Of a stretch of 64,000 nt of DNA, positions 1 to 64,000 are shown piece after piece. Under the pieces are notes generated by a model. It was given only the letters and a program-made list of their open reading frames with translations, made no database searches and was not told the DNA's origin. The position numbers and the translations under genes were made by a program. Position 1 is the stretch's first letter. The number at the start of each line of letters is the position of its first letter. This DNA is from Labilibaculum filiforme (GTDB lineage: Bacteria > Bacteroidota > Bacteroidia > Bacteroidales > Marinifilaceae), in the NCBI RefSeq assembly GCF_002843315.1, contig NZ_MVDD01000004.1:248001-312000 (forward strand). The letters run 5' to 3'.

Positions 1-202
1 GTGACGACCAATTGCAACGGCTGTTTTTTTCCCATAAAGTAATAAAGGCTTCCTGAACAATGTCTTCTGCTTGATCCAATGAATCGAAATATTTATGGGC
101 GTATGCACAAAGTGGTGCGTAGTATAAATCGAACAAGAGGCGAAGGCCATCCTGGTCTCCACTTTTAAACATTCTGATAATTTCCTGCTCCTGATTTGCC
201 AT
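1..202 (-). CDS. ECF RNA polymerase sigma factor, N-terminal part (cut by window edge)
   Basis: The frame opens with an ATG at 202-200 and runs off the left edge, giving about 67 residues. The start MANQEQEIIRMFKSGD, followed by a region with the LFDLYYAPLCAYA pattern and then AEDIVQEAFITLWEK, is the sigma-70 region 2 of ECF factors: core binding plus the -10 recognition helix. Bacteroidota ECF factors of this kind usually sit beside a FecR anti-sigma gene and a susC gene, but the partner would lie outside this window. The reading frame and motif are clear; the specific regulon cannot be told. Confidence 0.88.
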   Translation of the reverse strand, partial: MANQEQEIIRMFKSGDQDGLRLLFDLYYAPLCAYAHKYFDSLDQAEDIVQEAFITLWEKNSRCNWSS

Positions 203-694
203 ATTTTTCGTATGTAAATGTAGAAAAGCTACTTGGATATTCAAACGGGATATTTTAAAAATATTAAAATCTCAGAAAGAAAATCAACCTGAATCGCTTA
301 ACAGTAAGCGTTAAGTAATTTATTTTTTTAGAAAATAACACCACTTTAAAACCGTTTCTTTTTTAGATATTTAAGCATCTAAATAAACAAAAAACAACCA
401 AACAAAGGATGTTGACTACTAACCACTAAGTAAACAACCAATTAACGATACACGAGAAACTATTGTTAAGCCAAATAAAAATTATACGTTAGAAACAACT
501 TGACATATTTACACTCTTGTTTTTTAAAAAATTTTACTTAATTTCCGAATCGTTTTTGAAAGGATATTTTTATTTGAAATCTTTTTTCGAAAAAAAAGGG
601 AAGCCATCGGCTGGTCATCAACCGGAAAACTTTGGCGGCGAACTGGAAGAGGAGGCCGATGGACCCTTGTAAATACAAAACTAATTATTTAATC
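203..694. other. Divergent intergenic region with very AT-rich DNA and one GC-rich block
   Basis: This gap separates the leftward sigma gene from the rightward gene at 695. Most of it is strongly AT-rich with A and T runs and no convincing open frame. The exception is a compact GC-rich block at about 598-672, described separately. Promoters for both flanking genes must lie here, but I could not fix a good TTTG-N19-TAnnTTTG pair. Confidence 0.5.
603..661 (+). other. Candidate structured RNA element upstream of an unknown gene
   Basis: CCATCGGC at 604-611 is the exact reverse complement of GCCGATGG at 654-661. Inside this stem, CTGGT and ACCGG around the loop CATCA can form a second small hairpin. 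The block is much richer in G and C than the DNA on either side, as is usual for structured RNA in AT-rich genomes. It ends about 34 bases before the likely start codon at 695, so it could be a cis-acting leader element. I do not recognise a known riboswitch or ribozyme class. The same block also reads as an open frame without a start codon, so it might instead be a gene remnant. Confidence 0.35.
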
Positions 695-1381
695 ATGGAC
701 TATCAAAACGATTTTGAAACATGGAAAGAAAGAATTGAAGCCCTTCCCCTTTCGGAGGTGAAATTACCGAATCAACCTATCGACGAGGTGACTGCCAGTG
801 CAGAAACGCTGGCCATAGAGGCAATTAAAGACAAAGAAAGTCTTGCAAAGGCCGGACTGGATATTACGTTTATTACTGACCTGACTACCCTTTCAGGTGC
901 TGTAAGATATTGTCAGGCAGAATGGATGAGCGAATACCGTGCTCGACAGGAGGCTCAAAAGGAGTGGTTGGAGCAATCTCCTGAAGCTTATGACTTACGC
1001 GATGAAATGCTACATCATTTTAGTTTTGTATTTCGAAATAATGAGAATGTAAATAAAAAAGTGATGCGTATTCGTGAGGGTGGTGGACATGCTGACATGA
1101 TTCAAGATTTGATTGAACTAGCCATACTTGGTGAAAAAAACCCAGAACCATTAAAATTGATTGGAGTTGATACTCTTCTTTCAAAAGCCAAAATCACTTC
1201 ACACAATATGTCTGTATTATTAGCTGAATCAAATGGATCGAAAGAGGAAAACAGTGCCACGAAATTAATGAGAGACAAAGCCTACACTTTGCTTGCAGAA
1301 AAGATGAGCACCATTCGTGAATATGGTCGTTATATTTTCTGGAAAAATGAAGATCGAAAGAAAAAATATCTTAACGATTAA
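695..1381 (+). CDS. Hypothetical protein of about 228 residues
   Basis: I do not recognise a named domain. The protein begins MDYQNDFETWKERIE, is rich in charged helical segments, has no signal peptide or membrane segment, and ends in a basic tail (EDRKKKYLND). The segment LMRDKAYTLLAEKMSTIRE followed by YGRYIFWKNE resembles, from memory, the end of a recurrent Bacteroidota family of unknown function. The frame can be extended upstream to a TTG at 632, but that part overlaps the inverted-repeat element and has odd composition, so I prefer the ATG at 695; an ATG at 659 is also possible. A strong terminator follows at 1405. It appears to be a single-gene transcript. Confidence 0.75.
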   Translation: MDYQNDFETWKERIEALPLSEVKLPNQPIDEVTASAETLAIEAIKDKESLAKAGLDITFITDLTTLSGAVRYCQAEWMSEYRARQEAQKEWLEQSPEAYDLRDEMLHHFSFVFRNNENVNKKVMRIREGGGHADMIQDLIELAILGEKNPEPLKLIGVDTLLSKAKITSHNMSVLLAESNGSKEENSATKLMRDKAYTLLAEKMSTIREYGRYIFWKNEDRKKKYLND

Positions 1382-1404
1382 TTCCTAGAATGCCCAATTT
1401 TATT

Positions 1405-1443
1405 AGTCCCGAGGCAGGTCACACCCTCCCATCGGGACTTTTA
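1405..1443 (+). terminator. Rho-independent terminator
   Basis: AGTCCCGA at 1405-1412 pairs exactly with TCGGGACT at 1432-1439 and is followed by TTTT. It lies 24 bases after the stop codon of the gene ending at 1381. Confidence 0.8.
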
Positions 1444-1450
1444 TGCATCC

Positions 1451-1552
1451 AATCGGTAACTTGGAGCAGTCCATTGGCAATTTCTTGGCTTCAATCGGTA
1501 ACAATTACCCTCCCCGAGACAATAAGTGGTCGCCCATTAGCAATTTGACGAT
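1451..1552. repeat. Two degenerate direct repeat units in the intergenic region
   Basis: AATCGGTAAC occurs at 1451 and again at 1493. Each copy is followed after a variable spacer by a related block, CCATTGGCAATTT and then CCCATTAGCAATTT. The remaining 1382-1721 region holds two terminators and no gene. Confidence 0.45.
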
Positions 1553-1670
1553 TTTCTAAAATACTCGTAAAAATCAAACTGAGGTAGTGCCTTTATTTTT
1601 GTATGAAGATTAAATCTGTTATCAGAATTAGCCTTAGCGCAAACTTAAATCTTGCTTGTGTAAATTTGAA

Positions 1671-1696
1671 AAGCCACCTCAAACTGAGATGGCTTT
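1671..1696 (-). terminator. Terminator at the end of locus 1 (possibly bidirectional)
   Basis: AAGCCACCTC at 1671-1680 pairs with GAGATGGCTT at 1686-1695 around a five-base loop, with a short T-run on the minus-strand side. It lies 26 bases past the stop of the thioredoxin gene that ends locus 1. Confidence 0.75.
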
Positions 1697-1721
1697 ACTT
1701 CAACTATTCAATTAATAATTA

Positions 1722-2129
1722 TTATTTCTCCTTTAAAATACCATTAGCTTGATCAATTAGATCCTCTGCTGTTCTTCCATTCATTCTTCCAAGAACTTCG
1801 CCTTCAGTATTCAGAATTAACAAAGTTGGATATGATTTTACTTCATAAAATGAAGCAAGTTCAATACCTTCCCCTTTTTCCATATCCATCTTAAGGCAAA
1901 CAAAATTCGTGTTATAAAACGCTCCTATTTTTTCTTGGGTGAAAACTTCTTTTGCTAACCTTTTACATGGACCACACCATTCGGTATAACAATCAATAAA
2001 AACTAACTTGTTTTCATTGTTTGCCTTAATTAAACCTTCTTCGTAAGTGCATTTTTCAAAATTAATTCCTTGTGCTGAAACACTTCCACAAAAAAGTAGA
2101 ACAATAAAAGTGATTATTATATTTTTCAT
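1722..2129 (-). CDS. Exported small thioredoxin-family protein
   Basis: This 135-residue protein has a cleavable signal peptide (about residues 1-19, ending VSAQ) and a single thioredoxin fold. The active site is W51-C52-G-P-C55 and the cis-proline motif is SYPT near residue 99. It should act in the periplasm as a thiol-disulfide oxidoreductase. It is the last gene of locus 1, 11 bases after a DsbD-N-like gene. Its N-terminal half closely resembles the thioredoxin parts of the 400- and 403-residue proteins in loci 2 and 3, but it lacks their helical C-terminal extension. The direction (reductase or oxidase) cannot be told from sequence; the CGPC site and the DsbD-N neighbours favour reduction. 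Confidence 0.92.
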   Translation of the reverse strand: MKNIIITFIVLLFCGSVSAQGINFEKCTYEEGLIKANNENKLVFIDCYTEWCGPCKRLAKEVFTQEKIGAFYNTNFVCLKMDMEKGEGIELASFYEVKSYPTLLILNTEGEVLGRMNGRTAEDLIDQANGILKEK

Positions 2130-2140
2130 TTCTTATTTTA

Positions 2141-2665
2141 TTAAAATTGTAAGTCAACAGTTTTTGTTTTAGGAGGAAAACATTGGTTTGGGTCGCAAGC
2201 TTGATAGTACAAACCACATTTAATTGGCTTGACGAACTTTACACCATCTACAACCTTATAATATCTAACAAAGAATATTTCTCCTTTAAATATTTCTACT
2301 CCTTCTGAATAAGGTTTCGCAATTGGCTTTTGCCAATCTCCAATTGGTTCCAATCCTTTTGGCGCTTCAAATCTGATTTCGGTTGTGATGTATGCCGAAG
2401 CATCAGAAGCATATGCATAAATCTGCCAATTGTTTAACAAATCGGCCTTCAATACAATTGCTAATTGATCCTTATTTTCAGACCATACCACCTTTGCATT
2501 ATAGCTTAATGGATCCATGGCTGTTGGTTTTGATGTTACAAGATCCATCTGCTCCATCTCTACCATCATCTCCAAATCGGAATCGATTTTATCGATTTGA
2601 GCTATTGCATTATTACCTCCATATAAATAGATGATCAACACGAATAGCCTTAATGCATTTTTCAT
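2141..2665 (-). CDS. Exported DsbD N-terminal-domain-like protein
   Basis: A 174-residue exported protein with a signal peptide ending NNAIAQ. The C-terminal half has the immunoglobulin-like DsbD alpha-domain pattern: NWQIYAYA, then a GLYYQAC motif with C157, and C162 in CFPPK. In DsbD this Cys pair carries electrons from the membrane domain to periplasmic partners. There is no membrane-spanning DsbD beta domain here, so the protein must receive electrons from, or pass them to, something else. It follows a ThuA-like gene by 6 bases and precedes a thioredoxin gene by 11 bases, so the three are probably translated from one message. A close paralogue lies at 4379-4900, and the same domain is fused to a ThuA-like protein at 50173-52137. 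Confidence 0.82.
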   Translation of the reverse strand: MKNALRLFVLIIYLYGGNNAIAQIDKIDSDLEMMVEMEQMDLVTSKPTAMDPLSYNAKVVWSENKDQLAIVLKADLLNNWQIYAYASDASAYITTEIRFEAPKGLEPIGDWQKPIAKPYSEGVEIFKGEIFFVRYYKVVDGVKFVKPIKCGLYYQACDPNQCFPPKTKTVDLQF

Positions 2666-2671
2666 CCTCTT

Positions 2672-4171
2672 TTAATTTAAAGTGTTAATTAACCATTTAT
2701 ATCCACCAGCTTCAGTAAAGAATAATTTAGATCTATTTTTTTTCAGCCATTTCTTCCACTCTTTTGCCGTTTTAAAATCTTCCATGGTATACTTTCTAAG
2801 AACACGATTAGCAATATCAGTTTGTTCGCCTTTACTTATTAGACCAATACATTTTTCTAAGACTTCAATTTTTCTATTGGAAACCGCTAATTGTTTAAGA
2901 TCTTTATCAACTGAAAGCACATGTCTGAAGTCTTTTGTGTGTATACAGTAAAAGAATTCTCGATTCTCTTCAATCCACGTGTAATAGGCCTTAATATCTG
3001 AACCAACAGCATTAAATGCTTCCTCTCCAACATTTTCTTCCATCCATATTTCTATTGTTGGAACTGATTTTTGTTTACTCAAAAACATCTCTTGAATTCT
3101 CGATAGTTTCTTACCTTCTGCTTTTTGCTTCTTCAATTCATCGGCACGAGCAATGCTCTTCTCATTATACTTCAACCAATCAACCTTATAAGTTTCAAAA
3201 TTTTCAAGAGTAATTTTAGATTTTCTATAATCTAAATATGGATCCCGAATAATAATGGTTTCATCCATTTTTTTTGCAATAAGACCTGCCCCGTTGAACT
3301 GTTTCATGTAGACAATGGTATTGAAAAATACATCTTTTGCTTCTTCGGTCATTATATCTGGAGACCCACTAAAACCCCATAAAAATAAATTACCATGACG
3401 CCCTAAAGCTACAGATTCGATACTTTTACATTCTGCACCACAGATGTATTCAGTATCTGGTGAATCTAAAAATCCAGCTCCACGAGATACCATCCCCAAC
3501 ACGTAATCCGAATTTTTTGCACTTAATTTTTGCACTTTCCACATTTTCATCTGCTTTGGCAAACTAGAATCATAATGCAACCAATTTTTAGGAGTCGGAT
3601 TCATCACCATAGTAGGGGTTACCTTATTTGGCGTATTGAATATTGGGTGCTGTGTTTGTAGGCTTTGCGCATCACCTTCCAAACAGTAACAATGCCAGTC
3701 TAGTTTAGAGCCTAAACTTCTTCCTAAATCTGGTGCACATTTACCAATAAAAATAGTAGCATTCTTATAATCAGAAGTTAAGTATTCTGACTTAGCATAT
3801 TTTACAAGTTTTCCATTTGTATCATATTCTTTTACTTCCTCTTTTATTGGTGTCGTTAATTCATCAAATATGGTCACATCTACTTTTGATGACATTTCCT
3901 GCTTATAATCTCTTGGATCAACACATGTAACACTAGTGAAATGTTCCTCTAAATAGGCTTTAAATGCCGGCCACCTAGTTTGATAATCTTTCTCTAAGCG
4001 TTCTGGAGCACCGCCAAATACACGACCATAATTTTCTGGCTTTGGTTTTTCTGGATTGTAACCTACGTATAGTACTTTAATATCTTTATTCGATTCCTGT
4101 GCATTTGCAACCCCTATAACAGAGCAAAACAAAACGCAAACCAATAACTTCACTATTACTAAATTTTTCAT
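2672..4171 (-). CDS. Secreted ThuA-like protein, copy 1 of 4
   Basis: 499 residues with a signal peptide ending VANAQ. The first 300 residues look like a ThuA/class I glutamine-amidotransferase-like fold: a first strand KVLYVGYNP, a VDVTIFDE strand, and ALGRHGNLFLWGFSGSP before a long helix with EEAKDVFFNTIVYMKQF. This superfamily call rests on pattern and is moderate. A conserved C-Y-C-L motif and a following His (HPIFNTP) are shared with the other three copies, as is a Cys just before ALGRH. The last 70 residues carry a separate repeated pattern (AKEWKKWLKKN, then FFTEAGGYKWLINT). It is paired with the DsbD-N-like gene 6 bases downstream. No enzyme activity can be assigned. Confidence 0.72.
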   Translation of the reverse strand: MKNLVIVKLLVCVLFCSVIGVANAQESNKDIKVLYVGYNPEKPKPENYGRVFGGAPERLEKDYQTRWPAFKAYLEEHFTSVTCVDPRDYKQEMSSKVDVTIFDELTTPIKEEVKEYDTNGKLVKYAKSEYLTSDYKNATIFIGKCAPDLGRSLGSKLDWHCYCLEGDAQSLQTQHPIFNTPNKVTPTMVMNPTPKNWLHYDSSLPKQMKMWKVQKLSAKNSDYVLGMVSRGAGFLDSPDTEYICGAECKSIESVALGRHGNLFLWGFSGSPDIMTEEAKDVFFNTIVYMKQFNGAGLIAKKMDETIIIRDPYLDYRKSKITLENFETYKVDWLKYNEKSIARADELKKQKAEGKKLSRIQEMFLSKQKSVPTIEIWMEENVGEEAFNAVGSDIKAYYTWIEENREFFYCIHTKDFRHVLSVDKDLKQLAVSNRKIEVLEKCIGLISKGEQTDIANRVLRKYTMEDFKTAKEWKKWLKKNRSKLFFTEAGGYKWLINTLN

Positions 4172-4378
4172 TTCATTAAATATATTTGTTGTTAACGCTT
4201 ACTACTTTTCATTAAACCATAATAAACCAAATTACTCTTTTACAACTATCTTCGCTTGCTTAATTAGATGGGGTGCAACTCCCTCCTTCATTCTACAATG
4301 AACTCTGAGTTCTGTATTAAGAATTAAACAAAACACATTAAGACTGCAATTACTAATACTCTCGTATTACTCAAATAT

Positions 4379-4900
4379 TTATAATTTAATATCTAAATCA
4401 ACCATTTTTGTTTTAGGAGGAAAACACTGATTTAAATCACAGGTCTGGTAATACAAACCAACCTTACCCTTACCTACTTTTCTGGATGTTACTTTAAAGT
4501 AGCCGATATATAAAAGCTCCCCTTCATAAACATCTAAGTCTTCCGAAAAATAATGAGCATCTGGCTTAATCCATTCTCCTATTTGTTGAATACCATTAGG
4601 TAATTCAACTTTCAATTCGGTCATAATAAATGCTGAGGTTCCTTTCTGACTAGCATAAATATGCCAATCATCTGCTATTAGCACACGCATAACAAGAGCG
4701 AGTGAACTTTTATCTTTATTCCAAACCACAAGTGCACCAAGATTAACAGGATCAGTGCCATTGGGCTTATTCAATTGAATCGTTTCATAAGCTTCAAAAG
4801 CTTTTTCTTCAAGTGCCTCATCTACTTTCTTTTCCTGAGCTGTTACACACGAGCTTGCCAAAAGAATAATGAGAATAAGAACCATATGTAATTCACGCAT
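4379..4900 (-). CDS. Exported DsbD N-terminal-domain-like protein, second copy
   Basis: 173 residues with a lipoprotein-like or cleavable signal (SSCVTAQ). The C-terminal half matches the protein at 2141-2665 closely: DWHIYASQKGTSAFIMTEL, then YYQTC with C154 and C159 in CFPPKTK. It starts 7 bases after the second ThuA-like gene, so locus 1 carries the ThuA-like/DsbD-N pair as a tandem duplication. The 207-base gap downstream, before the first pair, holds no gene. Confidence 0.8.
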   Translation of the reverse strand: MRELHMVLILIILLASSCVTAQEKKVDEALEEKAFEAYETIQLNKPNGTDPVNLGALVVWNKDKSSLALVMRVLIADDWHIYASQKGTSAFIMTELKVELPNGIQQIGEWIKPDAHYFSEDLDVYEGELLYIGYFKVTSRKVGKGKVGLYYQTCDLNQCFPPKTKMVDLDIKL

Positions 4901-4907
4901 AATCTTT

Positions 4908-6410
4908 TTATTTTATCGTATTTACCAACCACTTGTAACCACCCGACTCGGTAAAAAAAAGTTTTTCCTTATTAGATTGAAACCAATTTTCCCATTCTTT
5001 TTGTGTTGTAAAATGCTGTTCTGTATAGCGTAGTAAAATACGTTGAGCTACTTCTTTTTTATCAGTATTGTTTAATAACGCAATTGACTCTTCAAGAATC
5101 TTAAGATCATTATTTGCAATGCCTAATTGTTGTGCATCTTTATCTAATTCAAATTTGTAATTAAGAATGCTACCATGGCAATAGTAGTATGCTTTGTTTT
5201 CAAGTAAAAACTTGCGATATGCCTCCATATCAGTACCAAAAATGGTAAAGTCGTCACCCATTTTATTTTTCAAATATTCTTCGAGTGTAGGTAGCACTCC
5301 TTTATTTTTAGTTAAAAAAAACTTTTGTGGAGCGGTTAATTTGTCTCCTTTTTTTTGTTTCGCTATCAATTCAGCACGGCGTTGTATTTCCTTAGCGTTA
5401 TATCTTTCATATTCCTGAACGCTTTTCTTATAGCTTTCTTCAGAAACGTCACGAAGACTATAAGCAATTGACACTTCGCGTATTTGTATTCTATCGTTGT
5501 ATTTACGGGCAATTGGCTTTTGTCCATTAAACTGATTGATATAGACAATAGAGTTAATAAAAACCAATTGAGCTTCTTCTGTAAAATCATCAGCAGCACC
5601 ATTAAAACCCCAATGAAAAAAGTTTGCATGACGACCTAATGCTACTGCGCCAACATCTTTAACACAAACTCCACTTGAGATATATTCTGTATCGGGCGAA
5701 TCTTCGTAGCCATTGCCACGCGAAACCATGCCTGGTATTAATGCAGAATTATTATAAGATGGAGCTAATACACGCCACATTGGAATTTGTTTTGGCACAT
5801 TTTTACCAGATGGATAATGATAGATATAGTTTGGTGTATCTTTTGATTCAAAAGTAAGATCTACTTTGAATGGGGTATTAAAAATATCGTGCTCGACTCT
5901 AATATGGTGTGCATCAAATTCTAAACACAGACACAACCAATCATTTTTTAAGCCTAACGACTGACCTATTTGTGGCGAACAGATACCAATGGTAATAGTC
6001 GCTCTATCATAATCTTTAGACAAATACTCTGGAAATTCCCATTCTATTAGTTCGTTATTATCATTATATACTCTTTTTTCCTCCTTAATCGCAGTAGGCA
6101 TACCATCAAAAATGGTTACATCATAATCATCAGAAAGAGCTTCGTTATAATCACTACCATCTATTGTCTTTACATGATTAAAGTGTTTTTTAAGCAAGGT
6201 TTCATAAGATCCCATACGAACTTTCAATCGCTCGATATATTCCGTTTTATCCTCATCTCTAACAGGCATTTCCTTTGGAAGTGGCTTGTCTGGCGAATAA
6301 CCAACATAAAGCACGCTTATGTCTTTTGTGTTTTTGTCTTTCTCTACAGCACACATCGCTGTTAATAACCCAGTTAATATAACTGCAGTTAGTATAACTA
6401 TTTTCCTCAT
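4908..6410 (-). CDS. Secreted ThuA-like protein, copy 2 of 4
   Basis: 500 residues, signal peptide or lipoprotein signal ending TAMCAVEKD. It shares with copy 1 the ISVLYVGYSPDKP start, the DVTIFDG strand, the C-L-C-L-E motif with nearby His residues (DAHHIRVEHDIFNTP), the SPDTEYISSGVC segment, the ALGRHANFFHWGF segment, and the C-terminal TESGGYKWLVNT block. It is the first of the two ThuA-like/DsbD-N pairs in locus 1 and starts 170 bases after the PKD-like gene, with a hairpin in that gap. The position downstream of susCD suggests that it handles the imported ligand, or one bound at the envelope. Function unknown. Confidence 0.72.
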   Translation of the reverse strand: MRKIVILTAVILTGLLTAMCAVEKDKNTKDISVLYVGYSPDKPLPKEMPVRDEDKTEYIERLKVRMGSYETLLKKHFNHVKTIDGSDYNEALSDDYDVTIFDGMPTAIKEEKRVYNDNNELIEWEFPEYLSKDYDRATITIGICSPQIGQSLGLKNDWLCLCLEFDAHHIRVEHDIFNTPFKVDLTFESKDTPNYIYHYPSGKNVPKQIPMWRVLAPSYNNSALIPGMVSRGNGYEDSPDTEYISSGVCVKDVGAVALGRHANFFHWGFNGAADDFTEEAQLVFINSIVYINQFNGQKPIARKYNDRIQIREVSIAYSLRDVSEESYKKSVQEYERYNAKEIQRRAELIAKQKKGDKLTAPQKFFLTKNKGVLPTLEEYLKNKMGDDFTIFGTDMEAYRKFLLENKAYYYCHGSILNYKFELDKDAQQLGIANNDLKILEESIALLNNTDKKEVAQRILLRYTEQHFTTQKEWENWFQSNKEKLFFTESGGYKWLVNTIK

Positions 6411-6529
6411 ATTTTTTTACTGATTTGCGTAACTTACTACTTGAAAGAAATTAGAGCGTATTAAGCTTCCATCAACACTACGGGATTGCAATATAAATGG
6501 CAAAAAGTTCGATTTCCTTTATTCGGTAT

Positions 6530-6568
6530 TCAGATTGAGAACTATTGCACAAATAGTTCCCAATCTGA
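6530..6568 (-). terminator. Hairpin between uptake genes and redox genes of locus 1
   Basis: CAGATTG at 6531-6537 pairs with CAATCTG at 6561-6567, and GAACTATT pairs with AATAGTTC inside it, giving a long stem with a four-base loop. There is no clear T-run on the minus strand, so it may be a partial terminator or an RNA-stabilising end rather than a full stop. Loci 2 and 3 have hairpins at the equivalent place. Confidence 0.55.
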
Positions 6569-6580
6569 TTTATCTAACTA

Positions 6581-8065
6581 TTACTTTTCAGCAGTAATTA
6601 CTTGAACCGCTTTTCCACAAACACCTTTAAACATATTTGTTATTTGTTTCTTTTGAGGATCGAGATAAATTACTGAACCTTTTAGTTCATCACTACTCCC
6701 TTCATTATAGGTAGCAATTACTAATTGCTGAGGATTAGTTCCAACATTTGTCATATCGAAATCCATTGGGATACCATACTCAACAGGTATATCAGCAATC
6801 TTGGTTAAAACAGGATTTAATACTGGAGTTGAATAGATTGATTGACCTATGGTGATGTAAAAATTACTACCATACTTCTTACATAAACTCTCAGCATTGA
6901 TTCCGGCTACTGGCAGAATCGTTGATTGACTGGTTTGTATATCATATACTCCAATAGGACTCCATGAAGCATATTCACGATCCATATTAAGGCTATGAAT
7001 AACAATCTCATTAGTATTTCCTGCCACGACATCCAATAAAACAACTCCCAAATCGATAGCAAGTCTTGTTTCAGTTTTACTTAAGCCCATTACTCTATAG
7101 CCATCAAAAGAAATATCTCCCAAAGGTGCTTCTGTAATCGAATTTAGATCAAATAATGGACCTCCTGGTGTATTATAAATGGTATAAATTTTATTGGAAA
7201 GTTTATCATAGCCCCAAATTTCGTCGGGCGCACTGGAACGATAGCCCCACCAGCCGCACAAGGCCCAATCGTAGGTTTCTGTAATTCCACTTGGTGCATG
7301 CATAATACCACTATTCAATACTGAGAAACCGTTTCCTGTTAAAAAATACTGATTATTGGTACTCGAAATTAATTTAGTTGGTGAAAAAGCACCTGTCCCT
7401 TGACCTTTAATATAGTTTTCTGCATTAATAATTGCAGTAGGTAAAAAGGATTGTACATTTGTTTTCACATATGGATATAACCCTTCCTGAGTTAGAATAT
7501 GCAATTCATATCCATATCTCCAATTTGCATTTTTAGCCATCCCACAAGGCTTGTTACCTAGTGTGTAATCACCTATTGTACTGGTACTAATCCATTCCGA
7601 ATTCTCATTGTAATTGGTATTAAGGTAAGAGATCAAACTTGATTCATCGGGCATTTCTGACAAAACGTAATAACCTAAATTGAAAGTTGCTACTACATTT
7701 AACTCAAATTCGTAATAGTACCTTACCCCTGTTTCTTTATCCATTACATGATAATAACAGATATTCTTCCCCATTGGTACAGAAGTTTCAATCACGTAAT
7801 CAAGATTGCGTTCCATCGATATTGTATCGCTTGTACCAATTCGCCAAGTAAATTCAAGATCGTCTTCTCGCCCCTCCAATTCTCTTGCAATAACTGGTGT
7901 TATTACCAAATGTTCTAATACCCCAACGGTGGTATCTACAGGTAAACCAGTTACTTCAACATTATTTAACTCTTTATAATCGTAATTTCCTAAGTCATCG
8001 GAGCATCCATAAGCTAATAGCAATGTTAGAAACAATATGGATGAAAATATTTTTATCATTTTCAT
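6581..8065 (-). CDS. PKD-like family surface lipoprotein
   Basis: 494 residues with a lipobox (LLLAYGC), placing it on the outer membrane. The mature start SDDLGNYDYKELN is typical of the Bacteroidota PKD-like lipoproteins found after SusD genes (PF16407, as I recall). The rest is a long beta-rich region with no catalytic motif I recognise. It begins 3 bases after the DUF4843 gene, so they are co-transcribed. Such proteins are thought to be surface ligand-binding companions of SusCD systems. Confidence 0.75.
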   Translation of the reverse strand: MKMIKIFSSILFLTLLLAYGCSDDLGNYDYKELNNVEVTGLPVDTTVGVLEHLVITPVIARELEGREDDLEFTWRIGTSDTISMERNLDYVIETSVPMGKNICYYHVMDKETGVRYYYEFELNVVATFNLGYYVLSEMPDESSLISYLNTNYNENSEWISTSTIGDYTLGNKPCGMAKNANWRYGYELHILTQEGLYPYVKTNVQSFLPTAIINAENYIKGQGTGAFSPTKLISSTNNQYFLTGNGFSVLNSGIMHAPSGITETYDWALCGWWGYRSSAPDEIWGYDKLSNKIYTIYNTPGGPLFDLNSITEAPLGDISFDGYRVMGLSKTETRLAIDLGVVLLDVVAGNTNEIVIHSLNMDREYASWSPIGVYDIQTSQSTILPVAGINAESLCKKYGSNFYITIGQSIYSTPVLNPVLTKIADIPVEYGIPMDFDMTNVGTNPQQLVIATYNEGSSDELKGSVIYLDPQKKQITNMFKGVCGKAVQVITAEK

Positions 8066-8068
8066 AAT

Positions 8069-8860
8069 CTACGTATTAATTATTTTAATCCTCGTTTTAG
8101 ATCCATCAGGATTGGTTCCATATACCTCATTCTCATCAAAGAAAATCTTCATTTGAGTAACAAAAACCATTGTTGAAGGGTAATAATAAGGCTGAATGGG
8201 AAAAGATGCCACTGGCATATTATTCCAATACATTGGCTTATTAATATCCTCACTGGCTTCCATCCATCCAGCATATACATAATTTGGATCGGCGCCCTCG
8301 TAGTAAATTTCTTTCCATTTGAAATAAGTCTCCTTATAGAAAGTTCCAAAATATCGCTCCCAAGAATTCCACCAAATAGGAGGTAATAATATATCCGAGA
8401 ATTTAACTTTTATTTGAAGCGCATCATCTTGCCCTAAACCAAAATTTTCGTTTGATACTAATCTAAAAGTTAATGAACGTACTTCTTCTTTTAGTTCTTC
8501 AGTTCTATTAAGCTTAATGCGTAAAGTGTCATATACTGCTCCTTGTTTAATCACTAAGTTCTCGATACTTGAAGCATTCCAATCACTAGTTGCAGCGGTA
8601 CTTTCGTCTTCAATTAATTCTACTTTGTACTCACGATCAATATCTGCAGGAACACCGGCAATTGCCACGGGTATTTTAATAATATAAGATTGTACTTCAT
8701 CTACCTCTTCGGCAAAAGAAAACTCTATACTATCAAGCTCAGTAACTAAATTGATATAAGCTGTTGAGGTATTAAACTCGGTAAATTCATTTTCACTATC
8801 ACATGAACTAAATGCAAAACTTATAGTTAAGCAAATTAGTAGTATAAATATATTTTTCAT
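8069..8860 (-). CDS. DUF4843 family lipoprotein
   Basis: A lipoprotein of about 263 residues; the lipobox is FAFSSC. I chose the ATG at 8860, directly before KNIFILLICLT; the frame extends to 8881 but that part adds nothing to the signal peptide. The pattern (TAYINLVTELDSIEFSFAEE, then IPVAIAGVPADIDREYKV, and later VSNENFGLGQDDALQIKVKFSD) matches DUF4843 proteins, usually encoded between susD and a PKD-like gene. That is exactly the arrangement here. It probably forms part of the surface SusCD complex. Confidence 0.78.
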   Translation of the reverse strand: MKNIFILLICLTISFAFSSCDSENEFTEFNTSTAYINLVTELDSIEFSFAEEVDEVQSYIIKIPVAIAGVPADIDREYKVELIEDESTAATSDWNASSIENLVIKQGAVYDTLRIKLNRTEELKEEVRSLTFRLVSNENFGLGQDDALQIKVKFSDILLPPIWWNSWERYFGTFYKETYFKWKEIYYEGADPNYVYAGWMEASEDINKPMYWNNMPVASFPIQPYYYPSTMVFVTQMKIFFDENEVYGTNPDGSKTRIKIINT

Positions 8861-8988
8861 TTGATTCAAAATTAGTATCAAGTCATAAGCATCAGGATTT
8901 TGATTCGCAGAACTTATCTAAAAAAACAAATTCATTTAATCATTCTCCTAATTGTTTTATACTTAATCATGACTATTAATTAAACACC

Positions 8989-10491
8989 TTATTTACCCTC
9001 TGGACCAAATTCATATTCATCCTCTGGTATAGGTAATTCGAATATCTCCTTTGAAGGCATTACTGTATTTGACGATGATGCTTCGATAGGTTTAAATAAT
9101 CGTTTGTTGATGAAGAAAATTTCCCCATCCCCAAAAAACTCTTTACGCCTTTCACGCATTAAATAAGTCTCTACATTAACGGCCTCACTCGCCTCCAATT
9201 CAAACATCCCTCTCTTTGTACGAACTGCGTTCAGATACTCAAGAGCCTTCACATTATCAACCCCAATTAATGCTTCACACATTGTGTAGTACACTTCAGA
9301 TAAACGGATAATTGCAATTTCGGGATAGGAATAATCAGAATCTTCATCGTAATTATTTAAGGGCTCGGTGTATTTTACTAATGGATAAGAATTATTACCA
9401 GCCACTTGATCAAACCAATTTACCAAGCGATAATCACTACCGGAACCATCAGGCTGTCTTCCATAAACAAAAGTCACCAACTCATTATAAGCAGTACCAT
9501 TTATTTGTAGCTTCACAACATCCTCTCCAATACCAAGGTTAGGTCCCAATTTTATTTCTGTAAGATCCCAAAGGTCATTTCTTGATAAGGAAAAAATAAT
9601 CTCCGATGAAAACATTTTGTCTTTACCATCAGTAACTTCTTGTCCTGATAAGGCAATTGATGTATTACTTTCTAATTCTTCCAGCAATCTGTTAGCCCAG
9701 TAATACGCTCCATCTTCTTGGCTTTGGTTAAAAGACAATTGCTCAACACGTGACAATAGACCCATAACCCCGTAATAGTTTAAACGAGCAACTCTATTCA
9801 CCAGAATGTTATTATAACTTAACTGTGAGTCATTCAAATCATCTCGTTTACCTCCTGTGGTAATAGGATCCCCTTTCATTAATTCTACCGCCTCTAATAA
9901 ATCTGTTCTGGCAAAATCAAGCACTTGCTTACAGTTTGAAAAAGAGGTTGCCACATTATTAAATTCTGTTCGATATGGAATCGCCTTTTGCTCCAAATCG
10001 GAAACATTTTGAGTAACTGGTCCGAATACACGATAAACCTGCAGGTGACAAAATGCCCTTAATGCTAACACTTCGCCTTTAAATAGTTCAGCATTTTGAA
10101 TTTCTGGCATTTCATCATTAAATGCTTCTAAAATTTTATTGCACTGCCCAATACATTCATAATAGTTAGACCACCATCCATCAATTCGTGTTCTAACTGT
10201 ATTGTCCATGTAGTTAAATTTCGATAATGCATAATCATCATGCTCAATATTTTTTATATCATAATATTGGCCTAATACATCATAGGAAGCATAACTCATA
10301 TCCTGCCCGTACATTTCTGTTTCTGTTAACAGATAATAAACGCCCGCTACGGCAGAGTTCATTCCGTTAGTTGTAGTAATCAAATCATCCGCTTTAACAT
10401 CTCCAAGAGGTGTTACATCTAGCCAATCATTGCAAGCAACCAGCATCGATAGCATGGCTATGAAGCTTATATTTTTTATAATTCGTTTCAT
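8989..10491 (-). CDS. SusD/RagB family nutrient-binding lipoprotein (locus 1)
   Basis: 500 residues with lipobox SMLVAC and the mature start NDWLDVTPLGDVK, classic for SusD-family proteins. The TPR-like N-terminal region (LRAFCHLQVYRVFGPV) and the C-terminal substrate region with ERRKEFFGDGEIFFINKR are both present. SusD forms a lid on the TonB-dependent SusC channel and captures the ligand at the cell surface. It starts 18 bases after susC. The ligand is unknown; no carbohydrate-degrading gene accompanies it. Confidence 0.93.
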   Translation of the reverse strand: MKRIIKNISFIAMLSMLVACNDWLDVTPLGDVKADDLITTTNGMNSAVAGVYYLLTETEMYGQDMSYASYDVLGQYYDIKNIEHDDYALSKFNYMDNTVRTRIDGWWSNYYECIGQCNKILEAFNDEMPEIQNAELFKGEVLALRAFCHLQVYRVFGPVTQNVSDLEQKAIPYRTEFNNVATSFSNCKQVLDFARTDLLEAVELMKGDPITTGGKRDDLNDSQLSYNNILVNRVARLNYYGVMGLLSRVEQLSFNQSQEDGAYYWANRLLEELESNTSIALSGQEVTDGKDKMFSSEIIFSLSRNDLWDLTEIKLGPNLGIGEDVVKLQINGTAYNELVTFVYGRQPDGSGSDYRLVNWFDQVAGNNSYPLVKYTEPLNNYDEDSDYSYPEIAIIRLSEVYYTMCEALIGVDNVKALEYLNAVRTKRGMFELEASEAVNVETYLMRERRKEFFGDGEIFFINKRLFKPIEASSSNTVMPSKEIFELPIPEDEYEFGPEGK

Positions 10492-10509
10492 CTGTCTCTT
10501 TTTTTTTAC

Positions 10510-13500
10510 CTAAAACATAACATTAACTCCAAAGCCAAAACTTCTAGCAAAAGGATAAGATAAACCTCTTTCCACCTCTATATTAGATACTCTAAACAGA
10601 TTATTGGCATAAAAACTTAAACGAAGGGATTGTATGTTGTATTTCTTCAACTTTTCCGAATTAGAAATTTTATACATTAGTGTCATGCTGCGTAAGCGCA
10701 GATAGTTTTCTGTTTGTACAAAACGATCGGTGATATATGTTGTTCCTGCATCACTTATCCCTTTATACATAGACAAATCTCCCACTTCCTTCCAACGATC
10801 GTATAAGGCTCTTTTATCACCATTGTCGTATGGACTCAGGTTCTCAACTTTATCAACTACTGTACTGTTATAAACTTTAGCTCCTAAAGAGTAATCAAAT
10901 ACCATATTCAAATTCCATCTCTTGTAAGCGAAATTAGTATTGATATTACCAAAGACTTCAGGTTCCGTATCGCCTATATACACTTTATCGTTAGCATCCC
11001 AAACAGTAGTTACAGTCTTACCATCCGCTTTTAAATATAATTCTTCACCTGTAGTCGGATTAATACCCAAAGAACGAACCGCCATTAAAGCCGATATTGA
11101 CCTGCCCTCTTTATAAACAGAACCGGGAACAAATTTATTTTCATTGTTCTCATCATTAATGGTTTTTAAAGCTTCCGAAATCTTCAGAACTTTATTTTCG
11201 TTCTTAGCAATTTGAATTCCAAGCCCTACTTCCATTTCTTTTTCGCGGTTACGATAAGGAATTAAGTTTAAGTTCAATTCGTATCCTTTATTTTCGATTT
11301 CGCCTAAGTTTGCTTTGTATTGTCCATTTGGAAAACCTAAAGATGGTGCTACAGTAACATCTGTAAGCATACCTGTCGTATTTTTCTTATAGTAGTTAAT
11401 CGATCCTTGTATCCGATTTTCCTTAAAGCCAAAGTCTAAGCCTAAACTGTGAGTTTTTACATCTTGCCAACTTAAATCAGGATTACCATAAGCCATTAAT
11501 ACAGCAGGTGCCGCATTACTATAAAAACGATCTGTTTGGTATTGATACATGGTTAATGCCTGATGTGCACTAAACTCCTGGTTACCTGTGACACCATAAT
11601 TGTAACGCAACTTTAAATTATTGATTACATCAGATGTAAAAAAGGACTCATTATGCAAATTCCATCCTGCCCCTGCAGCCCAGAATAAAGCGAACTTATT
11701 ATCTGCACCAAACTTTGAAGAACCATCATAACGTAGCGAACCATCAATAAAAAAGCGATTATCGTAAATGTAGTTAGCATTAAGAAAAGTACCCATCGAC
11801 CTTGAAATTGAAGAACTACTAATTGGTTTATTCCCCTCGGGGTATTGCATAGCAAAAGCCACATCTATGTACTGATCGCTAGGAAATCCTTGTACCGTAA
11901 AACCTCGATTATCACTTTCATCAAACATGATCTCACCGCCAACTACAAAAAACAGGGTATGATTGTCAATCTCTTTGTTGTATTGTAAATTGATATTTGA
12001 AGAAAACTCAGAGACTTTACCATCTGAGACAGTCATACTACCTTTTTTTTCAGGTTCAGATATACCATTATATATTGAACTGAAAGGAGAAGTGTAAATT
12101 TCACTTTCATTGTCTTGAAACATCACGTTAGCCTGTGCAACAAACCTAAATGCTTCCGAAATATTCCAATCCAGATTTAAACGTTCATAAAATGTATGGT
12201 AATTCGAAGTATTTCTTGAAGGTAAGCTAGCATCATAAAGCGGGTTCAAAGCTCCACCTTCTAAAATTGGCATTAAATCACCATTTTCATCACGAGTACG
12301 CTCGTATGGATTCAATCTGGTATAATTGGAGAAACTACCATATGGTGAATTCTCTCTATCCTTATACACAAACTGAGCATAGTTTTTAATGGTAATCTTA
12401 TTTGCTATTCTATAAATCAATTTAAAACCAAAATCAATTTGCTCATTACCCGATCCCTTCATTACACCTTGCTGATTAGTATATTTAGCGTCAATTGCAT
12501 AACGTACATCTTCAGAACCACCTTCTACATATAACGAATGTGCTTGAGAAACTGCATTACGCAATGGCTTAGACAACCAATAAGTATCAACACCTTCTCT
12601 AACTCGTTTAAGCTTATCATTATATTGTTTGTCATAATACAATTGGTTCTGTGGGTATTCAGAATCATAAAGACCTGCCATTTTTTCGAATTCTAATTTT
12701 TCGGTGGCGTTCATTAAGTTATAATCGCGTAAATCGGCAAACTCAAAAGTTGGTCTAAAATCGTAAGTCACTCTTAATTTACCTGCCTCAGGTTTGGTTG
12801 TTTCAATCACAACAACACCATTAGCCGCACGCGAACCATATAGAATAGTTGCTGAAGCATCTTTTAGAATATTAATAGAGGCAATTCTATTAGGATCCAT
12901 ATCCATAACATACTCTGCTGTTGACTGAAAACCATCCACAATAAAAACAGGCTGAGTTGATGAATTTAAAAAACTTCCTCTACCACGAATTGTAAAATCT
13001 GGAACTGAATTAGGGTCGGAACCTAATAAATTGCTTTCGTGTATTCTAAAGCTAGGATCTAATGCCGAAATAGTGGTTAAAACATTCCCTGTTGAAACCT
13101 TTACCAAATCTTCTTGACTAAAATTAGTAACAGTACCTGCAAAACCTGCCTTACCTTTATTAAAGTAACCTGTTACAACGACATCATCCAATTCGGAAGT
13201 CTGCTCCATAAGAACAATTTTCAAATCCAATTGATTTTCAATTGTAATTTCCTTAGTTTCCATTCCTACGGAACTAATAACCAAGATATCTCCTGCCCCT
13301 CCATTAATGCTAAATTCTCCATCAATATTGGTTGCTACACCATTGTAAGTTCCTTTTAAATAAACCGAAACCCCAGGCAATGGTGTACCATTTTTATCGG
13401 TAACTTTTCCTTTAATCGATTTTTTCTGTTGTCCTTCTATAGGTGCTGAATTTTCCTCTTCAACACGCTTTTTCTTAATAATAACAACATCCTCATCGAT

Positions 13501-13827
13501 GGAGTATTCAAGGTCTTTTCCTTCTAATACTTCCTCTAAAATTTCTTGAATGCTAGCATTATTTCTAGTAATACTAACCTTATCAAATCCAATTAAATCT
13601 TTCGATTTATAGATGAATACAACATCTGAGTTTTCTTGCAGTTCCCAAAATAGATCCGTTAGTTCCATTTTTTCAACTTGAATACTTAATTTTCCGTTTT
13701 GGGAATATACATTAGCCGAAACCTGTAGTATTCCAATAATCAGAAACATTAGAGTTAATTTCATAATCCTAAATGTTTTTCTTCTGTTCCGCATAAAAAC
13801 ACAGAACCAGTTTGGTTTTTTTTCCAT
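10510..13827 (-). CDS. SusC/RagA TonB-linked outer-membrane transporter with STN domain (locus 1)
   Basis: 1105 residues. After an extended N-terminus and signal peptide (QVSANVYSQ) comes an STN signalling domain (about 46-115), then a carboxypeptidase-regulatory-like beta domain (KGKVTDKNGTPLPGVSVYLKG; about 137-210), the plug (RGRGSFL, DASATILYGSRAANGVVVIE), and a C-terminal beta barrel ending in FGVNVMF. The STN domain contacts a FecR anti-sigma factor, and fecR lies just upstream with the sigma gene. So ligand binding should induce this operon. It forms the import channel with the SusD encoded next. The start at 13827 is the first of several ATGs. Confidence 0.94.
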   Translation of the reverse strand: MEKKPNWFCVFMRNRRKTFRIMKLTLMFLIIGILQVSANVYSQNGKLSIQVEKMELTDLFWELQENSDVVFIYKSKDLIGFDKVSITRNNASIQEILEEVLEGKDLEYSIDEDVVIIKKKRVEEENSAPIEGQQKKSIKGKVTDKNGTPLPGVSVYLKGTYNGVATNIDGEFSINGGAGDILVISSVGMETKEITIENQLDLKIVLMEQTSELDDVVVTGYFNKGKAGFAGTVTNFSQEDLVKVSTGNVLTTISALDPSFRIHESNLLGSDPNSVPDFTIRGRGSFLNSSTQPVFIVDGFQSTAEYVMDMDPNRIASINILKDASATILYGSRAANGVVVIETTKPEAGKLRVTYDFRPTFEFADLRDYNLMNATEKLEFEKMAGLYDSEYPQNQLYYDKQYNDKLKRVREGVDTYWLSKPLRNAVSQAHSLYVEGGSEDVRYAIDAKYTNQQGVMKGSGNEQIDFGFKLIYRIANKITIKNYAQFVYKDRENSPYGSFSNYTRLNPYERTRDENGDLMPILEGGALNPLYDASLPSRNTSNYHTFYERLNLDWNISEAFRFVAQANVMFQDNESEIYTSPFSSIYNGISEPEKKGSMTVSDGKVSEFSSNINLQYNKEIDNHTLFFVVGGEIMFDESDNRGFTVQGFPSDQYIDVAFAMQYPEGNKPISSSSISRSMGTFLNANYIYDNRFFIDGSLRYDGSSKFGADNKFALFWAAGAGWNLHNESFFTSDVINNLKLRYNYGVTGNQEFSAHQALTMYQYQTDRFYSNAAPAVLMAYGNPDLSWQDVKTHSLGLDFGFKENRIQGSINYYKKNTTGMLTDVTVAPSLGFPNGQYKANLGEIENKGYELNLNLIPYRNREKEMEVGLGIQIAKNENKVLKISEALKTINDENNENKFVPGSVYKEGRSISALMAVRSLGINPTTGEELYLKADGKTVTTVWDANDKVYIGDTEPEVFGNINTNFAYKRWNLNMVFDYSLGAKVYNSTVVDKVENLSPYDNGDKRALYDRWKEVGDLSMYKGISDAGTTYITDRFVQTENYLRLRSMTLMYKISNSEKLKKYNIQSLRLSFYANNLFRVSNIEVERGLSYPFARSFGFGVNVMF

Positions 13828-13840
13828 AGATTTGTAATGG

Positions 13841-13912
13841 TTAGATAATCGTGAAAACTTATATTTAGCTACCGGGAGAATGATATTGCACTATCATTTT
13901 CCCATTTTTTTT
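13841..13912 (+). ncRNA. Predicted antisense small RNA opposite the susC 5' end (locus 1)
   Basis: On the plus strand a -7 box TAGATTTG at 13827-13834 overlaps the susC start codon. About 40 bases on, GGGAGAATGATA (13874-13885) pairs with TATCATTTTCCC (13892-13903) around a six-base loop and is followed by a T-run at 13905-13912. The same layout occurs in loci 2 and 3. It matches the cis-encoded antisense RNAs (DonS type) reported between anti-sigma and susC genes in Bacteroides. The start is inferred from the box position; I saw no good -33 element here. Confidence 0.45.
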
Positions 13913-15071
13913 ACCTCTCTACAACAACAGCCTTCTTGCTTAAAGTAAAACGAAGGGCTCCTGTTTTTTCCATTTTCTTTAATAATGCGTCTATATCTTC
14001 GTAACGGTTTACTCTCATCGAGAACAACTCTTTCTTAATATCCTGATTTGGATAGAAAACCTCAATATCGTACCAACGACTTAAGCAGGACATGATATTC
14101 TCCAATGGTTCATCTCTAAAAATAAATTTACCATCCTTCCAAGCAGTATAAATCGAGGCATCCACCTGTTTTGCTTCATATTTACCCGTTAGATTATCCA
14201 GTACGATTTGCTGATTAGGTATCATATTTGCCCTCTTCTCTCCCATGGTCAATTGCACTTTTCCTTCGCTTAAAGTTGTGTAGGTATAATCTTCATCAGC
14301 ATAGGCCTTCACATTAAAGTGTGTTCCTAAAACCCGAACATCCATATTCGTTGTTCTAACAATAAATGGTCGAAGACTATCTTTTTCTACTTCAAAATAA
14401 GCCTCCCCTTGCAACTCAATAATTCTTTTATTAGCACTAAATTGAGAATAAAAACCGATTGAAGATGCTGAATTTACCCATGCTTTTGTTCCATCGGGTA
14501 ATACCACGTAATACTCTCCATTTCTAGGAACATTAATTTTATGATATTCGTTTCTACTTAATTCTGAATCGTATAACGAATAGGTGATTTTACCAGAATT
14601 AACCATTGCTTTTGTTTTACTAAACTGCAAGACAGTATCCTTTTGAGCTAAAGCAATTCTTTCGTCACCATTTACCTCGAGGTAAGCCAAAGAGGTTCCT
14701 GGCTGAATCAATTCTGGTTTCGTTGTTATTAAATCGTTAAAAATGAAATAAGCGCCTCCTGCTAAAATAAAAATCACGAAAACTGCTGCGATAGATTGCC
14801 AAAATTGCATTGTTCTGTAAACTGGAGTATTCCTTCTTCCTTTAATTTGCGCCTCTACTCTTTTCCAATTCTCTTCTTGGTTATAAACCTTTATTGATTT
14901 TTCACGCCATGCTTTATAACTACCATCGTTTAATGCGCTTAAAGCTTCTTTTTCTAATGCACTCATCCCTGAATCGTCCTGTTTAGAATTCAGGATAGAC
15001 TTAGCGTAGGCATCCGCTTTTTTAATTTTATTCTCTATTTTTTTTACCATTTGTAATTGCATTTGCACCAT
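13911..15071 (-). CDS. FecR-family anti-sigma factor (locus 1)
   Basis: 386 residues: a cytoplasmic sigma-binding part (about 1-85), one membrane segment (about 90-110, SIAAVFVIFILAGG), a periplasmic FecR domain (VLPDGTKAWVNSASSIGFYS, then ELQGEAYFEVEKD) and a C-terminal DUF4974 domain. It holds the neighbouring sigma factor until the STN domain of SusC signals ligand binding. It lies between the sigma gene and susC. The first possible start is used; an ATG eight codons later is also reasonable. Confidence 0.92.
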   Translation of the reverse strand: MVQMQLQMVKKIENKIKKADAYAKSILNSKQDDSGMSALEKEALSALNDGSYKAWREKSIKVYNQEENWKRVEAQIKGRRNTPVYRTMQFWQSIAAVFVIFILAGGAYFIFNDLITTKPELIQPGTSLAYLEVNGDERIALAQKDTVLQFSKTKAMVNSGKITYSLYDSELSRNEYHKINVPRNGEYYVVLPDGTKAWVNSASSIGFYSQFSANKRIIELQGEAYFEVEKDSLRPFIVRTTNMDVRVLGTHFNVKAYADEDYTYTTLSEGKVQLTMGEKRANMIPNQQIVLDNLTGKYEAKQVDASIYTAWKDGKFIFRDEPLENIMSCLSRWYDIEVFYPNQDIKKELFSMRVNRYEDIDALLKKMEKTGALRFTLSKKAVVVER

Positions 15072-15235
15072 TAACTGATACAGTTCCCCTTAAATTAGAA
15101 CAGTAAATATTAACTGCTCTTATCTATACAACTACCAAAGAGTAAAAGTGGGCGTATGAAAAAGTGATTTTTTTTATCTTTTTTTTGAAAAGGCTATAAA
15201 ATGGGGGACTTCGAAGAGTATTTTTTGAAATAAAT

Positions 15236-15790
15236 TTAGAATAACTCAGTAAGTAAAATCAAAACAAATACATTTTCTTTTAGTTGAGCTCTTAACTTAG
15301 AATATCCAGCTTTTTGTAGCGTTTTTACTGTATTTACGCTTATCTCTAGGTTTTCGGCTATCTCTTTATTGGAATAACCACCAATTTTAAAATTGATTAC
15401 CAATTGAGTTCTTTCGGGCAGATTGGCAATTGCATCTCTTAAAAGCTTATAAGCTTCTTCCTTTAGAATGTATTCGTTAAAATCCTCTTCTTCGAGTTCA
15501 ATGGGAGTACTTTCTATTGAAACCGTTTTTTTTAATCGAATATGAGTAATAATTTTATTGCGAACAACAGTGTACAAATAGCCTTTAATGCGGAAAATAT
15601 TATCTAAGCTGTTTCGTTTATCCCAAAGAGCTATGAATGCTTCCTGAACTGCATCATCTACAACATCTTCTTCTGGAATAATTTTAGCTCCATAAAGACA
15701 CAATGAATGATACATATCCTGATGAATTTTATTAAATACCTTCAAATCACCATTCATAAACTTTTTAACGTGCTCTTCGGATAATTTCAT
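15236..15790 (-). CDS. ECF sigma factor (locus 1)
   Basis: 184 residues with sigma region 2 (DDAVQEAFIALWDKR) and region 4 (LPERTQLVINFKIGGYSNKEIAENLEISVNTVKT), as in Bacteroidota FecI-like ECF factors. The C-terminus is hydrophobic (VFVLILLTELF), as it is in the other two sigma factors of this window. It heads locus 1, 164 bases before fecR, and should drive the susC operon. A GGGTGTA motif at 15851-15857, about 60 bases upstream of its start, resembles motifs before several other genes in the window. Confidence 0.93.
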   Translation of the reverse strand: MKLSEEHVKKFMNGDLKVFNKIHQDMYHSLCLYGAKIIPEEDVVDDAVQEAFIALWDKRNSLDNIFRIKGYLYTVVRNKIITHIRLKKTVSIESTPIELEEEDFNEYILKEEAYKLLRDAIANLPERTQLVINFKIGGYSNKEIAENLEISVNTVKTLQKAGYSKLRAQLKENVFVLILLTELF

Positions 15791-16054
15791 ATTTTGTGGT
15801 TAGCAAATGAATCCCCTTCTAAATTAGTATAACTACTTCATATCTATAATGGGTGTATAGAGTTTACTGTTTTATTTAAACTTTCCTTAGTCTTCAGCTT
15901 TTACAGCTATAGTATTGCCAATATATTAATTTTTTTGCAAGTAGGTCGACTACAAATAAATGAAAACAAAAAAAACTAATACTCCTTGTTCCTTTGCAAT
16001 TCGCTTTTTACTCTAATTAGGAAAAATATGCTTTAACAAATATGTCTATAAAGT

Positions 16055-16132
16055 AATTAATAATTATCAAACAAACTGTATGGCAGTTAATTATAAAGAA
16101 TAAAAAAGGACAATACATTACTCGTAGAACTT
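16055..16132 (+). repeat. Dispersed intergenic repeat, copy A
   Basis: This 78-base stretch, from AATTAATAATTATC to CTCGTAGAACTT, is highly similar to 20290-20385 and to the reverse complement of 17941-18035. The shared core includes AGTTAATTATAA and GACAATACATTACTCGTAGA. It is shorter at its left end than the other two copies. Confidence 0.85.
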
Positions 16133-16191
16133 ATATACAGCACCAACTAAGTAAATTTTACATTGAAAATTCATTACGTATTGTCAAAAAA

Positions 16192-16222
16192 AAGAGCAGT
16201 TACCCAATATGTAACCACTCTT
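16192..16222 (-). terminator. Terminator of the DUF4369 gene
   Basis: AAGAGCAGTTAC pairs, with two mismatches, with GTAACCACTCTT around a seven-base loop. On the minus strand a run of T follows. It lies 38 bases past the stop at 16261. Confidence 0.6.
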
Positions 16223-16260
16223 TTAACTGCTAACTCTTTTACTCTAATCTTCTATGATAA

Positions 16261-16950
16261 TTAATCACCCATCTGCCAAAATAAAGCTGTATCGCTAAAC
16301 CTCTTTCTAAATATTTTTATCATTTCGGCTTTATGTCTAGTGTTGAATGCTTGATACTCCTTCTGAATTACTGCCATCATCACATAAGAGGTAGGATTCG
16401 CACGTACCGTTTTCAGAATTGCCATTCTACGTCGCGATTGGGCTTTTTTTATGTCCTTGTTGTAATCAAACATTCTAAACTCATCTTCTTGAGTCAATTT
16501 TCCTCCCCTTTCCACTATAATATTTTTCTGTTTCACCCATTCTAGTTTCGCTTGTATTGGCTCAATATAAATCGAATCTAATCGATTGCAATAGGCATAA
16601 TACTCCGATGCTAAATCATCTGTATTTACATGTATTTGCTTTAGATCATCAAGCTTTCCAACAACATCAAAACTGCCATAATTACCAATGTAGATATCAA
16701 ATTCACAAGAATCATTTACCCAGGCGGTAAATCGAACCGGTGGTTTAATTGCCTCTGAACTAAACTCAAATTCAGAATTCTCAACTAGTAAAGTATCGAT
16801 ACATTTCTCATCGAACTCTTTATTGGTTTTCAATTTAATAAGTAACGAACCATCTGCTAAGCCCTCTATTTCCCCCTTAATTTTCAACTTTTCCTGATTG
16901 CAAGAGAAAAAAAACAAACTTGCAAACAACAAATACCCTATTCTTTTCAT
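16261..16950 (-). CDS. DUF4369-domain lipoprotein without a thioredoxin domain
   Basis: 229 residues; the lipobox is LFFFSC. The N-terminal domain (KIKGEIEGLADGSLLIK, then FEFSSEAIKPPVRF) matches the DUF4369 domain at the front of TlpA-like proteins in loci 2 and 3, and the following helices also match those proteins. It stops, at FWQMGD, about where those proteins would begin the linker to their thioredoxin domain. A terminator follows closely and I saw no thioredoxin remnant downstream, so this is either a natural short form or an old deletion. It lies between locus 1 and a DsbD-N-like gene. Confidence 0.8.
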   Translation of the reverse strand: MKRIGYLLFASLFFFSCNQEKLKIKGEIEGLADGSLLIKLKTNKEFDEKCIDTLLVENSEFEFSSEAIKPPVRFTAWVNDSCEFDIYIGNYGSFDVVGKLDDLKQIHVNTDDLASEYYAYCNRLDSIYIEPIQAKLEWVKQKNIIVERGGKLTQEDEFRMFDYNKDIKKAQSRRRMAILKTVRANPTSYVMMAVIQKEYQAFNTRHKAEMIKIFRKRFSDTALFWQMGD

Positions 16951-17041
16951 GATATCTTAATTTTAGTAGATTTTGGTTTGACTACAATTAGATTCAATTC
17001 GAATCCTTTTTCTACTAATTATGACGTGTAAATTCTATAAC

Positions 17042-17048
17042 GGGTGAA
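17042..17048 (-). promoter_or_regulatory. Shared TTCACCC motif upstream of the DUF4369 gene
   Basis: TTCACCC on the minus strand, followed by GTTATAG, lies 92 bases before the start at 16950. Similar motifs precede the genes starting at 15790 (TACACCC), 17650, 28945 and 38095 at 43-92 bases. It could be part of an ECF-sigma promoter or a binding site. Confidence 0.35.
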
Positions 17049-17071
17049 TGGGAAGTCGTTTTTTTATAAAA

Positions 17072-17094
17072 AAAAGCCACCTTTGGTGGCTTTT
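17072..17094 (-). terminator. Terminator of the DsbD-N-like gene
   Basis: AAAAGCCACC and GGTGGCTTTT form a perfect ten-base-pair stem with a three-base loop. On the minus strand it is followed by a long T-run. It lies about 80 bases past the stop at 17177. Confidence 0.85.
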
Positions 17095-17176
17095 CAATTC
17101 AGAAATTTAATAGAGATATAAAATCGTTAAATTCCTTTCGTAAATGGTGTGATTGTTATTTTTTGATTGTGTTTTT

Positions 17177-17650
17177 TTAGTTCGCAGGATAAGTTATGTC
17201 GAACTCATCGTCGCCCATTACACATTGTCCGCTAACATCGGAACAGGACTGAAAATCGAAGGTTCCTTCCAATTTCAATGGTAAACTTTTCACCTTAATT
17301 TGCTGACGCATTTCGGCTGTATTCTCGAAATAACTTACCTCGCCATCCCATATTTTATCGAAATGCTTTTTAGCATTTATTGGTTTCACTTCGCCAATGC
17401 GCTCATAACTTGCATCCTCTTCAAAATCGAACTCAATTAAAATTGGACCTAAATCGGGATCAAAATCATTAGAGTATAAATGCCAGGTTTTATCAATTGT
17501 TGCTTTAAAAACAATATCAATAACATCACCTGCTTTAATCTCTTTTTTCGACAGTTCTACTTTCCATTTGGCTGGAGTTAAAATTTGTCCGAATGATGTT
17601 CCACTAATCATCATTACTAATACTACTAAACCGATAATTTTTTTAGTCAT
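17177..17650 (-). CDS. DsbD N-terminal-domain protein, exported
   Basis: 157 residues with signal peptide ending SGTSFGQ. This copy looks more like the canonical DsbD alpha domain than those in loci 1 and 3: an AGDVIDIVFKATIDKTWHLY segment and a C-terminal Cys pair C136/C143 (SCSDVSGQCV). Again no membrane domain is attached. It is monocistronic, with its own terminator. A TTCACCC motif lies 77 bases upstream of its start, as for other genes of the putative regulon. Confidence 0.8.
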   Translation of the reverse strand: MTKKIIGLVVLVMMISGTSFGQILTPAKWKVELSKKEIKAGDVIDIVFKATIDKTWHLYSNDFDPDLGPILIEFDFEEDASYERIGEVKPINAKKHFDKIWDGEVSYFENTAEMRQQIKVKSLPLKLEGTFDFQSCSDVSGQCVMGDDEFDITYPAN

Positions 17651-17848
17651 AATTTGTATTCTTATTTGCTGTTTCTACTCTAATAGTATGCCTCAATTAT
17701 ACTAAAGACAAGAATAAAGGCATATAGGGTGAAGCAAAATTCAAAAATATTTGTTAACAATTGTTAATCTACAGCCCATCTCATTTCTGCTGGCCATAAA
17801 GTATAGTATCTCGTCATTCTCTACCAGACATATGCTGTTGAAATAAAA

Positions 17849-17876
17849 AAGCATAGCCTTTGTGAGGGCTATGCTT
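17849..17876 (-). terminator. Terminator of the corrinoid activation operon
   Basis: GCATAGCC at 17851-17858 pairs with GGCTATGC at 17867-17874, extended by A/T pairs, and is followed by six T on the minus strand. It lies about 215 bases past the stop of the gene ending at 18090. Confidence 0.75.
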
Positions 17877-17940
17877 GCAAATAGTAGTTAAACTCTTGAA
17901 CAAAGATTGTTTTAAACCTTTCAAAGTTTATCTGAAAACT

Positions 17941-18035
17941 AAGTTCTACGAGTAACGTATTGTCGTATTTTATTTCTTATAATTAACTATAATACAGTCT
18001 GTTTGATAATTATTAATTGCTCATTATTAATTTCT
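17941..18035 (-). repeat. Dispersed intergenic repeat, copy B (inverted)
   Basis: Its reverse complement matches copies A and C nearly throughout: an AATTAATAATTATCAAAC segment, AGTTAATTATAA, and GACAATACGTTACTCGTAGA. It lies directly after a transcription unit, as do the others in neighbouring gaps. Confidence 0.88.
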
Positions 18036-18089
18036 AATTACTTAAATCACTTCGTGAAAATAATAAGAGTGAAGAACTCTTAAACAAAT

Positions 18090-19577
18090 CTAAAAATACA
18101 TATTCATGGCAAATTCCAAGCCAAAATCAGGGTGTTCCGATAAATCAATAGTTGTGATTTTATGGAGAACCGTATTTATTTTATCATTAAACTCAGGATG
18201 AAGAACATGCAATACTGCTCCGGCTCCCGATGTATTTCCAACCGGAACAACAGGCACTTGTTCATCATGAGGTATTAATCCAATTTTTACGGCATTATCG
18301 GGATTCATATAATTTCCAAAACCTCCTGCCAAATAAACCGAATCGAGCTGACTAAAGTCAAGATTAGCCTCTTGCAGTAACAATTTTATCCCCGTAAAAA
18401 TAGCACTTTTAGCCAATTGCACTTCGCGAATATCCTGCGGACTAATGTAAACAGCCTCTTTATGTGCCGATTCACTTGCCTTTACTAACACGTAATCTTC
18501 ACTTAAGTTTCCTTCTGATTCAACAATTCCATTCTCCAGCAAATAGGCCATAATATCGATTAATCCGGAGCCACAAATTCCCACAGGAGCTTTGTCTCCA
18601 ATGGTATGATATCCTTTCTTATCGAAAGCGGATATTGCTCCATCAAAGGCGCCCATACCACAACTTATAGTAGCTCCTTCGAAAGCCGGACCTGCAGCTG
18701 TGGCACATGCATATATTTTTTCGGGTGTTACAACAGCCATTTCGCCATTGGTACCAATATCGAGAAACAAATAATTTTGAATATTTTCAGGCGGATTGAG
18801 CGAGGTTATACCTGCCACAATATCGGCACCCACAAAAGCCGATGCTGATGGAAGCAAATGGATCTTAATATCCTCATTAACTTTTATGCCCAAACTGGAA
18901 GCTGCTACTATTTTTGCATTGGTAAAAGGGGCAATAAAAGGAGCCAAAGCCATTGGCATTGGATCAACACCTGTTAACAAATGAAGCATACAAGTATTCG
19001 CCGCTACCGATATTTTACAGAGCGAAACAGAGCTATCTTTCGCTAAAAAAGCAAGAATATTATCATTAATGGCATCAACAATTAGTTTCTGTAAAGCGAA
19101 TAAACCTTCTTCTGCAGCGCAATGATTGATCCGCGTAATAACATCGGCACCATAACAGGTCTGCGGATTTTGTATCCCTTCAACATGATCAATATTACCC
19201 GATTGAAGATTCACCCAGTAAAACACAACACTTGTGGTTCCAATATCAATGGCTAAACCATAGTTATTTTCACTTTCTGCTAATGTGCTCTCTGAAGTAT
19301 TCATTTCATCATTAAGCATATGTGTACTTAATATCTTCGCCTCACCGGTATTGGGCAAATGAACTTCAAAATCATGCTCGGGATAATGCTGACATGCTAA
19401 TACAATGCCTTCTTCCTTTACATCCACCTTGCATTTACCACAAGTGCCTTTTCCACCACAATTGGCAGTAATTGGCATATTATGGTCTAACAAAATTTTC
19501 AACAAGCTTTCACCTGTCTTAAAGTTCTTTGTAAGCTTTTTCCCCTGATGCTGTATGTTGATAATTGGCATTAACAA
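18090..19577 (-). CDS. RACo/RamA-like reductive activator of corrinoid proteins (2Fe-2S plus ASKHA domain)
   Basis: 495 residues. An N-terminal plant-type ferredoxin domain has C40, C46, C49 and C62 in the spacing CX5CX2CX12C. It is followed by an ATPase-like ASKHA domain (YGLAIDIGTTSVVFY, LFLDIGTNGEMAV, VYLAGGFGNYMNPDNA). Proteins of this type use ATP to drive reduction of inactivated cob(II)alamin to the methyl-accepting cob(I) state in methyltransferase systems. It overlaps the preceding gene: that gene's TAA shares a base with the ATG of codon 3 (TAATG), so the start may be at 19571. The nearby corrinoid protein at 23435 is its likely partner. Confidence 0.9.
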   Translation of the reverse strand: MLMPIINIQHQGKKLTKNFKTGESLLKILLDHNMPITANCGGKGTCGKCKVDVKEEGIVLACQHYPEHDFEVHLPNTGEAKILSTHMLNDEMNTSESTLAESENNYGLAIDIGTTSVVFYWVNLQSGNIDHVEGIQNPQTCYGADVITRINHCAAEEGLFALQKLIVDAINDNILAFLAKDSSVSLCKISVAANTCMLHLLTGVDPMPMALAPFIAPFTNAKIVAASSLGIKVNEDIKIHLLPSASAFVGADIVAGITSLNPPENIQNYLFLDIGTNGEMAVVTPEKIYACATAAGPAFEGATISCGMGAFDGAISAFDKKGYHTIGDKAPVGICGSGLIDIMAYLLENGIVESEGNLSEDYVLVKASESAHKEAVYISPQDIREVQLAKSAIFTGIKLLLQEANLDFSQLDSVYLAGGFGNYMNPDNAVKIGLIPHDEQVPVVPVGNTSGAGAVLHVLHPEFNDKINTVLHKITTIDLSEHPDFGLEFAMNMYF

Positions 19578-20263
19578 TGATTTTTTGAGTTACGGTACAA
19601 ACAGTTAGTGCTATTGCATGATTGACATGCGTGCTTTATAAAACGAACTTTTTCGCCGATACCAATAAAACCACTAACCGACTTAACCGGCGTCATTAAG
19701 CAGGATTCATTCAACTTTATTCCACAAAAATTTTCTGGCAAAAAGGCAAACAAATCCTTCTGTTCCTTCACATCCCAATTCATATATCCAGGACTGTACC
19801 TATTGGTAATATTTACTCCTTTCGAAGTACATTCTGCTTCAATAATTGCTTGTAGTTTATCCATGGCCTTTTCAACCATTACAGAACCCAATAAATCAAT
19901 TAAATAGGCTTCCAAAATAAGACCTTGCGAATTCAATTCTTTTAGTCGGTCGCTTATCAATGGACCCGTAGTACATGTAAAAATAGCAATATGAGTACTG
20001 TTCGTAAACTTATTGGCAATTGATTTACCAACATTAAAGCAATGATCTCCAATATGTATTGTATTCTGATCAAGTTGGGCCGGCAAAATGGTATATCCAC
20101 CTTCAATCTGAGATAAAGAGAGTGTGGAGTCAATTTCCTCTTTCAAAAACCTTGAATACTCAGGCATGCTATCATCGATACGTGCCAATTCTTCAATAAG
20201 CTCAACAGATATTTCAAGATCCTTAAGCTGAAACGTAAAGTGTTTTGTTTTTAGATTATCCAC
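19571..20263 (-). CDS. MetH-activation-domain-like protein
   Basis: 230 residues, cytoplasmic. The segment RYSPGYMNWDVKEQKDLFAF, followed by NESCLMTPVKSVSGFIGIG, is the hallmark of the cobalamin-dependent methionine synthase reactivation domain (S-adenosylmethionine binding). Here it stands alone. A Cys-rich tail, CQSCNSTNC near 217-225, could hold a metal or cluster. Stand-alone versions usually accompany corrinoid methyltransferase clusters and are thought to help keep the corrinoid active. It is translationally coupled to the RACo-like gene downstream. Confidence 0.85.
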   Translation of the reverse strand: MDNLKTKHFTFQLKDLEISVELIEELARIDDSMPEYSRFLKEEIDSTLSLSQIEGGYTILPAQLDQNTIHIGDHCFNVGKSIANKFTNSTHIAIFTCTTGPLISDRLKELNSQGLILEAYLIDLLGSVMVEKAMDKLQAIIEAECTSKGVNITNRYSPGYMNWDVKEQKDLFAFLPENFCGIKLNESCLMTPVKSVSGFIGIGEKVRFIKHACQSCNSTNCLYRNSKNHC

Positions 20264-20289
20264 TTTTTATTTATTAGAGGTTAGCCATT

Positions 20290-20385
20290 AAGAAATTAAT
20301 AATGAACAATTAATAATTGCAAAACAAGCTGAATGTTAGTTAATTATAAATAATAAAATACGACAATACATTGCTCGTAGAACTT
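20290..20385 (+). repeat. Dispersed intergenic repeat, copy C
   Basis: A 96-base stretch from AGAAATTAATAATG to CTCGTAGAACTT, highly similar to copies A and B. It fills most of the 124-base gap between the CobW-like gene and the MetH-activation-like gene. Confidence 0.88.
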
Positions 20386-20387
20386 AC

Positions 20388-21311
20388 TTACAAAATGGCA
20401 CTGTTGCTAAATCTTTTAAATTTCTTTTTCAAATCTGTTATCTTCAAATTATAACCAAAAGCAATCAGTTCGCTTGGTCCTACATAATTTTTCAACAGTA
20501 CAAATTCTATGGAATCATAAACCGTATGTACCGACATTACACGTCCATCATCTAAATTCAAATAACCTTTAATACGTGGACATTGCAGGTGTAGGTCTTC
20601 AATAAAATCTCTGAATTGCTGTTCCGATAGTTTTTCATGTGTACGCAATACACACGCTTTCATATCCGGTCTTCCCTCCGATTCCTGCCCCATATATCGT
20701 TGAGCGGCCTTACTTTTCACTGTTTCCTTAACTGTAAGCGCTTCCCAATCTACCTTTCCATAACTTGTAGTAATTATTTCGGCATATGGATTCAACGTTT
20801 TTAACTCTGTATTGATATCTTTAAGATCGCCTTCAAATAAATCTGTTTTATTAATGATAAGCGTATCGGCTACCATGATTTGATGTTTAAACCGAACCAA
20901 TGAGCTTAATCCCCTAAAAAAGTTAGGCGCGTCAACCAAACTAATAATTTTATCTAAAGTAACAATATCTTTCAGTTGATCGGCTTGAAGCAATTCAATA
21001 ATGCTTATAGGATCGGCCAAACCTGAAGCTTCTAAAAAGATGATTTCTGGTTTATACTCCAAAATAAGCTGTTGCAGACTTTGCACAAAGGTATGCAGTT
21101 GACAAACGCAAAAAACAGAACCATTGTTAATTTCCACCAACTTAAAACCTTCATTTTTTTGCTTCAATTCCTTTCCATCAACACCAGATGGTGCAAATTC
21201 GTTTTGAATAACGGCTATTCTTTTTTTAGGTGATAATTCCTGTAACAAGTTACTTAACAAAGTGGTTTTTCCACTTCCCAAAAAGCCGGTTATTAAATTA
21301 AATGCTAGCAT
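20388..21311 (-). CDS. CobW/G3E-family GTPase
   Basis: 307 residues. G1 is GFLGSGKTTL (about 9-18), the switch region has EASGLADP and the G4 motif is NKTD. A NNGSVFCVCQL segment corresponds to the metal-binding CxCC region of the family but has only C-x-C. The C-terminal CobW_C domain is present. Family members are metallochaperones or help with cobalamin-related proteins; next to corrinoid activation genes, a role in supplying or repairing the corrinoid or its zinc enzyme is likely. The operon link is loose, since the gap on its 5' side is 540 bases. Confidence 0.88.
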   Translation of the reverse strand: MLAFNLITGFLGSGKTTLLSNLLQELSPKKRIAVIQNEFAPSGVDGKELKQKNEGFKLVEINNGSVFCVCQLHTFVQSLQQLILEYKPEIIFLEASGLADPISIIELLQADQLKDIVTLDKIISLVDAPNFFRGLSSLVRFKHQIMVADTLIINKTDLFEGDLKDINTELKTLNPYAEIITTSYGKVDWEALTVKETVKSKAAQRYMGQESEGRPDMKACVLRTHEKLSEQQFRDFIEDLHLQCPRIKGYLNLDDGRVMSVHTVYDSIEFVLLKNYVGPSELIAFGYNLKITDLKKKFKRFSNSAIL

Positions 21312-21851
21312 AATTGATCTAACTTTCTTAAAATATTTGTTGTGAAAACAATACTGTCCTATTTATTTTTTGTATTGGGCTTTCCGCCCAAACCCGACAT
21401 CATTTGTTCATTCAGTAAATGATTTCATTTGTATTCACGATTTCCGCTAAGCTCCAATTCTTGTCTTGAAACAAGAAACGAAGCAAAGAAGTTCAAGGCT
21501 ACTTTTTAAATGTATTTCTTATTTGCCTCAGTCTTAAGTGCGACTGGGTGATTTTCTCCCGAAAATGAATTTTGTTGTATTTGTAAAAACAAATACTTAC
21601 AAATTCTATATCGGGATCAACTTCCCAGTCTTTCTAAAGCCTTCGTTAAACAAAACACATTAAAAAAAATGCCATCTCCTAAGGCGCTCAAAACAACAGC
21701 CTCAACATCTTAATTTCGAGTCTAGTTTTCTTTATATCAAGATAATATACGATATTCTCACAAACGTTTAGAATGCTATTTTTGTAAAAACAACTAATCC
21801 TTAAACCCTTCAACAAAAATGTTGAAGGGTTTAATCGATTATTTCCAATAT
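21312..21851. other. 540-base intergenic region with several hairpins; possible dispersed element
   Basis: No open frame is supported. The region is less AT-rich than other gaps and holds a GTATTTGT/ACAAATAC hairpin (21577-21596), a TTGGGC/GCCCAA hairpin (21375-21391), nested inverted matches around CAAATGATG, and a terminator at 21803. The pattern reminds me of intergenic repeat families common in related genomes, but no second copy is present in this window. Confidence 0.4.
21803..21832 (-). terminator. Terminator of the methyltransferase genes
   Basis: AAACCCTTCAAC at 21803-21814 and GTTGAAGGGTTT at 21821-21832 form a perfect twelve-base-pair stem just after the stop at 21852. The minus-strand T-run is weak. 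Confidence 0.7.
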
Positions 21852-23210
21852 TTATTTTTTATCAGCCAAGTAAGATTCAATCTTAGCTTCAATTTCGCTA
21901 AGTGGTGGAATTTGAGAAGCAAACTCTACATTTCCATCTATTACAATAGTTGGAATAGCGCGAACTCCTAAAGTTGCCATCATTTGAACACCTTCTTTTT
22001 CTTTGATGCTGTGCTCTTTATAAATTACTTTATCGCCAAACTTCTCCGATGCACGAACCACTGCATTGTACATGTACTGACAAGGTGCACAAGATAATGA
22101 ATCTAAAGTAACTACATCAATAACTACCTTATCGTCACGCCAATGGCTCACTAAATCAAGCTTTTCTATTTCGCCAACAGTTGCTTCCGATGCGCGCAAT
22201 TCTCCTTGAAGAATCTCATCGTGCACTAACTCGCCAACCGCCTGAAGATTTTTAACAGGAGTTGCCATCGCTAGGTCACAACCCGGAGCCAAAATAAATC
22301 CTTTCTTACCTCCAATATCCATACATTCCAATGCATCGCGACGTGATGCTTCCTCATCTCCCATCAATAAAACAAGAGTAAGTTTCATATTACCACCAAA
22401 ACTTATATTGTGCTTTAAGGCGATATCACGAACAAAATCCAAAGGAATATTCTCGTCAATGGAAATATTGTCTGGTTTCGTCTGACACATCTCCTCGATA
22501 TTTTGCTGTGCATTACCACATACAAAGAAGGAACTAAGTGCATCCGCTTCACGAATAAATTCGTTGATTTCAGTCACATAAGGCTTCACAAATGTTTCAA
22601 AACTCATCGGATCAATCTGACTGGTCATTGGATCTACAATTGCAATCACATCAGCTCCGGCTTCAATATAGTTGCTCGACATCATCAAGGCAACATCGGT
22701 TGCAAAACGCATGATTTTATGTGTTCCTTCCGGATCCATCATCATATCCATAAAGATATCGGTTCCCAACAAATGAAGAGCTAATGTAAAAGGTCCGGTA
22801 ATTAATCCGTAAAGAGCCATATCTGGATGTTGCTCGCGCAAACGCTGAGTAGCTTCCATTACCATTGGAATACGAGCACTGCAAGGGCAAGGTACCTTCA
22901 TATCCTCGAGCTTTACACCTTCTTTTAATGGATGCGATATTACTGCCGGTGGGTTATCATCAGCCCAAGCCAATTTACAGCCTAAAGCTTCCGCTTCTAT
23001 TTGTAAATCGAAAGCAACTGGTATTCCATCCGGATTGTATAATTCAATGGCTTTATTAACACCAGCGACTATATTATCGGCAGATTTTAGATATTCTGTT
23101 GCAGTCATATTAAGCAATTCGCCAGCATGTGCTCCAACAAAAGGCACCCATGGAATACGCTCCACTTCTTCGAGACGCATTGCTTTTTTTATTAATTCTA
23201 ATCCTTTCAT
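21852..23210 (-). CDS. MtaA/CmuA-like (URO-D family) corrinoid methyltransferase fused to a thioredoxin-like domain
   Basis: 452 residues. Residues 1-355 match the uroporphyrinogen-decarboxylase-like methyltransferases that move methyl groups between a corrinoid protein and a thiol or other acceptor: YNPDGIPVAFDLQIEAEALGC, TGPFTLALHLLG, and APGC with a zinc-type Cys. The expected His-x-Cys zinc motif reads F-V-C-G-N here, so the His is replaced by Phe. From about 362 onward is a complete small thioredoxin-like domain with C374-A-P-C377 and a RAIPT cis-proline motif. The last small frame before it ends with a TGA that overlaps its ATG. It follows the corrinoid gene, its likely methyl donor or acceptor. 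Confidence 0.88.
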   Translation of the reverse strand: MKGLELIKKAMRLEEVERIPWVPFVGAHAGELLNMTATEYLKSADNIVAGVNKAIELYNPDGIPVAFDLQIEAEALGCKLAWADDNPPAVISHPLKEGVKLEDMKVPCPCSARIPMVMEATQRLREQHPDMALYGLITGPFTLALHLLGTDIFMDMMMDPEGTHKIMRFATDVALMMSSNYIEAGADVIAIVDPMTSQIDPMSFETFVKPYVTEINEFIREADALSSFFVCGNAQQNIEEMCQTKPDNISIDENIPLDFVRDIALKHNISFGGNMKLTLVLLMGDEEASRRDALECMDIGGKKGFILAPGCDLAMATPVKNLQAVGELVHDEILQGELRASEATVGEIEKLDLVSHWRDDKVVIDVVTLDSLSCAPCQYMYNAVVRASEKFGDKVIYKEHSIKEKEGVQMMATLGVRAIPTIVIDGNVEFASQIPPLSEIEAKIESYLADKK

Positions 23211-23293
23211 ATGATTATAATTTCAAGTTTTTGCCATATGGAACTTACCATGCTGGGATAATCATCTCCCTGTGTGTAGAAAGCTTTATACAT
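23207..23293 (-). CDS. Possible 28-residue leader peptide, coupled to the methyltransferase gene
   Basis: The frame starts ATG at 23293 and reads MYKAFYTQGDDYPSM, then a short tail ending in LEIIII. Its TGA at 23209-23207 overlaps the ATG of the methyltransferase gene (ATGA). An identical frame lies in the second repeat unit. It may be a leader peptide or just a remnant of a lost gene. I know no homologue. Confidence 0.35.
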   Translation of the reverse strand: MYKAFYTQGDDYPSMVSSIWQKLEIIII

Positions 23294-23300
23294 GGACGTT

Positions 23301-23387
23301 TCATATGATTATAATTTCAAGTTTTTGCCATATGGAACTTACCATGCTGGGATAATCATCTCCCTGTGTGTAGAAAGCTTTATACAT
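23301..23387 (-). CDS. Second copy of the possible 28-residue leader peptide
   Basis: Identical to the frame at 23207-23293, carried by the other unit of the tandem duplication. Its TGA overlaps an ATG of a frame that soon ends. Confidence 0.3.
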   Translation of the reverse strand: MYKAFYTQGDDYPSMVSSIWQKLEIIII

Positions 23388-23434
23388 GGACGTTTCATCT
23401 TAATATCCTTATCGATTTCAGCGTTTATTTTAGA

Positions 23435-24103
23435 TTACGCTACCGTTCTATTTAAAAACTCAACTGTACCCTGCGGGTCCGGACTGTAATTATCCGCACC
23501 AATTCTTTCACAAAATTCTTGGTTAACCGGAGCTCCACCAACACAAACCGTAGTGTTTTTATTGTGCTTTTTAATAGCTATAGTAATCTTTTCCATGTTA
23601 TTCATTGTAGTAGTCAGTAAAGCAGATAAACCAATTACCGCTTTCGGATTTTTCTCTGCCGCTTCGATAAACACTTCTGCTTTAACATTAGTTCCAAGAT
23701 CAATTACCTCGTAACCATTACCTTCTACCATCATAGAAACCAAATTCTTTCCAATATCGTGTAAATCTCCTTCTACAGTACCAATAATAAACGTACCTTT
23801 TTGAGACCCTGGGTTATTGGCAAAGTGTGGTTTCAATTGAATCATCGCAGCATCCATAGCTTTGGCTGACATTAATACCTGAGGTACAAACACTTTGTTT
23901 TCACGAAATTTGACACCTACTCTTTCCATCCCTACAATCAGTGCTTTCTGAAGAATATCGTCTGCAGACACACCTTGATCAAGCAATTGCCCTGTAAGTT
24001 CACCAGCACCTTCCTGATCTTTCATATTAGGTGGATATGGTGATTGTTTGTTTATTTTACCAAACTCGATGCAATATGCCAATTGTTCAAATAACTTTTC
24101 CAT
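23435..24103 (-). CDS. Corrinoid (methyl-carrier) protein, MtaC/MtbC type
   Basis: 222 residues, the usual length. A helical cap domain (about 1-90) precedes the cobalamin-binding Rossmann domain with the base-off signature D-L-H-D-I-G in GTVEGDLHDIGKNLV, the SALLTTTM motif and the GGAPV motif. The His provides the lower ligand to cobalt. It carries the methyl group between the two URO-D-family methyltransferases beside it. It lies 164 bases after the upstream URO-D-like gene, so it may have its own promoter, but I could not identify one. Confidence 0.94.
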   Translation of the reverse strand: MEKLFEQLAYCIEFGKINKQSPYPPNMKDQEGAGELTGQLLDQGVSADDILQKALIVGMERVGVKFRENKVFVPQVLMSAKAMDAAMIQLKPHFANNPGSQKGTFIIGTVEGDLHDIGKNLVSMMVEGNGYEVIDLGTNVKAEVFIEAAEKNPKAVIGLSALLTTTMNNMEKITIAIKKHNKNTTVCVGGAPVNQEFCERIGADNYSPDPQGTVEFLNRTVA

Positions 24104-24267
24104 TTTCCTTTAATTTTATAGACTCCAATACTTTTTTTTAAAAGTACTTTCAATCCCATTCATTATTTAATACAATTATGTCCAACTTTTAAACAAAACC
24201 GACTAGTTTGTTTTTTAATACCTAATTTTCGGTCTGTTAAGGATATAAATTTGATATATTTACGTCA

Positions 24268-25281
24268 TTACCGTTTTTGAGCAAGAATCAAATCAATAAA
24301 CGCAACAATGTTCTCAATTGGAGTATCTCCCTCGGTAGCATGCGACGGACAGAAAATATATCCCCCATCCTTACCTAGCTCTAATAAGTGTTTTGTTTCC
24401 TTTTGTACATCTTCCACAGAACCATAAGGCAAGGTTTTTTGAGTTGAAAGACCTCCATGGAAGGTTACTTTTCCTTTGTAGGTATTCATCAATTCATCTA
24501 CATCAAGCACCTCGGGTTGAAACGGATTAATACTATTAACACCAGCTTCGATTAATTCAGGAATAATCTCGGCGATATCACCACAAGAGTGAATTAACTG
24601 GTATTTTCCGAAAGACTTGGTATTGGCATACATGCGTTTTAATTCTGGATATAAGAACTCCATCCATACCTCTTTACCCATCAATAATTTTTTCTGTGCA
24701 CCCCAATCATCCCCAAAGTAAATACCATCTACTTCTGGATATCGTTCACATACATTTTTAATAACGGCAATATTGAAATCAGCAATCTTGCGCAAGGTAT
24801 CCTTCACAAAATCAGGATACATCATAAAGTCCATAAAGGCATTTTCCATGCCACGAAGACACCAGTAACGCTCAAATAAGCTAAATCCGATACTGTATAA
24901 AACGAACTTATCTTTGTTCGCTGCAATCTTTTCTTCAATTCCTGCATACAAGATAGGATTCTCAGGATCTGGAAATTCATAACCTTCCAATGTTGGTTCT
25001 GGAAGCACAAGTCCCTCTACATTCCCTATATCCTTTTCCAGAGACATATCCCAAACCGTACCAAAAATATCTATTTTACGATCTTTGCCTATATCTGTTT
25101 TAAAACCACTCGACTGTCCAAGCTTAATAAAGTGATTCCCTACCAATTCTTCCACATCAACATCTTCACCATAGTGCTTTTTCATTTTTTCAAGCGCCTC
25201 GATAGTAAATTTGCAATCCCATGGTACATAAGGAGGTTTTTTACCATCCAATACCATTTTTATAACTTCTTTCTTTGTCAT
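24268..25281 (-). CDS. URO-D-family corrinoid methyltransferase (substrate-side candidate)
   Basis: 337 residues of the uroporphyrinogen-decarboxylase-like fold. The zinc-type motif HSCGD is intact (about 238-242), with a later Cys/His pair in FCPSHAT. It lacks the decarboxylase arginine signature, so it is a methyltransferase-type member. Its divergent sequence and its place directly after the kinase gene (12 bases) suggest it takes the methyl group from the growth substrate and gives it to the corrinoid protein. The substrate is not known. Confidence 0.85.
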   Translation of the reverse strand: MTKKEVIKMVLDGKKPPYVPWDCKFTIEALEKMKKHYGEDVDVEELVGNHFIKLGQSSGFKTDIGKDRKIDIFGTVWDMSLEKDIGNVEGLVLPEPTLEGYEFPDPENPILYAGIEEKIAANKDKFVLYSIGFSLFERYWCLRGMENAFMDFMMYPDFVKDTLRKIADFNIAVIKNVCERYPEVDGIYFGDDWGAQKKLLMGKEVWMEFLYPELKRMYANTKSFGKYQLIHSCGDIAEIIPELIEAGVNSINPFQPEVLDVDELMNTYKGKVTFHGGLSTQKTLPYGSVEDVQKETKHLLELGKDGGYIFCPSHATEGDTPIENIVAFIDLILAQKR

Positions 25282-25293
25282 TACAATATTTTG

Positions 25294-26469
25294 TTAGTTT
25301 TCTAATACTTCTTGTGCACAAGGTTCAATGTGAGTGCCGGTAGCTGTTTTAACCCCATAAATAATGCACTCGATACCTGTTAATTCTTTGTAAGTATTGA
25401 ACACCCCTTTTTTAAATTCCTCTAATTTGTCTTTGTAAACAAGGGATACCATACAACCTCCAAAACCAGCACCCGCTTGGCGTGATGCTACAACACCAGG
25501 AGCTGTTGACATTGCTGTATACATTTGTCCCATAGTATCGTTTGCAATCTCGAACAAATCTCTGGCACCTTCGAAAGAACGATTGAAAACATCCTTCAAC
25601 AAAGGGTAATCTCCATTTGTTAAGGCTTCTTCCAATTCATGTGTACGATCGTTTTCTTCAATAATAAACTGAGCACGCTTAGCAGCACCTTCTGATAACA
25701 CTCCTTTATTAGCATGAAAAAACTCGATGCTTACATCTCTTAAGTGAGTAATACTTTTGTCAATTTTAGCAAACTCGGCTACTGCCTCTTCACATTGAGC
25801 ACGGCGATTATCATACTCCGATCCATGCAATGTACGTGGCTTATTTGTATTACAAATAGCAACCATTAAATCGTTTGGCCAACTCACTTGTGTGTGTGTT
25901 AACTCACGGCAATCCAACTTAATAGCCTTATGTCTCTCTCCAAAAATAACTGAATACTGATCCAAAATACCACAGTTTACACCTACATAAACATTTTCGG
26001 CACGCTGACTTAACAAAGCCATGTTCTTTTTGTCTATATCAAAACCAGAAACATGAGCTAACATAGCCATCACTGTTGCTTCCAGAGCTGCAGAACTTGA
26101 TAAACCAGAACCTACAGGAATGGTACTGCAAAATGCACCTTTAAAGGCTTTTAATACATGGCCTTCATCTATAAGAACTTTTGCGACTGCACTTACATAC
26201 TTTCCCCAATCGTCTCCTTCCACCATTTCTCCGGTTTTGGTATCGATTTTTATTGTTGTATTAAAGTCGCACGAATACAACTCTACAACACCGGTTTCAT
26301 TGGGTGTAAAAGCACACTCTATTTCCAAATTAATTGGCATGGTAACCACATAGCCATGGTTATAATCGGTATGACTTCCCATTAAATCAACTCGTCCTGG
26401 AGAATAGGCTAAATACTTAGGTTTTGCTTCGTAAAGCTCATTAAACTTACTTTGTAAATCACATTTCAT
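25294..26469 (-). CDS. Galactokinase-like GHMP sugar kinase with altered sugar motif
   Basis: 391 residues, normal galactokinase length. Present are the PGRVDLMG start motif (24-31), the ATP loop VGSGLSSSAALE, the catalytic region VNCGILDQY and the C-terminal GAGFGGCMVSL motif. The galactokinase sugar motif G-E-H-T-D-Y reads G-S32-H33-T-D35-Y here. In known galactokinases that Glu contacts the sugar near C6, so this enzyme may act on another or a modified galactose-like sugar. It is the first gene after a divergent AraC-type regulator and is co-directional with the methyltransferase genes. I leave the symbol blank because substrate identity is doubtful. Confidence 0.85.
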   Translation of the reverse strand: MKCDLQSKFNELYEAKPKYLAYSPGRVDLMGSHTDYNHGYVVTMPINLEIECAFTPNETGVVELYSCDFNTTIKIDTKTGEMVEGDDWGKYVSAVAKVLIDEGHVLKAFKGAFCSTIPVGSGLSSSAALEATVMAMLAHVSGFDIDKKNMALLSQRAENVYVGVNCGILDQYSVIFGERHKAIKLDCRELTHTQVSWPNDLMVAICNTNKPRTLHGSEYDNRRAQCEEAVAEFAKIDKSITHLRDVSIEFFHANKGVLSEGAAKRAQFIIEENDRTHELEEALTNGDYPLLKDVFNRSFEGARDLFEIANDTMGQMYTAMSTAPGVVASRQAGAGFGGCMVSLVYKDKLEEFKKGVFNTYKELTGIECIIYGVKTATGTHIEPCAQEVLEN

Positions 26470-26607
26470 TATTTGAGTCTTTTAATTAGTTTGTTATGCT
26501 AAGGTCCATCTTAATTATTATTAGTGATTGACCTTATGGATTTTGATTGGTACAATAGTAAAGGATACTTAACACTTATTTTTTCAAATAATTGCCAAGT
26601 ATTTAGT

Positions 26608-26615
26608 TATATTTG
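26608..26615 (+). promoter_or_regulatory. Bacteroidota -7 promoter box for the AraC-type gene
   Basis: TATATTTG fits the TAnnTTTG consensus and lies 33 bases before the ATG at 26649. It places the transcription start near 26622, which excludes the TTG at 26613 as a start codon. No clear -33 box at 19-21 bases. Confidence 0.45.
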
Positions 26616-26648
26616 CACGCATGGGCAAACAAGGCAAATAAACACACT

Positions 26649-27518
26649 ATGATACCAAATGTTGAAAATATAGAACTGAATAAAGGACACTCTTTTTATG
26701 TAGGAACCTACTCCGCAAAATACTTTGAGCGCTCGTGGCATTATCACAACGAATTTGAATTGCTATTAATTACGAAAGGGTACGGGACAAGGGTAGTTGG
26801 AGATAATTCAAGCCTTTTTGCCGTAGGCGATTTGGTTCTTATTGGTGGTAATGTACCCCATGCATGGTTTTCGGATCCTATATTTTTTGAGCCTGATAAT
26901 AATGAGCACTGCGAATCGGTTTATATTCAATTCGACCGTTCTATATTTGGAACTCGTTTTTCCGGATTGCCAGAAATGAAAGTCATTCAAAACCTATTAA
27001 ATAAGGCTAAATATGGCTTACGATTTACACCCAACAATTTAGATGTAGAGATTGTTAATCTTATCTGTGATTTTCCTAACTACCAAGGCATCGATCGCCT
27101 GATATATCTTATTAAAGTTCTGGATTTATTTCAAAAAGGCAATTACGAACCTATCGTATCGCAAGACTATTTTGATAGCATATTTGTTACCAAATCGAAC
27201 AGAATAAAGAAAGTTCACGAATACATCATGAATAACTACATGGCCGATGTTAGCGTTCAGAATGCAGCTAAACTTGCCGAAATGAATGTGAGCTCATTTT
27301 GTCGTTTTTTTAAAAAAGTAACCCACAAAACTTTTTCTCAGTTTGTAAAAGAAACCCGTATTGATTTTGCCCAACAACTTTTAATCAATACCAACCTAAG
27401 CTCTAACCAAATAGGTTTTGAATGTGGCTATAGTTCTGTGGCTTATTTTAACCAGTGCTTTAAAAAGATTAGTGGTGTATCGCCATTGGAATATCGGGCC
27501 AACTATAAAAAGATTTAA
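26649..27518 (+). CDS. AraC-family transcriptional regulator with cupin sensor domain
   Basis: 289 residues from the ATG at 26649 (MIPNVENIELNKGHSF); the upstream TTG at 26613 is rejected. The N-terminal cupin (about 15-100, SWHYHNEFELLLITKGYG, then DLVLIGGNVPHAWF) is the ligand-sensing part typical of sugar regulators. The C-terminal part has the two helix-turn-helix motifs (DVSVQNAAKLAEMNVSSFCR and SSNQIGFECGYSSVAYFNQ). It is divergent from the kinase/methyltransferase operon with a 179-base shared gap, so it probably controls that operon in response to the substrate. Confidence 0.93.
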   Translation: MIPNVENIELNKGHSFYVGTYSAKYFERSWHYHNEFELLLITKGYGTRVVGDNSSLFAVGDLVLIGGNVPHAWFSDPIFFEPDNNEHCESVYIQFDRSIFGTRFSGLPEMKVIQNLLNKAKYGLRFTPNNLDVEIVNLICDFPNYQGIDRLIYLIKVLDLFQKGNYEPIVSQDYFDSIFVTKSNRIKKVHEYIMNNYMADVSVQNAAKLAEMNVSSFCRFFKKVTHKTFSQFVKETRIDFAQQLLINTNLSSNQIGFECGYSSVAYFNQCFKKISGVSPLEYRANYKKI

Positions 27519-27602
27519 ATATCTGCTAAGAAAAACGATAGTAAGAATAAACACGCTTTGGGTGAAGCAGAATCCAAAAACATTTGTTCTCCCTTATTAA
27601 AA

Positions 27603-27648
27603 AAGAATGCCGTTTATTTGCAAATCATTGCTAATAAACGGCATTCTT
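27603..27648. terminator. Bidirectional terminator between convergent genes
   Basis: AAGAATGCCGTTTATT at 27603-27618 is the exact reverse complement of AATAAACGGCATTCTT at 27633-27648, with a 14-base loop and A/T runs on both sides. It separates the AraC-type gene from the end of locus 2. Confidence 0.85.
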
Positions 27649-27742
27649 AAAAAACTTCGCACAAACCCTTACTCTCTCTTTTTGAATGTACACAGGCAGT
27701 ATGCTTTAGCTCTCGATTAGCTGCACTTTTACAGGTAGAAAT

Positions 27743-28945
27743 TTACATGGCCTCAATAGCCGATTTTAACTGATCTACTCTTGCATCAGCACTTCCACCT
27801 GTCTCGGCATTTTTACTGATGAAAATATTGATATTTTCGAGTGCTTTCTCCTTGTTATTTGTTTTCTTATACAAGCTAGCCAAACAATAGTATGCTGCAA
27901 GCATTTCAGAATCGGCATCTTTTACTTTAAGAGTTAAAGCAATTGCCTTGTCATAAATACCCGCATTATCGAAAGCAGGATCCATTGCTACTCGATAAGC
28001 AGTATTGATATACATACTTAAACCCATATTTTTGTCTTCAACAAGCGCCTTATCAGCAGCTTTTTCATTTGCATCAAACCAATTGGCATATTCTTTATGA
28101 GAAATATAATACTGGCTAAGTAGTTGCTCCTCCATCATTTCTTGTTGTGGAGAAACGAAATCTTTCTTTGTTTTCTCTATTTCAGCTTTTAATCCTTCTA
28201 AATTTAAAGTTGGAATTAAAGCAGTTAGATAATCGTGAATAGCCGTACCAATAAGCTGCGCATAGCTTTCTTCTCCAGCTAATTCGATAAACTTAGCTTT
28301 ATTAGCAATTAAATAAGAGTATGCCTTACTATTGTATTCTACTCCTGCACAAGCCATAATTGTAAATGCATCTTCGTTACAAAGTTGATCAACAGGAGTA
28401 TTGCTTAAGAATTCTTTTCCAAGTTTACTCATGTTTTCTTCGTCGTATGCTTTCTGTAAGGCTTGTATGTATTTTGAGATGAATTTTACATCTCTCTCGC
28501 CTTTGGCGTATCTTTCTTTCAAAGCTCCAATTCTTTGACTTGGATCAAGAGCGATTTTACCTTCGGCAATTAAACCTTCAGCATCCGATCCTCCAACCAT
28601 TGTGTGCAATACAGTTCCTTCTGCATTTAAAAACAACATGGTTGGAAAAGCCTTCACATTATAGGTCTTTAATAGATCTATACCTTCTCCTTTTTCCATG
28701 TCGATTTTTATGCTTACGTATTTTGCATTAAAGAAATCGCCAACCTCTTTTTGAGGAAAGATATTACTAGACATCATTTTACATGGACCACACCAAGTGG
28801 TAAAGCAATCCATAAAAACCATTTTATTCTCCTTTTTAGCTTTTGCTAAAGCCTCAGCAAAAGTTCCATGTTCGAATGCTATTCCTTGCGCAAAAGAAGC
28901 AAGGCTAATAAATAAGGCTACAATTATTCCAAATACTTTTTTCAT
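27743..28945 (-). CDS. Exported thioredoxin-family protein with helical (TPR-like) C-terminus (locus 2)
   Basis: 400 residues, signal peptide ending SLASFAQ. Thioredoxin domain at about 20-135 with WCGPC and AFPTM, then about 260 residues of helices ending in TPR-like repeats (AAYYCLASLYKKTNNKEKALENI). It is closely paralogous to the 403-residue protein of locus 3. It should work in the periplasm as a thiol-disulfide enzyme that also binds a partner protein. A terminator and 274 bases separate it from the gene upstream, and a TTCACCC motif at 29011-29017 lies 66 bases before its start, so it probably has its own promoter. Confidence 0.9.
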   Translation of the reverse strand: MKKVFGIIVALFISLASFAQGIAFEHGTFAEALAKAKKENKMVFMDCFTTWCGPCKMMSSNIFPQKEVGDFFNAKYVSIKIDMEKGEGIDLLKTYNVKAFPTMLFLNAEGTVLHTMVGGSDAEGLIAEGKIALDPSQRIGALKERYAKGERDVKFISKYIQALQKAYDEENMSKLGKEFLSNTPVDQLCNEDAFTIMACAGVEYNSKAYSYLIANKAKFIELAGEESYAQLIGTAIHDYLTALIPTLNLEGLKAEIEKTKKDFVSPQQEMMEEQLLSQYYISHKEYANWFDANEKAADKALVEDKNMGLSMYINTAYRVAMDPAFDNAGIYDKAIALTLKVKDADSEMLAAYYCLASLYKKTNNKEKALENINIFISKNAETGGSADARVDQLKSAIEAM

Positions 28946-29148
28946 TTTCTATTAAATTTTAGTAGATACTATTTCGCTCACTATTTATAAGACATTTTAG
29001 TTTACTATCTGGGTGAATAAAAAATCATATTTAACCTTAATTAACATTATTTAAATCGCCCCCACTTCCAGAATATACCATTCAACAAACACATCCTTCT
29101 TCACGCAAGGTTTTTCTACTATAGTTCCCGAAAAATAATCCATAAAAA

Positions 29149-29183
29149 AAGAGGACATCCAAAAATCTGGAACATCCTCTTTC
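29149..29183 (-). terminator. Terminator after the TlpA-like gene of locus 2
   Basis: AAAGAGGA and TCCTCTTT form the base of an imperfect hairpin continued by ATCCA/TGGA, followed on the minus strand by a T-run. It lies about 37 bases past the stop at 29220. Confidence 0.75.
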
Positions 29184-29219
29184 TAAAAATATTTAAACCA
29201 ATAAATAGGTGAATTTTTC

Positions 29220-30371
29220 TTATTGAATCAATTTTTCAACCTCCTGATAAAAATCTGCTTTCTCACCTACTGAACGAAGTAAAATTTTGCCATTTCTATC
29301 TAAGAGAATTTTTGTAGGAAACCCTTGTACATTGTATTTCGCAACATAGTCTTGTTCTCCTTTTCCAACCAAAATATTCGGCCAATTCATTCCATTTTTA
29401 GTCATACATTTCTGTACTTTCTCCACACTGTTATCTTTAGCCAGACCAACAATTTGAAGTTTATCGGCATGAGCATCGCGGAATTTCTTCATTTCGTGAA
29501 CTCCTGCTAAACAAGCACCACACCAGGTTCCCCAAAAATCGATAATTACAAATTTTCCTTTTAAAGATGCTAAGTCAAATTCTTTTCCATCAACAACATT
29601 GGTTCCTGTAATTTTGGGAGCAATCATTCCCATTCCTGTTTCTTTATACCCTTTAACTCTAGTTTCAAGAGTTTTATAATAAGACAGATCTTTGTATTTG
29701 TCAGCATCTACATGATCCATTAGCCCGGAAACCTTCTCTATTGCAATTTTGGAACGAACAATCATATGTTCCATCATGTACAAACCTGCAATTGAAGACG
29801 CATGCTTAGTCAGGAACTCCATTTTTAAAGCTTCCACTTTCTGATAAAGTTCTTCAGCTTTTTTACTTTCCAGCTTAATAAATTCATCACTTAAAGTAGA
29901 ATCTACAGCAAGCTTAACGGAAATATTTACCGCTTCGTTCATTAAAGGATACAGCTTCGCATTTATAGCTGCAAAAATTTCATTTTCCTTATCGCCTGAA
30001 GGGTATGCGTTACAATAGTCAACGGCCTCTCCAGCTACTTTAATAGTAGCACCCGGATAGGCTATGTATTGTAATAAAGTACATTCTGTTGGTATCATTC
30101 CACGCCCTACACTTTTTCTTAAATCATCAGAATCGATAAACAATCTTATCACTTCTGGTTCAGTAACTTTTGCAGAATACTCAAAATTCCCTTTCACAAA
30201 AGGAATGTTCTCCCATCTAAAACCACTCTCAGCACTTGAATCTATAACTCTCATTACTGCATTTACGCCATCAAGTCCTTCAATGTGACCTGATATCTTA
30301 TATTCTTGAGCATTTACAAGATTTGTTAACGCAACTAATCCTGCAATAGCCAGTATAATAATTCTCCTCAT
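29220..30371 (-). CDS. TlpA-family thioredoxin with DUF4369 domain (locus 2)
   Basis: 383 residues, signal peptide ending LVNAQ. DUF4369 domain (about 22-130; YKISGHIEGLDGVNAVMRV), a helical linker, and a C-terminal TlpA/AhpC-type thioredoxin domain with WGTWCGAC (C284, C287) and GFPTKIL. The active site CGAC differs from the CGPC of most neighbours, which should alter its redox potential. The closest relative in the window is the 379-residue protein at 39281. Expected in the periplasm. It starts 9 bases after the preceding TlpA-like gene. Confidence 0.9.
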   Translation of the reverse strand: MRRIIILAIAGLVALTNLVNAQEYKISGHIEGLDGVNAVMRVIDSSAESGFRWENIPFVKGNFEYSAKVTEPEVIRLFIDSDDLRKSVGRGMIPTECTLLQYIAYPGATIKVAGEAVDYCNAYPSGDKENEIFAAINAKLYPLMNEAVNISVKLAVDSTLSDEFIKLESKKAEELYQKVEALKMEFLTKHASSIAGLYMMEHMIVRSKIAIEKVSGLMDHVDADKYKDLSYYKTLETRVKGYKETGMGMIAPKITGTNVVDGKEFDLASLKGKFVIIDFWGTWCGACLAGVHEMKKFRDAHADKLQIVGLAKDNSVEKVQKCMTKNGMNWPNILVGKGEQDYVAKYNVQGFPTKILLDRNGKILLRSVGEKADFYQEVEKLIQ

Positions 30372-30380
30372 ATCTTCTTC

Positions 30381-31832
30381 TTATTTCAAATTCGTGTTAA
30401 TCAACTCGTACAACTCTTCTGATCCTGGATGTGGCGCACTTCGCTTAATAATACGTCCATCAGCTCCAATTAAAATATAATGAGGAATACCTTGTACTCT
30501 AAAATCTTTCTTAAAGGTATTTTCGTTCTGTGAAGTGTTTAGTTGAATACCACCAAGAATATCATCACTATTTTTTTGCACTTTCTTTTTCCAAGCCTTT
30601 ACATTATCGTCGATAGAAACAGTTAGAAAAACAATATTTTTTCCCTTATATTTTTCTTTAAGTTTGTTGAATTTTGGTAAACCTTCTATACAAGGAGCAC
30701 ACCAAGTAGCCCAACAATCCATCATTACCATTGAACCCTTAAAATCTGCTATAGAAACCTCTATACCATCAATATCGACTAAAGTAAACTGAGGGGATAG
30801 ATCGCCATCTTTATAACTTGCTTCATTAGCCTTAAAATCGGCATGTATTTTTAATGTCTTAACATCAGTAATTTTTATTTGAATCATACTGTCCAAATAG
30901 GTCTTTACTTTCTCATCTTTACTTCTTACGTAACCAACTCTTAGTCCATTTGTAAAATCCTCAACAATAACCTTTGGGAAGGTACACTTTTCAAGAAAAT
31001 CAACTTGAGCTTTATAAAAATCAAGAGACTCTCTTTCATAGCTTGACAAAGCTTCATACATTTTAGCTGCGTACTTATTGGTAAGATAGCTCTTATACTG
31101 AGTAGATTTCTTAAACATTTCGAAATCATCCTGAGGAATTTGAGCTGCAAAATGATTGGTAAAATTTGCTGGAACATCAATCTCCTCATTAGGCATATAC
31201 AAAGCAATCATTTTATGGTAATGTCCAATAGTAAAATTAGTAGAAAGCAATTTTTCTAGTTTAAGAATCTCGATAAAATCCATATCGATAGTAGAATGAT
31301 TCTCAACGAAACGATCGATTAAAACATTTGTTTCTTTTAATTTACTTTTTTGTTCTGCTAAGAAGACATCTGGTTGTTTGGCATATACTTTTTCATAATG
31401 ATACTTTTTATAATCTGCCATTGACTCATACTCATAAATAGGAGAATTCATGTCTAGTTCGTGCAATAATTCAGTCTCTTCAATATTCTCTCCTGATATT
31501 GTAACTGCCTCCTTATTCTTTGCAATAAGCTGGGGGTAATCGATAGTAATCTTTAAAACAGTTCCCGATTTTAAGTAAACCTTCTTAGAATCTAACATTG
31601 TAAACCCAAGAGTGTACATCCCCGTTCCTATAGAATCACCTGTTATTCTAAAGTTTCCTGCACTGTCAACTTTAACTTGCTTTCCATAGTTTATTCCAAA
31701 GAAGCTAATTTCTTTATCAAAACCAGTTACTGTTCCTTCAATAACAGGATTTACATAGGTATTATCGTTTCCACATGCTAAAACAGCAAACATAGAAATC
31801 AATACCAATAGGTGATTCATCTTTCTCCTCAT
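30381..31832 (-). CDS. TlpA-family thioredoxin lipoprotein (locus 2)
   Basis: 483 residues; lipobox MFAVLAC, so probably membrane-anchored. The N-terminal domain (VIEGTVTGFDKEISFFG) is DUF4369-like, followed by about 200 helical residues, and a C-terminal thioredoxin domain with WATWCAPC (C378, C381) and the conserved VQGIPHYILIGADGR. It is paralogous to the 485- and 482-residue proteins of locus 3. It is the first gene after susD, separated by a hairpin, so its level may be set apart from that of susCD. Confidence 0.9.
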   Translation of the reverse strand: MRRKMNHLLVLISMFAVLACGNDNTYVNPVIEGTVTGFDKEISFFGINYGKQVKVDSAGNFRITGDSIGTGMYTLGFTMLDSKKVYLKSGTVLKITIDYPQLIAKNKEAVTISGENIEETELLHELDMNSPIYEYESMADYKKYHYEKVYAKQPDVFLAEQKSKLKETNVLIDRFVENHSTIDMDFIEILKLEKLLSTNFTIGHYHKMIALYMPNEEIDVPANFTNHFAAQIPQDDFEMFKKSTQYKSYLTNKYAAKMYEALSSYERESLDFYKAQVDFLEKCTFPKVIVEDFTNGLRVGYVRSKDEKVKTYLDSMIQIKITDVKTLKIHADFKANEASYKDGDLSPQFTLVDIDGIEVSIADFKGSMVMMDCWATWCAPCIEGLPKFNKLKEKYKGKNIVFLTVSIDDNVKAWKKKVQKNSDDILGGIQLNTSQNENTFKKDFRVQGIPHYILIGADGRIIKRSAPHPGSEELYELINTNLK

Positions 31833-31898
31833 CTTATTTTTTAATTTAGTCTGTAATACCTTACAGAGGTTCTATTTAAAATGTATTCGTAAAAAAAT

Positions 31899-31936
31899 CC
31901 CAAACACTTAACTCTTTAATGAGTCAAGAGTCTGGG
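31899..31936 (-). terminator. Hairpin terminator between susD and redox genes of locus 2
   Basis: CCCA at 31899-31902 pairs with TGGG at 31933-31936 and the stem continues through an imperfect AACTC/GAGT part. On the minus strand seven T follow directly, so this is a real intrinsic terminator. Partial readthrough would be needed to express the downstream genes from the susC promoter. Confidence 0.75.
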
Positions 31937-31960
31937 ACAACTATTTTATTTGATTATCCT

Positions 31961-33376
31961 TTATTCCGCAGAATAAAGAGGATTTTGTAACACAATACCA
32001 TCGGAAGCTTCCAAACTAGACTTAGGTATTGGTAAAATAAACTTATAGCTCATAGTTGCTTTAGGTTCATAATCTGACACTTTAAACCCAGCATCAAAAC
32101 CATTATCGATAAATGCATAACGAACTAAATCTCTCCAATCTTCACCAAATTCTGTTGCTAACTCGTTCATTTTTTCAATACGAATTGCTTCTAACAATTC
32201 CGCATTATCAGCAGGATTACGATCTAGTAAATTAGCTCTGTTTCGAATAACATTTAAAGCAGCAACCGCATCTGTATTAGCTCCAATTGTACTTCGAGCT
32301 AAGGCTTCTGCATAAATCAAATAAATTTCACCCATTCGTAAAGTAATATACGATTCAGAACCGGAAAAATTCGATATAAATTTACCATTAGAAAAGATCC
32401 CGTATGCCTCTATTAGGGCGATTCTTTCACTATCATTTAGCGTTGTTTCTCCTCCAAATGTTGCACTACTTTTTGCATAAGCAGAATAGCTAGAGGTAAT
32501 AGCAGATGAAAATGGTACTATTCTACCCCATGAACAATCTTCATCATTATCACAATAAGGAGAAAAGAAAACCTCCTGAGAATTATATTTCCCCGTTGCT
32601 GAAAAGATATCCGAATAGTTTCTTTCCAAATCATGATTAGTGCTGTTATCCATTACGTCTTTAGCAAGTAGAACTGCTTCTGCGTAGTCTCCTTTATACA
32701 ATAATACTTTTGCTTTTAAAGCCTTTGCAAAGTCTGTTGAAAACAAATAATGCTCACTAAAGCTAACTCCAGTTTCAATTGCATCATTCAAATCGCTTAA
32801 AATGAAATCGTACGATTCAGCTACAGTACTTCTTGGTTCTGCATCTGCATTTGTATCCACATAGTCGCGAATTACTACACCATATTCCGAATCGATATCG
32901 TAATACTGTGCGAAGTTAGAAAGAATCCAAAAGTGCATAAATGCTCTTGCAATCTTTGCCTCTGCAATTATCTCCGATCTTCTATTACCTTCAAATCCAT
33001 CCTCATCGCTTAATTTTTCGCCTGCCTCTATTACACCATTAGCGGCTGCAATTATCTGGTACAAATTGGTATAATATAGTTCTAATGATGATTCTTCCGA
33101 AGTAAATGTAAAAGAATCATAAGTATCGAATCCGCCATAAAACCCACCGGCAACCACGCCCATTCTATTCGCAATTGTTATCCCTACAACCATTCCATAC
33201 TCTCTAAAGGGAGAATACATTCCATTTACAGCCAATTCGAGACCATTTGCAGATTGAATGGCTAAATCGGCATCAAGCACATATTCCGGCTCATAATCAT
33301 CAATATCCTTTGTCAAATCGCATGAAACTACTCCAACAAATAGCAAACACACCAGTATATATTTTAATTTATTCAT
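31961..33376 (-). CDS. SusD/RagB family lipoprotein (locus 2)
   Basis: 471 residues, lipobox LFVGVVSC with mature start DLTKDIDDYEPE. It has the SusD TPR-like region (EAKIARAFMHFWILSNFAQYY) and the C-terminal RIEKMNELATEFGEDWRDLVRY pattern. It is the surface binding partner of the SusC encoded 11 bases upstream. It differs strongly in sequence from the SusD proteins of loci 1 and 3, which suggests different ligands or ligand forms. Confidence 0.92.
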   Translation of the reverse strand: MNKLKYILVCLLFVGVVSCDLTKDIDDYEPEYVLDADLAIQSANGLELAVNGMYSPFREYGMVVGITIANRMGVVAGGFYGGFDTYDSFTFTSEESSLELYYTNLYQIIAAANGVIEAGEKLSDEDGFEGNRRSEIIAEAKIARAFMHFWILSNFAQYYDIDSEYGVVIRDYVDTNADAEPRSTVAESYDFILSDLNDAIETGVSFSEHYLFSTDFAKALKAKVLLYKGDYAEAVLLAKDVMDNSTNHDLERNYSDIFSATGKYNSQEVFFSPYCDNDEDCSWGRIVPFSSAITSSYSAYAKSSATFGGETTLNDSERIALIEAYGIFSNGKFISNFSGSESYITLRMGEIYLIYAEALARSTIGANTDAVAALNVIRNRANLLDRNPADNAELLEAIRIEKMNELATEFGEDWRDLVRYAFIDNGFDAGFKVSDYEPKATMSYKFILPIPKSSLEASDGIVLQNPLYSAE

Positions 33377-33387
33377 TTGTCTATTTT

Positions 33388-36300
33388 TTAAAAGTTCACA
33401 TTAATACCAAAAACAACTGATCTAGCTAATGGATAAGTTCCATAATCAGAAGAAGCCGTAGCCGTTTTTCCTCTAGATGTTCCAGAAAGTACCTCAGGAT
33501 CGAGACCTTCATAATCGGTAATTGTCCATAAATTATCTGCAGCAACATACATTCCAAGACCTTTTACAAAGCTATTTTGGAAGAATGATTCTGGAACAGT
33601 ATAAGCCAAGCGAACATTTTTTAAACGAATGTAATCTGCTTTTTGCACTTGTCGGTCTAACACATCGCTTGAAGAAATATAGGATGGTTTTGAAGATAAA
33701 ATTGGATATTTAGCATCCATATTATCTGCTGTCCATGTATTTCCAATAATATCTTTTGCAATATTAGTTCCAAAACTATGAAATAAGGCACTAGACAAAT
33801 ATTCCACTTTTCGTGAATTTCCTTTTGAGAATTTAAATGCGAATGAAAATTCGAATTGTTTGTAGCTAAGCGTATTCGTCCAACCTCCGTAAAAATCAGC
33901 ATTCATATCACCTAAGGCTACTTTATCATCCGAATTTATCGTACCATCTCCGTTCTGGTCAACATATTTATAATGGCCTACAATTGTAGCTGAACTCATA
34001 TAATAACCATTTGCTGAACCAGCATTTAATGCAGCCAATTCTTCAGCTGTGTTAATAAAACCATCTGTTTCGTATCCCAAAATAGCACCAACAGATTCTC
34101 CTTTAACCAATCCGGTAGTATTTCCATATCCAAAATCACCACCATTCAATTTGGTGATTTCATTATTAATAAATGAAAAATTAAGGTTGGATTTCCATCT
34201 GAAGTTATTTGTTCTAATAATATCAGCTCCGATTTCGAATTCAAATCCTGTATTTTCTACATCTGCAAGGTTTTCTGTACGACCAGAAAATCCACTTTCG
34301 TTTGGAATAGGAGCATTCAATATAATATCGGAAGTATTCTTTTGGAAATACCCCACCTCTCCGTATAGTCTATGATTAAATAAAGAAAAGTTCAAACCTA
34401 AATCATACTGAACGGTTTTTTCCCATTTAATATCTGCATTAGGAATACCTTCTGGTAAAATACCTGAGTTTCCTGCATATAGAGCTCCATCTGTAGTATA
34501 ATATGATGTATAAAGGAAATCAGATAAATTAGCTGAACCTGTTCGCCCAATACTTGCACGTAACTTTAATTCATTTAGTTGTTCAAAATCTTTTAAGAAA
34601 GATTCATTATGCAATTTCCAAGCCAATGCACCCGATGGGAAGAAGCCCCATTTGTTATTGGGTCCAAACTTTGAAGAACCATCTCTACGTGCTGTAAATG
34701 TCGCTAGATATCGATCATCATACGAATAATTCATTCTTCCGAACTGAGAATTTAATCCTGAAATGGTATTTAAACCACCATGACTAGCAACTCTAGCTGC
34801 AGAACTCGCATTTGTTAAAAACTCATCATCGGGATATTCCTCATAATTTGAATTTGTGTATTCAAGTTCGTCACGCGACCAAGCAATACCAAACAGACCT
34901 GTTATACGATGCTTATCAATTTCTTTTCGATAAGTTAACGTATTTTCAAAGGTCGTTGACTTCGACTGTGAATTAGAACCTACACCCGTTGCATAAGTTT
35001 GATTTGGGTTGTATTGTAAGTAGCTTGGCGTAAAGCTATATCCTTTAGAGTTCATCACACTAACATTTACACTACTTCTAAATTTAAAATCCTTTAAAAA
35101 GGAAATTTCGCCATATGCACTTGCCAAGTAAGAATCAGTAACACGATTATTTGTTGCAGAATTACTAGCAACTGGACTCGTTCTGTTAGCTCCAGAAGCA
35201 TCTTTATATACATAAAAACTGCCATCTTCATTATAAATCGGCATATCAGGACGTGGTAAAATACCCGATAGAGCATTACTCCCATCCGTCTCGTTTCTAT
35301 TGTAATTCGAAGTAACACCTATCTTCATGAACTCATTTACGGTAAAATCTAAATTGGTTCTAAAACCATGGCGTTTCATGCCAGATTTTTTTACAAGACC
35401 CTCTTGATCTGTTCCTGTTACACCAATAGAATAAGCAACATTAGCACTACCACCGTCAATGGTTGCGGTCCAATTATGAGTTGGTGCATTGTCGTGTATT
35501 AGCAAATCGTACCAATCATTATCTGCATCACCAAAATAGGTATCAGGAGCATTTAAAATTTGAGTAGCTGTAGGATGAGGCACACCTTCAGCAATGTATG
35601 CATTCGCTAAATCGATATTGTATGCTTTAAATTCTTCAGCATTTAAATAATCAATTGTTCGAGCCTGATTTTGAACTGTATAATTGTAATTTAAACGAAC
35701 ATTTGGCTTTGAATTTAGCTTACCACGTTTAGTAGTAACAATTACAACACCATTGGCAGCACGCGATCCATAGATAGCCGCTGCAGAAGCATCTTTTAAA
35801 ATATCAATACTCTCAATATCTGCTGGATTAATAGCCATTAATGGATTATCTGGCAGATTATCTAAACCGGTATAATCGTCCAATTGAGGAGTTACAGTTA
35901 CAACCACACCATCAATAACATATAAAGGCTGATTGTCTCCATTCGCACTCGTAATACCACGAATATTTAAACTGGAACCAGCACCTGGCTCACCACTATT
36001 TTGAGTCATGAACACACCACTGATTTTACCAGAAAGAGCATTATCTAAACTTGCAGCATTTGCTTTTAAAAGCTCCTCGCTTTTTACAGTCGAAATGGCT
36101 CCTGTCAAATCTTTCTTCATCACAACTCCATAACCAACAACTACAACTTCGTCCATTTGTGTTGCATCAGAAAGAAGTTTTACATCAATGGTTTTCTGAC
36201 CTGCATAAGCAATTTCCTTTGGTAGCATTCCAACAAATGAATATACAAGAACCGCATTGTCGTTTACCAATTCTAGGGTATAATTACCATTAATATCTGT

Positions 36301-36789
36301 AGCAGCTCCAACAGTTGTACCTTTTACAACAACAGAAACACCAGGCAATGGTATTCCATCCTGATCGGTAACCGTTCCTTTAAGCTCTTTTTTTTGCACT
36401 GGAGCTGTAATAGTTGCTTTAGCAGGTGCAGGCATCAAAATAATAACCTTATCTTCAATTACATAGGTAATTTTTGTTTCCTTTAAACACTCGGTTAAAA
36501 TATCCTCAACTCGCGATCCGTAAAATTCCGAATTGTTGATTTTAACTCCTTCAATTTCATCATCGGAATATAAAAAATCAAACTCACTTTTATTTTTTAC
36601 CTCCTGCATTAAATCATAAATACTGGCGTTTTTAAATTGAACCGTAAAAGTGGTTTGTTGAGAATATACATTTGCAGAAATCTGCAAACTGGCGATTAAA
36701 ATTAAAAAACTGGTAATTTTCATAACGCGAATTAATTTTCGAAGTTCTTCCCCGAGAGGAAAAACTTTGTACAAGGCTAGTTTTTTCAT
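33388..36789 (-). CDS. SusC/RagA TonB-linked transporter with STN domain (locus 2)
   Basis: 1133 residues. Signal peptide ending SANVYSQQ, STN domain (about 45-115), carboxypeptidase-regulatory-like domain (LKGTVTDQDGIPLPGVSVVVKG), TonB-box region (DEVVVVGYG), plug (DASAAAIYGSRAANGVVIVTT), and a barrel ending FGINVNF. The STN domain ties it to the FecR protein encoded upstream. With SusD it forms the import machine of locus 2. Compared with locus 1, its regulatory-domain sequence is nearly the same as that of the locus 3 SusC, suggesting the two share a recent origin. Confidence 0.94.
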   Translation of the reverse strand: MKKLALYKVFPLGEELRKLIRVMKITSFLILIASLQISANVYSQQTTFTVQFKNASIYDLMQEVKNKSEFDFLYSDDEIEGVKINNSEFYGSRVEDILTECLKETKITYVIEDKVIILMPAPAKATITAPVQKKELKGTVTDQDGIPLPGVSVVVKGTTVGAATDINGNYTLELVNDNAVLVYSFVGMLPKEIAYAGQKTIDVKLLSDATQMDEVVVVGYGVVMKKDLTGAISTVKSEELLKANAASLDNALSGKISGVFMTQNSGEPGAGSSLNIRGITSANGDNQPLYVIDGVVVTVTPQLDDYTGLDNLPDNPLMAINPADIESIDILKDASAAAIYGSRAANGVVIVTTKRGKLNSKPNVRLNYNYTVQNQARTIDYLNAEEFKAYNIDLANAYIAEGVPHPTATQILNAPDTYFGDADNDWYDLLIHDNAPTHNWTATIDGGSANVAYSIGVTGTDQEGLVKKSGMKRHGFRTNLDFTVNEFMKIGVTSNYNRNETDGSNALSGILPRPDMPIYNEDGSFYVYKDASGANRTSPVASNSATNNRVTDSYLASAYGEISFLKDFKFRSSVNVSVMNSKGYSFTPSYLQYNPNQTYATGVGSNSQSKSTTFENTLTYRKEIDKHRITGLFGIAWSRDELEYTNSNYEEYPDDEFLTNASSAARVASHGGLNTISGLNSQFGRMNYSYDDRYLATFTARRDGSSKFGPNNKWGFFPSGALAWKLHNESFLKDFEQLNELKLRASIGRTGSANLSDFLYTSYYTTDGALYAGNSGILPEGIPNADIKWEKTVQYDLGLNFSLFNHRLYGEVGYFQKNTSDIILNAPIPNESGFSGRTENLADVENTGFEFEIGADIIRTNNFRWKSNLNFSFINNEITKLNGGDFGYGNTTGLVKGESVGAILGYETDGFINTAEELAALNAGSANGYYMSSATIVGHYKYVDQNGDGTINSDDKVALGDMNADFYGGWTNTLSYKQFEFSFAFKFSKGNSRKVEYLSSALFHSFGTNIAKDIIGNTWTADNMDAKYPILSSKPSYISSSDVLDRQVQKADYIRLKNVRLAYTVPESFFQNSFVKGLGMYVAADNLWTITDYEGLDPEVLSGTSRGKTATASSDYGTYPLARSVVFGINVNF

Positions 36790-36796
36790 AAATTTG
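36766..36796 (+). promoter_or_regulatory. Plus-strand promoter opposite the susC start (locus 2)
   Basis: TTTG at 36766-36769, then exactly 19 bases, then TAAATTTG at 36789-36796. This matches the Bacteroides consensus TTTG-N19-21-TAnnTTTG. It points away from susC and toward a hairpin with a T-run at 36851-36890. Confidence 0.6.
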
Positions 36797-36802
36797 GAAT
36801 GG

Positions 36803-36890
36803 TTAGATTAAACATTGTCTTCCTACTGGGAAAACTTTATTTGATTTATAAAACAGGGGATGTTGCCGCATTCCCTGTTTTTCTATTTTT
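36803..36890 (+). ncRNA. Predicted antisense small RNA in the fecR-susC gap (locus 2)
   Basis: The start is inferred from the promoter at 36766-36796. AAACAGGGGA (36851-36860) pairs with TTCCCTGTTT (36871-36880), and the T-rich tail TTTTTCTATTTTT follows. The 5' part lies opposite the susC leader, so the RNA could block susC translation, as the DonS RNA does in Bacteroides. Confidence 0.55.
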
Positions 36891-36895
36891 AAGAT

Positions 36896-38095
36896 TTAAT
36901 TCTTCTTTATTTGAATAATATTGTTTTTTATATCAAAACGGATATTAGTTGTTTGCTGCATTTTTTCAAGAACATCATTGATATTGCCGTATCGATCAAT
37001 TCTGGCACTAAATCGTTTATTTTTCAACTCATTGCTTTGAAAGAACACTTTTATATCGTACCAGCGTTCTAATTTTCTCATGATATCGTTTAAACTTTCT
37101 TTTTCGAAAACAAACTTTCCATTCTTCCAAGCAGTAACTCTATCAACATCAACCACCTGAGTGTCTAAATGTTTCGAAAAGTGATCGTAATTCGCCTGTA
37201 TTCCGGGGCTCAAATCAACCGAAGTTAGTATTCCGGATAGCTCTTTAGACTTTAATCGGATTGCTCCTTCCACAAGAGTTGTTTGTATGCTTCTGTCATC
37301 GGGATAAGCCGAAACATTAAACTGTGTTCCTAACACCTTTATTTCCACATCGTTTACATCAACAATAAAAGGTTTACCTGCATTTTTTGCTACCTCAAAA
37401 TAAACCTCTCCTACTATTTTCACTTTTCTAGTAGTTCCTGAAAATTGAACTGGATAACGAATCTCCGACATTGCATTCATCCAAACTTTTGTTCCGTCGG
37501 ATAATGTTAGTTGATATTCGCCCCCAACAGGTGTAACCACTACGTTTTCGACTTCTTTTAACGAGTTATTTGTTTGGTGTTGTTTCTGATAATTTAACCC
37601 CACTAAATCTTTCTCGATTACAGCTCCGTTGGTTTCTTGTATTAATTTATTTTCCTGATTCTCTAAATCAACAATTCTACCATCAGAAAGATACAACTGA
37701 GCCTTTGTTTCTCCAGGTTGAATTTCAACAGAAACTTGTTCAAGCTTATTCGACGGAGTAGTATCGGCTACGTATAGCATGTAAACTGCTAAAGCCAATG
37801 GCAATGCCAAAACAGCAGCGTAACGAAGCATTTTTATCAAACTACTTTTTTTGCTTTTTTCTACAAAGCGAATCTTCCAATCTACTTTCTTACGAGCTTC
37901 TTCTAAATTAAAAGATTGATACCTCTCCAAACGATCAAAATCAATTCCTTTTTCTCTAACTGAGTTCAGAATATCTTTTTTATCCTCTTCCTTTTCGAGA
38001 AGGGTGATTTGCTCTAACTCTATGGATGACAATTCACCAGTTAGCTGTTTTGCAAGTAGTTGCGATAATCTAATGTATTCTTGTGTGTTCTTCAT
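36896..38095 (-). CDS. FecR-family anti-sigma factor (locus 2)
   Basis: 399 residues: cytoplasmic part (1-83), membrane segment (about 85-107, MLRYAAVLALPLALAVYML), FecR domain (YQLTLSDGTKVWMNAMSEI, VKIVGEVYFEVAKNAG), C-terminal DUF4974 (DIMRKLERWYDIKVFF). It controls the sigma factor encoded 75 bases upstream. An A/T-rich stretch and a small GGGTG/CACCC hairpin precede its start. Confidence 0.93.
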   Translation of the reverse strand: MKNTQEYIRLSQLLAKQLTGELSSIELEQITLLEKEEDKKDILNSVREKGIDFDRLERYQSFNLEEARKKVDWKIRFVEKSKKSSLIKMLRYAAVLALPLALAVYMLYVADTTPSNKLEQVSVEIQPGETKAQLYLSDGRIVDLENQENKLIQETNGAVIEKDLVGLNYQKQHQTNNSLKEVENVVVTPVGGEYQLTLSDGTKVWMNAMSEIRYPVQFSGTTRKVKIVGEVYFEVAKNAGKPFIVDVNDVEIKVLGTQFNVSAYPDDRSIQTTLVEGAIRLKSKELSGILTSVDLSPGIQANYDHFSKHLDTQVVDVDRVTAWKNGKFVFEKESLNDIMRKLERWYDIKVFFQSNELKNKRFSARIDRYGNINDVLEKMQQTTNIRFDIKNNIIQIKKN

Positions 38096-38170
38096 TTCTT
38101 CTTCTTGTATAGATGAAACACCCAGTTTAAAAAAGTGGGTGAAGAGAAACTAAGAAAAAGATACGAAAAT

Positions 38171-38731
38171 TTACATCCACATGATATGCATCACGATATC
38201 AAAGATGTTTTGTAGTTTACTACGAAGTGTTTTGTAGGCAATCCCTTTTTGTGTTTTTACAGAATTAACCGAAATACCAAGATCATCGGCAATTTCTTGA
38301 TTTTTTAAGCCCTGCATGCTTAGTTGTAAAATCTTTTTGCACTGCGGAGGAAGCTCGTCAATAGAGGTGGCAATAATACGACTAGTCTCTTCTTCTACTA
38401 CCTGCTTTAAAAAATAGGTTTCCGATTCGACTTGATGTACTTGTTCGGCTTCGTATTTTCGTTTTACCTTTTCGTGACGGATGGAATTTAAACAAGCATT
38501 TCTGGTTGCCTGATACAAATATGCTTTAATCGCATTTAAGGAGTCAAAATCATCAAATTTATCCCACAATTTCACAAATACCTCTTGCACCAAATCTTCT
38601 CCTTCGCTCGAAATCATCAAAAATCGTTCAGAAAACAAACAAAGTCCGGCATACATTTCATTAAATAATGAATTGTAGCTTAATGTTTCGCTATTATCAA
38701 GAATAATAATTTTGTCTGAACTGCGGGTCAT
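38171..38731 (-). CDS. ECF sigma factor (locus 2)
   Basis: 186 residues; region 2 (EDLVQEVFVKLWDKFDDFDS) and region 4 (LPPQCKKILQLSMQGLKNQEIADDLGIS) are clear, with a hydrophobic C-terminus (FDIVMHIMWM). It heads locus 2 and should transcribe the susC operon upon signalling through SusC and FecR. It resembles the locus 3 factor much more than the locus 1 factor. Confidence 0.93.
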   Translation of the reverse strand: MTRSSDKIIILDNSETLSYNSLFNEMYAGLCLFSERFLMISSEGEDLVQEVFVKLWDKFDDFDSLNAIKAYLYQATRNACLNSIRHEKVKRKYEAEQVHQVESETYFLKQVVEEETSRIIATSIDELPPQCKKILQLSMQGLKNQEIADDLGISVNSVKTQKGIAYKTLRSKLQNIFDIVMHIMWM

Positions 38732-39280
38732 TGTCGGAGATTTTAAAACAAAATAATATTATTTTTTTGGTCTTTCCAAGTCTAAATTCTCTTTCCAATT
38801 AAACAAACTCCTATACTTGTTCACTTCTTTATTCCAAATAAAACAATCTTATTTAGATGGTAAAAATCTCAAACTTACTTTTTTGATTTAGCTTTCGTCA
38901 CAACTATTTTTAAAGACTCAATTGGTGATCATTAAAAAGACATTTTCATCTTATCTTCCTCATTTTTGCCACACTTATCTATTTTAAAATTTGAAAAATA
39001 GATTCAACAAAACAAGTAAAGGAGCTTGTCTAATTAGTCAATTTGCACTCTAATTATCAGAACAAAAATGAACATATAAATTAGGAAAATGGACAACTTT
39101 TGGATTGAAATAATGACCATTAAGGGAATGAAATAAAAAAGGATACAATAATTGAGCTTAATTACTCATATTGCATCCTTATATTTTTATATCATCCTAT
39201 AAAAGTAGGAGATCTTTCAGTAGCCCCTAAATTGAAAGGCTCTTAAATATAATTGACTCAACTCTTACAAATTAAAATTA
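38732..39280. other. 549-base gap between loci 2 and 3
   Basis: No open frame is supported. It holds the upstream region of the sigma gene and, at 39139-39180, the terminator of locus 3. The rest is AT-rich sequence without visible repeats. Confidence 0.55.
39139..39180 (-). terminator. Terminator at the end of locus 3
   Basis: AAGGATACAATA and the partner TATTGCATCCTT pair with one bulge, continuing to a GAG/CTC inner stem. On the minus strand a T-run follows. It lies about 100 bases past the stop at 39281. Confidence 0.7.
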
Positions 39281-40420
39281 TTATTGAATCAATTTTTCAA
39301 CCTCCTGATAAAACTCCTCTCCTTCACCAACAGAACGAAGTAAGATTTTCCCGCTTCTATCCAATAAAATTTTTGTTGGGTAACCTTGTACATTGTATTT
39401 CGCTACAAAATCTTGATCATCTTTACCTACCAAAATATTAGGCCAGTTCATTTCTTTTTTCTCCATACACTTCTGAACTTTCTCTAAATTATCATCTTTG
39501 GCAACTCCCACAATTTGTAATCTATCAGCATGTGCATCTCTAAATTTTTTCATTTCAGGTACACCAGCTAAACAAGCTCCACACCAAGTTCCCCAAAAGT
39601 CGATAATCACATATTTTCCATGTAACATTTTTAAATCAAAATCCTTACCGTCTTGTGTGTTCATGCCTGCAATTGCAGGAGCCTTCATGCCAATACCTGT
39701 TTCCTTATAGCCTTTTACTCTGCTGGCTAAAGTTTTATAGTAAGATAGATCTTTATACTTATCAGCATCAACCTTTTCCATTAATTCGGCTACTTGTGAC
39801 ATTTCAATTTGAGAACGGATGATCATATCTTCCATTAACCAAAGACCTGCAATTGAAGATGCATGTTTAGCCAAGAAATCAACTCTAAGCTTTTCGATTT
39901 TACTATTTAGCTCATCACCTCTTTTTTCATCTGCTTTTTTAAGCTCAGCACTCAATGTTGTATCTTTTGCGTGTTTCAGCATGATATTCACAGCCTCATT
40001 AGTTAAAGGAGACGTTTGTGAATAAAACTTAGCCAAAATCTCATTTTCTGCATCTCCCGAAGGATATGCATCACAAAAATCTTTAGCTTCTCCGTTTACT
40101 TTAATATCTGCTCCTGGGAAAGCTACATAAGACAGCAAAACACATTTAGTTGGAATATAACCACGACCTGCCATTTTAAGCAATGACCTGAATGACATGG
40201 TAACAACTGTAGGTTCATTAATAACTCCCGTATAACTAAATGCTCCTTTATCAAATCTTACAGAATCGATCCTGAAACCACGTTCAGCATTTTCATCTTC
40301 TATAAAAATGTTTCCATTAAGTTGATCCAAACCTTTAATGGTTCCTGATATTTTGTATTCTTGCGCTTGTGCTTGCAAAACTACTAGTGCAACCAAGCAC
40401 AACATCATTATTTTTTTCAT
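39281..40420 (-). CDS. TlpA-family thioredoxin with DUF4369 domain (locus 3)
   Basis: 379 residues, signal peptide ending QAQAQ. DUF4369 domain (YKISGTIKGLDQLNGNIFI), linker, C-terminal thioredoxin domain with WGTWCGAC (C280, C283) and GYPTKIL. It is a near twin of the 383-residue protein of locus 2, including the rare CGAC site. It is the last gene of locus 3, 20 bases after the previous one. Confidence 0.9.
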   Translation of the reverse strand: MKKIMMLCLVALVVLQAQAQEYKISGTIKGLDQLNGNIFIEDENAERGFRIDSVRFDKGAFSYTGVINEPTVVTMSFRSLLKMAGRGYIPTKCVLLSYVAFPGADIKVNGEAKDFCDAYPSGDAENEILAKFYSQTSPLTNEAVNIMLKHAKDTTLSAELKKADEKRGDELNSKIEKLRVDFLAKHASSIAGLWLMEDMIIRSQIEMSQVAELMEKVDADKYKDLSYYKTLASRVKGYKETGIGMKAPAIAGMNTQDGKDFDLKMLHGKYVIIDFWGTWCGACLAGVPEMKKFRDAHADRLQIVGVAKDDNLEKVQKCMEKKEMNWPNILVGKDDQDFVAKYNVQGYPTKILLDRSGKILLRSVGEGEEFYQEVEKLIQ

Positions 40421-40440
40421 CTTTTATCTATTTGTTTTAT

Positions 40441-41637
40441 TTAACGACCAAATAATTCTTTCAATTTTGCATCCAACTCTTCCTTAGTAGAATTTCTAAG
40501 CAAAATTTTTCTTTCACTATCAATTAAAAAAGTAGTAGGAAGATGTGGCACAGCATACGACTGAGCAACAGGCCCATAACTCTTTGTTGTATGAACATCA
40601 AAAACATGTATCCATGGTGTTTGATCTTCCTGAATGGCTTTTCGCCACTTATCTTCCGTATCTGCGGTACCAACTCCTATGATCTCAAAACCGTCCTTTC
40701 CGTATTTTTTCCTTAATTCCTTTAAATGAGGAAATGATGCTCTGCAAGGGCCACACCAACTCGCCCAAAAATCAACCAATCGATACTTTCCTTGTACTTC
40801 GGACAAAGTAAGCTCATCGCAATCCACAGTTTCCAGCGTAAAATCTGGGGCAGTATTGCCTACTCCCAAATTTTCGAACACATCCTTATACACCTTGGTC
40901 ATAAAGTTCCTATAAAAAGAGGTTTTTTTTGCATCGCCTTTAAAAAGCGTATAAAACTCCTTTAATTGTTCTTTACTCATTCTACCTTCGGAAAATTGAT
41001 AGCCTAATACATGAACTGCTATTGGAGAATCTGGATTTTCCCTTGCAAAATCATGTCTAATCTGAGTGTATTCTCGCCCTTGCTCTTCTATTAATGGCCA
41101 TAGCTTTTTTTGAAGAGCCATAGCATCTTCCATCATTTTTGAGTCTTTGCTTTTTCTGGCTTTTTCAAGAATTTTTCTGTATTCTTCTATTGGAGTATAT
41201 TTTTCAGAATTGTACACAGCATTAAGTTTTGCCTCCACGTCATAATATTCCTTGTGTACGTTCGAACCTGATACTTCAGGAGTAAACTGCCAATCTTCCG
41301 GAGTTATTGCCGACCAGTCTATATCGATATTTATTTCACTATTTTCAAGAAAAACCCTTCCGCTTATGTCATTAATAATCAAGTTAAACATATCGGGGCT
41401 TTCTAATTTTCCCTTGAACTCAAAAACACCGTTTTGTATCTCTGCGCTGTCCAATACAATCGTCTTATCTGATATTCCACTGCTTTCCGCCAATTTTACC
41501 CAGCCACTATTAAGTCCTTTAACAGTGCCTTTTAGCATATAGCCATCGTGTTTTTCTTTTTGCTGACAAGAACTTAATGCAAAGATTACACCGATACAGA
41601 AGACAAGAAAGTTCGTTTTTCTTATATAATTCATCAT
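40441..41637 (-). CDS. TlpA-family thioredoxin lipoprotein with DUF4369 domain (locus 3)
   Basis: 398 residues; lipobox IFALSSC. DUF4369 domain (YMLKGTVKGLNSGWVKLAE), a helical region containing EQLKEFYTLFKGD, then a C-terminal thioredoxin domain with WASWCGPC and HLPTTFLID. It is closest to the 411-residue protein at 44686. It should be anchored in the envelope and act on disulfides there. Confidence 0.9.
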   Translation of the reverse strand: MMNYIRKTNFLVFCIGVIFALSSCQQKEKHDGYMLKGTVKGLNSGWVKLAESSGISDKTIVLDSAEIQNGVFEFKGKLESPDMFNLIINDISGRVFLENSEINIDIDWSAITPEDWQFTPEVSGSNVHKEYYDVEAKLNAVYNSEKYTPIEEYRKILEKARKSKDSKMMEDAMALQKKLWPLIEEQGREYTQIRHDFARENPDSPIAVHVLGYQFSEGRMSKEQLKEFYTLFKGDAKKTSFYRNFMTKVYKDVFENLGVGNTAPDFTLETVDCDELTLSEVQGKYRLVDFWASWCGPCRASFPHLKELRKKYGKDGFEIIGVGTADTEDKWRKAIQEDQTPWIHVFDVHTTKSYGPVAQSYAVPHLPTTFLIDSERKILLRNSTKEELDAKLKELFGR

Positions 41638-41654
41638 TGCTTATTTCGAATTTA

Positions 41655-43112
41655 TTATTTAAGATTATTATCAATTAATTCATAAAGCTCTTGAGTTTCA
41701 GGGCTTGGAGCCTCTCTTCTAATTAATCGACCATCAGCTCCAATTAGTATATAACGAGGAATACCTTGTACCATTAAATCCTTTTTAAAAGTATTTTCGT
41801 TTTGAGTAGTGTTTAGCTGAATACCTGTAAAAAGATTGTCCTTATTAGCAAGTACTTTTTTCTTCCAAGCATCTACATTTTCATCAACCGAAATGGCAAT
41901 AAATACAATATTTTTCCCTGCATATTTTTCCTTTAGCTTGTTGAATTTTGGCAATCCTTTAATGCAAGGCGCACACCAGGTTGCCCAACAATCCATCATT
42001 AGCATTTTGCCTTTAAAATCGGATAAAGAAACATCCTTACCGTTGATATCCTGTAAGGTAAACTGTGGAGCCATATCTCCATCTTTATAAGTTGCTTCTC
42101 CTTCTTTAAACTTCTCGTACCTTGCTAATGATTCTGTATCCTTAACTTTCACATAAATAACACTATCCAAATAGGCTCTCACATCTGCATCACGAGTTCT
42201 CATGTAGCCAATGGTTAGGCCATTGTACATAGATGTTTTAATGACTTCAGGAAAATCGCAAGTATCCAGAAAATTCAGTTTTGCCTTATAGTATGGTAAT
42301 GATTCACGCTCATGATTAGAAAGGGCATCTTCCATTTGCATGTAATACCCATCTCGCACATAGTCAGCATATTCAGGAAGTTTCTCGTAAAGCACAAAGT
42401 CGTTCTGAGGAATTCTATCTGCAAAATAATTACTAAAGTTTTCAGGCACTTCAATTTTAGTGTTTGGAAAATAATCTGGAGCAATTCTACCATATAGATT
42501 AATAGTTGAATTTAAATCAAGCATTTTTGTTAATTTTAAGTGCTTCACAAATTCCTTATCAATAGAAGTATGCTTTTTAGCAAACTGATCGATAAAAGCA
42601 ACGATTTTCTCCAATTCACTTTCTTGATCTGCAATAAAATCAGCAGGTAATTTCCCATAAACTTTAGGGTAATTCTGCTCCTTATAATCTGCCCAGGAAT
42701 TATACTGGTAAAGTGCTTTTTGCTGATCTAACTCATGCAACAAAATAGATTCTTCAATATTTTCTCCTGATACAGAAATTGCATTTTTATCCAATGCAAT
42801 CATCTTATTTTTATCAACAGTGAGCTTCAAAATAGCACCTGCTTTAAGGTAGATTTCTATAGAATTCATACCTCCAAAAGTAAGATCGTACTTTCCAGAA
42901 GGTATTTCTTCACTCTCCAATTTAAAGTGTCCGTTAGCATCAACAGCAATTTGCTCATTTAGCTCTTTACCCCATAAACCAATTGCTTCATCGTGGCCAA
43001 CAACTGTACCTTCTATTACAACTTTGTTCGATTTTGTATTACTCGTTTTATTCGAGTTACAAGATACCAACGCCATAAGCGACGCAAGTATCAAAATATA
43101 ATATGCTTTCAT
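41655..43112 (-). CDS. TlpA-family thioredoxin lipoprotein (locus 3)
   Basis: 485 residues; lipobox LMALVSC. The N-terminal DUF4369-like domain (VVIEGTVVGHDEAIGLWG), long helical middle, and thioredoxin domain with WATWCAPC (C380, C383) and GIPRYILIGADGR. It is strongly similar to the 483-residue protein of locus 2 and the 482-residue protein at 48613. Neighbours 39281-43112 thus repeat the content of locus 2. Confidence 0.9.
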   Translation of the reverse strand: MKAYYILILASLMALVSCNSNKTSNTKSNKVVIEGTVVGHDEAIGLWGKELNEQIAVDANGHFKLESEEIPSGKYDLTFGGMNSIEIYLKAGAILKLTVDKNKMIALDKNAISVSGENIEESILLHELDQQKALYQYNSWADYKEQNYPKVYGKLPADFIADQESELEKIVAFIDQFAKKHTSIDKEFVKHLKLTKMLDLNSTINLYGRIAPDYFPNTKIEVPENFSNYFADRIPQNDFVLYEKLPEYADYVRDGYYMQMEDALSNHERESLPYYKAKLNFLDTCDFPEVIKTSMYNGLTIGYMRTRDADVRAYLDSVIYVKVKDTESLARYEKFKEGEATYKDGDMAPQFTLQDINGKDVSLSDFKGKMLMMDCWATWCAPCIKGLPKFNKLKEKYAGKNIVFIAISVDENVDAWKKKVLANKDNLFTGIQLNTTQNENTFKKDLMVQGIPRYILIGADGRLIRREAPSPETQELYELIDNNLK

Positions 43113-43151
43113 TTTTTAATAATTTAAAAAGAATAATCTGATGTCTTTACA

Positions 43152-44642
43152 TTAGGGCAACACAATGAACTTGTAACCATCACCCTCTGAGAAATAAAGC
43201 TTCTTCTTATTGGTTTTGAACCATTTTGCCCATTCTTCAGCAGTCTTGAATGACTCTTTTGTGTATCTGATTAAAAGTTCCATAGCCATATCGGAACGAT
43301 CTCCATTATTCAACATTTTTACAGCCGTAGCAAGTAGTTTGATATCGCTGTTAGGAATTCCTAAAGATTTGGCATCTTCATCCACTTTAGTGTCATAATA
43401 TCCAATAGGATAGAAATAATCCATATTATCAATGTAGTACTTCTCATAAGCAGCCCAGTTCTCACCATATTGATCCTTCAACTCTTGAGGTTCATGACGA
43501 ATGGTCCAAACACGTGTTTCTTTTCTATCTGGTGTTTGCAACATCATTTCTTCAAACTCAGACAAATCTTTACCTTCATCTTTTTTCGCTTGTAATTTCT
43601 TTTTATTTTCTCTTTGTTTTACTGCTCCTTCTTCGATATAATTTAACCATGCTGCTGATCCTTGATCGGAAACAGTCCACTGTTGTTCTCTTAGTAAGGC
43701 ACGTGTCATTGTTCCTTTCACTTTACTAGTAATCTGCTTAGCTCCCTTAAATGGGGCGATATAATAAACCGCATTGATAAAAGCTAATTTGGCACTCTCC
43801 GTTAAATACTCTGGTGCTGCCGCAAATCCCCAATGAAAGAAATTCGCATGACGACCAATAGCAGTAGAATTAATTCCTTTATCACATGTTCCACTAGAAA
43901 TCCATTCGGAATCGATTTCATTATCGAAACCAAATTCACTAGAAACCAAACCTACAGGGAATCCTTTTTCGTCGCGATAACCTTCGGTTTGAATTCGCCA
44001 CATTGGCATACTTTCCCCTAAATCGCGACCACTATATCGTGCATGATAATTCCCAGTAAGCTTTACATCTTCTCTTGACATGTCTACTTTAAAGGGCTTA
44101 TTAAAAATTGGATGCTCTTCTTTCATTCCAAGCGCATGAGCATCCAAACAAAGGCATAAATGATCAATATTTAACTCACGTCCCTCCCCAATATAAGCAG
44201 ATGGTTCTCCAATCATTATGGTTGCAGCATCATACTTCTCTGTTAAAAATCGCTGTCTTTCGTAAACCATTTTCCCCGTTTCCGGATCGGTTGAACGACC
44301 TCCTGCAAATGCTTTTAAATAAGTATCAATAATCGTTACATCATAAGATGCAGACATTTCCTCTTTAAAATCTTCCCCGTAAACAACTTTAACGGTATTG
44401 AAATACTGATTTAAAAATGCTTCAAAATCAGGAGTTCGTGCTTTTTGCATCTCAATTACTCGTACTGTATCAACCGCATAAGCTTTATCTCTTTTAGATA
44501 ATGGCTTATCAGGATTTGTACCTACATACAAAATTTTCAAATCAGATTTGTCATTCTGTACTACTGCTTTTAGGTTTCCTTTTGTTGTTGTAAAAGACAA
44601 CATCAAAATTAACCCTAGCGTTACTTTAAGTATATTTTTCAT
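43152..44642 (-). CDS. Secreted ThuA-like protein, copy 3 of 4
   Basis: 496 residues with a signal peptide at the N-terminus. It keeps the family features: LKILYVGTNPDKP strand, DVTIIDTYLKAF, C-L-C-L-D-A-H motif with EEHPIFNKP, the ISSGTC segment, AIGRHANFFHWGF, and the C-terminal KKLYFSEGDGYKFI block. Unlike the copies in locus 1 it has no separate DsbD-N-like gene beside it. It lies between two TlpA-family genes. Function unknown; moderately confident of the ThuA-like fold. Confidence 0.7.
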   Translation of the reverse strand: MKNILKVTLGLILMLSFTTTKGNLKAVVQNDKSDLKILYVGTNPDKPLSKRDKAYAVDTVRVIEMQKARTPDFEAFLNQYFNTVKVVYGEDFKEEMSASYDVTIIDTYLKAFAGGRSTDPETGKMVYERQRFLTEKYDAATIMIGEPSAYIGEGRELNIDHLCLCLDAHALGMKEEHPIFNKPFKVDMSREDVKLTGNYHARYSGRDLGESMPMWRIQTEGYRDEKGFPVGLVSSEFGFDNEIDSEWISSGTCDKGINSTAIGRHANFFHWGFAAAPEYLTESAKLAFINAVYYIAPFKGAKQITSKVKGTMTRALLREQQWTVSDQGSAAWLNYIEEGAVKQRENKKKLQAKKDEGKDLSEFEEMMLQTPDRKETRVWTIRHEPQELKDQYGENWAAYEKYYIDNMDYFYPIGYYDTKVDEDAKSLGIPNSDIKLLATAVKMLNNGDRSDMAMELLIRYTKESFKTAEEWAKWFKTNKKKLYFSEGDGYKFIVLP

Positions 44643-44685
44643 CTCTTTATCTATAATAATTGGTTAGGCATTTTATTATTACTGA

Positions 44686-45888
44686 TTAATATCCGTACAA
44701 TTCTTCCATCTTTTTATCCAAAGACTCGCCTCTTAACTGACGACCAAGAATAACTCCTTTTTCATCTAATAAGAAGGTTGTTGGTAAAAATGGCACTGCA
44801 TATAACTTAGAAACTTTACCATACTGATGGTCTCCGCCTCCATCATCAAAAACATGATTCCAAACTGTTTGATCTTTTTCAATTGCCTTCAACCATTTTG
44901 ATTCCACATCGGCGGCACCAACGGCAACCACTTCGAAGCCATCTTTGTGATATTTTGCGTAAACTTCCTTTAAATGAGGGAATGATGCACGACAAGGTCC
45001 ACACCAGGATGCCCAAAAATCAACAAAAATATACTTCCCTTTTACTTCCGATAAAGTAAGAGTTCCTCCTGTATTTGTTGGCAAAGTAAAATCGGGAGCA
45101 GTTGCTCCTTCGGCTAAACGATTAAAAATCTCATCGTACGTTTTTGTATAATATTCATACATGGAAGTATGCTTGGCTTCCCCACCAAAAATTGGATAAA
45201 TCTCTTTCATTTCCTCTTTAGACATTCTGCCTTCGCTAAACTGAAAACTTAGCACATATGGTGCAATAGCAGAGTTTGGATGCTCTTTTATGAAGTCTAT
45301 CTTCGATTTTTTTCTTTCAGCATAACGTTCATTACTTAAGTCTTCATACTTAGAAAAACGTTCTCTGTACTTTTGAATCAATTCTTCATCTTTAGATTGA
45401 TAAACTTTTATCATTTCGGCACGCAAACCCGTAAATACAGCATACTTTTCCTGATTAAAAAGACTGTCCTCTTCAAATTGATGCTTATTTAATAAATCAT
45501 TTAGCTTAGAACCAGTCACTTTAGTATAAATACTATTCATACCATCCTGCTTCTTAGTAACATCTAAATCCAATGTCATTGCACAATTCTCCAGAATAAA
45601 ATCGGTATAAAATTCTGAGCCTATTCTTACACTATGCTGATCCGCATAAGCAATCTTTCCTTTCAACTCAAATTGGCCATTTTTAATTTGCGCACTATCT
45701 ATAACAACAGGTTTCGCATCTCTATCTGTATAATTTAGTTCAACTATTTTAAGCATACCAGAATCTAATCCCTTAACGGATCCTTTAATGGTATAGCCAT
45801 CAAATTTTTCTTTCTGCTGGCAAGAACTTAGTAGTATTGTAATACTCATGCAGAACATAAGTAGAAACCTTAATTTTGTGTCTTTCAT
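44686..45888 (-). CDS. TlpA-family thioredoxin lipoprotein with DUF4369 domain (locus 3)
   Basis: About 400 residues from the ATG at 45888 (MKDTKLRFLLMFCMS); the frame extends upstream to a GTG that overlaps the previous gene, which I reject. Lipobox SITILLSSC. DUF4369 (YTIKGSVKGLDSGMLKIVE), helical middle, thioredoxin domain with WASWCGPC and FLPTTFLLD. Paralogue of the 398-residue protein at 40441. The two flank the ThuA-like copy and a TlpA gene. Confidence 0.9.
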   Translation of the reverse strand: MKDTKLRFLLMFCMSITILLSSCQQKEKFDGYTIKGSVKGLDSGMLKIVELNYTDRDAKPVVIDSAQIKNGQFELKGKIAYADQHSVRIGSEFYTDFILENCAMTLDLDVTKKQDGMNSIYTKVTGSKLNDLLNKHQFEEDSLFNQEKYAVFTGLRAEMIKVYQSKDEELIQKYRERFSKYEDLSNERYAERKKSKIDFIKEHPNSAIAPYVLSFQFSEGRMSKEEMKEIYPIFGGEAKHTSMYEYYTKTYDEIFNRLAEGATAPDFTLPTNTGGTLTLSEVKGKYIFVDFWASWCGPCRASFPHLKEVYAKYHKDGFEVVAVGAADVESKWLKAIEKDQTVWNHVFDDGGGDHQYGKVSKLYAVPFLPTTFLLDEKGVILGRQLRGESLDKKMEELYGY

Positions 45889-45910
45889 CTTTGTAAGTCT
45901 TTTATTTCGT

Positions 45911-47335
45911 TTAAATTCCACACTTATTAAACAAGTTAATCAATTCGGGATTTGATGGTCTTGGCGCATCAGGTGTTACAATTTTTCCTTCAGGACCAAT
46001 TAAAATAAACTGAGGAATCCCCATAATCTGATACTTCTTAACAAATTCCGAATCGAGGGCTTTGTCAGCAATTAGTTGCACACCACCCAGCTCTTTTTCT
46101 TTAACAAATGTTTGCCACTTGCTTAAATTTATAAGCTCATCAACAGATAGGCTCACAAAAACAATATTTTCATTTCCATGATATTGCTCTTCTACCTTTT
46201 GTAAATAAGGAATTTCGCCTCTACATGGTCCACACCAAGTTGCCCATACATCGATATAAACATACTTTCCTCTAAAATCAGATAAGGAAGTCGTTCCTCC
46301 TTTACTATTCTGATAATTCACAAACTCAGGAGATTTTTGACCAGGCTTAGTTGCCATTAAACCATCGTATGTTTCTCGAACAGCATCTTTATAAACTTGA
46401 TTCGAAACATTAGCATTAAAGAAATCATAATAAGCTTGCAAATTTGGTGTTCTTGTAATATCATATCTAGCATTCATGATGAACAATTCTTCCAAAATGC
46501 TTTTGTCAGTAATCATTTTGCTTAGCATTTTTAGCTTTTCAAGCGGATCCGCCTCCCAAATATTACCAACCAGTTTTGTATACTCATAAGCGTAATATCC
46601 TCTCAACAAAAACTGATACAGAACAGATCGTTTAAATTCACTATAATCTTGCATATTGGTTTCTGAAACCACATCGAAAAAATCTGATGGTATTTCTGGA
46701 GCATCTTCCCCATTTATATATCTATAGCCCTGAGCATAGGCAATATAAGAACGAACCTTAGTGTATTGAATATCCTTTTTTTCATTGGAAATAAATGCAT
46801 CTGTTAAACCAGTACTTGATGCAAGTAACTGCATATATTCACCCTTATAAGCTTCTTGCTTTTTTATGAAAGAAGCAACATCATCACCTTTTTCATCACG
46901 GTAAATATTATTTATTCTATTGTCTATTTGTACCTTTTTAAACAAATAATTATTTACATCAGATGCATCACCAGTAAATACTGTTGTGTTTTGAACATCT
47001 AAAAAATCAGAAGTCAACTGCAAATGCTGTCCTGGTTTTATTGTAAATGCAAGCTGACTTTTAGCTTGACCTAAAGAAAAAACACGTTTCCCATCAATGT
47101 ACAAGGTGTCGATAAAACTTCCTTTTCCATCAAGTTTTAGTACATGCGTAATAGCTGGAACTGTATCGATACTTATACTGGTGAAAATTGAAGCAAGCTT
47201 TACTTCATCCTCATTTGCATTTATTAATGTACCCGAAACTATCGCATAATTTACAGTTTGTTTTTCTGTACAGCCTAAGAAAACAAGACTGATAAAAAAG
47301 AAAATTAATTTTTGAATATTACTATTTCGTTTCAT
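45911..47335 (-). CDS. TlpA-family thioredoxin lipoprotein (locus 3)
   Basis: About 474 residues; I use the ATG at 47335 (MKRNSNIQKLIFFF), four codons inside the longest frame. Lipobox LVFLGC. N-terminal beta domain (AIVSGTLINANEDEVKLAS), long helical middle, C-terminal thioredoxin domain with WATWCGPC and GIPQFILIGPEGK. It is the most divergent of the four large TlpA-like lipoproteins. Spacing to the next gene is 22 bases. Confidence 0.88.
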   Translation of the reverse strand: MKRNSNIQKLIFFFISLVFLGCTEKQTVNYAIVSGTLINANEDEVKLASIFTSISIDTVPAITHVLKLDGKGSFIDTLYIDGKRVFSLGQAKSQLAFTIKPGQHLQLTSDFLDVQNTTVFTGDASDVNNYLFKKVQIDNRINNIYRDEKGDDVASFIKKQEAYKGEYMQLLASSTGLTDAFISNEKKDIQYTKVRSYIAYAQGYRYINGEDAPEIPSDFFDVVSETNMQDYSEFKRSVLYQFLLRGYYAYEYTKLVGNIWEADPLEKLKMLSKMITDKSILEELFIMNARYDITRTPNLQAYYDFFNANVSNQVYKDAVRETYDGLMATKPGQKSPEFVNYQNSKGGTTSLSDFRGKYVYIDVWATWCGPCRGEIPYLQKVEEQYHGNENIVFVSLSVDELINLSKWQTFVKEKELGGVQLIADKALDSEFVKKYQIMGIPQFILIGPEGKIVTPDAPRPSNPELINLFNKCGI

Positions 47336-47394
47336 GTTACAAATCATTAAAAATTCTTTTAAAAATATTTATTACTGATACGGAAATCATATCA

Positions 47395-48606
47395 CTACAT
47401 TGCTTTAATAGCCTCAACAATTTCAAGCTTATCATGCTTTAATTCCATTCCCAAAACTTTCATTTTATCGAGATAAATATTCACCTTCTCAACAGCCAAT
47501 TCCTTTTTATTTTGTCTTTTGTAAACAGAAGCTAAAAAGAGATAAGGTTCAGCTGTATCTGGAGATAGTTTTATGGCTCTCTCACAATTTGAAATCACCC
47601 ATTCATCCGCGCCTTCAATATCTTTACTCTCCGAATCTAAAGCAATACCATAAACCGAAGAAATAATACAATACACACCTTCCTCATTACTTATTGCAAA
47701 ATCATTAGCGATGTACTTATTGGTCAGGTTAAAATAGGCATCAAACATTTTATGACGCAAATAATACTCCTTATATCCCATTCTTGCAATACCTTCTCCA
47801 CGCGAACTAAATTCAGATAGATAGTTCTTCAATGCCTCATCTAAAGCTTCGAATGTGACCTCCCGCTTACTCATTAATTTGCCAACATAAGTGGTATGTG
47901 CATAAAACAAATACTGATCGACTTCTTTTATACTACTTACTTTTACAAATTCTTCCTTGTGATTTTTAACAAAAAGACATCGCGAACCTTCATATTCAAA
48001 ATCAAGCATTCTTAAAATTTCGAAATTAGTTTTATCAATTAAATCTTCGTTTGATAAATTTGACAGATATTCATTTCCTAAACGCTCGAACTTCTCTTTA
48101 TTCCCTTGATTTGCAATAGCCACTAGGTAATTAAGCATGAAACCAGAAGCTCTTTCCCCACTTTCATATTTGGCCTCCATAACATCAATTCTTTTCGATG
48201 GATCAAGCGCTTTCTTTGCTTCTTCTATCAAAGATGAAGCATCGGAGGCAGCCTTAATGGCATGCACAACTGCCCCATTGCTATTAATAAATAACAGAGT
48301 AGGATACGAATTAATTTGAGAATACATCTTCTGTACCCTTGGCCCCTCGCCTTTTTCCATATCCATTTTGATGTTCACAAAATTTTTATTGAAATAATCA
48401 CCAACTTCCTTTATAGGGAAAATGGTTTTGGCTAGCCATTTACAAGGCCCACACCATGCTGTGTAGCAATCCAGAAAAACCAGTTTATTTTCAGTTTTTG
48501 CTTTAGCTAATGCTTCATCGAAAGTAATGTGCTCAAATTCAATTCCTTGAGCAAAAGCTGAACTAGTATATAGTACAACTAATAGCGAAATAAGTATTTT
48601 CTTCAT
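47395..48606 (-). CDS. Exported thioredoxin-family protein with helical (TPR-like) C-terminus (locus 3)
   Basis: 403 residues, signal peptide ending SSAFAQ. Thioredoxin domain with WCGPC and SYPTLLF, then a long helical part ending in a TPR-like repeat (EPYLFLASVYKRQNKKELAVEKV). It is the locus 3 counterpart of the 400-residue protein of locus 2 and an extended relative of the 135-residue thioredoxin of locus 1. It starts 6 bases after the previous gene, so co-translated. Confidence 0.9.
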   Translation of the reverse strand: MKKILISLLVVLYTSSAFAQGIEFEHITFDEALAKAKTENKLVFLDCYTAWCGPCKWLAKTIFPIKEVGDYFNKNFVNIKMDMEKGEGPRVQKMYSQINSYPTLLFINSNGAVVHAIKAASDASSLIEEAKKALDPSKRIDVMEAKYESGERASGFMLNYLVAIANQGNKEKFERLGNEYLSNLSNEDLIDKTNFEILRMLDFEYEGSRCLFVKNHKEEFVKVSSIKEVDQYLFYAHTTYVGKLMSKREVTFEALDEALKNYLSEFSSRGEGIARMGYKEYYLRHKMFDAYFNLTNKYIANDFAISNEEGVYCIISSVYGIALDSESKDIEGADEWVISNCERAIKLSPDTAEPYLFLASVYKRQNKKELAVEKVNIYLDKMKVLGMELKHDKLEIVEAIKAM

Positions 48607-48612
48607 AGCTGA

Positions 48613-50061
48613 CTATAAGTTTTCATTAATCAATTGATACAATTCTTCAGTACCTGGACGTGGCGACTCTCTACTAATTAAAAGCCCATCGGCTCCAATT
48701 AAAATGTAACGTGGAATGCCTTGAACCATTAAATCTTTTTTGAATGTGTTCTTGTTAATAGAAGTATTCAATTGAATTCCAGTAAGCACACCACCTTTAT
48801 TCTCATTCACTTTTCTCTTCCATAATTCCACATCTTCGTCAACCGAAATGCCCAGAAATACGATATTCTTTCCCGCATACTTTTCTTTCAACAAGTTGAA
48901 TTTTGGCAAGCCCGCAACACAAGGTCCACACCACGTTGCCCAACAATCCATCATTACCATCTTTCCTTTAAAATCTGATAAGGAAACTTCATTTCCATTA
49001 ATATCGGTTAAAGTAAATTGAGGAGCAGGTTTGCCATCGGCATAAGCATTTTGTCCTGCTTTATATTCTTCAAAACTTTTTAGTCTTTCTTTATCTTTTA
49101 CTTTGTCATAAATAACTCCATTCAAATAGGTTTTTATAGCATCATCATTAGCTCTCATATAACTAATAACAAAACCATTATACATATCCTCTTTGATTAA
49201 AGCAGGAAACGAACAAGTGTCTAAGCAGGCTAAATTTGTTTTAAAGTAATCCATCGACTCACGTTCATATTTCGACAATACCTCACGCATTTTATCATGA
49301 TAACCTCCTCTTACATACATGGCATATTGACCACTTTTGTGATACAAGTTAAAATCGTTTTTAGGAATTTCATTTTTGAAATAGGCATCAAACTTTACAG
49401 GAATTGTCCAGTCTTTATCTGGGTTATTTCTTTTAGCTGTTCTTGCGTACAATTGGAAAGTAAAATTATATCGTAACAGTTGTTCCAAATTATAAACCTC
49501 TAGGAAATTTTCTTGTATTGATTTTGTTTCTACAAACTTTTTAACAAGAGCTCTTTCTTTTTCCAACAAACTCAACTGATAAGCCTCAAATTCTTGAGGA
49601 TTTTTCTTTTCTACTTCTGGCAGATAAACTTCTTTATATGCTGCTCTGTCGTACTGAAATTTTGGAGAATTCACCATTAATGCATAAAGTAATTCAGTTT
49701 CATCATTATTCTCTCCAGAAATTGTTACCGCCTTTTTATCGCAGGCTTCCATCTTATCAAGATCGATATCTAGATGCAAACTCGTTCCTTTTTTCAGGTA
49801 AAGATCTAAACTACTTTCCGATCCCAATAATAGTGAGTAGTTTCCCTCTTTTATTGAATCGTAACGAACACTAAAATTGCCGTTACTATCCAGATTGATC
49901 ACTTCCTGTAATAACGTTCCGTACAGTGTTAATTCTTTATCATATCCAGTTACATGACCATCGATAGTCACGCTAATATTTTGAGCTTGTTCCGCTTTTT
50001 TTGTGCCACAGGAAACAAGGATGAAACTTACAATTACGGCTAAAAAATAATTTACTTTCAT
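48613..50061 (-). CDS. TlpA-family thioredoxin lipoprotein (locus 3)
   Basis: 482 residues; lipobox VSFILVSC. DUF4369-like N-terminal domain (VTIDGHVTGYDKELTLYG), helical middle, thioredoxin domain with WATWCGPC (C378, C381) and GIPRYILIGADG. It pairs by sequence with the 483- and 485-residue proteins, but has CGPC in place of CAPC. It is the first TlpA-type gene of locus 3, with a 111-base gap upstream that holds an inverted repeat. Confidence 0.9.
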   Translation of the reverse strand: MKVNYFLAVIVSFILVSCGTKKAEQAQNISVTIDGHVTGYDKELTLYGTLLQEVINLDSNGNFSVRYDSIKEGNYSLLLGSESSLDLYLKKGTSLHLDIDLDKMEACDKKAVTISGENNDETELLYALMVNSPKFQYDRAAYKEVYLPEVEKKNPQEFEAYQLSLLEKERALVKKFVETKSIQENFLEVYNLEQLLRYNFTFQLYARTAKRNNPDKDWTIPVKFDAYFKNEIPKNDFNLYHKSGQYAMYVRGGYHDKMREVLSKYERESMDYFKTNLACLDTCSFPALIKEDMYNGFVISYMRANDDAIKTYLNGVIYDKVKDKERLKSFEEYKAGQNAYADGKPAPQFTLTDINGNEVSLSDFKGKMVMMDCWATWCGPCVAGLPKFNLLKEKYAGKNIVFLGISVDEDVELWKRKVNENKGGVLTGIQLNTSINKNTFKKDLMVQGIPRYILIGADGLLISRESPRPGTEELYQLINENL

Positions 50062-50116
50062 GATGAAATAAATAAATTGTGTTTGAAAAAAGTATGTATT
50101 CTATATGTGGAAATTA

Positions 50117-50163
50117 CATATAGGAACGCTTTGTATTCCTATGAAAAGAGCCGTTCCTATATG
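50117..50163 (-). terminator. Perfect 12-base inverted repeat between the fusion gene and the first TlpA gene
   Basis: CATATAGGAACG at 50117-50128 and CGTTCCTATATG at 50152-50163 are exact reverse complements with a 23-base loop that itself repeats TTCCTAT. There is no T-run on the minus strand. It may be an RNA-processing or stability hairpin, or an operator. Confidence 0.5.
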
Positions 50164-50172
50164 CTAATTCGA

Positions 50173-52137
50173 TTAAATTTCTAAAATGAATTCTTTCTTT
50201 TTGGGTGGAAAACAAATAGAAGCATCGCAACATTGATAGTACAACCAACATGTAATTGTTGTTCCCTTTTCAACATCAGCACCAATCTTAATTGCTTGCT
50301 GAAAACTATCGTCATTTTTGTAAATTAAGATGCCTGGTTTTCCCGGATAAGGCGCTGGTGCTGTTTTTTTCCATTTACCAACTAGTTCAACATTTGCAGG
50401 CAATTCAATGCCTTGTTCGGTTTTAATGTAAGCTTCTCCTTTTGGCACATAGGCATAAATGTGATATCCCTCCATAATTTTCGTTTGAATCACCACAAGT
50501 TTTTCACCTTCGTTTTCTCCATCCACTAAAATTGCTCCTGCACTTACAGGTTCTTCGTGTGTTGGTTCATCCAATTCTATAGTAGCAACAGCTTCTTTCT
50601 TATCTTCAACTTTCTTATCTTTTCTAGGACGAGTATCAGGATTCGCATTTGCATCGTTAATCAACCAAACATATCCACCAGCTTCGGTAAAGAACATTTT
50701 ACTTTTGTATTTGTTATACCAAGTTCTCCATTCAGTAGCCGTAGCAAAATCTTCAATAGTGTAACGCCAAAGCAATCTGTTTGCTTTCTCTGCATCTTTA
50801 CCTGTTTCCAAAAGAGAAATTGCAACATCTAATATTTTAATATCAGTATTGGCTACACCTAAGCTCTTAGCATCTTCATCAACTCTTAAATCGTACATGC
50901 CATCAGGCTGAGAAAAGAAATAAGGCTTATTTTCCTTTAAGAATGTTCTCACTTTTAAGGTATCCAAGCCTGTGATTGAACTCCAGCTATTTCTTCCTAT
51001 TTGTTTCTTTAAATATTCTTCGCGTGTTGGTAGTTCTTGAGTAGGCATAGAAAGCGTCATCTTTTCATTTTCAGACAATTCCTCTCCTTTTGCTTGCTTT
51101 TCTTTTAGTTCTTTTTGAGCTTTTGCAGTCTTTTTGTTCATTTCTTGATAGAACTTAACAGTTCCGTCATATGACTTCTTTGTGGTATAAAAAGCTAGTT
51201 CATCAATATATACTCTTGTTGCAATACGTTGATTGTATTTTTTTGCAATAAATTGGTCATTCTTGTGTTTGTATGTATACACAATAGCATTGGCAAATAC
51301 TTGCTTTGCTTCGTCAGTCATATAATCCGGCGAGCCTGCAAATCCCCATAAAAAATGATTTCCATGACGACCAATTGCTACGGCTGTCTTTTGTTTGTCA
51401 CATTCTCCACTCGAGATTACTTCTGCGTCTGGCGAATCTGTAAAACCCCAACCACGAGCTACCATACCAATACGGTAACCATTCCCATCATGATAACCTT
51501 CCGTATTCACTTCCCACATTGGAATTTCAGCTGGCATATCCAAACCATCCCATGATTTTAGAATTGGAGCTGGTGTTGGACGATCTTTAATGGTAGGATT
51601 AACTTTAAATGGTCCTTTGAAAATGGCGTGATCAAATTTGGTGTGGTGTGCATGGCGGTCTAAACATAGACAATACCAATCTAATTTAGAACCTAATGGA
51701 TTTCCCATATCAGCAGCAGGATGCCCAATAAACACCGATGGACTATTAAAATCAGCAGGTAAATATACAGCTGGCTCGTATTTTAAGGTTGCTCCGGTTT
51801 TTGGATCACGCTCATATATTCTGTCCTTAATTGATTTTACTCTTTCATCGAATATGGTGACATCAAATTTCTTTGATAGATCTGCTGTATAATCACGACA
51901 ATCTACACTTTCCACCTTAGCAAAATACTGATTTAGATAATCAATAAAAGCAGGCATTCTTGTTTTATATTCTTTAGCGAAACGTTCTCCTGAAGTCCAT
52001 GAAGTAGGAGTGTTGGCAGGCATTTCTTTATCTGGACTATAACCTACGTAAAGTACGCTTACATCTTGTTTTTCCTGAGCCTGTGCAATTAGCACAACAT
52101 TTAAAATAACGAGTAAGGTAAATATTTTTTTGATCAT
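50173..52137 (-). CDS. ThuA-like / DsbD-N fusion protein, copy 4 of 4
   Basis: 654 residues, signal peptide ending LIAQAQ. Residues 1-500 match the other ThuA-like proteins: VSVLYVGYSPDKEMP, DVTIFDE, C-L-C-L-D with AHHTKFDHAIFKGP, ISSGEC, AIGRHGNHFLWGF, and TEAGGYVWLIND. A charged linker (about 503-527) leads to a DsbD-N-like domain (528-654) with C637 and C642 in CDASICFPPK plus an extra C636. This joins in one chain the two proteins that locus 1 encodes as adjacent genes in the same order, so they very probably act together. It is the first accessory gene of locus 3. Confidence 0.8.
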   Translation of the reverse strand: MIKKIFTLLVILNVVLIAQAQEKQDVSVLYVGYSPDKEMPANTPTSWTSGERFAKEYKTRMPAFIDYLNQYFAKVESVDCRDYTADLSKKFDVTIFDERVKSIKDRIYERDPKTGATLKYEPAVYLPADFNSPSVFIGHPAADMGNPLGSKLDWYCLCLDRHAHHTKFDHAIFKGPFKVNPTIKDRPTPAPILKSWDGLDMPAEIPMWEVNTEGYHDGNGYRIGMVARGWGFTDSPDAEVISSGECDKQKTAVAIGRHGNHFLWGFAGSPDYMTDEAKQVFANAIVYTYKHKNDQFIAKKYNQRIATRVYIDELAFYTTKKSYDGTVKFYQEMNKKTAKAQKELKEKQAKGEELSENEKMTLSMPTQELPTREEYLKKQIGRNSWSSITGLDTLKVRTFLKENKPYFFSQPDGMYDLRVDEDAKSLGVANTDIKILDVAISLLETGKDAEKANRLLWRYTIEDFATATEWRTWYNKYKSKMFFTEAGGYVWLINDANANPDTRPRKDKKVEDKKEAVATIELDEPTHEEPVSAGAILVDGENEGEKLVVIQTKIMEGYHIYAYVPKGEAYIKTEQGIELPANVELVGKWKKTAPAPYPGKPGILIYKNDDSFQQAIKIGADVEKGTTITCWLYYQCCDASICFPPKKKEFILEI

Positions 52138-52303
52138 AATGTTAAATCATTAATTGTTTATTGGTAATTAATACTTGTCGATTCCAAACAGGCTTACAAA
52201 TTGATTTTCAAGAAAGAGTTATAGTTTTTAAATCTGTATTTTGATAAAACAGATTTTGGAGTGGTAATAAGAATAGAAAATTAAATTCCATTCAGAAATA
52301 ATT

Positions 52304-52339
52304 TTTCAGGTGTTTAAGTGTTACCCCAAACACCTGAAA
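52304..52339 (-). terminator. Hairpin between susD and accessory genes of locus 3
   Basis: TTTCAGGTGTTT at 52304-52315 and AAACACCTGAAA at 52328-52339 form a perfect twelve-base-pair stem with a 12-base loop. The minus-strand tail is only moderately T-rich. The place corresponds to the hairpins at 6530 and 31899. Confidence 0.65.
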
Positions 52340-52414
52340 TATTTTATAAATAACTAAACGGTCAATTTAAATATGAGATAAAACCTCGATTGATAATCGA
52401 CCAATTTTAGTTGA

Positions 52415-53812
52415 TTAGTTAATAAGAGAAACTCCATCTCTAGGACTTTGTTCCCAAGAAGGGTTAAAGTCCATTACCTTTAATGGAATGTTCATATACC
52501 AGTTATTGGCATTAGGAGCAATTGAATAATCTTTACCCAAAAAGCTTCTCGTTAAAGTTTGAGTATAATCACCAGTAACCATTAACCTTCTCATATCGAA
52601 TAAACGTATATCTCTAAAAGCCAATTCTCTTTTTCGTTCAGCTAAAACAAATGCTAATGCAGATGTTAAATCAGGAATATCTGTTGTTGTTAAATCAACA
52701 TATGTACCTGTTACATAACGTTTACTACGAATAGTATTCATGTCATCGATAATATCCTGAACATCAGAACCTGCAGTTCTTGCAAGACACTCACTTCTAT
52801 TTAAATACAACTCTGGCACAGAAAGTCCGATATTGAATTCAGACTCGCTTGGATCAAGGTATAAGTTACCATCACCGTCGGTATTTCCAGAAGTCAATAC
52901 AGCTAATCTTCTATCATCTGCATCAAAAGTACTAGCGAAGTCCGGTGCAACAGCAAATCCAACTCCATAACGACCATAACTTATTCTTGACAAAAAGTTA
53001 TGTCTCCATTTTCCATAAATAACCTCTTGACTCTCTATAACAGTTGGAAATGGGTTATTGATATCAATAATATTACTATTAATACCTAAGGCTAAATCAG
53101 CATTTTCTTTTGCTTTATCATACTCTCCCATGAATAGATAAATTCTTGACAAAAGTGCATATGCCATATCCTTACCAGGCATAAGAGTCTTATAGTATCT
53201 AGTTTCAGGAAGATATGGTAAAGATTCAGTAAGTTCTTGAACCATATAATCATATACAGCTTTAACTGTTGCTCTATCAGGTATTTGAGCATTTACATCA
53301 GCCAAAACAACTAGAGGTACAGATAGATCAGTAGATGAAGTTGATGCATTATAAGATTTTCCAAATGCATTCACTAAATCAAAGTAATCAAAAGCACGAG
53401 CAGCTCTCGCTAATGCAACTAAAGTATTCAATTCATCTTCTGTACCTGCAATAGTTTTATTATCAGCTTCTTCAATAATACTGTTGTAAACAAAAATACG
53501 AGCGTAGCCCCATTCCCAGAACTCATTACTCTCAGTTAAACTTTCATCAGTGAAATCAGTCAATAGATAACGTCTAATGTTATTAGCATCATTTGCTGCT
53601 AAGGTTGCAGCATCACCAGTAACTTGATCAGACATTAAAACTAAACCAGCTGAAAAACGTCCTTGCATCGTATAGGTAGAAAGCATTAAAGACTCAAAAT
53701 GCTCAATTTCTGTAGGAATAAACGACCCTTTGGGTTGTTCGTTTAGGAAATCTTCACACGAAGTGAAGAAAACCGTTAAACCAATTAATATAGCAAATAT
53801 TTTATTTTTCAT
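52415..53812 (-). CDS. SusD/RagB family lipoprotein (locus 3)
   Basis: 465 residues, lipobox LTVFFTSC, mature start EDFLNEQPKGSFIP. The SusD TPR-like region (LARAARAFDYFDLVNAFG) and the C-terminal AERKRELAFRDIRLFDMRRL pattern are present. It binds the ligand at the surface together with the SusC encoded 12 bases upstream. Ligand unknown. Confidence 0.93.
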   Translation of the reverse strand: MKNKIFAILIGLTVFFTSCEDFLNEQPKGSFIPTEIEHFESLMLSTYTMQGRFSAGLVLMSDQVTGDAATLAANDANNIRRYLLTDFTDESLTESNEFWEWGYARIFVYNSIIEEADNKTIAGTEDELNTLVALARAARAFDYFDLVNAFGKSYNASTSSTDLSVPLVVLADVNAQIPDRATVKAVYDYMVQELTESLPYLPETRYYKTLMPGKDMAYALLSRIYLFMGEYDKAKENADLALGINSNIIDINNPFPTVIESQEVIYGKWRHNFLSRISYGRYGVGFAVAPDFASTFDADDRRLAVLTSGNTDGDGNLYLDPSESEFNIGLSVPELYLNRSECLARTAGSDVQDIIDDMNTIRSKRYVTGTYVDLTTTDIPDLTSALAFVLAERKRELAFRDIRLFDMRRLMVTGDYTQTLTRSFLGKDYSIAPNANNWYMNIPLKVMDFNPSWEQSPRDGVSLIN

Positions 53813-53823
53813 TTTATCCAGAA

Positions 53824-56800
53824 TTAAAAGTTAATATTTAGACCAACAGTATAAGAAGTCATAATTGGCATCTGTCTTTTACCAAAAGACATATCCATAG
53901 CTTCAGGGTCGATACCATCTTTGTTTTTAGTCCATTTTAGTGGATTCGTAACCTGGAACATAGCTTGTGCAGATCCTAAGGATAAACTTGATAAGAACTT
54001 CTTAGGAAAATTGTAGATAAAATTAACTTCTCTAAGCTTGATATAGTCAGCAGATACTACATTAATATCAGCATAAGCATATAAATAATTAGCTAAAGCA
54101 GGCTCTGTATATCTAGTCCCAACTTTTGGAATGTTTGTATGATTTTCATCACCTGGCTTTTTCCATCTTTTAGATATATCTGCATGTGGTCTATAAACCT
54201 CGTCAATAGCAATCTCAGGAACATCCTTACGCATGATGTTTCCAAAACTACCAACAAATAAGGCTGACAACTCATAGTTTTTATACTTAAACTGAGTGGT
54301 AAAACTACTAACCCATGAAGGCACTACTGTTCCGCTAAACTTAAGCATACTAGTACCTTCCATATCTATATAACTACTTGATGCTTCTCCATTCTGGTCT
54401 ATTGCTTGTGCATGTCCTTGCTCATTTAAACCAGCCCACTGGAAACTATATAAACCATTTGTAGGTTTTCCAGGAGCAGAATATAAACCACGTAGTAAAT
54501 CTTCAGGATACTGACTTCTTGTTGAAGTATTAATATCAACAACTTCGTTATGATTATACGATAATAAGAATTTTGTTCCCCAGTAAAAATCACCTTTTTC
54601 CATAACCGTTCCACCCAATTCGAATTCGAATCCTTTATTAACAATTGTACCATTGTTAAAAGTAACACGAGTCAAACCATGAGTAGGATCAATTTCCTTT
54701 CCTGATAATACATCCTTACTTTTTCGGTGGTAAAAATCAATCGAACCTGATAACTTACTATTGAATAAACCAAAATCAAGTTTTAAATTGTTCGTAATTG
54801 TTTCTTCCCACTTTAAAGAAGCATTTTTAGGTGAACTAATAGTACCAGCCAAACCGTTATGATAGGAATCAATAGATTGGCTAATTTGCAACTCTGGAAT
54901 TGCACCTCTTGCCACGTTACCATTACTACCGTAGGTATAAGTAAACTTTAAATGATCTAACCATTCAATTTCTTCCATGAACTTTTCGTTAGATACATTC
55001 CACCCAGCACCTAAAGCCCATAATGGCTTTTTATTGAATCTTGATTCTCCACCGTATAAATTGAAATTATCAATACGACCACTTGCATTAAACACATATC
55101 TATTATCGAATGTATATGCAAAGTTTCCAAAATAGGATGCATAACGGTCATCAGTAGATGTTAACTGAAAGAAATCATCATAATTCCCAAAGTAATAGCT
55201 ATAACCATAACTACCCAAAGTTCCAAAATTAAATCCTGAAAGTGAAGCTATATCCATAGGCTTCTCAATCAATGTTTTGGTATCTAAACCAAATTGACTA
55301 GTCTTATAATATTCACTATAGCGTTTACTGATTTCTCCACCACCTAATGCTGTAAATGAATGTTTACCTAATTCTTTTGTATAATTCAGAGTTCCACGAA
55401 TAGTATATGAAGAATTATCGCCAGTATTTATTTGTTGAATAGCACCTTCTGGTATTTTATCTTCAGCAATTGTACCATTAGGCCCGCCAATAGCAAAAAA
55501 TGTTCTAGCTTGAGCTACTCCTCTATGCTCTTTTCCCCAGTAACTTTTATCAGTTCTACTGCCTTTTTCATACTGAACACCACCATTGAAGTTTAAGCCT
55601 TCAATAATTTTATAATTAAAACTGGCCTTAAGTCTGGTCATATATGACTCATAACCTCGTTTTGAATGGTCAATATCATTAAGAATGTTACTAAACGTAT
55701 TTATACCATATGTATCCAATAAAGATTGAGAATGTGATAGAGGATATGAACCTCCTAATCCTAAAGGTGCACTAAGGTATCCACTAGATTGATTAGCATA
55801 ACTACCATCCTCATTCTTAAGCATTTCCCATGGAGTAATACGATCAACAACTGCACTTCTTCCACTATAACCAGGTTCAGCTGCATAAACAGGAGAATAA
55901 TCAACATCTTCGTACATGAAATTAATACCCAGACTTGCTTTTAAGCGACTGTTGATATTAAAATCGTTATTCATGCTGATATTAATTTTTTCATTTTCAT
56001 TTCCTACATATCCTCCAGATTTCTTCATGTAGTTAATCGCTGCACGATAACTAATATTTTCAGTTCCTCCTTGGATTGATAGGTCATGTTGTTGAATAGC
56101 ACCAGCTTCAAGCAACTCATCTTCAATCTGACCATAATTATCACCACGTGCTCTAAGTTCAGCAACACCAGCATTATAAACAGCTTCAGTAATAACTCCA
56201 TTTTTGTAGTCCTGCATCAATGTACCTAACTCAGTAGGGGCCCAATAATTCATATAAGCTGCAGGAGCTCCTTCGAATGATTCTTCTAGAAAGGTAATCA
56301 TTTCGTCTGCCGAAGCTTTATTTAAATAATCAAGATCCCATTTAGGAATGTATTGATGTGTAAATTTATAAGAAACTTTAGGCTTAGACTGAGTACCTTT
56401 TTTAGTTGTTATAACAATTACACCATTTGAAGATTGAGATCCCCAAATTGACGCAGCAGCAGCATCCTTAAGAAAAGTAATCTGCTCAATATCGTTAGGA
56501 TTAACACTTGACAAACCTTCACTACTTGGAAAACCGTCAATAACAACTAGTGGGGAAGAATTTTCAGACATGGTAGAAATACCACGCATAATCAAACGAT
56601 TATCATTATCTGAGTCTGGTAAGTAACTTGCCATTGAATTACCATCACCAAACGATGAGTTTAAAACCCCAGAAGTTAAACCTTCCAACTTGCTTTGCAA
56701 GCTAGTTTCCATACTTCTCATATCATCTGCTTTAACAATAGCATATGAACCAGTCGATCTTTCTTTTGAAATAGTTTGGTATCCTGTAACAATAACCTCA

Positions 56801-57459
56801 GCCATTTGTTCCGCATCAGCAAAAAGAGTTACATTAAGTACTGTTTGTCCTTCATAGACAAATTCCTGAGCAATCATTCCTACAAATGAATAAACTAAGA
56901 TAGCCTTATCTACCTCAAAACCAATAGAGTAATTTCCATCTATATCTGTAGCAGCTCCAACAGTTGTGCCTTTTACAACAACAGAAACACCTGGCAATGG
57001 AATCCCATCGTTATCTGTAACCTTACCCGTAATTATTTTCTTTTTCTGAACTGGAGAGTTTACAGACTCTGTTTTAACAGGCTTTGTAATTTCACGAGGA
57101 AACAGAACAATCATTTTATCCTCAACACGATAATCTAAATTGGTGTTTCGTAACACCTCATAAAGTACTTGATCAAGACTAGCATCATGAAACTCTACGC
57201 TAACAGCCTTCAATTCATTCACATACTCGTAGTCGTAAATAAAATCGTAGCTACACTGTTGTTGTATTTGCTCAAGAACTTCCTCAACACTAGCTTTCTC
57301 CATCCTAAAATTTAAGGATGTTTGCGAAAAAATCTCATTCGCATTAACACTCAAAATTCCTAGCAGAAATAAAAATACACTTAGCTTCATGGTTAGTAGT
57401 ATTTTTCTTAGCGGTGAGAATCTATTCTCACAGCCAACGTAAACACAATTTTTTTTCAT
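53824..57459 (-). CDS. SusC/RagA TonB-linked transporter with STN domain (locus 3)
   Basis: 1211 residues, the longest of the three. Signal peptide ending NANEIFSQ, STN domain (about 50-118), carboxypeptidase-regulatory-like domain (ITGKVTDNDGIPLPGVSVVVKG), plug (DAAAASIWGSQSSNGVIVIT) and a barrel ending VGLNINF. The plug has WGSQSSNG in place of the usual YGSRAANG. The STN domain links it to the FecR protein encoded upstream. It is the importer of the locus with the largest redox gene set. Confidence 0.94.
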   Translation of the reverse strand: MKKNCVYVGCENRFSPLRKILLTMKLSVFLFLLGILSVNANEIFSQTSLNFRMEKASVEEVLEQIQQQCSYDFIYDYEYVNELKAVSVEFHDASLDQVLYEVLRNTNLDYRVEDKMIVLFPREITKPVKTESVNSPVQKKKIITGKVTDNDGIPLPGVSVVVKGTTVGAATDIDGNYSIGFEVDKAILVYSFVGMIAQEFVYEGQTVLNVTLFADAEQMAEVIVTGYQTISKERSTGSYAIVKADDMRSMETSLQSKLEGLTSGVLNSSFGDGNSMASYLPDSDNDNRLIMRGISTMSENSSPLVVIDGFPSSEGLSSVNPNDIEQITFLKDAAAASIWGSQSSNGVIVITTKKGTQSKPKVSYKFTHQYIPKWDLDYLNKASADEMITFLEESFEGAPAAYMNYWAPTELGTLMQDYKNGVITEAVYNAGVAELRARGDNYGQIEDELLEAGAIQQHDLSIQGGTENISYRAAINYMKKSGGYVGNENEKINISMNNDFNINSRLKASLGINFMYEDVDYSPVYAAEPGYSGRSAVVDRITPWEMLKNEDGSYANQSSGYLSAPLGLGGSYPLSHSQSLLDTYGINTFSNILNDIDHSKRGYESYMTRLKASFNYKIIEGLNFNGGVQYEKGSRTDKSYWGKEHRGVAQARTFFAIGGPNGTIAEDKIPEGAIQQINTGDNSSYTIRGTLNYTKELGKHSFTALGGGEISKRYSEYYKTSQFGLDTKTLIEKPMDIASLSGFNFGTLGSYGYSYYFGNYDDFFQLTSTDDRYASYFGNFAYTFDNRYVFNASGRIDNFNLYGGESRFNKKPLWALGAGWNVSNEKFMEEIEWLDHLKFTYTYGSNGNVARGAIPELQISQSIDSYHNGLAGTISSPKNASLKWEETITNNLKLDFGLFNSKLSGSIDFYHRKSKDVLSGKEIDPTHGLTRVTFNNGTIVNKGFEFELGGTVMEKGDFYWGTKFLLSYNHNEVVDINTSTRSQYPEDLLRGLYSAPGKPTNGLYSFQWAGLNEQGHAQAIDQNGEASSSYIDMEGTSMLKFSGTVVPSWVSSFTTQFKYKNYELSALFVGSFGNIMRKDVPEIAIDEVYRPHADISKRWKKPGDENHTNIPKVGTRYTEPALANYLYAYADINVVSADYIKLREVNFIYNFPKKFLSSLSLGSAQAMFQVTNPLKWTKNKDGIDPEAMDMSFGKRQMPIMTSYTVGLNINF

Positions 57460-57472
57460 AAATTTGAAATTG

Positions 57473-57557
57473 GGTTAGACAATCGGTTTAACTTACATTT
57501 ATTGAGTCGTAAGACTCTTATTTTCGGGGAACCTGGTCCGTTCCCCGTTTTTTTTTA
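57473..57557 (+). ncRNA. Predicted antisense small RNA in the fecR-susC gap (locus 3)
   Basis: A -7 box TAAATTTG at 57459-57466 overlaps the susC start codon. CGGGGAA (57525-57531) pairs with TTCCCCG (57541-57547) and is followed by nine T at 57548-57556 and a further T-rich stretch. There is no good -33 box at the expected distance. The layout matches loci 1 and 2. Confidence 0.5.
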
Positions 57558-57605
57558 TTTTTTCATAAGCTCCTTCATTTAAAGGATATTTTTTTCTATT
57601 ATCAG

Positions 57606-58766
57606 TTATTTCTTAGATACTATCATTTCTCTTTTATCTAAATCGATCTGAACTGGTGAAACTTCCTCAATCAGACTAATTAACTTATCAATATTTTCGT
57701 ATCGGTTTATTACACCCGATATTCTTCTTTCTAGCAATGCTTGATCCTTACAATTTACTTCGACACCATACCATCTAGACACTTTTCGAAATACGCTACC
57801 CAAAGGTTCTTTATCAAAAAGGAATTTTCCATCCCGCCAGGCTAAAAATTCCGAAGCATCTACTTCTCGAACCTGAATTTTACTTGTATTTCTATTTAAT
57901 CCTGACTGTTCGCCTGGTGCTAGAATTACATTCTTCTCTCCAAAAGCAAACTTCACTTTTCCTTCTACAAGTGTTGTTTGTATTTCGGCCTCATCGGCAT
58001 AAGCCATAACATTAAACACCGTACCCAACACTTCCACCTCCGAACCATTCGCTAAATGAACAATGAAAGGCCTTTTAGCATCCTTCGCTACTTCAAAACA
58101 AGCTTCTCCTCCAAGCAATTTTAGTTCTCTCTTTCCTTTTCCAAACTCAACAGGATATTCAATACTGGTTTGAGCATTTAACTGCACTTTGGTTCCATCC
58201 GATAAAACCAATGTATATTCTCCTTGAACTGGAGTACTAATTTTATTGTATGCTAATACATCTTCAGTAGCTTCTCCGGCCTGATATACCAAACTATTAT
58301 TTTGGTTACTTGCCAACTTTCCTTTTCCTGTTTTAATTTCCTTTCCCTGAAAATCTTCCAAATAAATGGTTTTCCCATTAGCAAGTTGCAAACTGGCTTT
58401 CGGGCTACCTGCCTCCACCAATACTTCATTTTGACTCCAATAAACTTCGTTAAGCAAATAAGTAGTTGCCAATAAGGGAAGCAAAAATATAGCCGCCCAC
58501 TTCATCACATTTCTCAATCTAAAAATTGGACGTTCTCCTAATTCCGGTATCCGCTTTGTAATTTGGCTCCACTGTTTTTCCTCATTAATCTTCGAATAAA
58601 ATTCCTGCTTTTCCTGAATGCATTTATAATCGGATGCCCTTTTATATGCACTCTCTTCTGCTCTCCCACTTTCTTTCCAAATAGTTAATTGACGAGTTTC
58701 TTCATCCGTTAACTGTCCCACCTTTTCTTTGGAAATTAGCTTTGCAATATCAAATATGTTTTTCAT
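57606..58766 (-). CDS. FecR-family anti-sigma factor (locus 3)
   Basis: 386 residues: cytoplasmic part, membrane segment (about 88-108, VMKWAAIFLLPLLATTYLL), FecR domain (YTLVLSDGTKVQLNAQTSIE, LKLLGGEACFEVAKDAK) and C-terminal DUF4974. It is the anti-sigma partner of the sigma factor encoded 236 bases upstream and senses the STN domain of the SusC downstream. Confidence 0.93.
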   Translation of the reverse strand: MKNIFDIAKLISKEKVGQLTDEETRQLTIWKESGRAEESAYKRASDYKCIQEKQEFYSKINEEKQWSQITKRIPELGERPIFRLRNVMKWAAIFLLPLLATTYLLNEVYWSQNEVLVEAGSPKASLQLANGKTIYLEDFQGKEIKTGKGKLASNQNNSLVYQAGEATEDVLAYNKISTPVQGEYTLVLSDGTKVQLNAQTSIEYPVEFGKGKRELKLLGGEACFEVAKDAKRPFIVHLANGSEVEVLGTVFNVMAYADEAEIQTTLVEGKVKFAFGEKNVILAPGEQSGLNRNTSKIQVREVDASEFLAWRDGKFLFDKEPLGSVFRKVSRWYGVEVNCKDQALLERRISGVINRYENIDKLISLIEEVSPVQIDLDKREMIVSKK

Positions 58767-59002
58767 TTCTTTTGTGTGATTTAATTAAGAGACCCCTAAG
58801 TTTGAAAAGAGTGTTAGTGGAAATGTGTATTTTTTTGAAAAAAAATTAATTTGTGCTAAAACAGAGCGTCTTAAGCAAACAAAATCTCTATAAAACCCGC
58901 AGAATAGAAAAGCCACAGCTTTCCATCCTTAATAAGTTAAGAATTTTCGATGAATAAATTTAATCCTTGTTAAAAGGATGTGTAGAAATGCGAATAGTTC
59001 TT

Positions 59003-59554
59003 TTAAGCATTTAGGTCGAGAAGAATAGCAATAAGATAGACATGCTTACCCAGCTTCTCGCGTAAATCCCTATAAGCATTTAACTTATGCGATTTTATGG
59101 TATTCATTTTTAAGCCCATAATATCGGCTATTTCCTGATTTTTTAAGCCCAACAAACTATACCGAATAATTTGTTGCCTTTGCACAGGTAATTCTGCTAT
59201 GAACTTATACAAGAGTCGAGATACCTCTTCGGACAAAACCTGATCGAGAAAAAACTCCTCCGACTCCAATTTAGGAAGTGTTTCTTCAAGGTATTTGGCT
59301 TTTACCTGCTCGTGCTTAATTGTATTCAAACATCTGTTTCGAACCGCACGATACAAATACACTTTTAAAGCAATCTCGTTTTGATATTCATCTTGCTTTT
59401 CCCAGAGGCTAACAAATACCTCCTGTACCAAATCTTCACTTAAACTAAGATCAGCAACAAAACCATTTGCAAAGCCAACCAATGCCTTAAAATACGAATC
59501 GAACATTTTTCGAAAATTGGATTTTGTAAGACGTATACTTGATGATTTTGTCAT
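59003..59554 (-). CDS. ECF sigma factor (locus 3)
   Basis: 183 residues; region 2 (SEDLVQEVFVSLWEKQDEY) and region 4 (LPVQRQQIIRYSLLGLKNQEIADIMG) are clear, and the C-terminus is hydrophobic (VYLIAILLDLNA). It heads locus 3. Its sequence is close to the locus 2 factor, so the two loci might cross-regulate. Confidence 0.93.
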   Translation of the reverse strand: MTKSSSIRLTKSNFRKMFDSYFKALVGFANGFVADLSLSEDLVQEVFVSLWEKQDEYQNEIALKVYLYRAVRNRCLNTIKHEQVKAKYLEETLPKLESEEFFLDQVLSEEVSRLLYKFIAELPVQRQQIIRYSLLGLKNQEIADIMGLKMNTIKSHKLNAYRDLREKLGKHVYLIAILLDLNA

Positions 59555-59753
59555 TTAACGATGGTTGAGTTTTGGCACTAGCACAATTGGTAAACATCTT
59601 TATTATTATTGTTTTATATGGAGATAAAAACAATACTTGAACCATTTATATATGCTCAAAGTTATTTTTTTTTTTGAAGTTACAAAACACTTCAAGTAGT
59701 GGAAACAAAAATTAATCGATACCGGAATGAAATAAAAAAACAACTATTTCAAT

Positions 59754-60179
59754 TTATGTATAGTGGCGAAAACTATTCAAAAGCATTAGTACCTGATCGG
59801 CAATTCCTGGCAATACTTCCGAATCGTGTTCTTCGTTCATTAGTGCCGAAAATCCACGAATTTTTTCCAAATCTTTTGTCTCCACAACTCTAAAACCCAT
59901 CGACCAATCGGGAAACGATCGCTCGGTAATTGGTTCTGTAAGCAGTTCAATAATATTGGTATGACGAGAATCGTTTTTAACCTGTTTAAAAAGCGTTTGT
60001 AGGGTCTCCTCTTCTCCTTCAATAACCTGAATAAAACTGCCATCCTTATAAAGTAGTAAGCCCGTAATGTTTAACTTTTTATTCTTAGCACGAATTTCAC
60101 GCAAAAAATCGGATAGTTCTTTCTCGGATAAATCTCGATGGGAAATACTTATATATACGATATGAATTAGCTTCGACAT
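59754..60179 (-). CDS. BLUF-domain blue-light photoreceptor, short single-domain type
   Basis: 141 residues. The BLUF core carries the known flavin-site residues in the right spacing: Y9, N33, Q51, W92 and M94 (compare Y21, N45, Q63, W104 and M106 of AppA). ITGLLLY and the FIQVIEGEE segment are typical. There is no output domain, so it must signal through a partner protein. It is flanked by the sigma gene of locus 3 and a TonB-dependent receptor on the same strand, with gaps of about 200 and 107 bases, so it may be its own unit. Confidence 0.92.
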   Translation of the reverse strand: MSKLIHIVYISISHRDLSEKELSDFLREIRAKNKKLNITGLLLYKDGSFIQVIEGEEETLQTLFKQVKNDSRHTNIIELLTEPITERSFPDWSMGFRVVETKDLEKIRGFSALMNEEHDSEVLPGIADQVLMLLNSFRHYT

Positions 60180-60286
60180 TTTAGTTTTTATTTAACGATT
60201 TGTAAGGAATGGACCTCTTGTCTGTTTTATCAAGTTACGCATACTTTCCAATATCATCCTAAACTTTAAGAGTCATTAATTGGAGT

Positions 60287-62632
60287 TTAAAAATCAATTA
60301 CAATACCAATAGTTGGAATCGCTTTTCCATCCTCCTCTTCTAACTGAATCAAATTGCGAGGATCTGCTGTGTTGCCCATATCATCTCGCTGAAGCACGTA
60401 TTCGGGTGACTCGGGTGAATTACGCATTAGGATGTTTTGAATTTCGAAAAACAGATCGAGCGAAAGCTTTTTAAAATTCCACTTCTTGTCAATTCGAACG
60501 TCTAACTGACTAAAAACACCCATTTTTTCGGCTCCTAGTCGATTGTAATCCAACACAATATCCGGATAACGGGACGTAGTTGCCTCGATATTTACGGGAA
60601 CATATGGAGTTTCTCCGGCAAATCGATAACGAGCGCTTAACTCCCAATTTTTATTGAGTTTGTATCCTCCGGTTAAGGAAACCAGATGACGACTGTCCCA
60701 TACCGATGGTAAATATTTGTTTTTATCGAAGCCAGTAAATTCGCTATAGAAAAAGGTATAAGAGAAAATTCCGTAGAAACGATGACTCAACTTCTGCTGA
60801 AACAAAAATTCCACACCATAAGCTCGTCCGTATCCTACCGATTTCACTTCTTCGTTCCCCAAGATATTAAAATCGGCTCCTTTATTGGCCAAGGAAACCT
60901 GATCCTGAACCGAAACAGGATAATCTTTGTATCGCTTGTAAAATCCCTCAACACTTAGGTTCGACGAAGGACCAAGAATTCGCTCGATACCCAATACATA
61001 ATGATCACTTTGCGTATAATCAAGCTTCTTATTTACAAACAAATTGTTTTGCTGAAATCCTAAAATAGTATAGGGCGGTAGCTTAAAGTAACGCCCAACA
61101 CTTGCTTTCACCTTCCAATCGTCGGCAAATTCGTAAGACAAAGCCAATCGTGGCGAAAAAGTAGAAAACAAATCATTGCCTTGAGTAAAACTATCGCCAT
61201 CGGTTCTAAAACCAAAAGAGAAATCGAGTTTCTGATCGAAAAAAGATTTAGTAGCATTTGCGAACATCCCGTACTTCATAAAATCGATTTTCGTATTGTA
61301 TTGAAATCCTTCGTTACTATCTATGGTTTTATTTTCATAATCGCTTCGTTGTGCGTTAAAACCACCCGATAGTCTCCAATCTTTGGCATAATAAGTCAAA
61401 CTATATCGCAATTTAGTTTCCATTTCGCGAGCATCATTTTTAAAGTACAATCCAGTCTGATTTTCATTGTCTGCGTACCTCGAAAAATCATTATCTAACA
61501 AATTATTACTGATGGTGGTTTGCATGAAACCTTTGCCGTTTTTAAACCGATTTTTCCAACTCAAACCGATGGTATTGGTGCGTTGTTCAATAAAAGGAGT
61601 CTGATCTAAAGTCGATTGTTGATCCTCATCAATAGTCCCGGAAGCATCAATGGCAAATTCGTCGATAGAACCTAATCCGATAAGGTGTAAGGTATTGTAT
61701 TTATCTATTTTATGTGTGATTTTGTACTGATAATCCCAATAATCGGGACGAATGGGCAAGCCAATCATTTTAAATAGAAATTGCAGATACGATCGTCTTG
61801 CCGAAATAATGTAACTGGTTTTACTCTCCTTATTTTTTCCTTTCAATAGAGGACCTTCGTGCGTTAAAGCTGCCTCGCTGGCACTTAATCGAAAGTTGGT
61901 GTTGTGTTTTCGGTTGTTTCCCTCGCGTTGCGAAAATTGCAGTACGCCCGAAAGAGGATTATCGTACTGACTGCCAAAAGCAGAGGTGGCCAAACTTACA
62001 TCATCAATAAAGGAAACATTTAAAATGCCAACCGGACCACCCGAACTACCTTGCGTGCTAAAGTGATTGATGTTGGGTATCTCTACACCATCCAAATAGT
62101 AAACCGATTCGTTGGGTGCACCTCCGCGAATAATTAAATCGTTACGAAAACCACCGGGCGAAGGCGAAATACCTGGTAATGACTGAGCAACACGAACTAC
62201 ATCGTTATTCCCACCGGGATAAGTTGCAATTTCGACTGCACTAAGTGTTTGTGTGGAAAGTGGCGTTTCGCGCGGGCGAGTTACTTTATTTTTATTGGAT
62301 ACGATTACCTCGGAAAGGTTTTGTGTTTGTTCTAAAAGTGTAAAGTTATACAGCTGATTTCCGACCGATTTAATTTCAATATTGTAACGGGTTTGTCCAT
62401 CGAAACCCAAATAGCTTACCACCAAATTATAAGTACCCGGTTTTACATTCTCGATTTTATAGTACCCGTTGGTATCGGAAGTAGCTCCATTGGTGGTATT
62501 CTCCAAATATACCGAAGCTCCAATTAAAGGCAGATCGATTTTATCTTTTACGTATCCGGTAATTTCGGTTCTTACTTGCGAGTAGGCCTCAATATTGATT
62601 AAAATCAGGAGAAATATAAGGAGTTTCTTCAT
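60287..62632 (-). CDS. TonB-dependent outer-membrane receptor with carboxypeptidase-regulatory-like domain
   Basis: About 781 residues from the ATG at 62632 (MKKLLIFLLILIN, signal ending EAYSQ); the longer frame to 62662 is unlikely. An N-terminal CarboxypepD_reg-like domain (ITGYVKDKIDLPLIGASVYLE) precedes the plug (LPGISPSPGGFRNDLIIRG, SVYYLDGVEIPN) and a 22-strand-type barrel ending in the segment IGIVIDF. No SusD partner and no STN domain are present. This class often carries metal chelates or small substrates. The ligand cannot be read from the sequence. Confidence 0.9.
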   Translation of the reverse strand: MKKLLIFLLILINIEAYSQVRTEITGYVKDKIDLPLIGASVYLENTTNGATSDTNGYYKIENVKPGTYNLVVSYLGFDGQTRYNIEIKSVGNQLYNFTLLEQTQNLSEVIVSNKNKVTRPRETPLSTQTLSAVEIATYPGGNNDVVRVAQSLPGISPSPGGFRNDLIIRGGAPNESVYYLDGVEIPNINHFSTQGSSGGPVGILNVSFIDDVSLATSAFGSQYDNPLSGVLQFSQREGNNRKHNTNFRLSASEAALTHEGPLLKGKNKESKTSYIISARRSYLQFLFKMIGLPIRPDYWDYQYKITHKIDKYNTLHLIGLGSIDEFAIDASGTIDEDQQSTLDQTPFIEQRTNTIGLSWKNRFKNGKGFMQTTISNNLLDNDFSRYADNENQTGLYFKNDAREMETKLRYSLTYYAKDWRLSGGFNAQRSDYENKTIDSNEGFQYNTKIDFMKYGMFANATKSFFDQKLDFSFGFRTDGDSFTQGNDLFSTFSPRLALSYEFADDWKVKASVGRYFKLPPYTILGFQQNNLFVNKKLDYTQSDHYVLGIERILGPSSNLSVEGFYKRYKDYPVSVQDQVSLANKGADFNILGNEEVKSVGYGRAYGVEFLFQQKLSHRFYGIFSYTFFYSEFTGFDKNKYLPSVWDSRHLVSLTGGYKLNKNWELSARYRFAGETPYVPVNIEATTSRYPDIVLDYNRLGAEKMGVFSQLDVRIDKKWNFKKLSLDLFFEIQNILMRNSPESPEYVLQRDDMGNTADPRNLIQLEEEDGKAIPTIGIVIDF

Positions 62633-62895
62633 TGCAAAAAAGATTTTATTAGTTGTTATCAATGTATAATCCCTAAACAGTTTTGTGCCGTATTTTGTTC
62701 ACAAAAAACACAATTTTCAGTTCAGCTACTAAGCTATTCCGAAGATATAAGTTTTATTAGATTCCTTCTATATTTGAGATGAATTAAAAGTAATGTTTCC
62801 CTTTCGAAACACACAACATAATACTCTTTTCGCTAAAAGGAGCTAATTTCCAAACCAAATTCTTACCTTAGTCCTATTAATAATTACAAAAAATT

Positions 62896-63660
62896 ATGAA
62901 CGAAAATAATGACTTGAACCTTGCGGTTCTGATTGATGCAGATAATATCCCATATGCGAACATTAAAGGAATGCTCGATGAAATTGCCAAACTAGGTACT
63001 CCAAGCATTAAACGCATTTATGGCGACTGGACCAAACCTACTGTTGCTGGGTGGAAACCTGCCTTACTCGAACACGCTATTACTCCCATTCAGCAATACT
63101 CCTACACCACGGGAAAAAATGCTACCGATTCGGCCATGATTATCGACGCCATGGACATTCTGCACGATGGTAAAGTGGATGGTTTTTGTTTGGTATCCAG
63201 CGATAGTGATTTTACTCGTTTGGCAACACGACTTAGAGAATCTAGAATGCTTGTAATTGGCATTGGAGAAAAGAAAACACCTAACCCCTTTATTGTGGCT
63301 TGCGATAAATTTATTTATATCGAAATTATTAGTGGCAAAAAACTTCGAGAAAAGAAGAAAGAAGCAGCCACAAATACTACAACAAGTGCTTCTGAAACAC
63401 CAAAATACGACAAAATTGACAAGCAATTTGTGAACCTACTAAAAAATTCGATTGAAGATATTGCCGACGACGATGGATGGGCTTTTCTGGCAGAACTTGG
63501 TTCGTTAATCAATAAAAAGAAACCCGATTTTGATCCTCGAAACTACGGCTTTTCGAAATTAACTCCTCTAATTAAATCGATGCAACAATATTTCGAAATT
63601 GACCAACGCGATAGTGGCAAACGAAATATTAAACACATTTATGTACGCATTAAAGAGTAA
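62896..63660 (+). CDS. NYN-domain nuclease-like protein with OST-HTH (LOTUS) domain
   Basis: 254 residues, cytoplasmic. The N-terminal NYN domain (LabA/MARF-type, PIN-like fold) keeps its acidic residues: AVLIDADNIPY, ATDSAMIIDAMDIL and LVSSDSDFTRLATRLRE. The C-terminal domain (about 175-253, DDDGWAFLAELGSLINKK, then DFDPRNYGFSKL) is an OST-HTH/LOTUS RNA-binding domain. Together they suggest an RNA-targeting nuclease. It is a single gene with a terminator 22 bases after the stop. Confidence 0.9.
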   Translation: MNENNDLNLAVLIDADNIPYANIKGMLDEIAKLGTPSIKRIYGDWTKPTVAGWKPALLEHAITPIQQYSYTTGKNATDSAMIIDAMDILHDGKVDGFCLVSSDSDFTRLATRLRESRMLVIGIGEKKTPNPFIVACDKFIYIEIISGKKLREKKKEAATNTTTSASETPKYDKIDKQFVNLLKNSIEDIADDDGWAFLAELGSLINKKKPDFDPRNYGFSKLTPLIKSMQQYFEIDQRDSGKRNIKHIYVRIKE

Positions 63661-63682
63661 AAACATAATTAATCCTGAATTG

Positions 63683-63712
63683 CTCCTTTGATACTTTCAA
63701 AGGAGTTTTTTT
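63683..63712 (+). terminator. Terminator of the NYN/OST-HTH gene
   Basis: CTCCTTTGA at 63683-63691 and TCAAAGGAG at 63697-63705 form a perfect nine-base-pair stem with a five-base loop and are followed by seven T. Confidence 0.88.
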
Positions 63713-63760
63713 ATAGACTAGACTTACTTTACAAATAAGCAATCGAAAGGCAAAATTTAT

Positions 63761-64000
63761 TTATTTTCCGATGTGTGATAAACAGCATTGAACCTCGCTC
63801 GAATGAAGTTCCATATATCCCATTTCAGGCACTAATTTTTGCCCGTCGAGTATAATCCATTTTAAAAAATCGTGTAATTCGTTTGTGGCAGGTTTTTCCG
63901 ATGCAACAAATCGTAACGGTCTATTTAATGTACACGGATATTTCCCTAACCACATTGCTCGTTGCAATCTTTCAAAAGATTCATAAAAATTTTCCTTTAG
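63761..64000 (-). CDS. PstS-like phosphate-binding protein, C-terminal part (cut by window edge)
   Basis: The frame is open from the right edge and ends at 63761, giving 79 residues. The segment LGKYPCTLNRPLRFVA, followed by ELHDFLKWIILDGQKLVPEMGYMEL, resembles the C-terminus of PstS-family periplasmic substrate-binding proteins (YPLSRPLY pattern, then FIDF-x-GQ pattern). The rest of the gene and any pst transport genes lie outside the window. An unusual extra tail with two adjacent Cys (VQCCLSHIGK) follows the usual end. Confidence 0.7.
   Translation of the reverse strand, partial: LKENFYESFERLQRAMWLGKYPCTLNRPLRFVASEKPATNELHDFLKWIILDGQKLVPEMGYMELHSSEVQCCLSHIGK

Follow-up and report, generated by a model that had tools for sequence, protein, structure and literature searches.

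SusCD importers of the RagAB type that carry an STN receptor domain and are paired with FecR and an ECF sigma factor operate by an established logic, in which FecR and then the sigma factor respond to ligand at the SusCD/STN receptor. The locus described here has the same gene order, sigma-FecR-SusC(STN)-SusD, with all of the corresponding domains, but its accessory genes form a disulfide-reduction set rather than a set of glycan enzymes. It also resembles the DsbD reducing branch of the Dsb system: a full DsbD gene adjoins, and the DsbD_N domain with its cysteine pair is alike by both sequence and fold, whereas here the domain is either free-standing or fused to a new CxC-family domain and occurs in several copies within the import loci. 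A third point of comparison is the cyuPA cysteine fermentation operon of E. coli, where the CyuA desulfidase acts with a dedicated cysteine importer encoded beside it (PMC9040844); a CyuA gene likewise lies by an importer here, but that importer is an outer-membrane SusCD accompanied by a peptidase and a reducing chain.

Three import loci and their thioredoxin-fold genes

The window, the whole stretch of DNA analyzed, comprises 64,000 nt of Labilibaculum filiforme (GCF_002843315.1, NZ_MVDD01000004.1, positions 248,001-312,000); individual genes given below with both end coordinates, in window positions, all lie on the minus strand. It contains 47 open reading frames of at least 100 amino acids, of which 45 were scanned against Pfam, the other two overlapping scanned genes. 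Those starting at 632, 2672, 4908, and 43152 matched no Pfam family, and Rfam and tRNA searches returned no matches.

All three import loci that the first-pass annotation had reported were recovered by Pfam in their places, and their SusC proteins all exceed the TIGR04056 cut-off. Locus A consists of an ECF sigma factor (15236-15790), FecR (13911-15071), SusC with an STN domain (10510-13827), and SusD (8989-10491), together with a DUF4843 protein (8069-8881) and a PKD_2 protein (6581-8065). The same four-gene row forms locus B (sigma factor, 38171-38731; FecR, 36896-38095; SusC with STN, 33388-36789; SusD, 31961-33376) and locus C (59003-59554, 57606-58766, 53824-57459, and 52415-53812, respectively). 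Of the 26 full SusC genes in the 5.2-Mb genome, seven are FecR-paired, and three of these seven fall in the window (p = 6e-5, tandem duplication ignored). Pfam found no glycan-degrading enzyme in 45 of the 47 window reading frames or in the ten left-flank genes, so that among these genes the region lacks the enzymes expected of a polysaccharide utilization locus. Comparison with solved SusC and SusD relatives neither separated a peptide from a glycan receptor nor revealed the class of ligand, and a literature search by the entry codes of the best solved SusD relative found nothing.

Accompanying these loci are 11 WCxxC proteins, every one of which matches a thioredoxin-fold profile and whose split into seven CGPC, two CAPC, and two CGAC proteins is exactly as first described; their export is predicted from N-termini judged by eye and from a lipobox pattern in six. 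The WCGPC proteins are a 135-aa thioredoxin with an export-like N-terminus (1722-2129), two thioredoxins with long C-terminal extensions (27743-28945 and 47395-48606), two DUF4369-TlpA lipoproteins (40441-41637 and 44686-45921), and two TlpA-type lipoproteins (45911-47347 and 48613-50061), all six lipoprotein assignments, here and below, being based on the lipobox pattern. WCAPC is found in two further TlpA-type lipoproteins (30381-31832 and 41655-43112) and WCGAC in two DUF4369-TlpA proteins (29220-30371 and 39281-40420), while a DUF4369 protein at 16261-16950 yielded no thioredoxin domain by Pfam. Tandem duplication is evident: the proteins at 29220 and 39281 are 64% identical, and those at 30381, 41655, and 48613 are 48-52% identical. 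Eight of the genome's 27 Thioredoxin_8 matches over cut-off (a 28th, below it, was dropped) lie inside these 64 kb (binomial 1e-9, tandem duplication ignored). Such a match occurs within 15 kb of four of the seven FecR-paired full SusC genes and of none of the 19 others (Fisher p = 0.002), a test that is not fully independent because the same TlpA genes count for both locus B and locus C. At the same time, 17 of the 27 lie more than 15 kb from any full SusC, so that the scattering away from SusCD that would speak against a linked system is seen in part for TlpA.

Loci A and B are separated by a corrinoid methyl-transfer island (18090-26469, Pfam) that had been overlooked and that includes a gene for a CobW-type GTPase. 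We considered the island as a part of the system but set it aside, its genes having their Pfam matches in families of cytoplasmic enzymes.

The CxC family and its DsbD_N partners

DsbD_N domains (PF11412, cut-off 25 bits) are present in a stand-alone protein at 4379-4900 (30 bits), in a protein at 17177-17650 (40.9 bits) that is conserved beside DsbD in same-genus genomes, and at the C terminus of the protein at 50173-52137 (25 bits, 28.2 in a second scan). Of the four DsbD-N-like domains originally proposed, these three thus reach the cut-off, and the stand-alone domain at 2141-2665, at 21.2 bits, falls below it. The fused domain resembles solved nDsbD both in sequence (1l6p, 3.8e-6) and in fold (6dnv, 2.1e-5). 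Its cysteine pair is spaced C-x4-C in 25 of 25 aligned DsbD_N-fused rows. C-x4-C is also the spacing in the window's DsbD_N domains, except that of the 17177 protein, where it is C-x6-C.

The window also encodes the four proteins that the first-pass annotation called ThuA-like. Two stand-alone members (2672-4171 and 4908-6410) each lie next to a DsbD_N gene; a third (43152-44642), also stand-alone, served as the search query and for the second structure model; and in the fourth, the 654-aa protein at 50173-52137, the domain is followed by the C-terminal DsbD_N domain, an arrangement that is the commonest form in relatives. A fifth CxC-family/DsbD_N gene, 5'-truncated, extends beyond the left end of the window (in-window part 1-162) and had been missed. 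That the four form one family is borne out by pairwise identities of 33-41% (the N-terminal part of the 50173 protein being compared), and a CxC motif is invariant in 35 of 35 aligned members, as are H170, H258, E239, K248, and R257. No Pfam model names this family. The name ThuA, that of the trehalose-utilization family PF06283, found no backing in sequence: it matched none of 34 members at Pfam E-values up to 10, in a search where HMMER filters discard most matches above about 0.1, and a PDB sequence-profile search gave no family match. Since the first structure search, with the CxC/DsbD_N protein, was dominated by the DsbD_N part, the CxC N-terminal domain was modeled alone (pLDDT 89.2). 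Foldseek gave no match for it at E 0.001 or better; the best matches were mostly of amidotransferase type (E 3e-3 to 1e-2, TM-scores 0.42 or less) and stood alongside dehydrogenases, NAD kinase, and other proteins. The model thus lends the earlier name weak support by fold: the CxC domain perhaps has a glutamine-amidotransferase-like fold, perhaps in common with ThuA, from which the family differs in its invariant CxC and its fusion to DsbD_N. The first structure search also matched adaptin ear domains.

To place the family in context, we counted 36 members outside the window's own genome, from 24 genomes or records, several sharing one genome. L013 and L015 are not in the count because they duplicate G439 and G403, nor are members of less than 280 aa, nor G415, the G412 fragments, and L017, for which the ORF caller chose an overlapping frame. 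For 30 of the 36, a SusC gene on the same strand is no more than 10 kb away, whereas by a hand estimate from the 26 full SusC genes about 6% of random positions in the genome of the window would be that near one; three of the remaining six are near contig ends, two are shortened copies, and one is on a contig labeled Gammaproteobacteria. Thioredoxin/TlpA genes occur within 5 kb of 25 of the 36, and DsbD_N is part of the same protein in 27 and at most two genes away in seven others (34/36). The CxC family, DsbD_N, thioredoxin/TlpA, and SusCD therefore recur together across the GTDB family, as the first-pass annotation had anticipated, and the CxC genes are not scattered away from SusCD. At least two related loci (G405 and Wocania L010) contain peptidases by Pfam, and most show none among labeled or scanned genes, with part of the neighbors scanned. 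At G404c and G401, genes outside the Pfam scan match peptidase genes in size and place.

In a phylum-wide sample the family appeared in the window's genome only (1/395), by a search of limited sensitivity: of six candidates in this genome it scored three, so that three of the five matches here were listed. Relatives were nonetheless found in contigs labeled Phocaeicola, Prevotella, Wocania, and Cellulophaga, the latter two 62% identical. Because of this insensitivity and these relatives in other genera, spread was measured inside the host's GTDB family, where 20 of 56 genomes and 8 of 17 genera, own included, carry the family.

The adjoining DsbD, M16 peptidase, and CyuA genes

Just left of the window lie genes for DsbD (with DsbD_N, DsbD_TM, and thioredoxin domains by Pfam), an M16 peptidase, the L-cysteine desulfidase CyuA, thioredoxin reductase (TIGR01292, 375 bits against a cut-off of 343), and a CysK-like enzyme. 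The redox genes had originally been described as standing in place of degradative enzymes. Within the window this stands, with no glycoside hydrolase, lyase, sulfatase, or peptidase in the 45 of 47 reading frames scanned by Pfam; as a statement about the region it fails, as the M16 peptidase and the desulfidase are only 4-9 kb from the window's left end, and related loci have the peptidases noted above. CyuA matches solved L-cysteine desulfidase 9he0 (1.5e-33), and the alignment includes a Cys-Thr-Glu, an Arg, and three further cysteines; the aligned Cys, Glu, and Arg are among the residues discussed in the desulfidase structural paper PMC12647591. It is an L-cysteine desulfidase homolog with the key residues and is predicted to be active.

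The order DsbD-M16-CyuA is kept in 13 of the 15 further genomes of the family that were fetched (same-genus 5/5, others 8/10), and SusCD lies beside it in 11 of 12 testable cases (same-genus 4/4, others 7/8). In the order's other families, none of 20 CyuA loci shows SusC, SusD, FecR, DsbD, or M16. CyuA itself is present in 40 of 42 good-quality family genomes and is thus a core gene that may serve other ends. The association has further variants: G420 has DsbD-M16-CyuA-thioredoxin reductase without SusCD nearby, and in G443, G434, and G444 the SusC beside the row shows no adjacent FecR, so FecR control is not constant there. Within the fetched stretches, it is only in the window's genome that the CxC family is seen together with M16-CyuA: the family is absent from all 13 other DsbD-M16-CyuA loci, and G442 and G404, which have CxC-family loci, have their CyuA without DsbD or M16 beside it.

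Proposed cystine-peptide import and competing explanations

What the analysis shows is gene content, domain make-up, a conserved gene order, and the cysteine pairs of the CxC family and DsbD_N. We read these as FecR/sigma-controlled SusCD loci with a periplasmic disulfide-reduction chain of their own, most likely for cystine-containing peptides, a reading to which we give somewhat less than an even chance. In such a scheme, ligand binding at the SusCD/STN receptor would signal through FecR to the sigma factor, and the ligand would enter the periplasm via SusCD. NADPH would presumably supply the electrons, which thioredoxin reductase and then a cytoplasmic thioredoxin would hand on to the membrane domain of DsbD; from DsbD they would reach the DsbD_N modules, free or CxC-fused, and the TlpA/thioredoxin proteins of predicted periplasmic location, which would open the ligand's disulfides. 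The reduced peptide could then be cut by the M16 peptidase, putatively periplasmic, and cytoplasmic CyuA would convert cysteine to pyruvate, ammonia, and sulfide.

A more far-reaching proposal, which we regard as rather doubtful in its entirety, is an undescribed "disulfide utilization" pathway: SusCD would import cystine peptides, a new class of periplasmic, amidotransferase-fold CxC enzymes wired to DsbD_N would reduce them with cytoplasmic NADPH electrons, and peptidase and CyuA would ferment the cysteine, with Odoribacter, Butyricimonas, and other members of their GTDB family carrying the pathway whole or in part. If true, this would couple an outer-membrane importer to its own electron supply and let bacteria make use of disulfide-rich proteins. 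In Bacteroidales, peptide cysteine would then be a source of hydrogen sulfide, and a conserved family unnamed in Pfam would gain a testable role. We found no published titles on the SusCD/redox/CxC association in the open-licence PMC literature; in the part of PMC10434189 available, TlpA occurs once, in an expression table.

The first-pass annotation had also named a thiol-bound metal or a metallophore as ligand, in which case CxC and the histidines would bind metal while DsbD_N and TlpA kept cysteines reduced for loading or release. The invariant CxC, His, Glu, Lys, and Arg residues are compatible with this, in other bacteria TlpA/DsbD chains take part in copper and cytochrome assembly, and the CobW GTPase family includes metal-chaperone members; yet the CobW gene stands among corrinoid genes, and no metal transporter, regulator, siderophore, or metallophore gene was found by Pfam in the scanned window reading frames, the ten left-flank genes, or the 20 neighboring genes scanned in relatives, while the left-flank genes favor the disulfide-containing peptide that was the annotation's first candidate. 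We hold a metal ligand to be improbable. Envelope housekeeping, in which the redox proteins would leave the ligand alone and instead maintain reduced cysteines in lipoproteins, SusCD partners, or cytochromes, is an unlikely alternative: TlpA and DsbD_N belong to the general redox equipment of the periplasm, the unprocessed SusC proteins have one to three cysteines and the SusD, PKD_2, and DUF4843 proteins two to six, and 17 of the 27 Thioredoxin_8 matches are remote from any full SusC. Counting against it, the genome has another full-size DsbD, on C1, and the 15 kb fetched around that gene contain no labeled SusC, while in this genome Thioredoxin_8 near SusC is restricted to FecR-paired genes, which is unlike a general service to SusCD, even if three relatives have TlpA beside SusC with no labeled FecR.

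Accretion would account for the same region without a joint pathway: duplication and transfer would have multiplied FecR-SusCD-TlpA cassettes with differing ligands and brought them together in one place, M16-CyuA being bystanders. The duplicated TlpA genes, the truncated CxC/DsbD_N copy at the left end, the close relatives in Wocania and Cellulophaga, and the unrelated corrinoid island all fit such a history, and so does the position of locus A, which with CxC genes separates the 17177 DsbD_N gene from DsbD, its direct neighbor in same-genus genomes. We nevertheless consider accretion an unlikely explanation, since genes of these kinds are found together in genome after genome, and for nearly every CxC-family member counted a DsbD_N domain is part of the protein or at most two genes away.

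Import loci and redox genes of the window

Pfam bears out the three sigma/FecR/STN-SusC/SusD import loci of the first-pass annotation, all on the minus strand (locus A, 8989-15790; locus B, 31961-38731; locus C, 52415-59554), and the 11 WCxxC proteins that it listed were all recovered. Its four DsbD_N domains are likewise present, but that of gene 2141 scores under the Pfam cut-off; as had been stated, the Pfam scan of 45 of the 47 window ORFs brought up no glycan enzyme, sulfatase or peptidase. The window, 1.2% of a 5.2-Mb genome in 55 contigs, holds 8 of that genome's 27 Thioredoxin_8 matches over the cut-off and three of its seven FecR-paired full SusC genes (binomial 1e-9 and 6e-5, respectively, values presuming an independence that tandem duplication violates).

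Within this genome TlpA goes with SusCD of the FecR type, lying near 4/7 FecR-paired versus 0/19 other full SusC genes. At the FecR-SusC loci on contigs C5 and C6 it adjoins SusD, followed in one by two thioredoxins. At two such loci on C7 no TlpA was seen, and one of them has a galactokinase relative several genes downstream. No full SusC lies near 17 of the 27 Thioredoxin_8 matches, and in three relatives TlpA sits beside a SusC without labelled FecR. The nearest solved SusD to that of locus C (52415-53812) is by far chain 8ypt (1.4e-27), and a BLUF blue-light sensor gene (59754-60179, minus strand) lies immediately upstream of this locus.

The CxC family and its gene neighbors

The four proteins initially called ThuA-like (2672, 4908, 43152 and the N-terminal part of 50173) are indeed mutually homologous, but the assignment to ThuA itself lacks sequence-profile support. 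Profile searches of the family found nothing, and its N-terminal domain modelled alone (pLDDT 89.2) matched no structure at an E value of 0.001 or lower; amidotransferase-type structures (best E 3e-3) head the weak hits, which also take in dehydrogenases and others. ‘ThuA’ is thus a conjecture about the fold and does not assign the proteins to that family. The CxC motif occurs in 35/35 aligned members, and C156-x-C158, H170, E239, K248, R257, H258 and N260 (numbering of 50173) are invariant. In the commonest form a DsbD_N domain is attached at the C-terminus; in the model of the fused protein (pLDDT 89.6) nDsbD structures are the best matches of this part.

The family was found in 20/56 genomes of the GTDB family and 8/17 genera, window's genome included, and at 10 named loci, with relatives in Wocania and Cellulophaga 62% identical; NCBI taxonomy places Butyricimonas in Odoribacteraceae. 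No other genome of the window's genus, eight in all, has it (one is only 63% complete), and a phylum-wide search of limited sensitivity returned 1/395 genomes, the window's own.

Outside the window's genome, 36 members from 24 genomes or records were compared: SusC lies on the same strand within 10 kb of 30, SusD in that range of 29 (directly adjoining in 13), FecR within 12 kb of 27 and thioredoxin/TlpA within 5 kb of 25. Members without SusC in range lie near contig ends (G431, G438d, L009), are shortened copies (G442d, G442e) or come from a contig labelled Gammaproteobacteria (L011). DsbD_N is fused to the CxC domain in 27/36, at most two genes away in seven (one such neighbor being a fused copy) and missing in two, one a 293-aa fragment; this mix, the domains fused in some genomes and encoded side by side in others, is the best indication that they work together. 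SusCD, mostly of the FecR type, is recurrently associated with a periplasmic-type reducing set and this fused protein, and in one branch with DsbD-M16-CyuA-TrxR as well.

The part of the related-locus neighbors covered includes peptidases: G405 encodes an S9 peptidase and two Met-zincins, and Wocania (L010) an S9 peptidase. In G404c and G401, genes that correspond to those of G405 in size and place are candidates for the same. Other scanned neighbors are riboflavin genes, an intron maturase, an HU-like protein, IMP dehydrogenase, FG-GAP and PKD_2/DUF4843 proteins and two without family. A group II intron maturase-like ORF (L062:2800-3534) separates SusD from SusC at a CxC-family locus in G442. 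G402 and G404, which belong to a single genus, have CxC-family loci that are nearly alike in gene sizes and order (L089-L092), possibly owing to recent transfer. A fifth CxC/DsbD_N gene of the window's genome, its first half lost, spans window 1-162 and L006 18798-20000; a nearby plus-strand ORF (632-1381) has no Pfam match.

The flanking DsbD-M16-CyuA-TrxR module

Immediately beyond the window's left end, on the strand of the loci, the truncated CxC/DsbD_N copy is followed by genes for a complete DsbD (667 aa), an M16 peptidase with an export-like N-terminus (933 aa), the L-cysteine desulfidase CyuA (426 aa), thioredoxin reductase (TrxR, 317 aa) and, with scores under the NCBIfam cut-offs, a CysK-like PLP enzyme (370 aa); a regulator and a further SusCD come next. 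The right flank gave no similarity match to the window's proteins. L-cysteine desulfidase is the sole PDB match of CyuA at E up to 0.1 (1.5e-33), and the alignment keeps a GCTE segment, one Arg and three further cysteines. The paper on this solved desulfidase (PMC12647591) discusses Cys23, Glu25 and Arg223, and a cluster that three conserved cysteines hold; judged by spacing, the aligned residues would be the ones it discusses, provided that its numbering runs two below that of the chain.

CyuA occurs in 7/9 genomes of the genus, the window's included, and all five fetched of the six others carry DsbD-M16-CyuA-TrxR in order; in the four testable ones (the G426 contig stops there), the module is immediately preceded by a DsbD_N gene 82-87% identical to 17177 and by a SusCD/TlpA/thioredoxin locus. 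No CxC-family gene was seen at these same-genus loci, so that in the window's genome locus A, its CxC genes included, lies between the DsbD_N gene and DsbD. Ten further family genomes were fetched from 38 others with a CyuA match, and eight have DsbD-M16-CyuA, with SusCD upstream in seven (not G420), TrxR in five and the PLP enzyme in two; G442 and G404 lack the arrangement, though upstream of CyuA in G442, at a distance of a few kb, there is a SusCD pair. SusCD adjoins the module in eleven other genomes, six with FecR labelled beside SusC (G427, G428, G422, G396, G399, G398) and three with none seen by similarity labels (G443, G434, G444), G423 and G429 falling outside this count where the stretch begins at SusC. 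As a control, 20 CyuA loci were taken from 30 found in the order's other families: SusC, SusD, FecR, DsbD and M16 were seen in none of the 20, TrxR in one, a short thioredoxin in two, the PLP enzyme in one, a sigma factor in one and a TonB receptor in two. The labels in these comparisons come from phmmer/blastp against window and flank proteins, which distant members may escape.

Possible site of reduction and candidate substrate

In the SusD and DUF4843 proteins that a lipobox pattern picked out, two to three acidic residues come right after the lipid cysteine; the six TlpA lipoproteins have none or one there (a small sample, PKD_2 not being caught). Read against the surface-export signals of Bacteroidota, this hints at receptors on the outside and TlpA proteins on the periplasmic side, in which case reduction would follow import. 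That the importers are served by a dedicated reducing set is, we judge, probable. The imported ligand would carry disulfides, most likely cystine peptides, a pathway that we put forward tentatively, at slightly under even chances. Its cysteine would be fermented as in E. coli, which according to PMC9040844 ferments cysteine with CyuA and CyuA's importer. Among the stretches compared, the CxC family and the M16-CyuA module meet solely in the window's genome, and a substrate deduced from one may therefore not suit the other.

The window also holds a corrinoid methyl-transfer island (18090-26469, minus strand) encoding RACo, a methionine-synthase-activation-like protein, CobW, a B12-binding protein, a galactokinase-like protein and two URO-D proteins, one fused to a thioredoxin domain with SCAPC, with a divergent AraC regulator (26613-27518, plus strand). 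An NYN domain protein with an OST-HTH domain is encoded at 62896-63660 on the plus strand.
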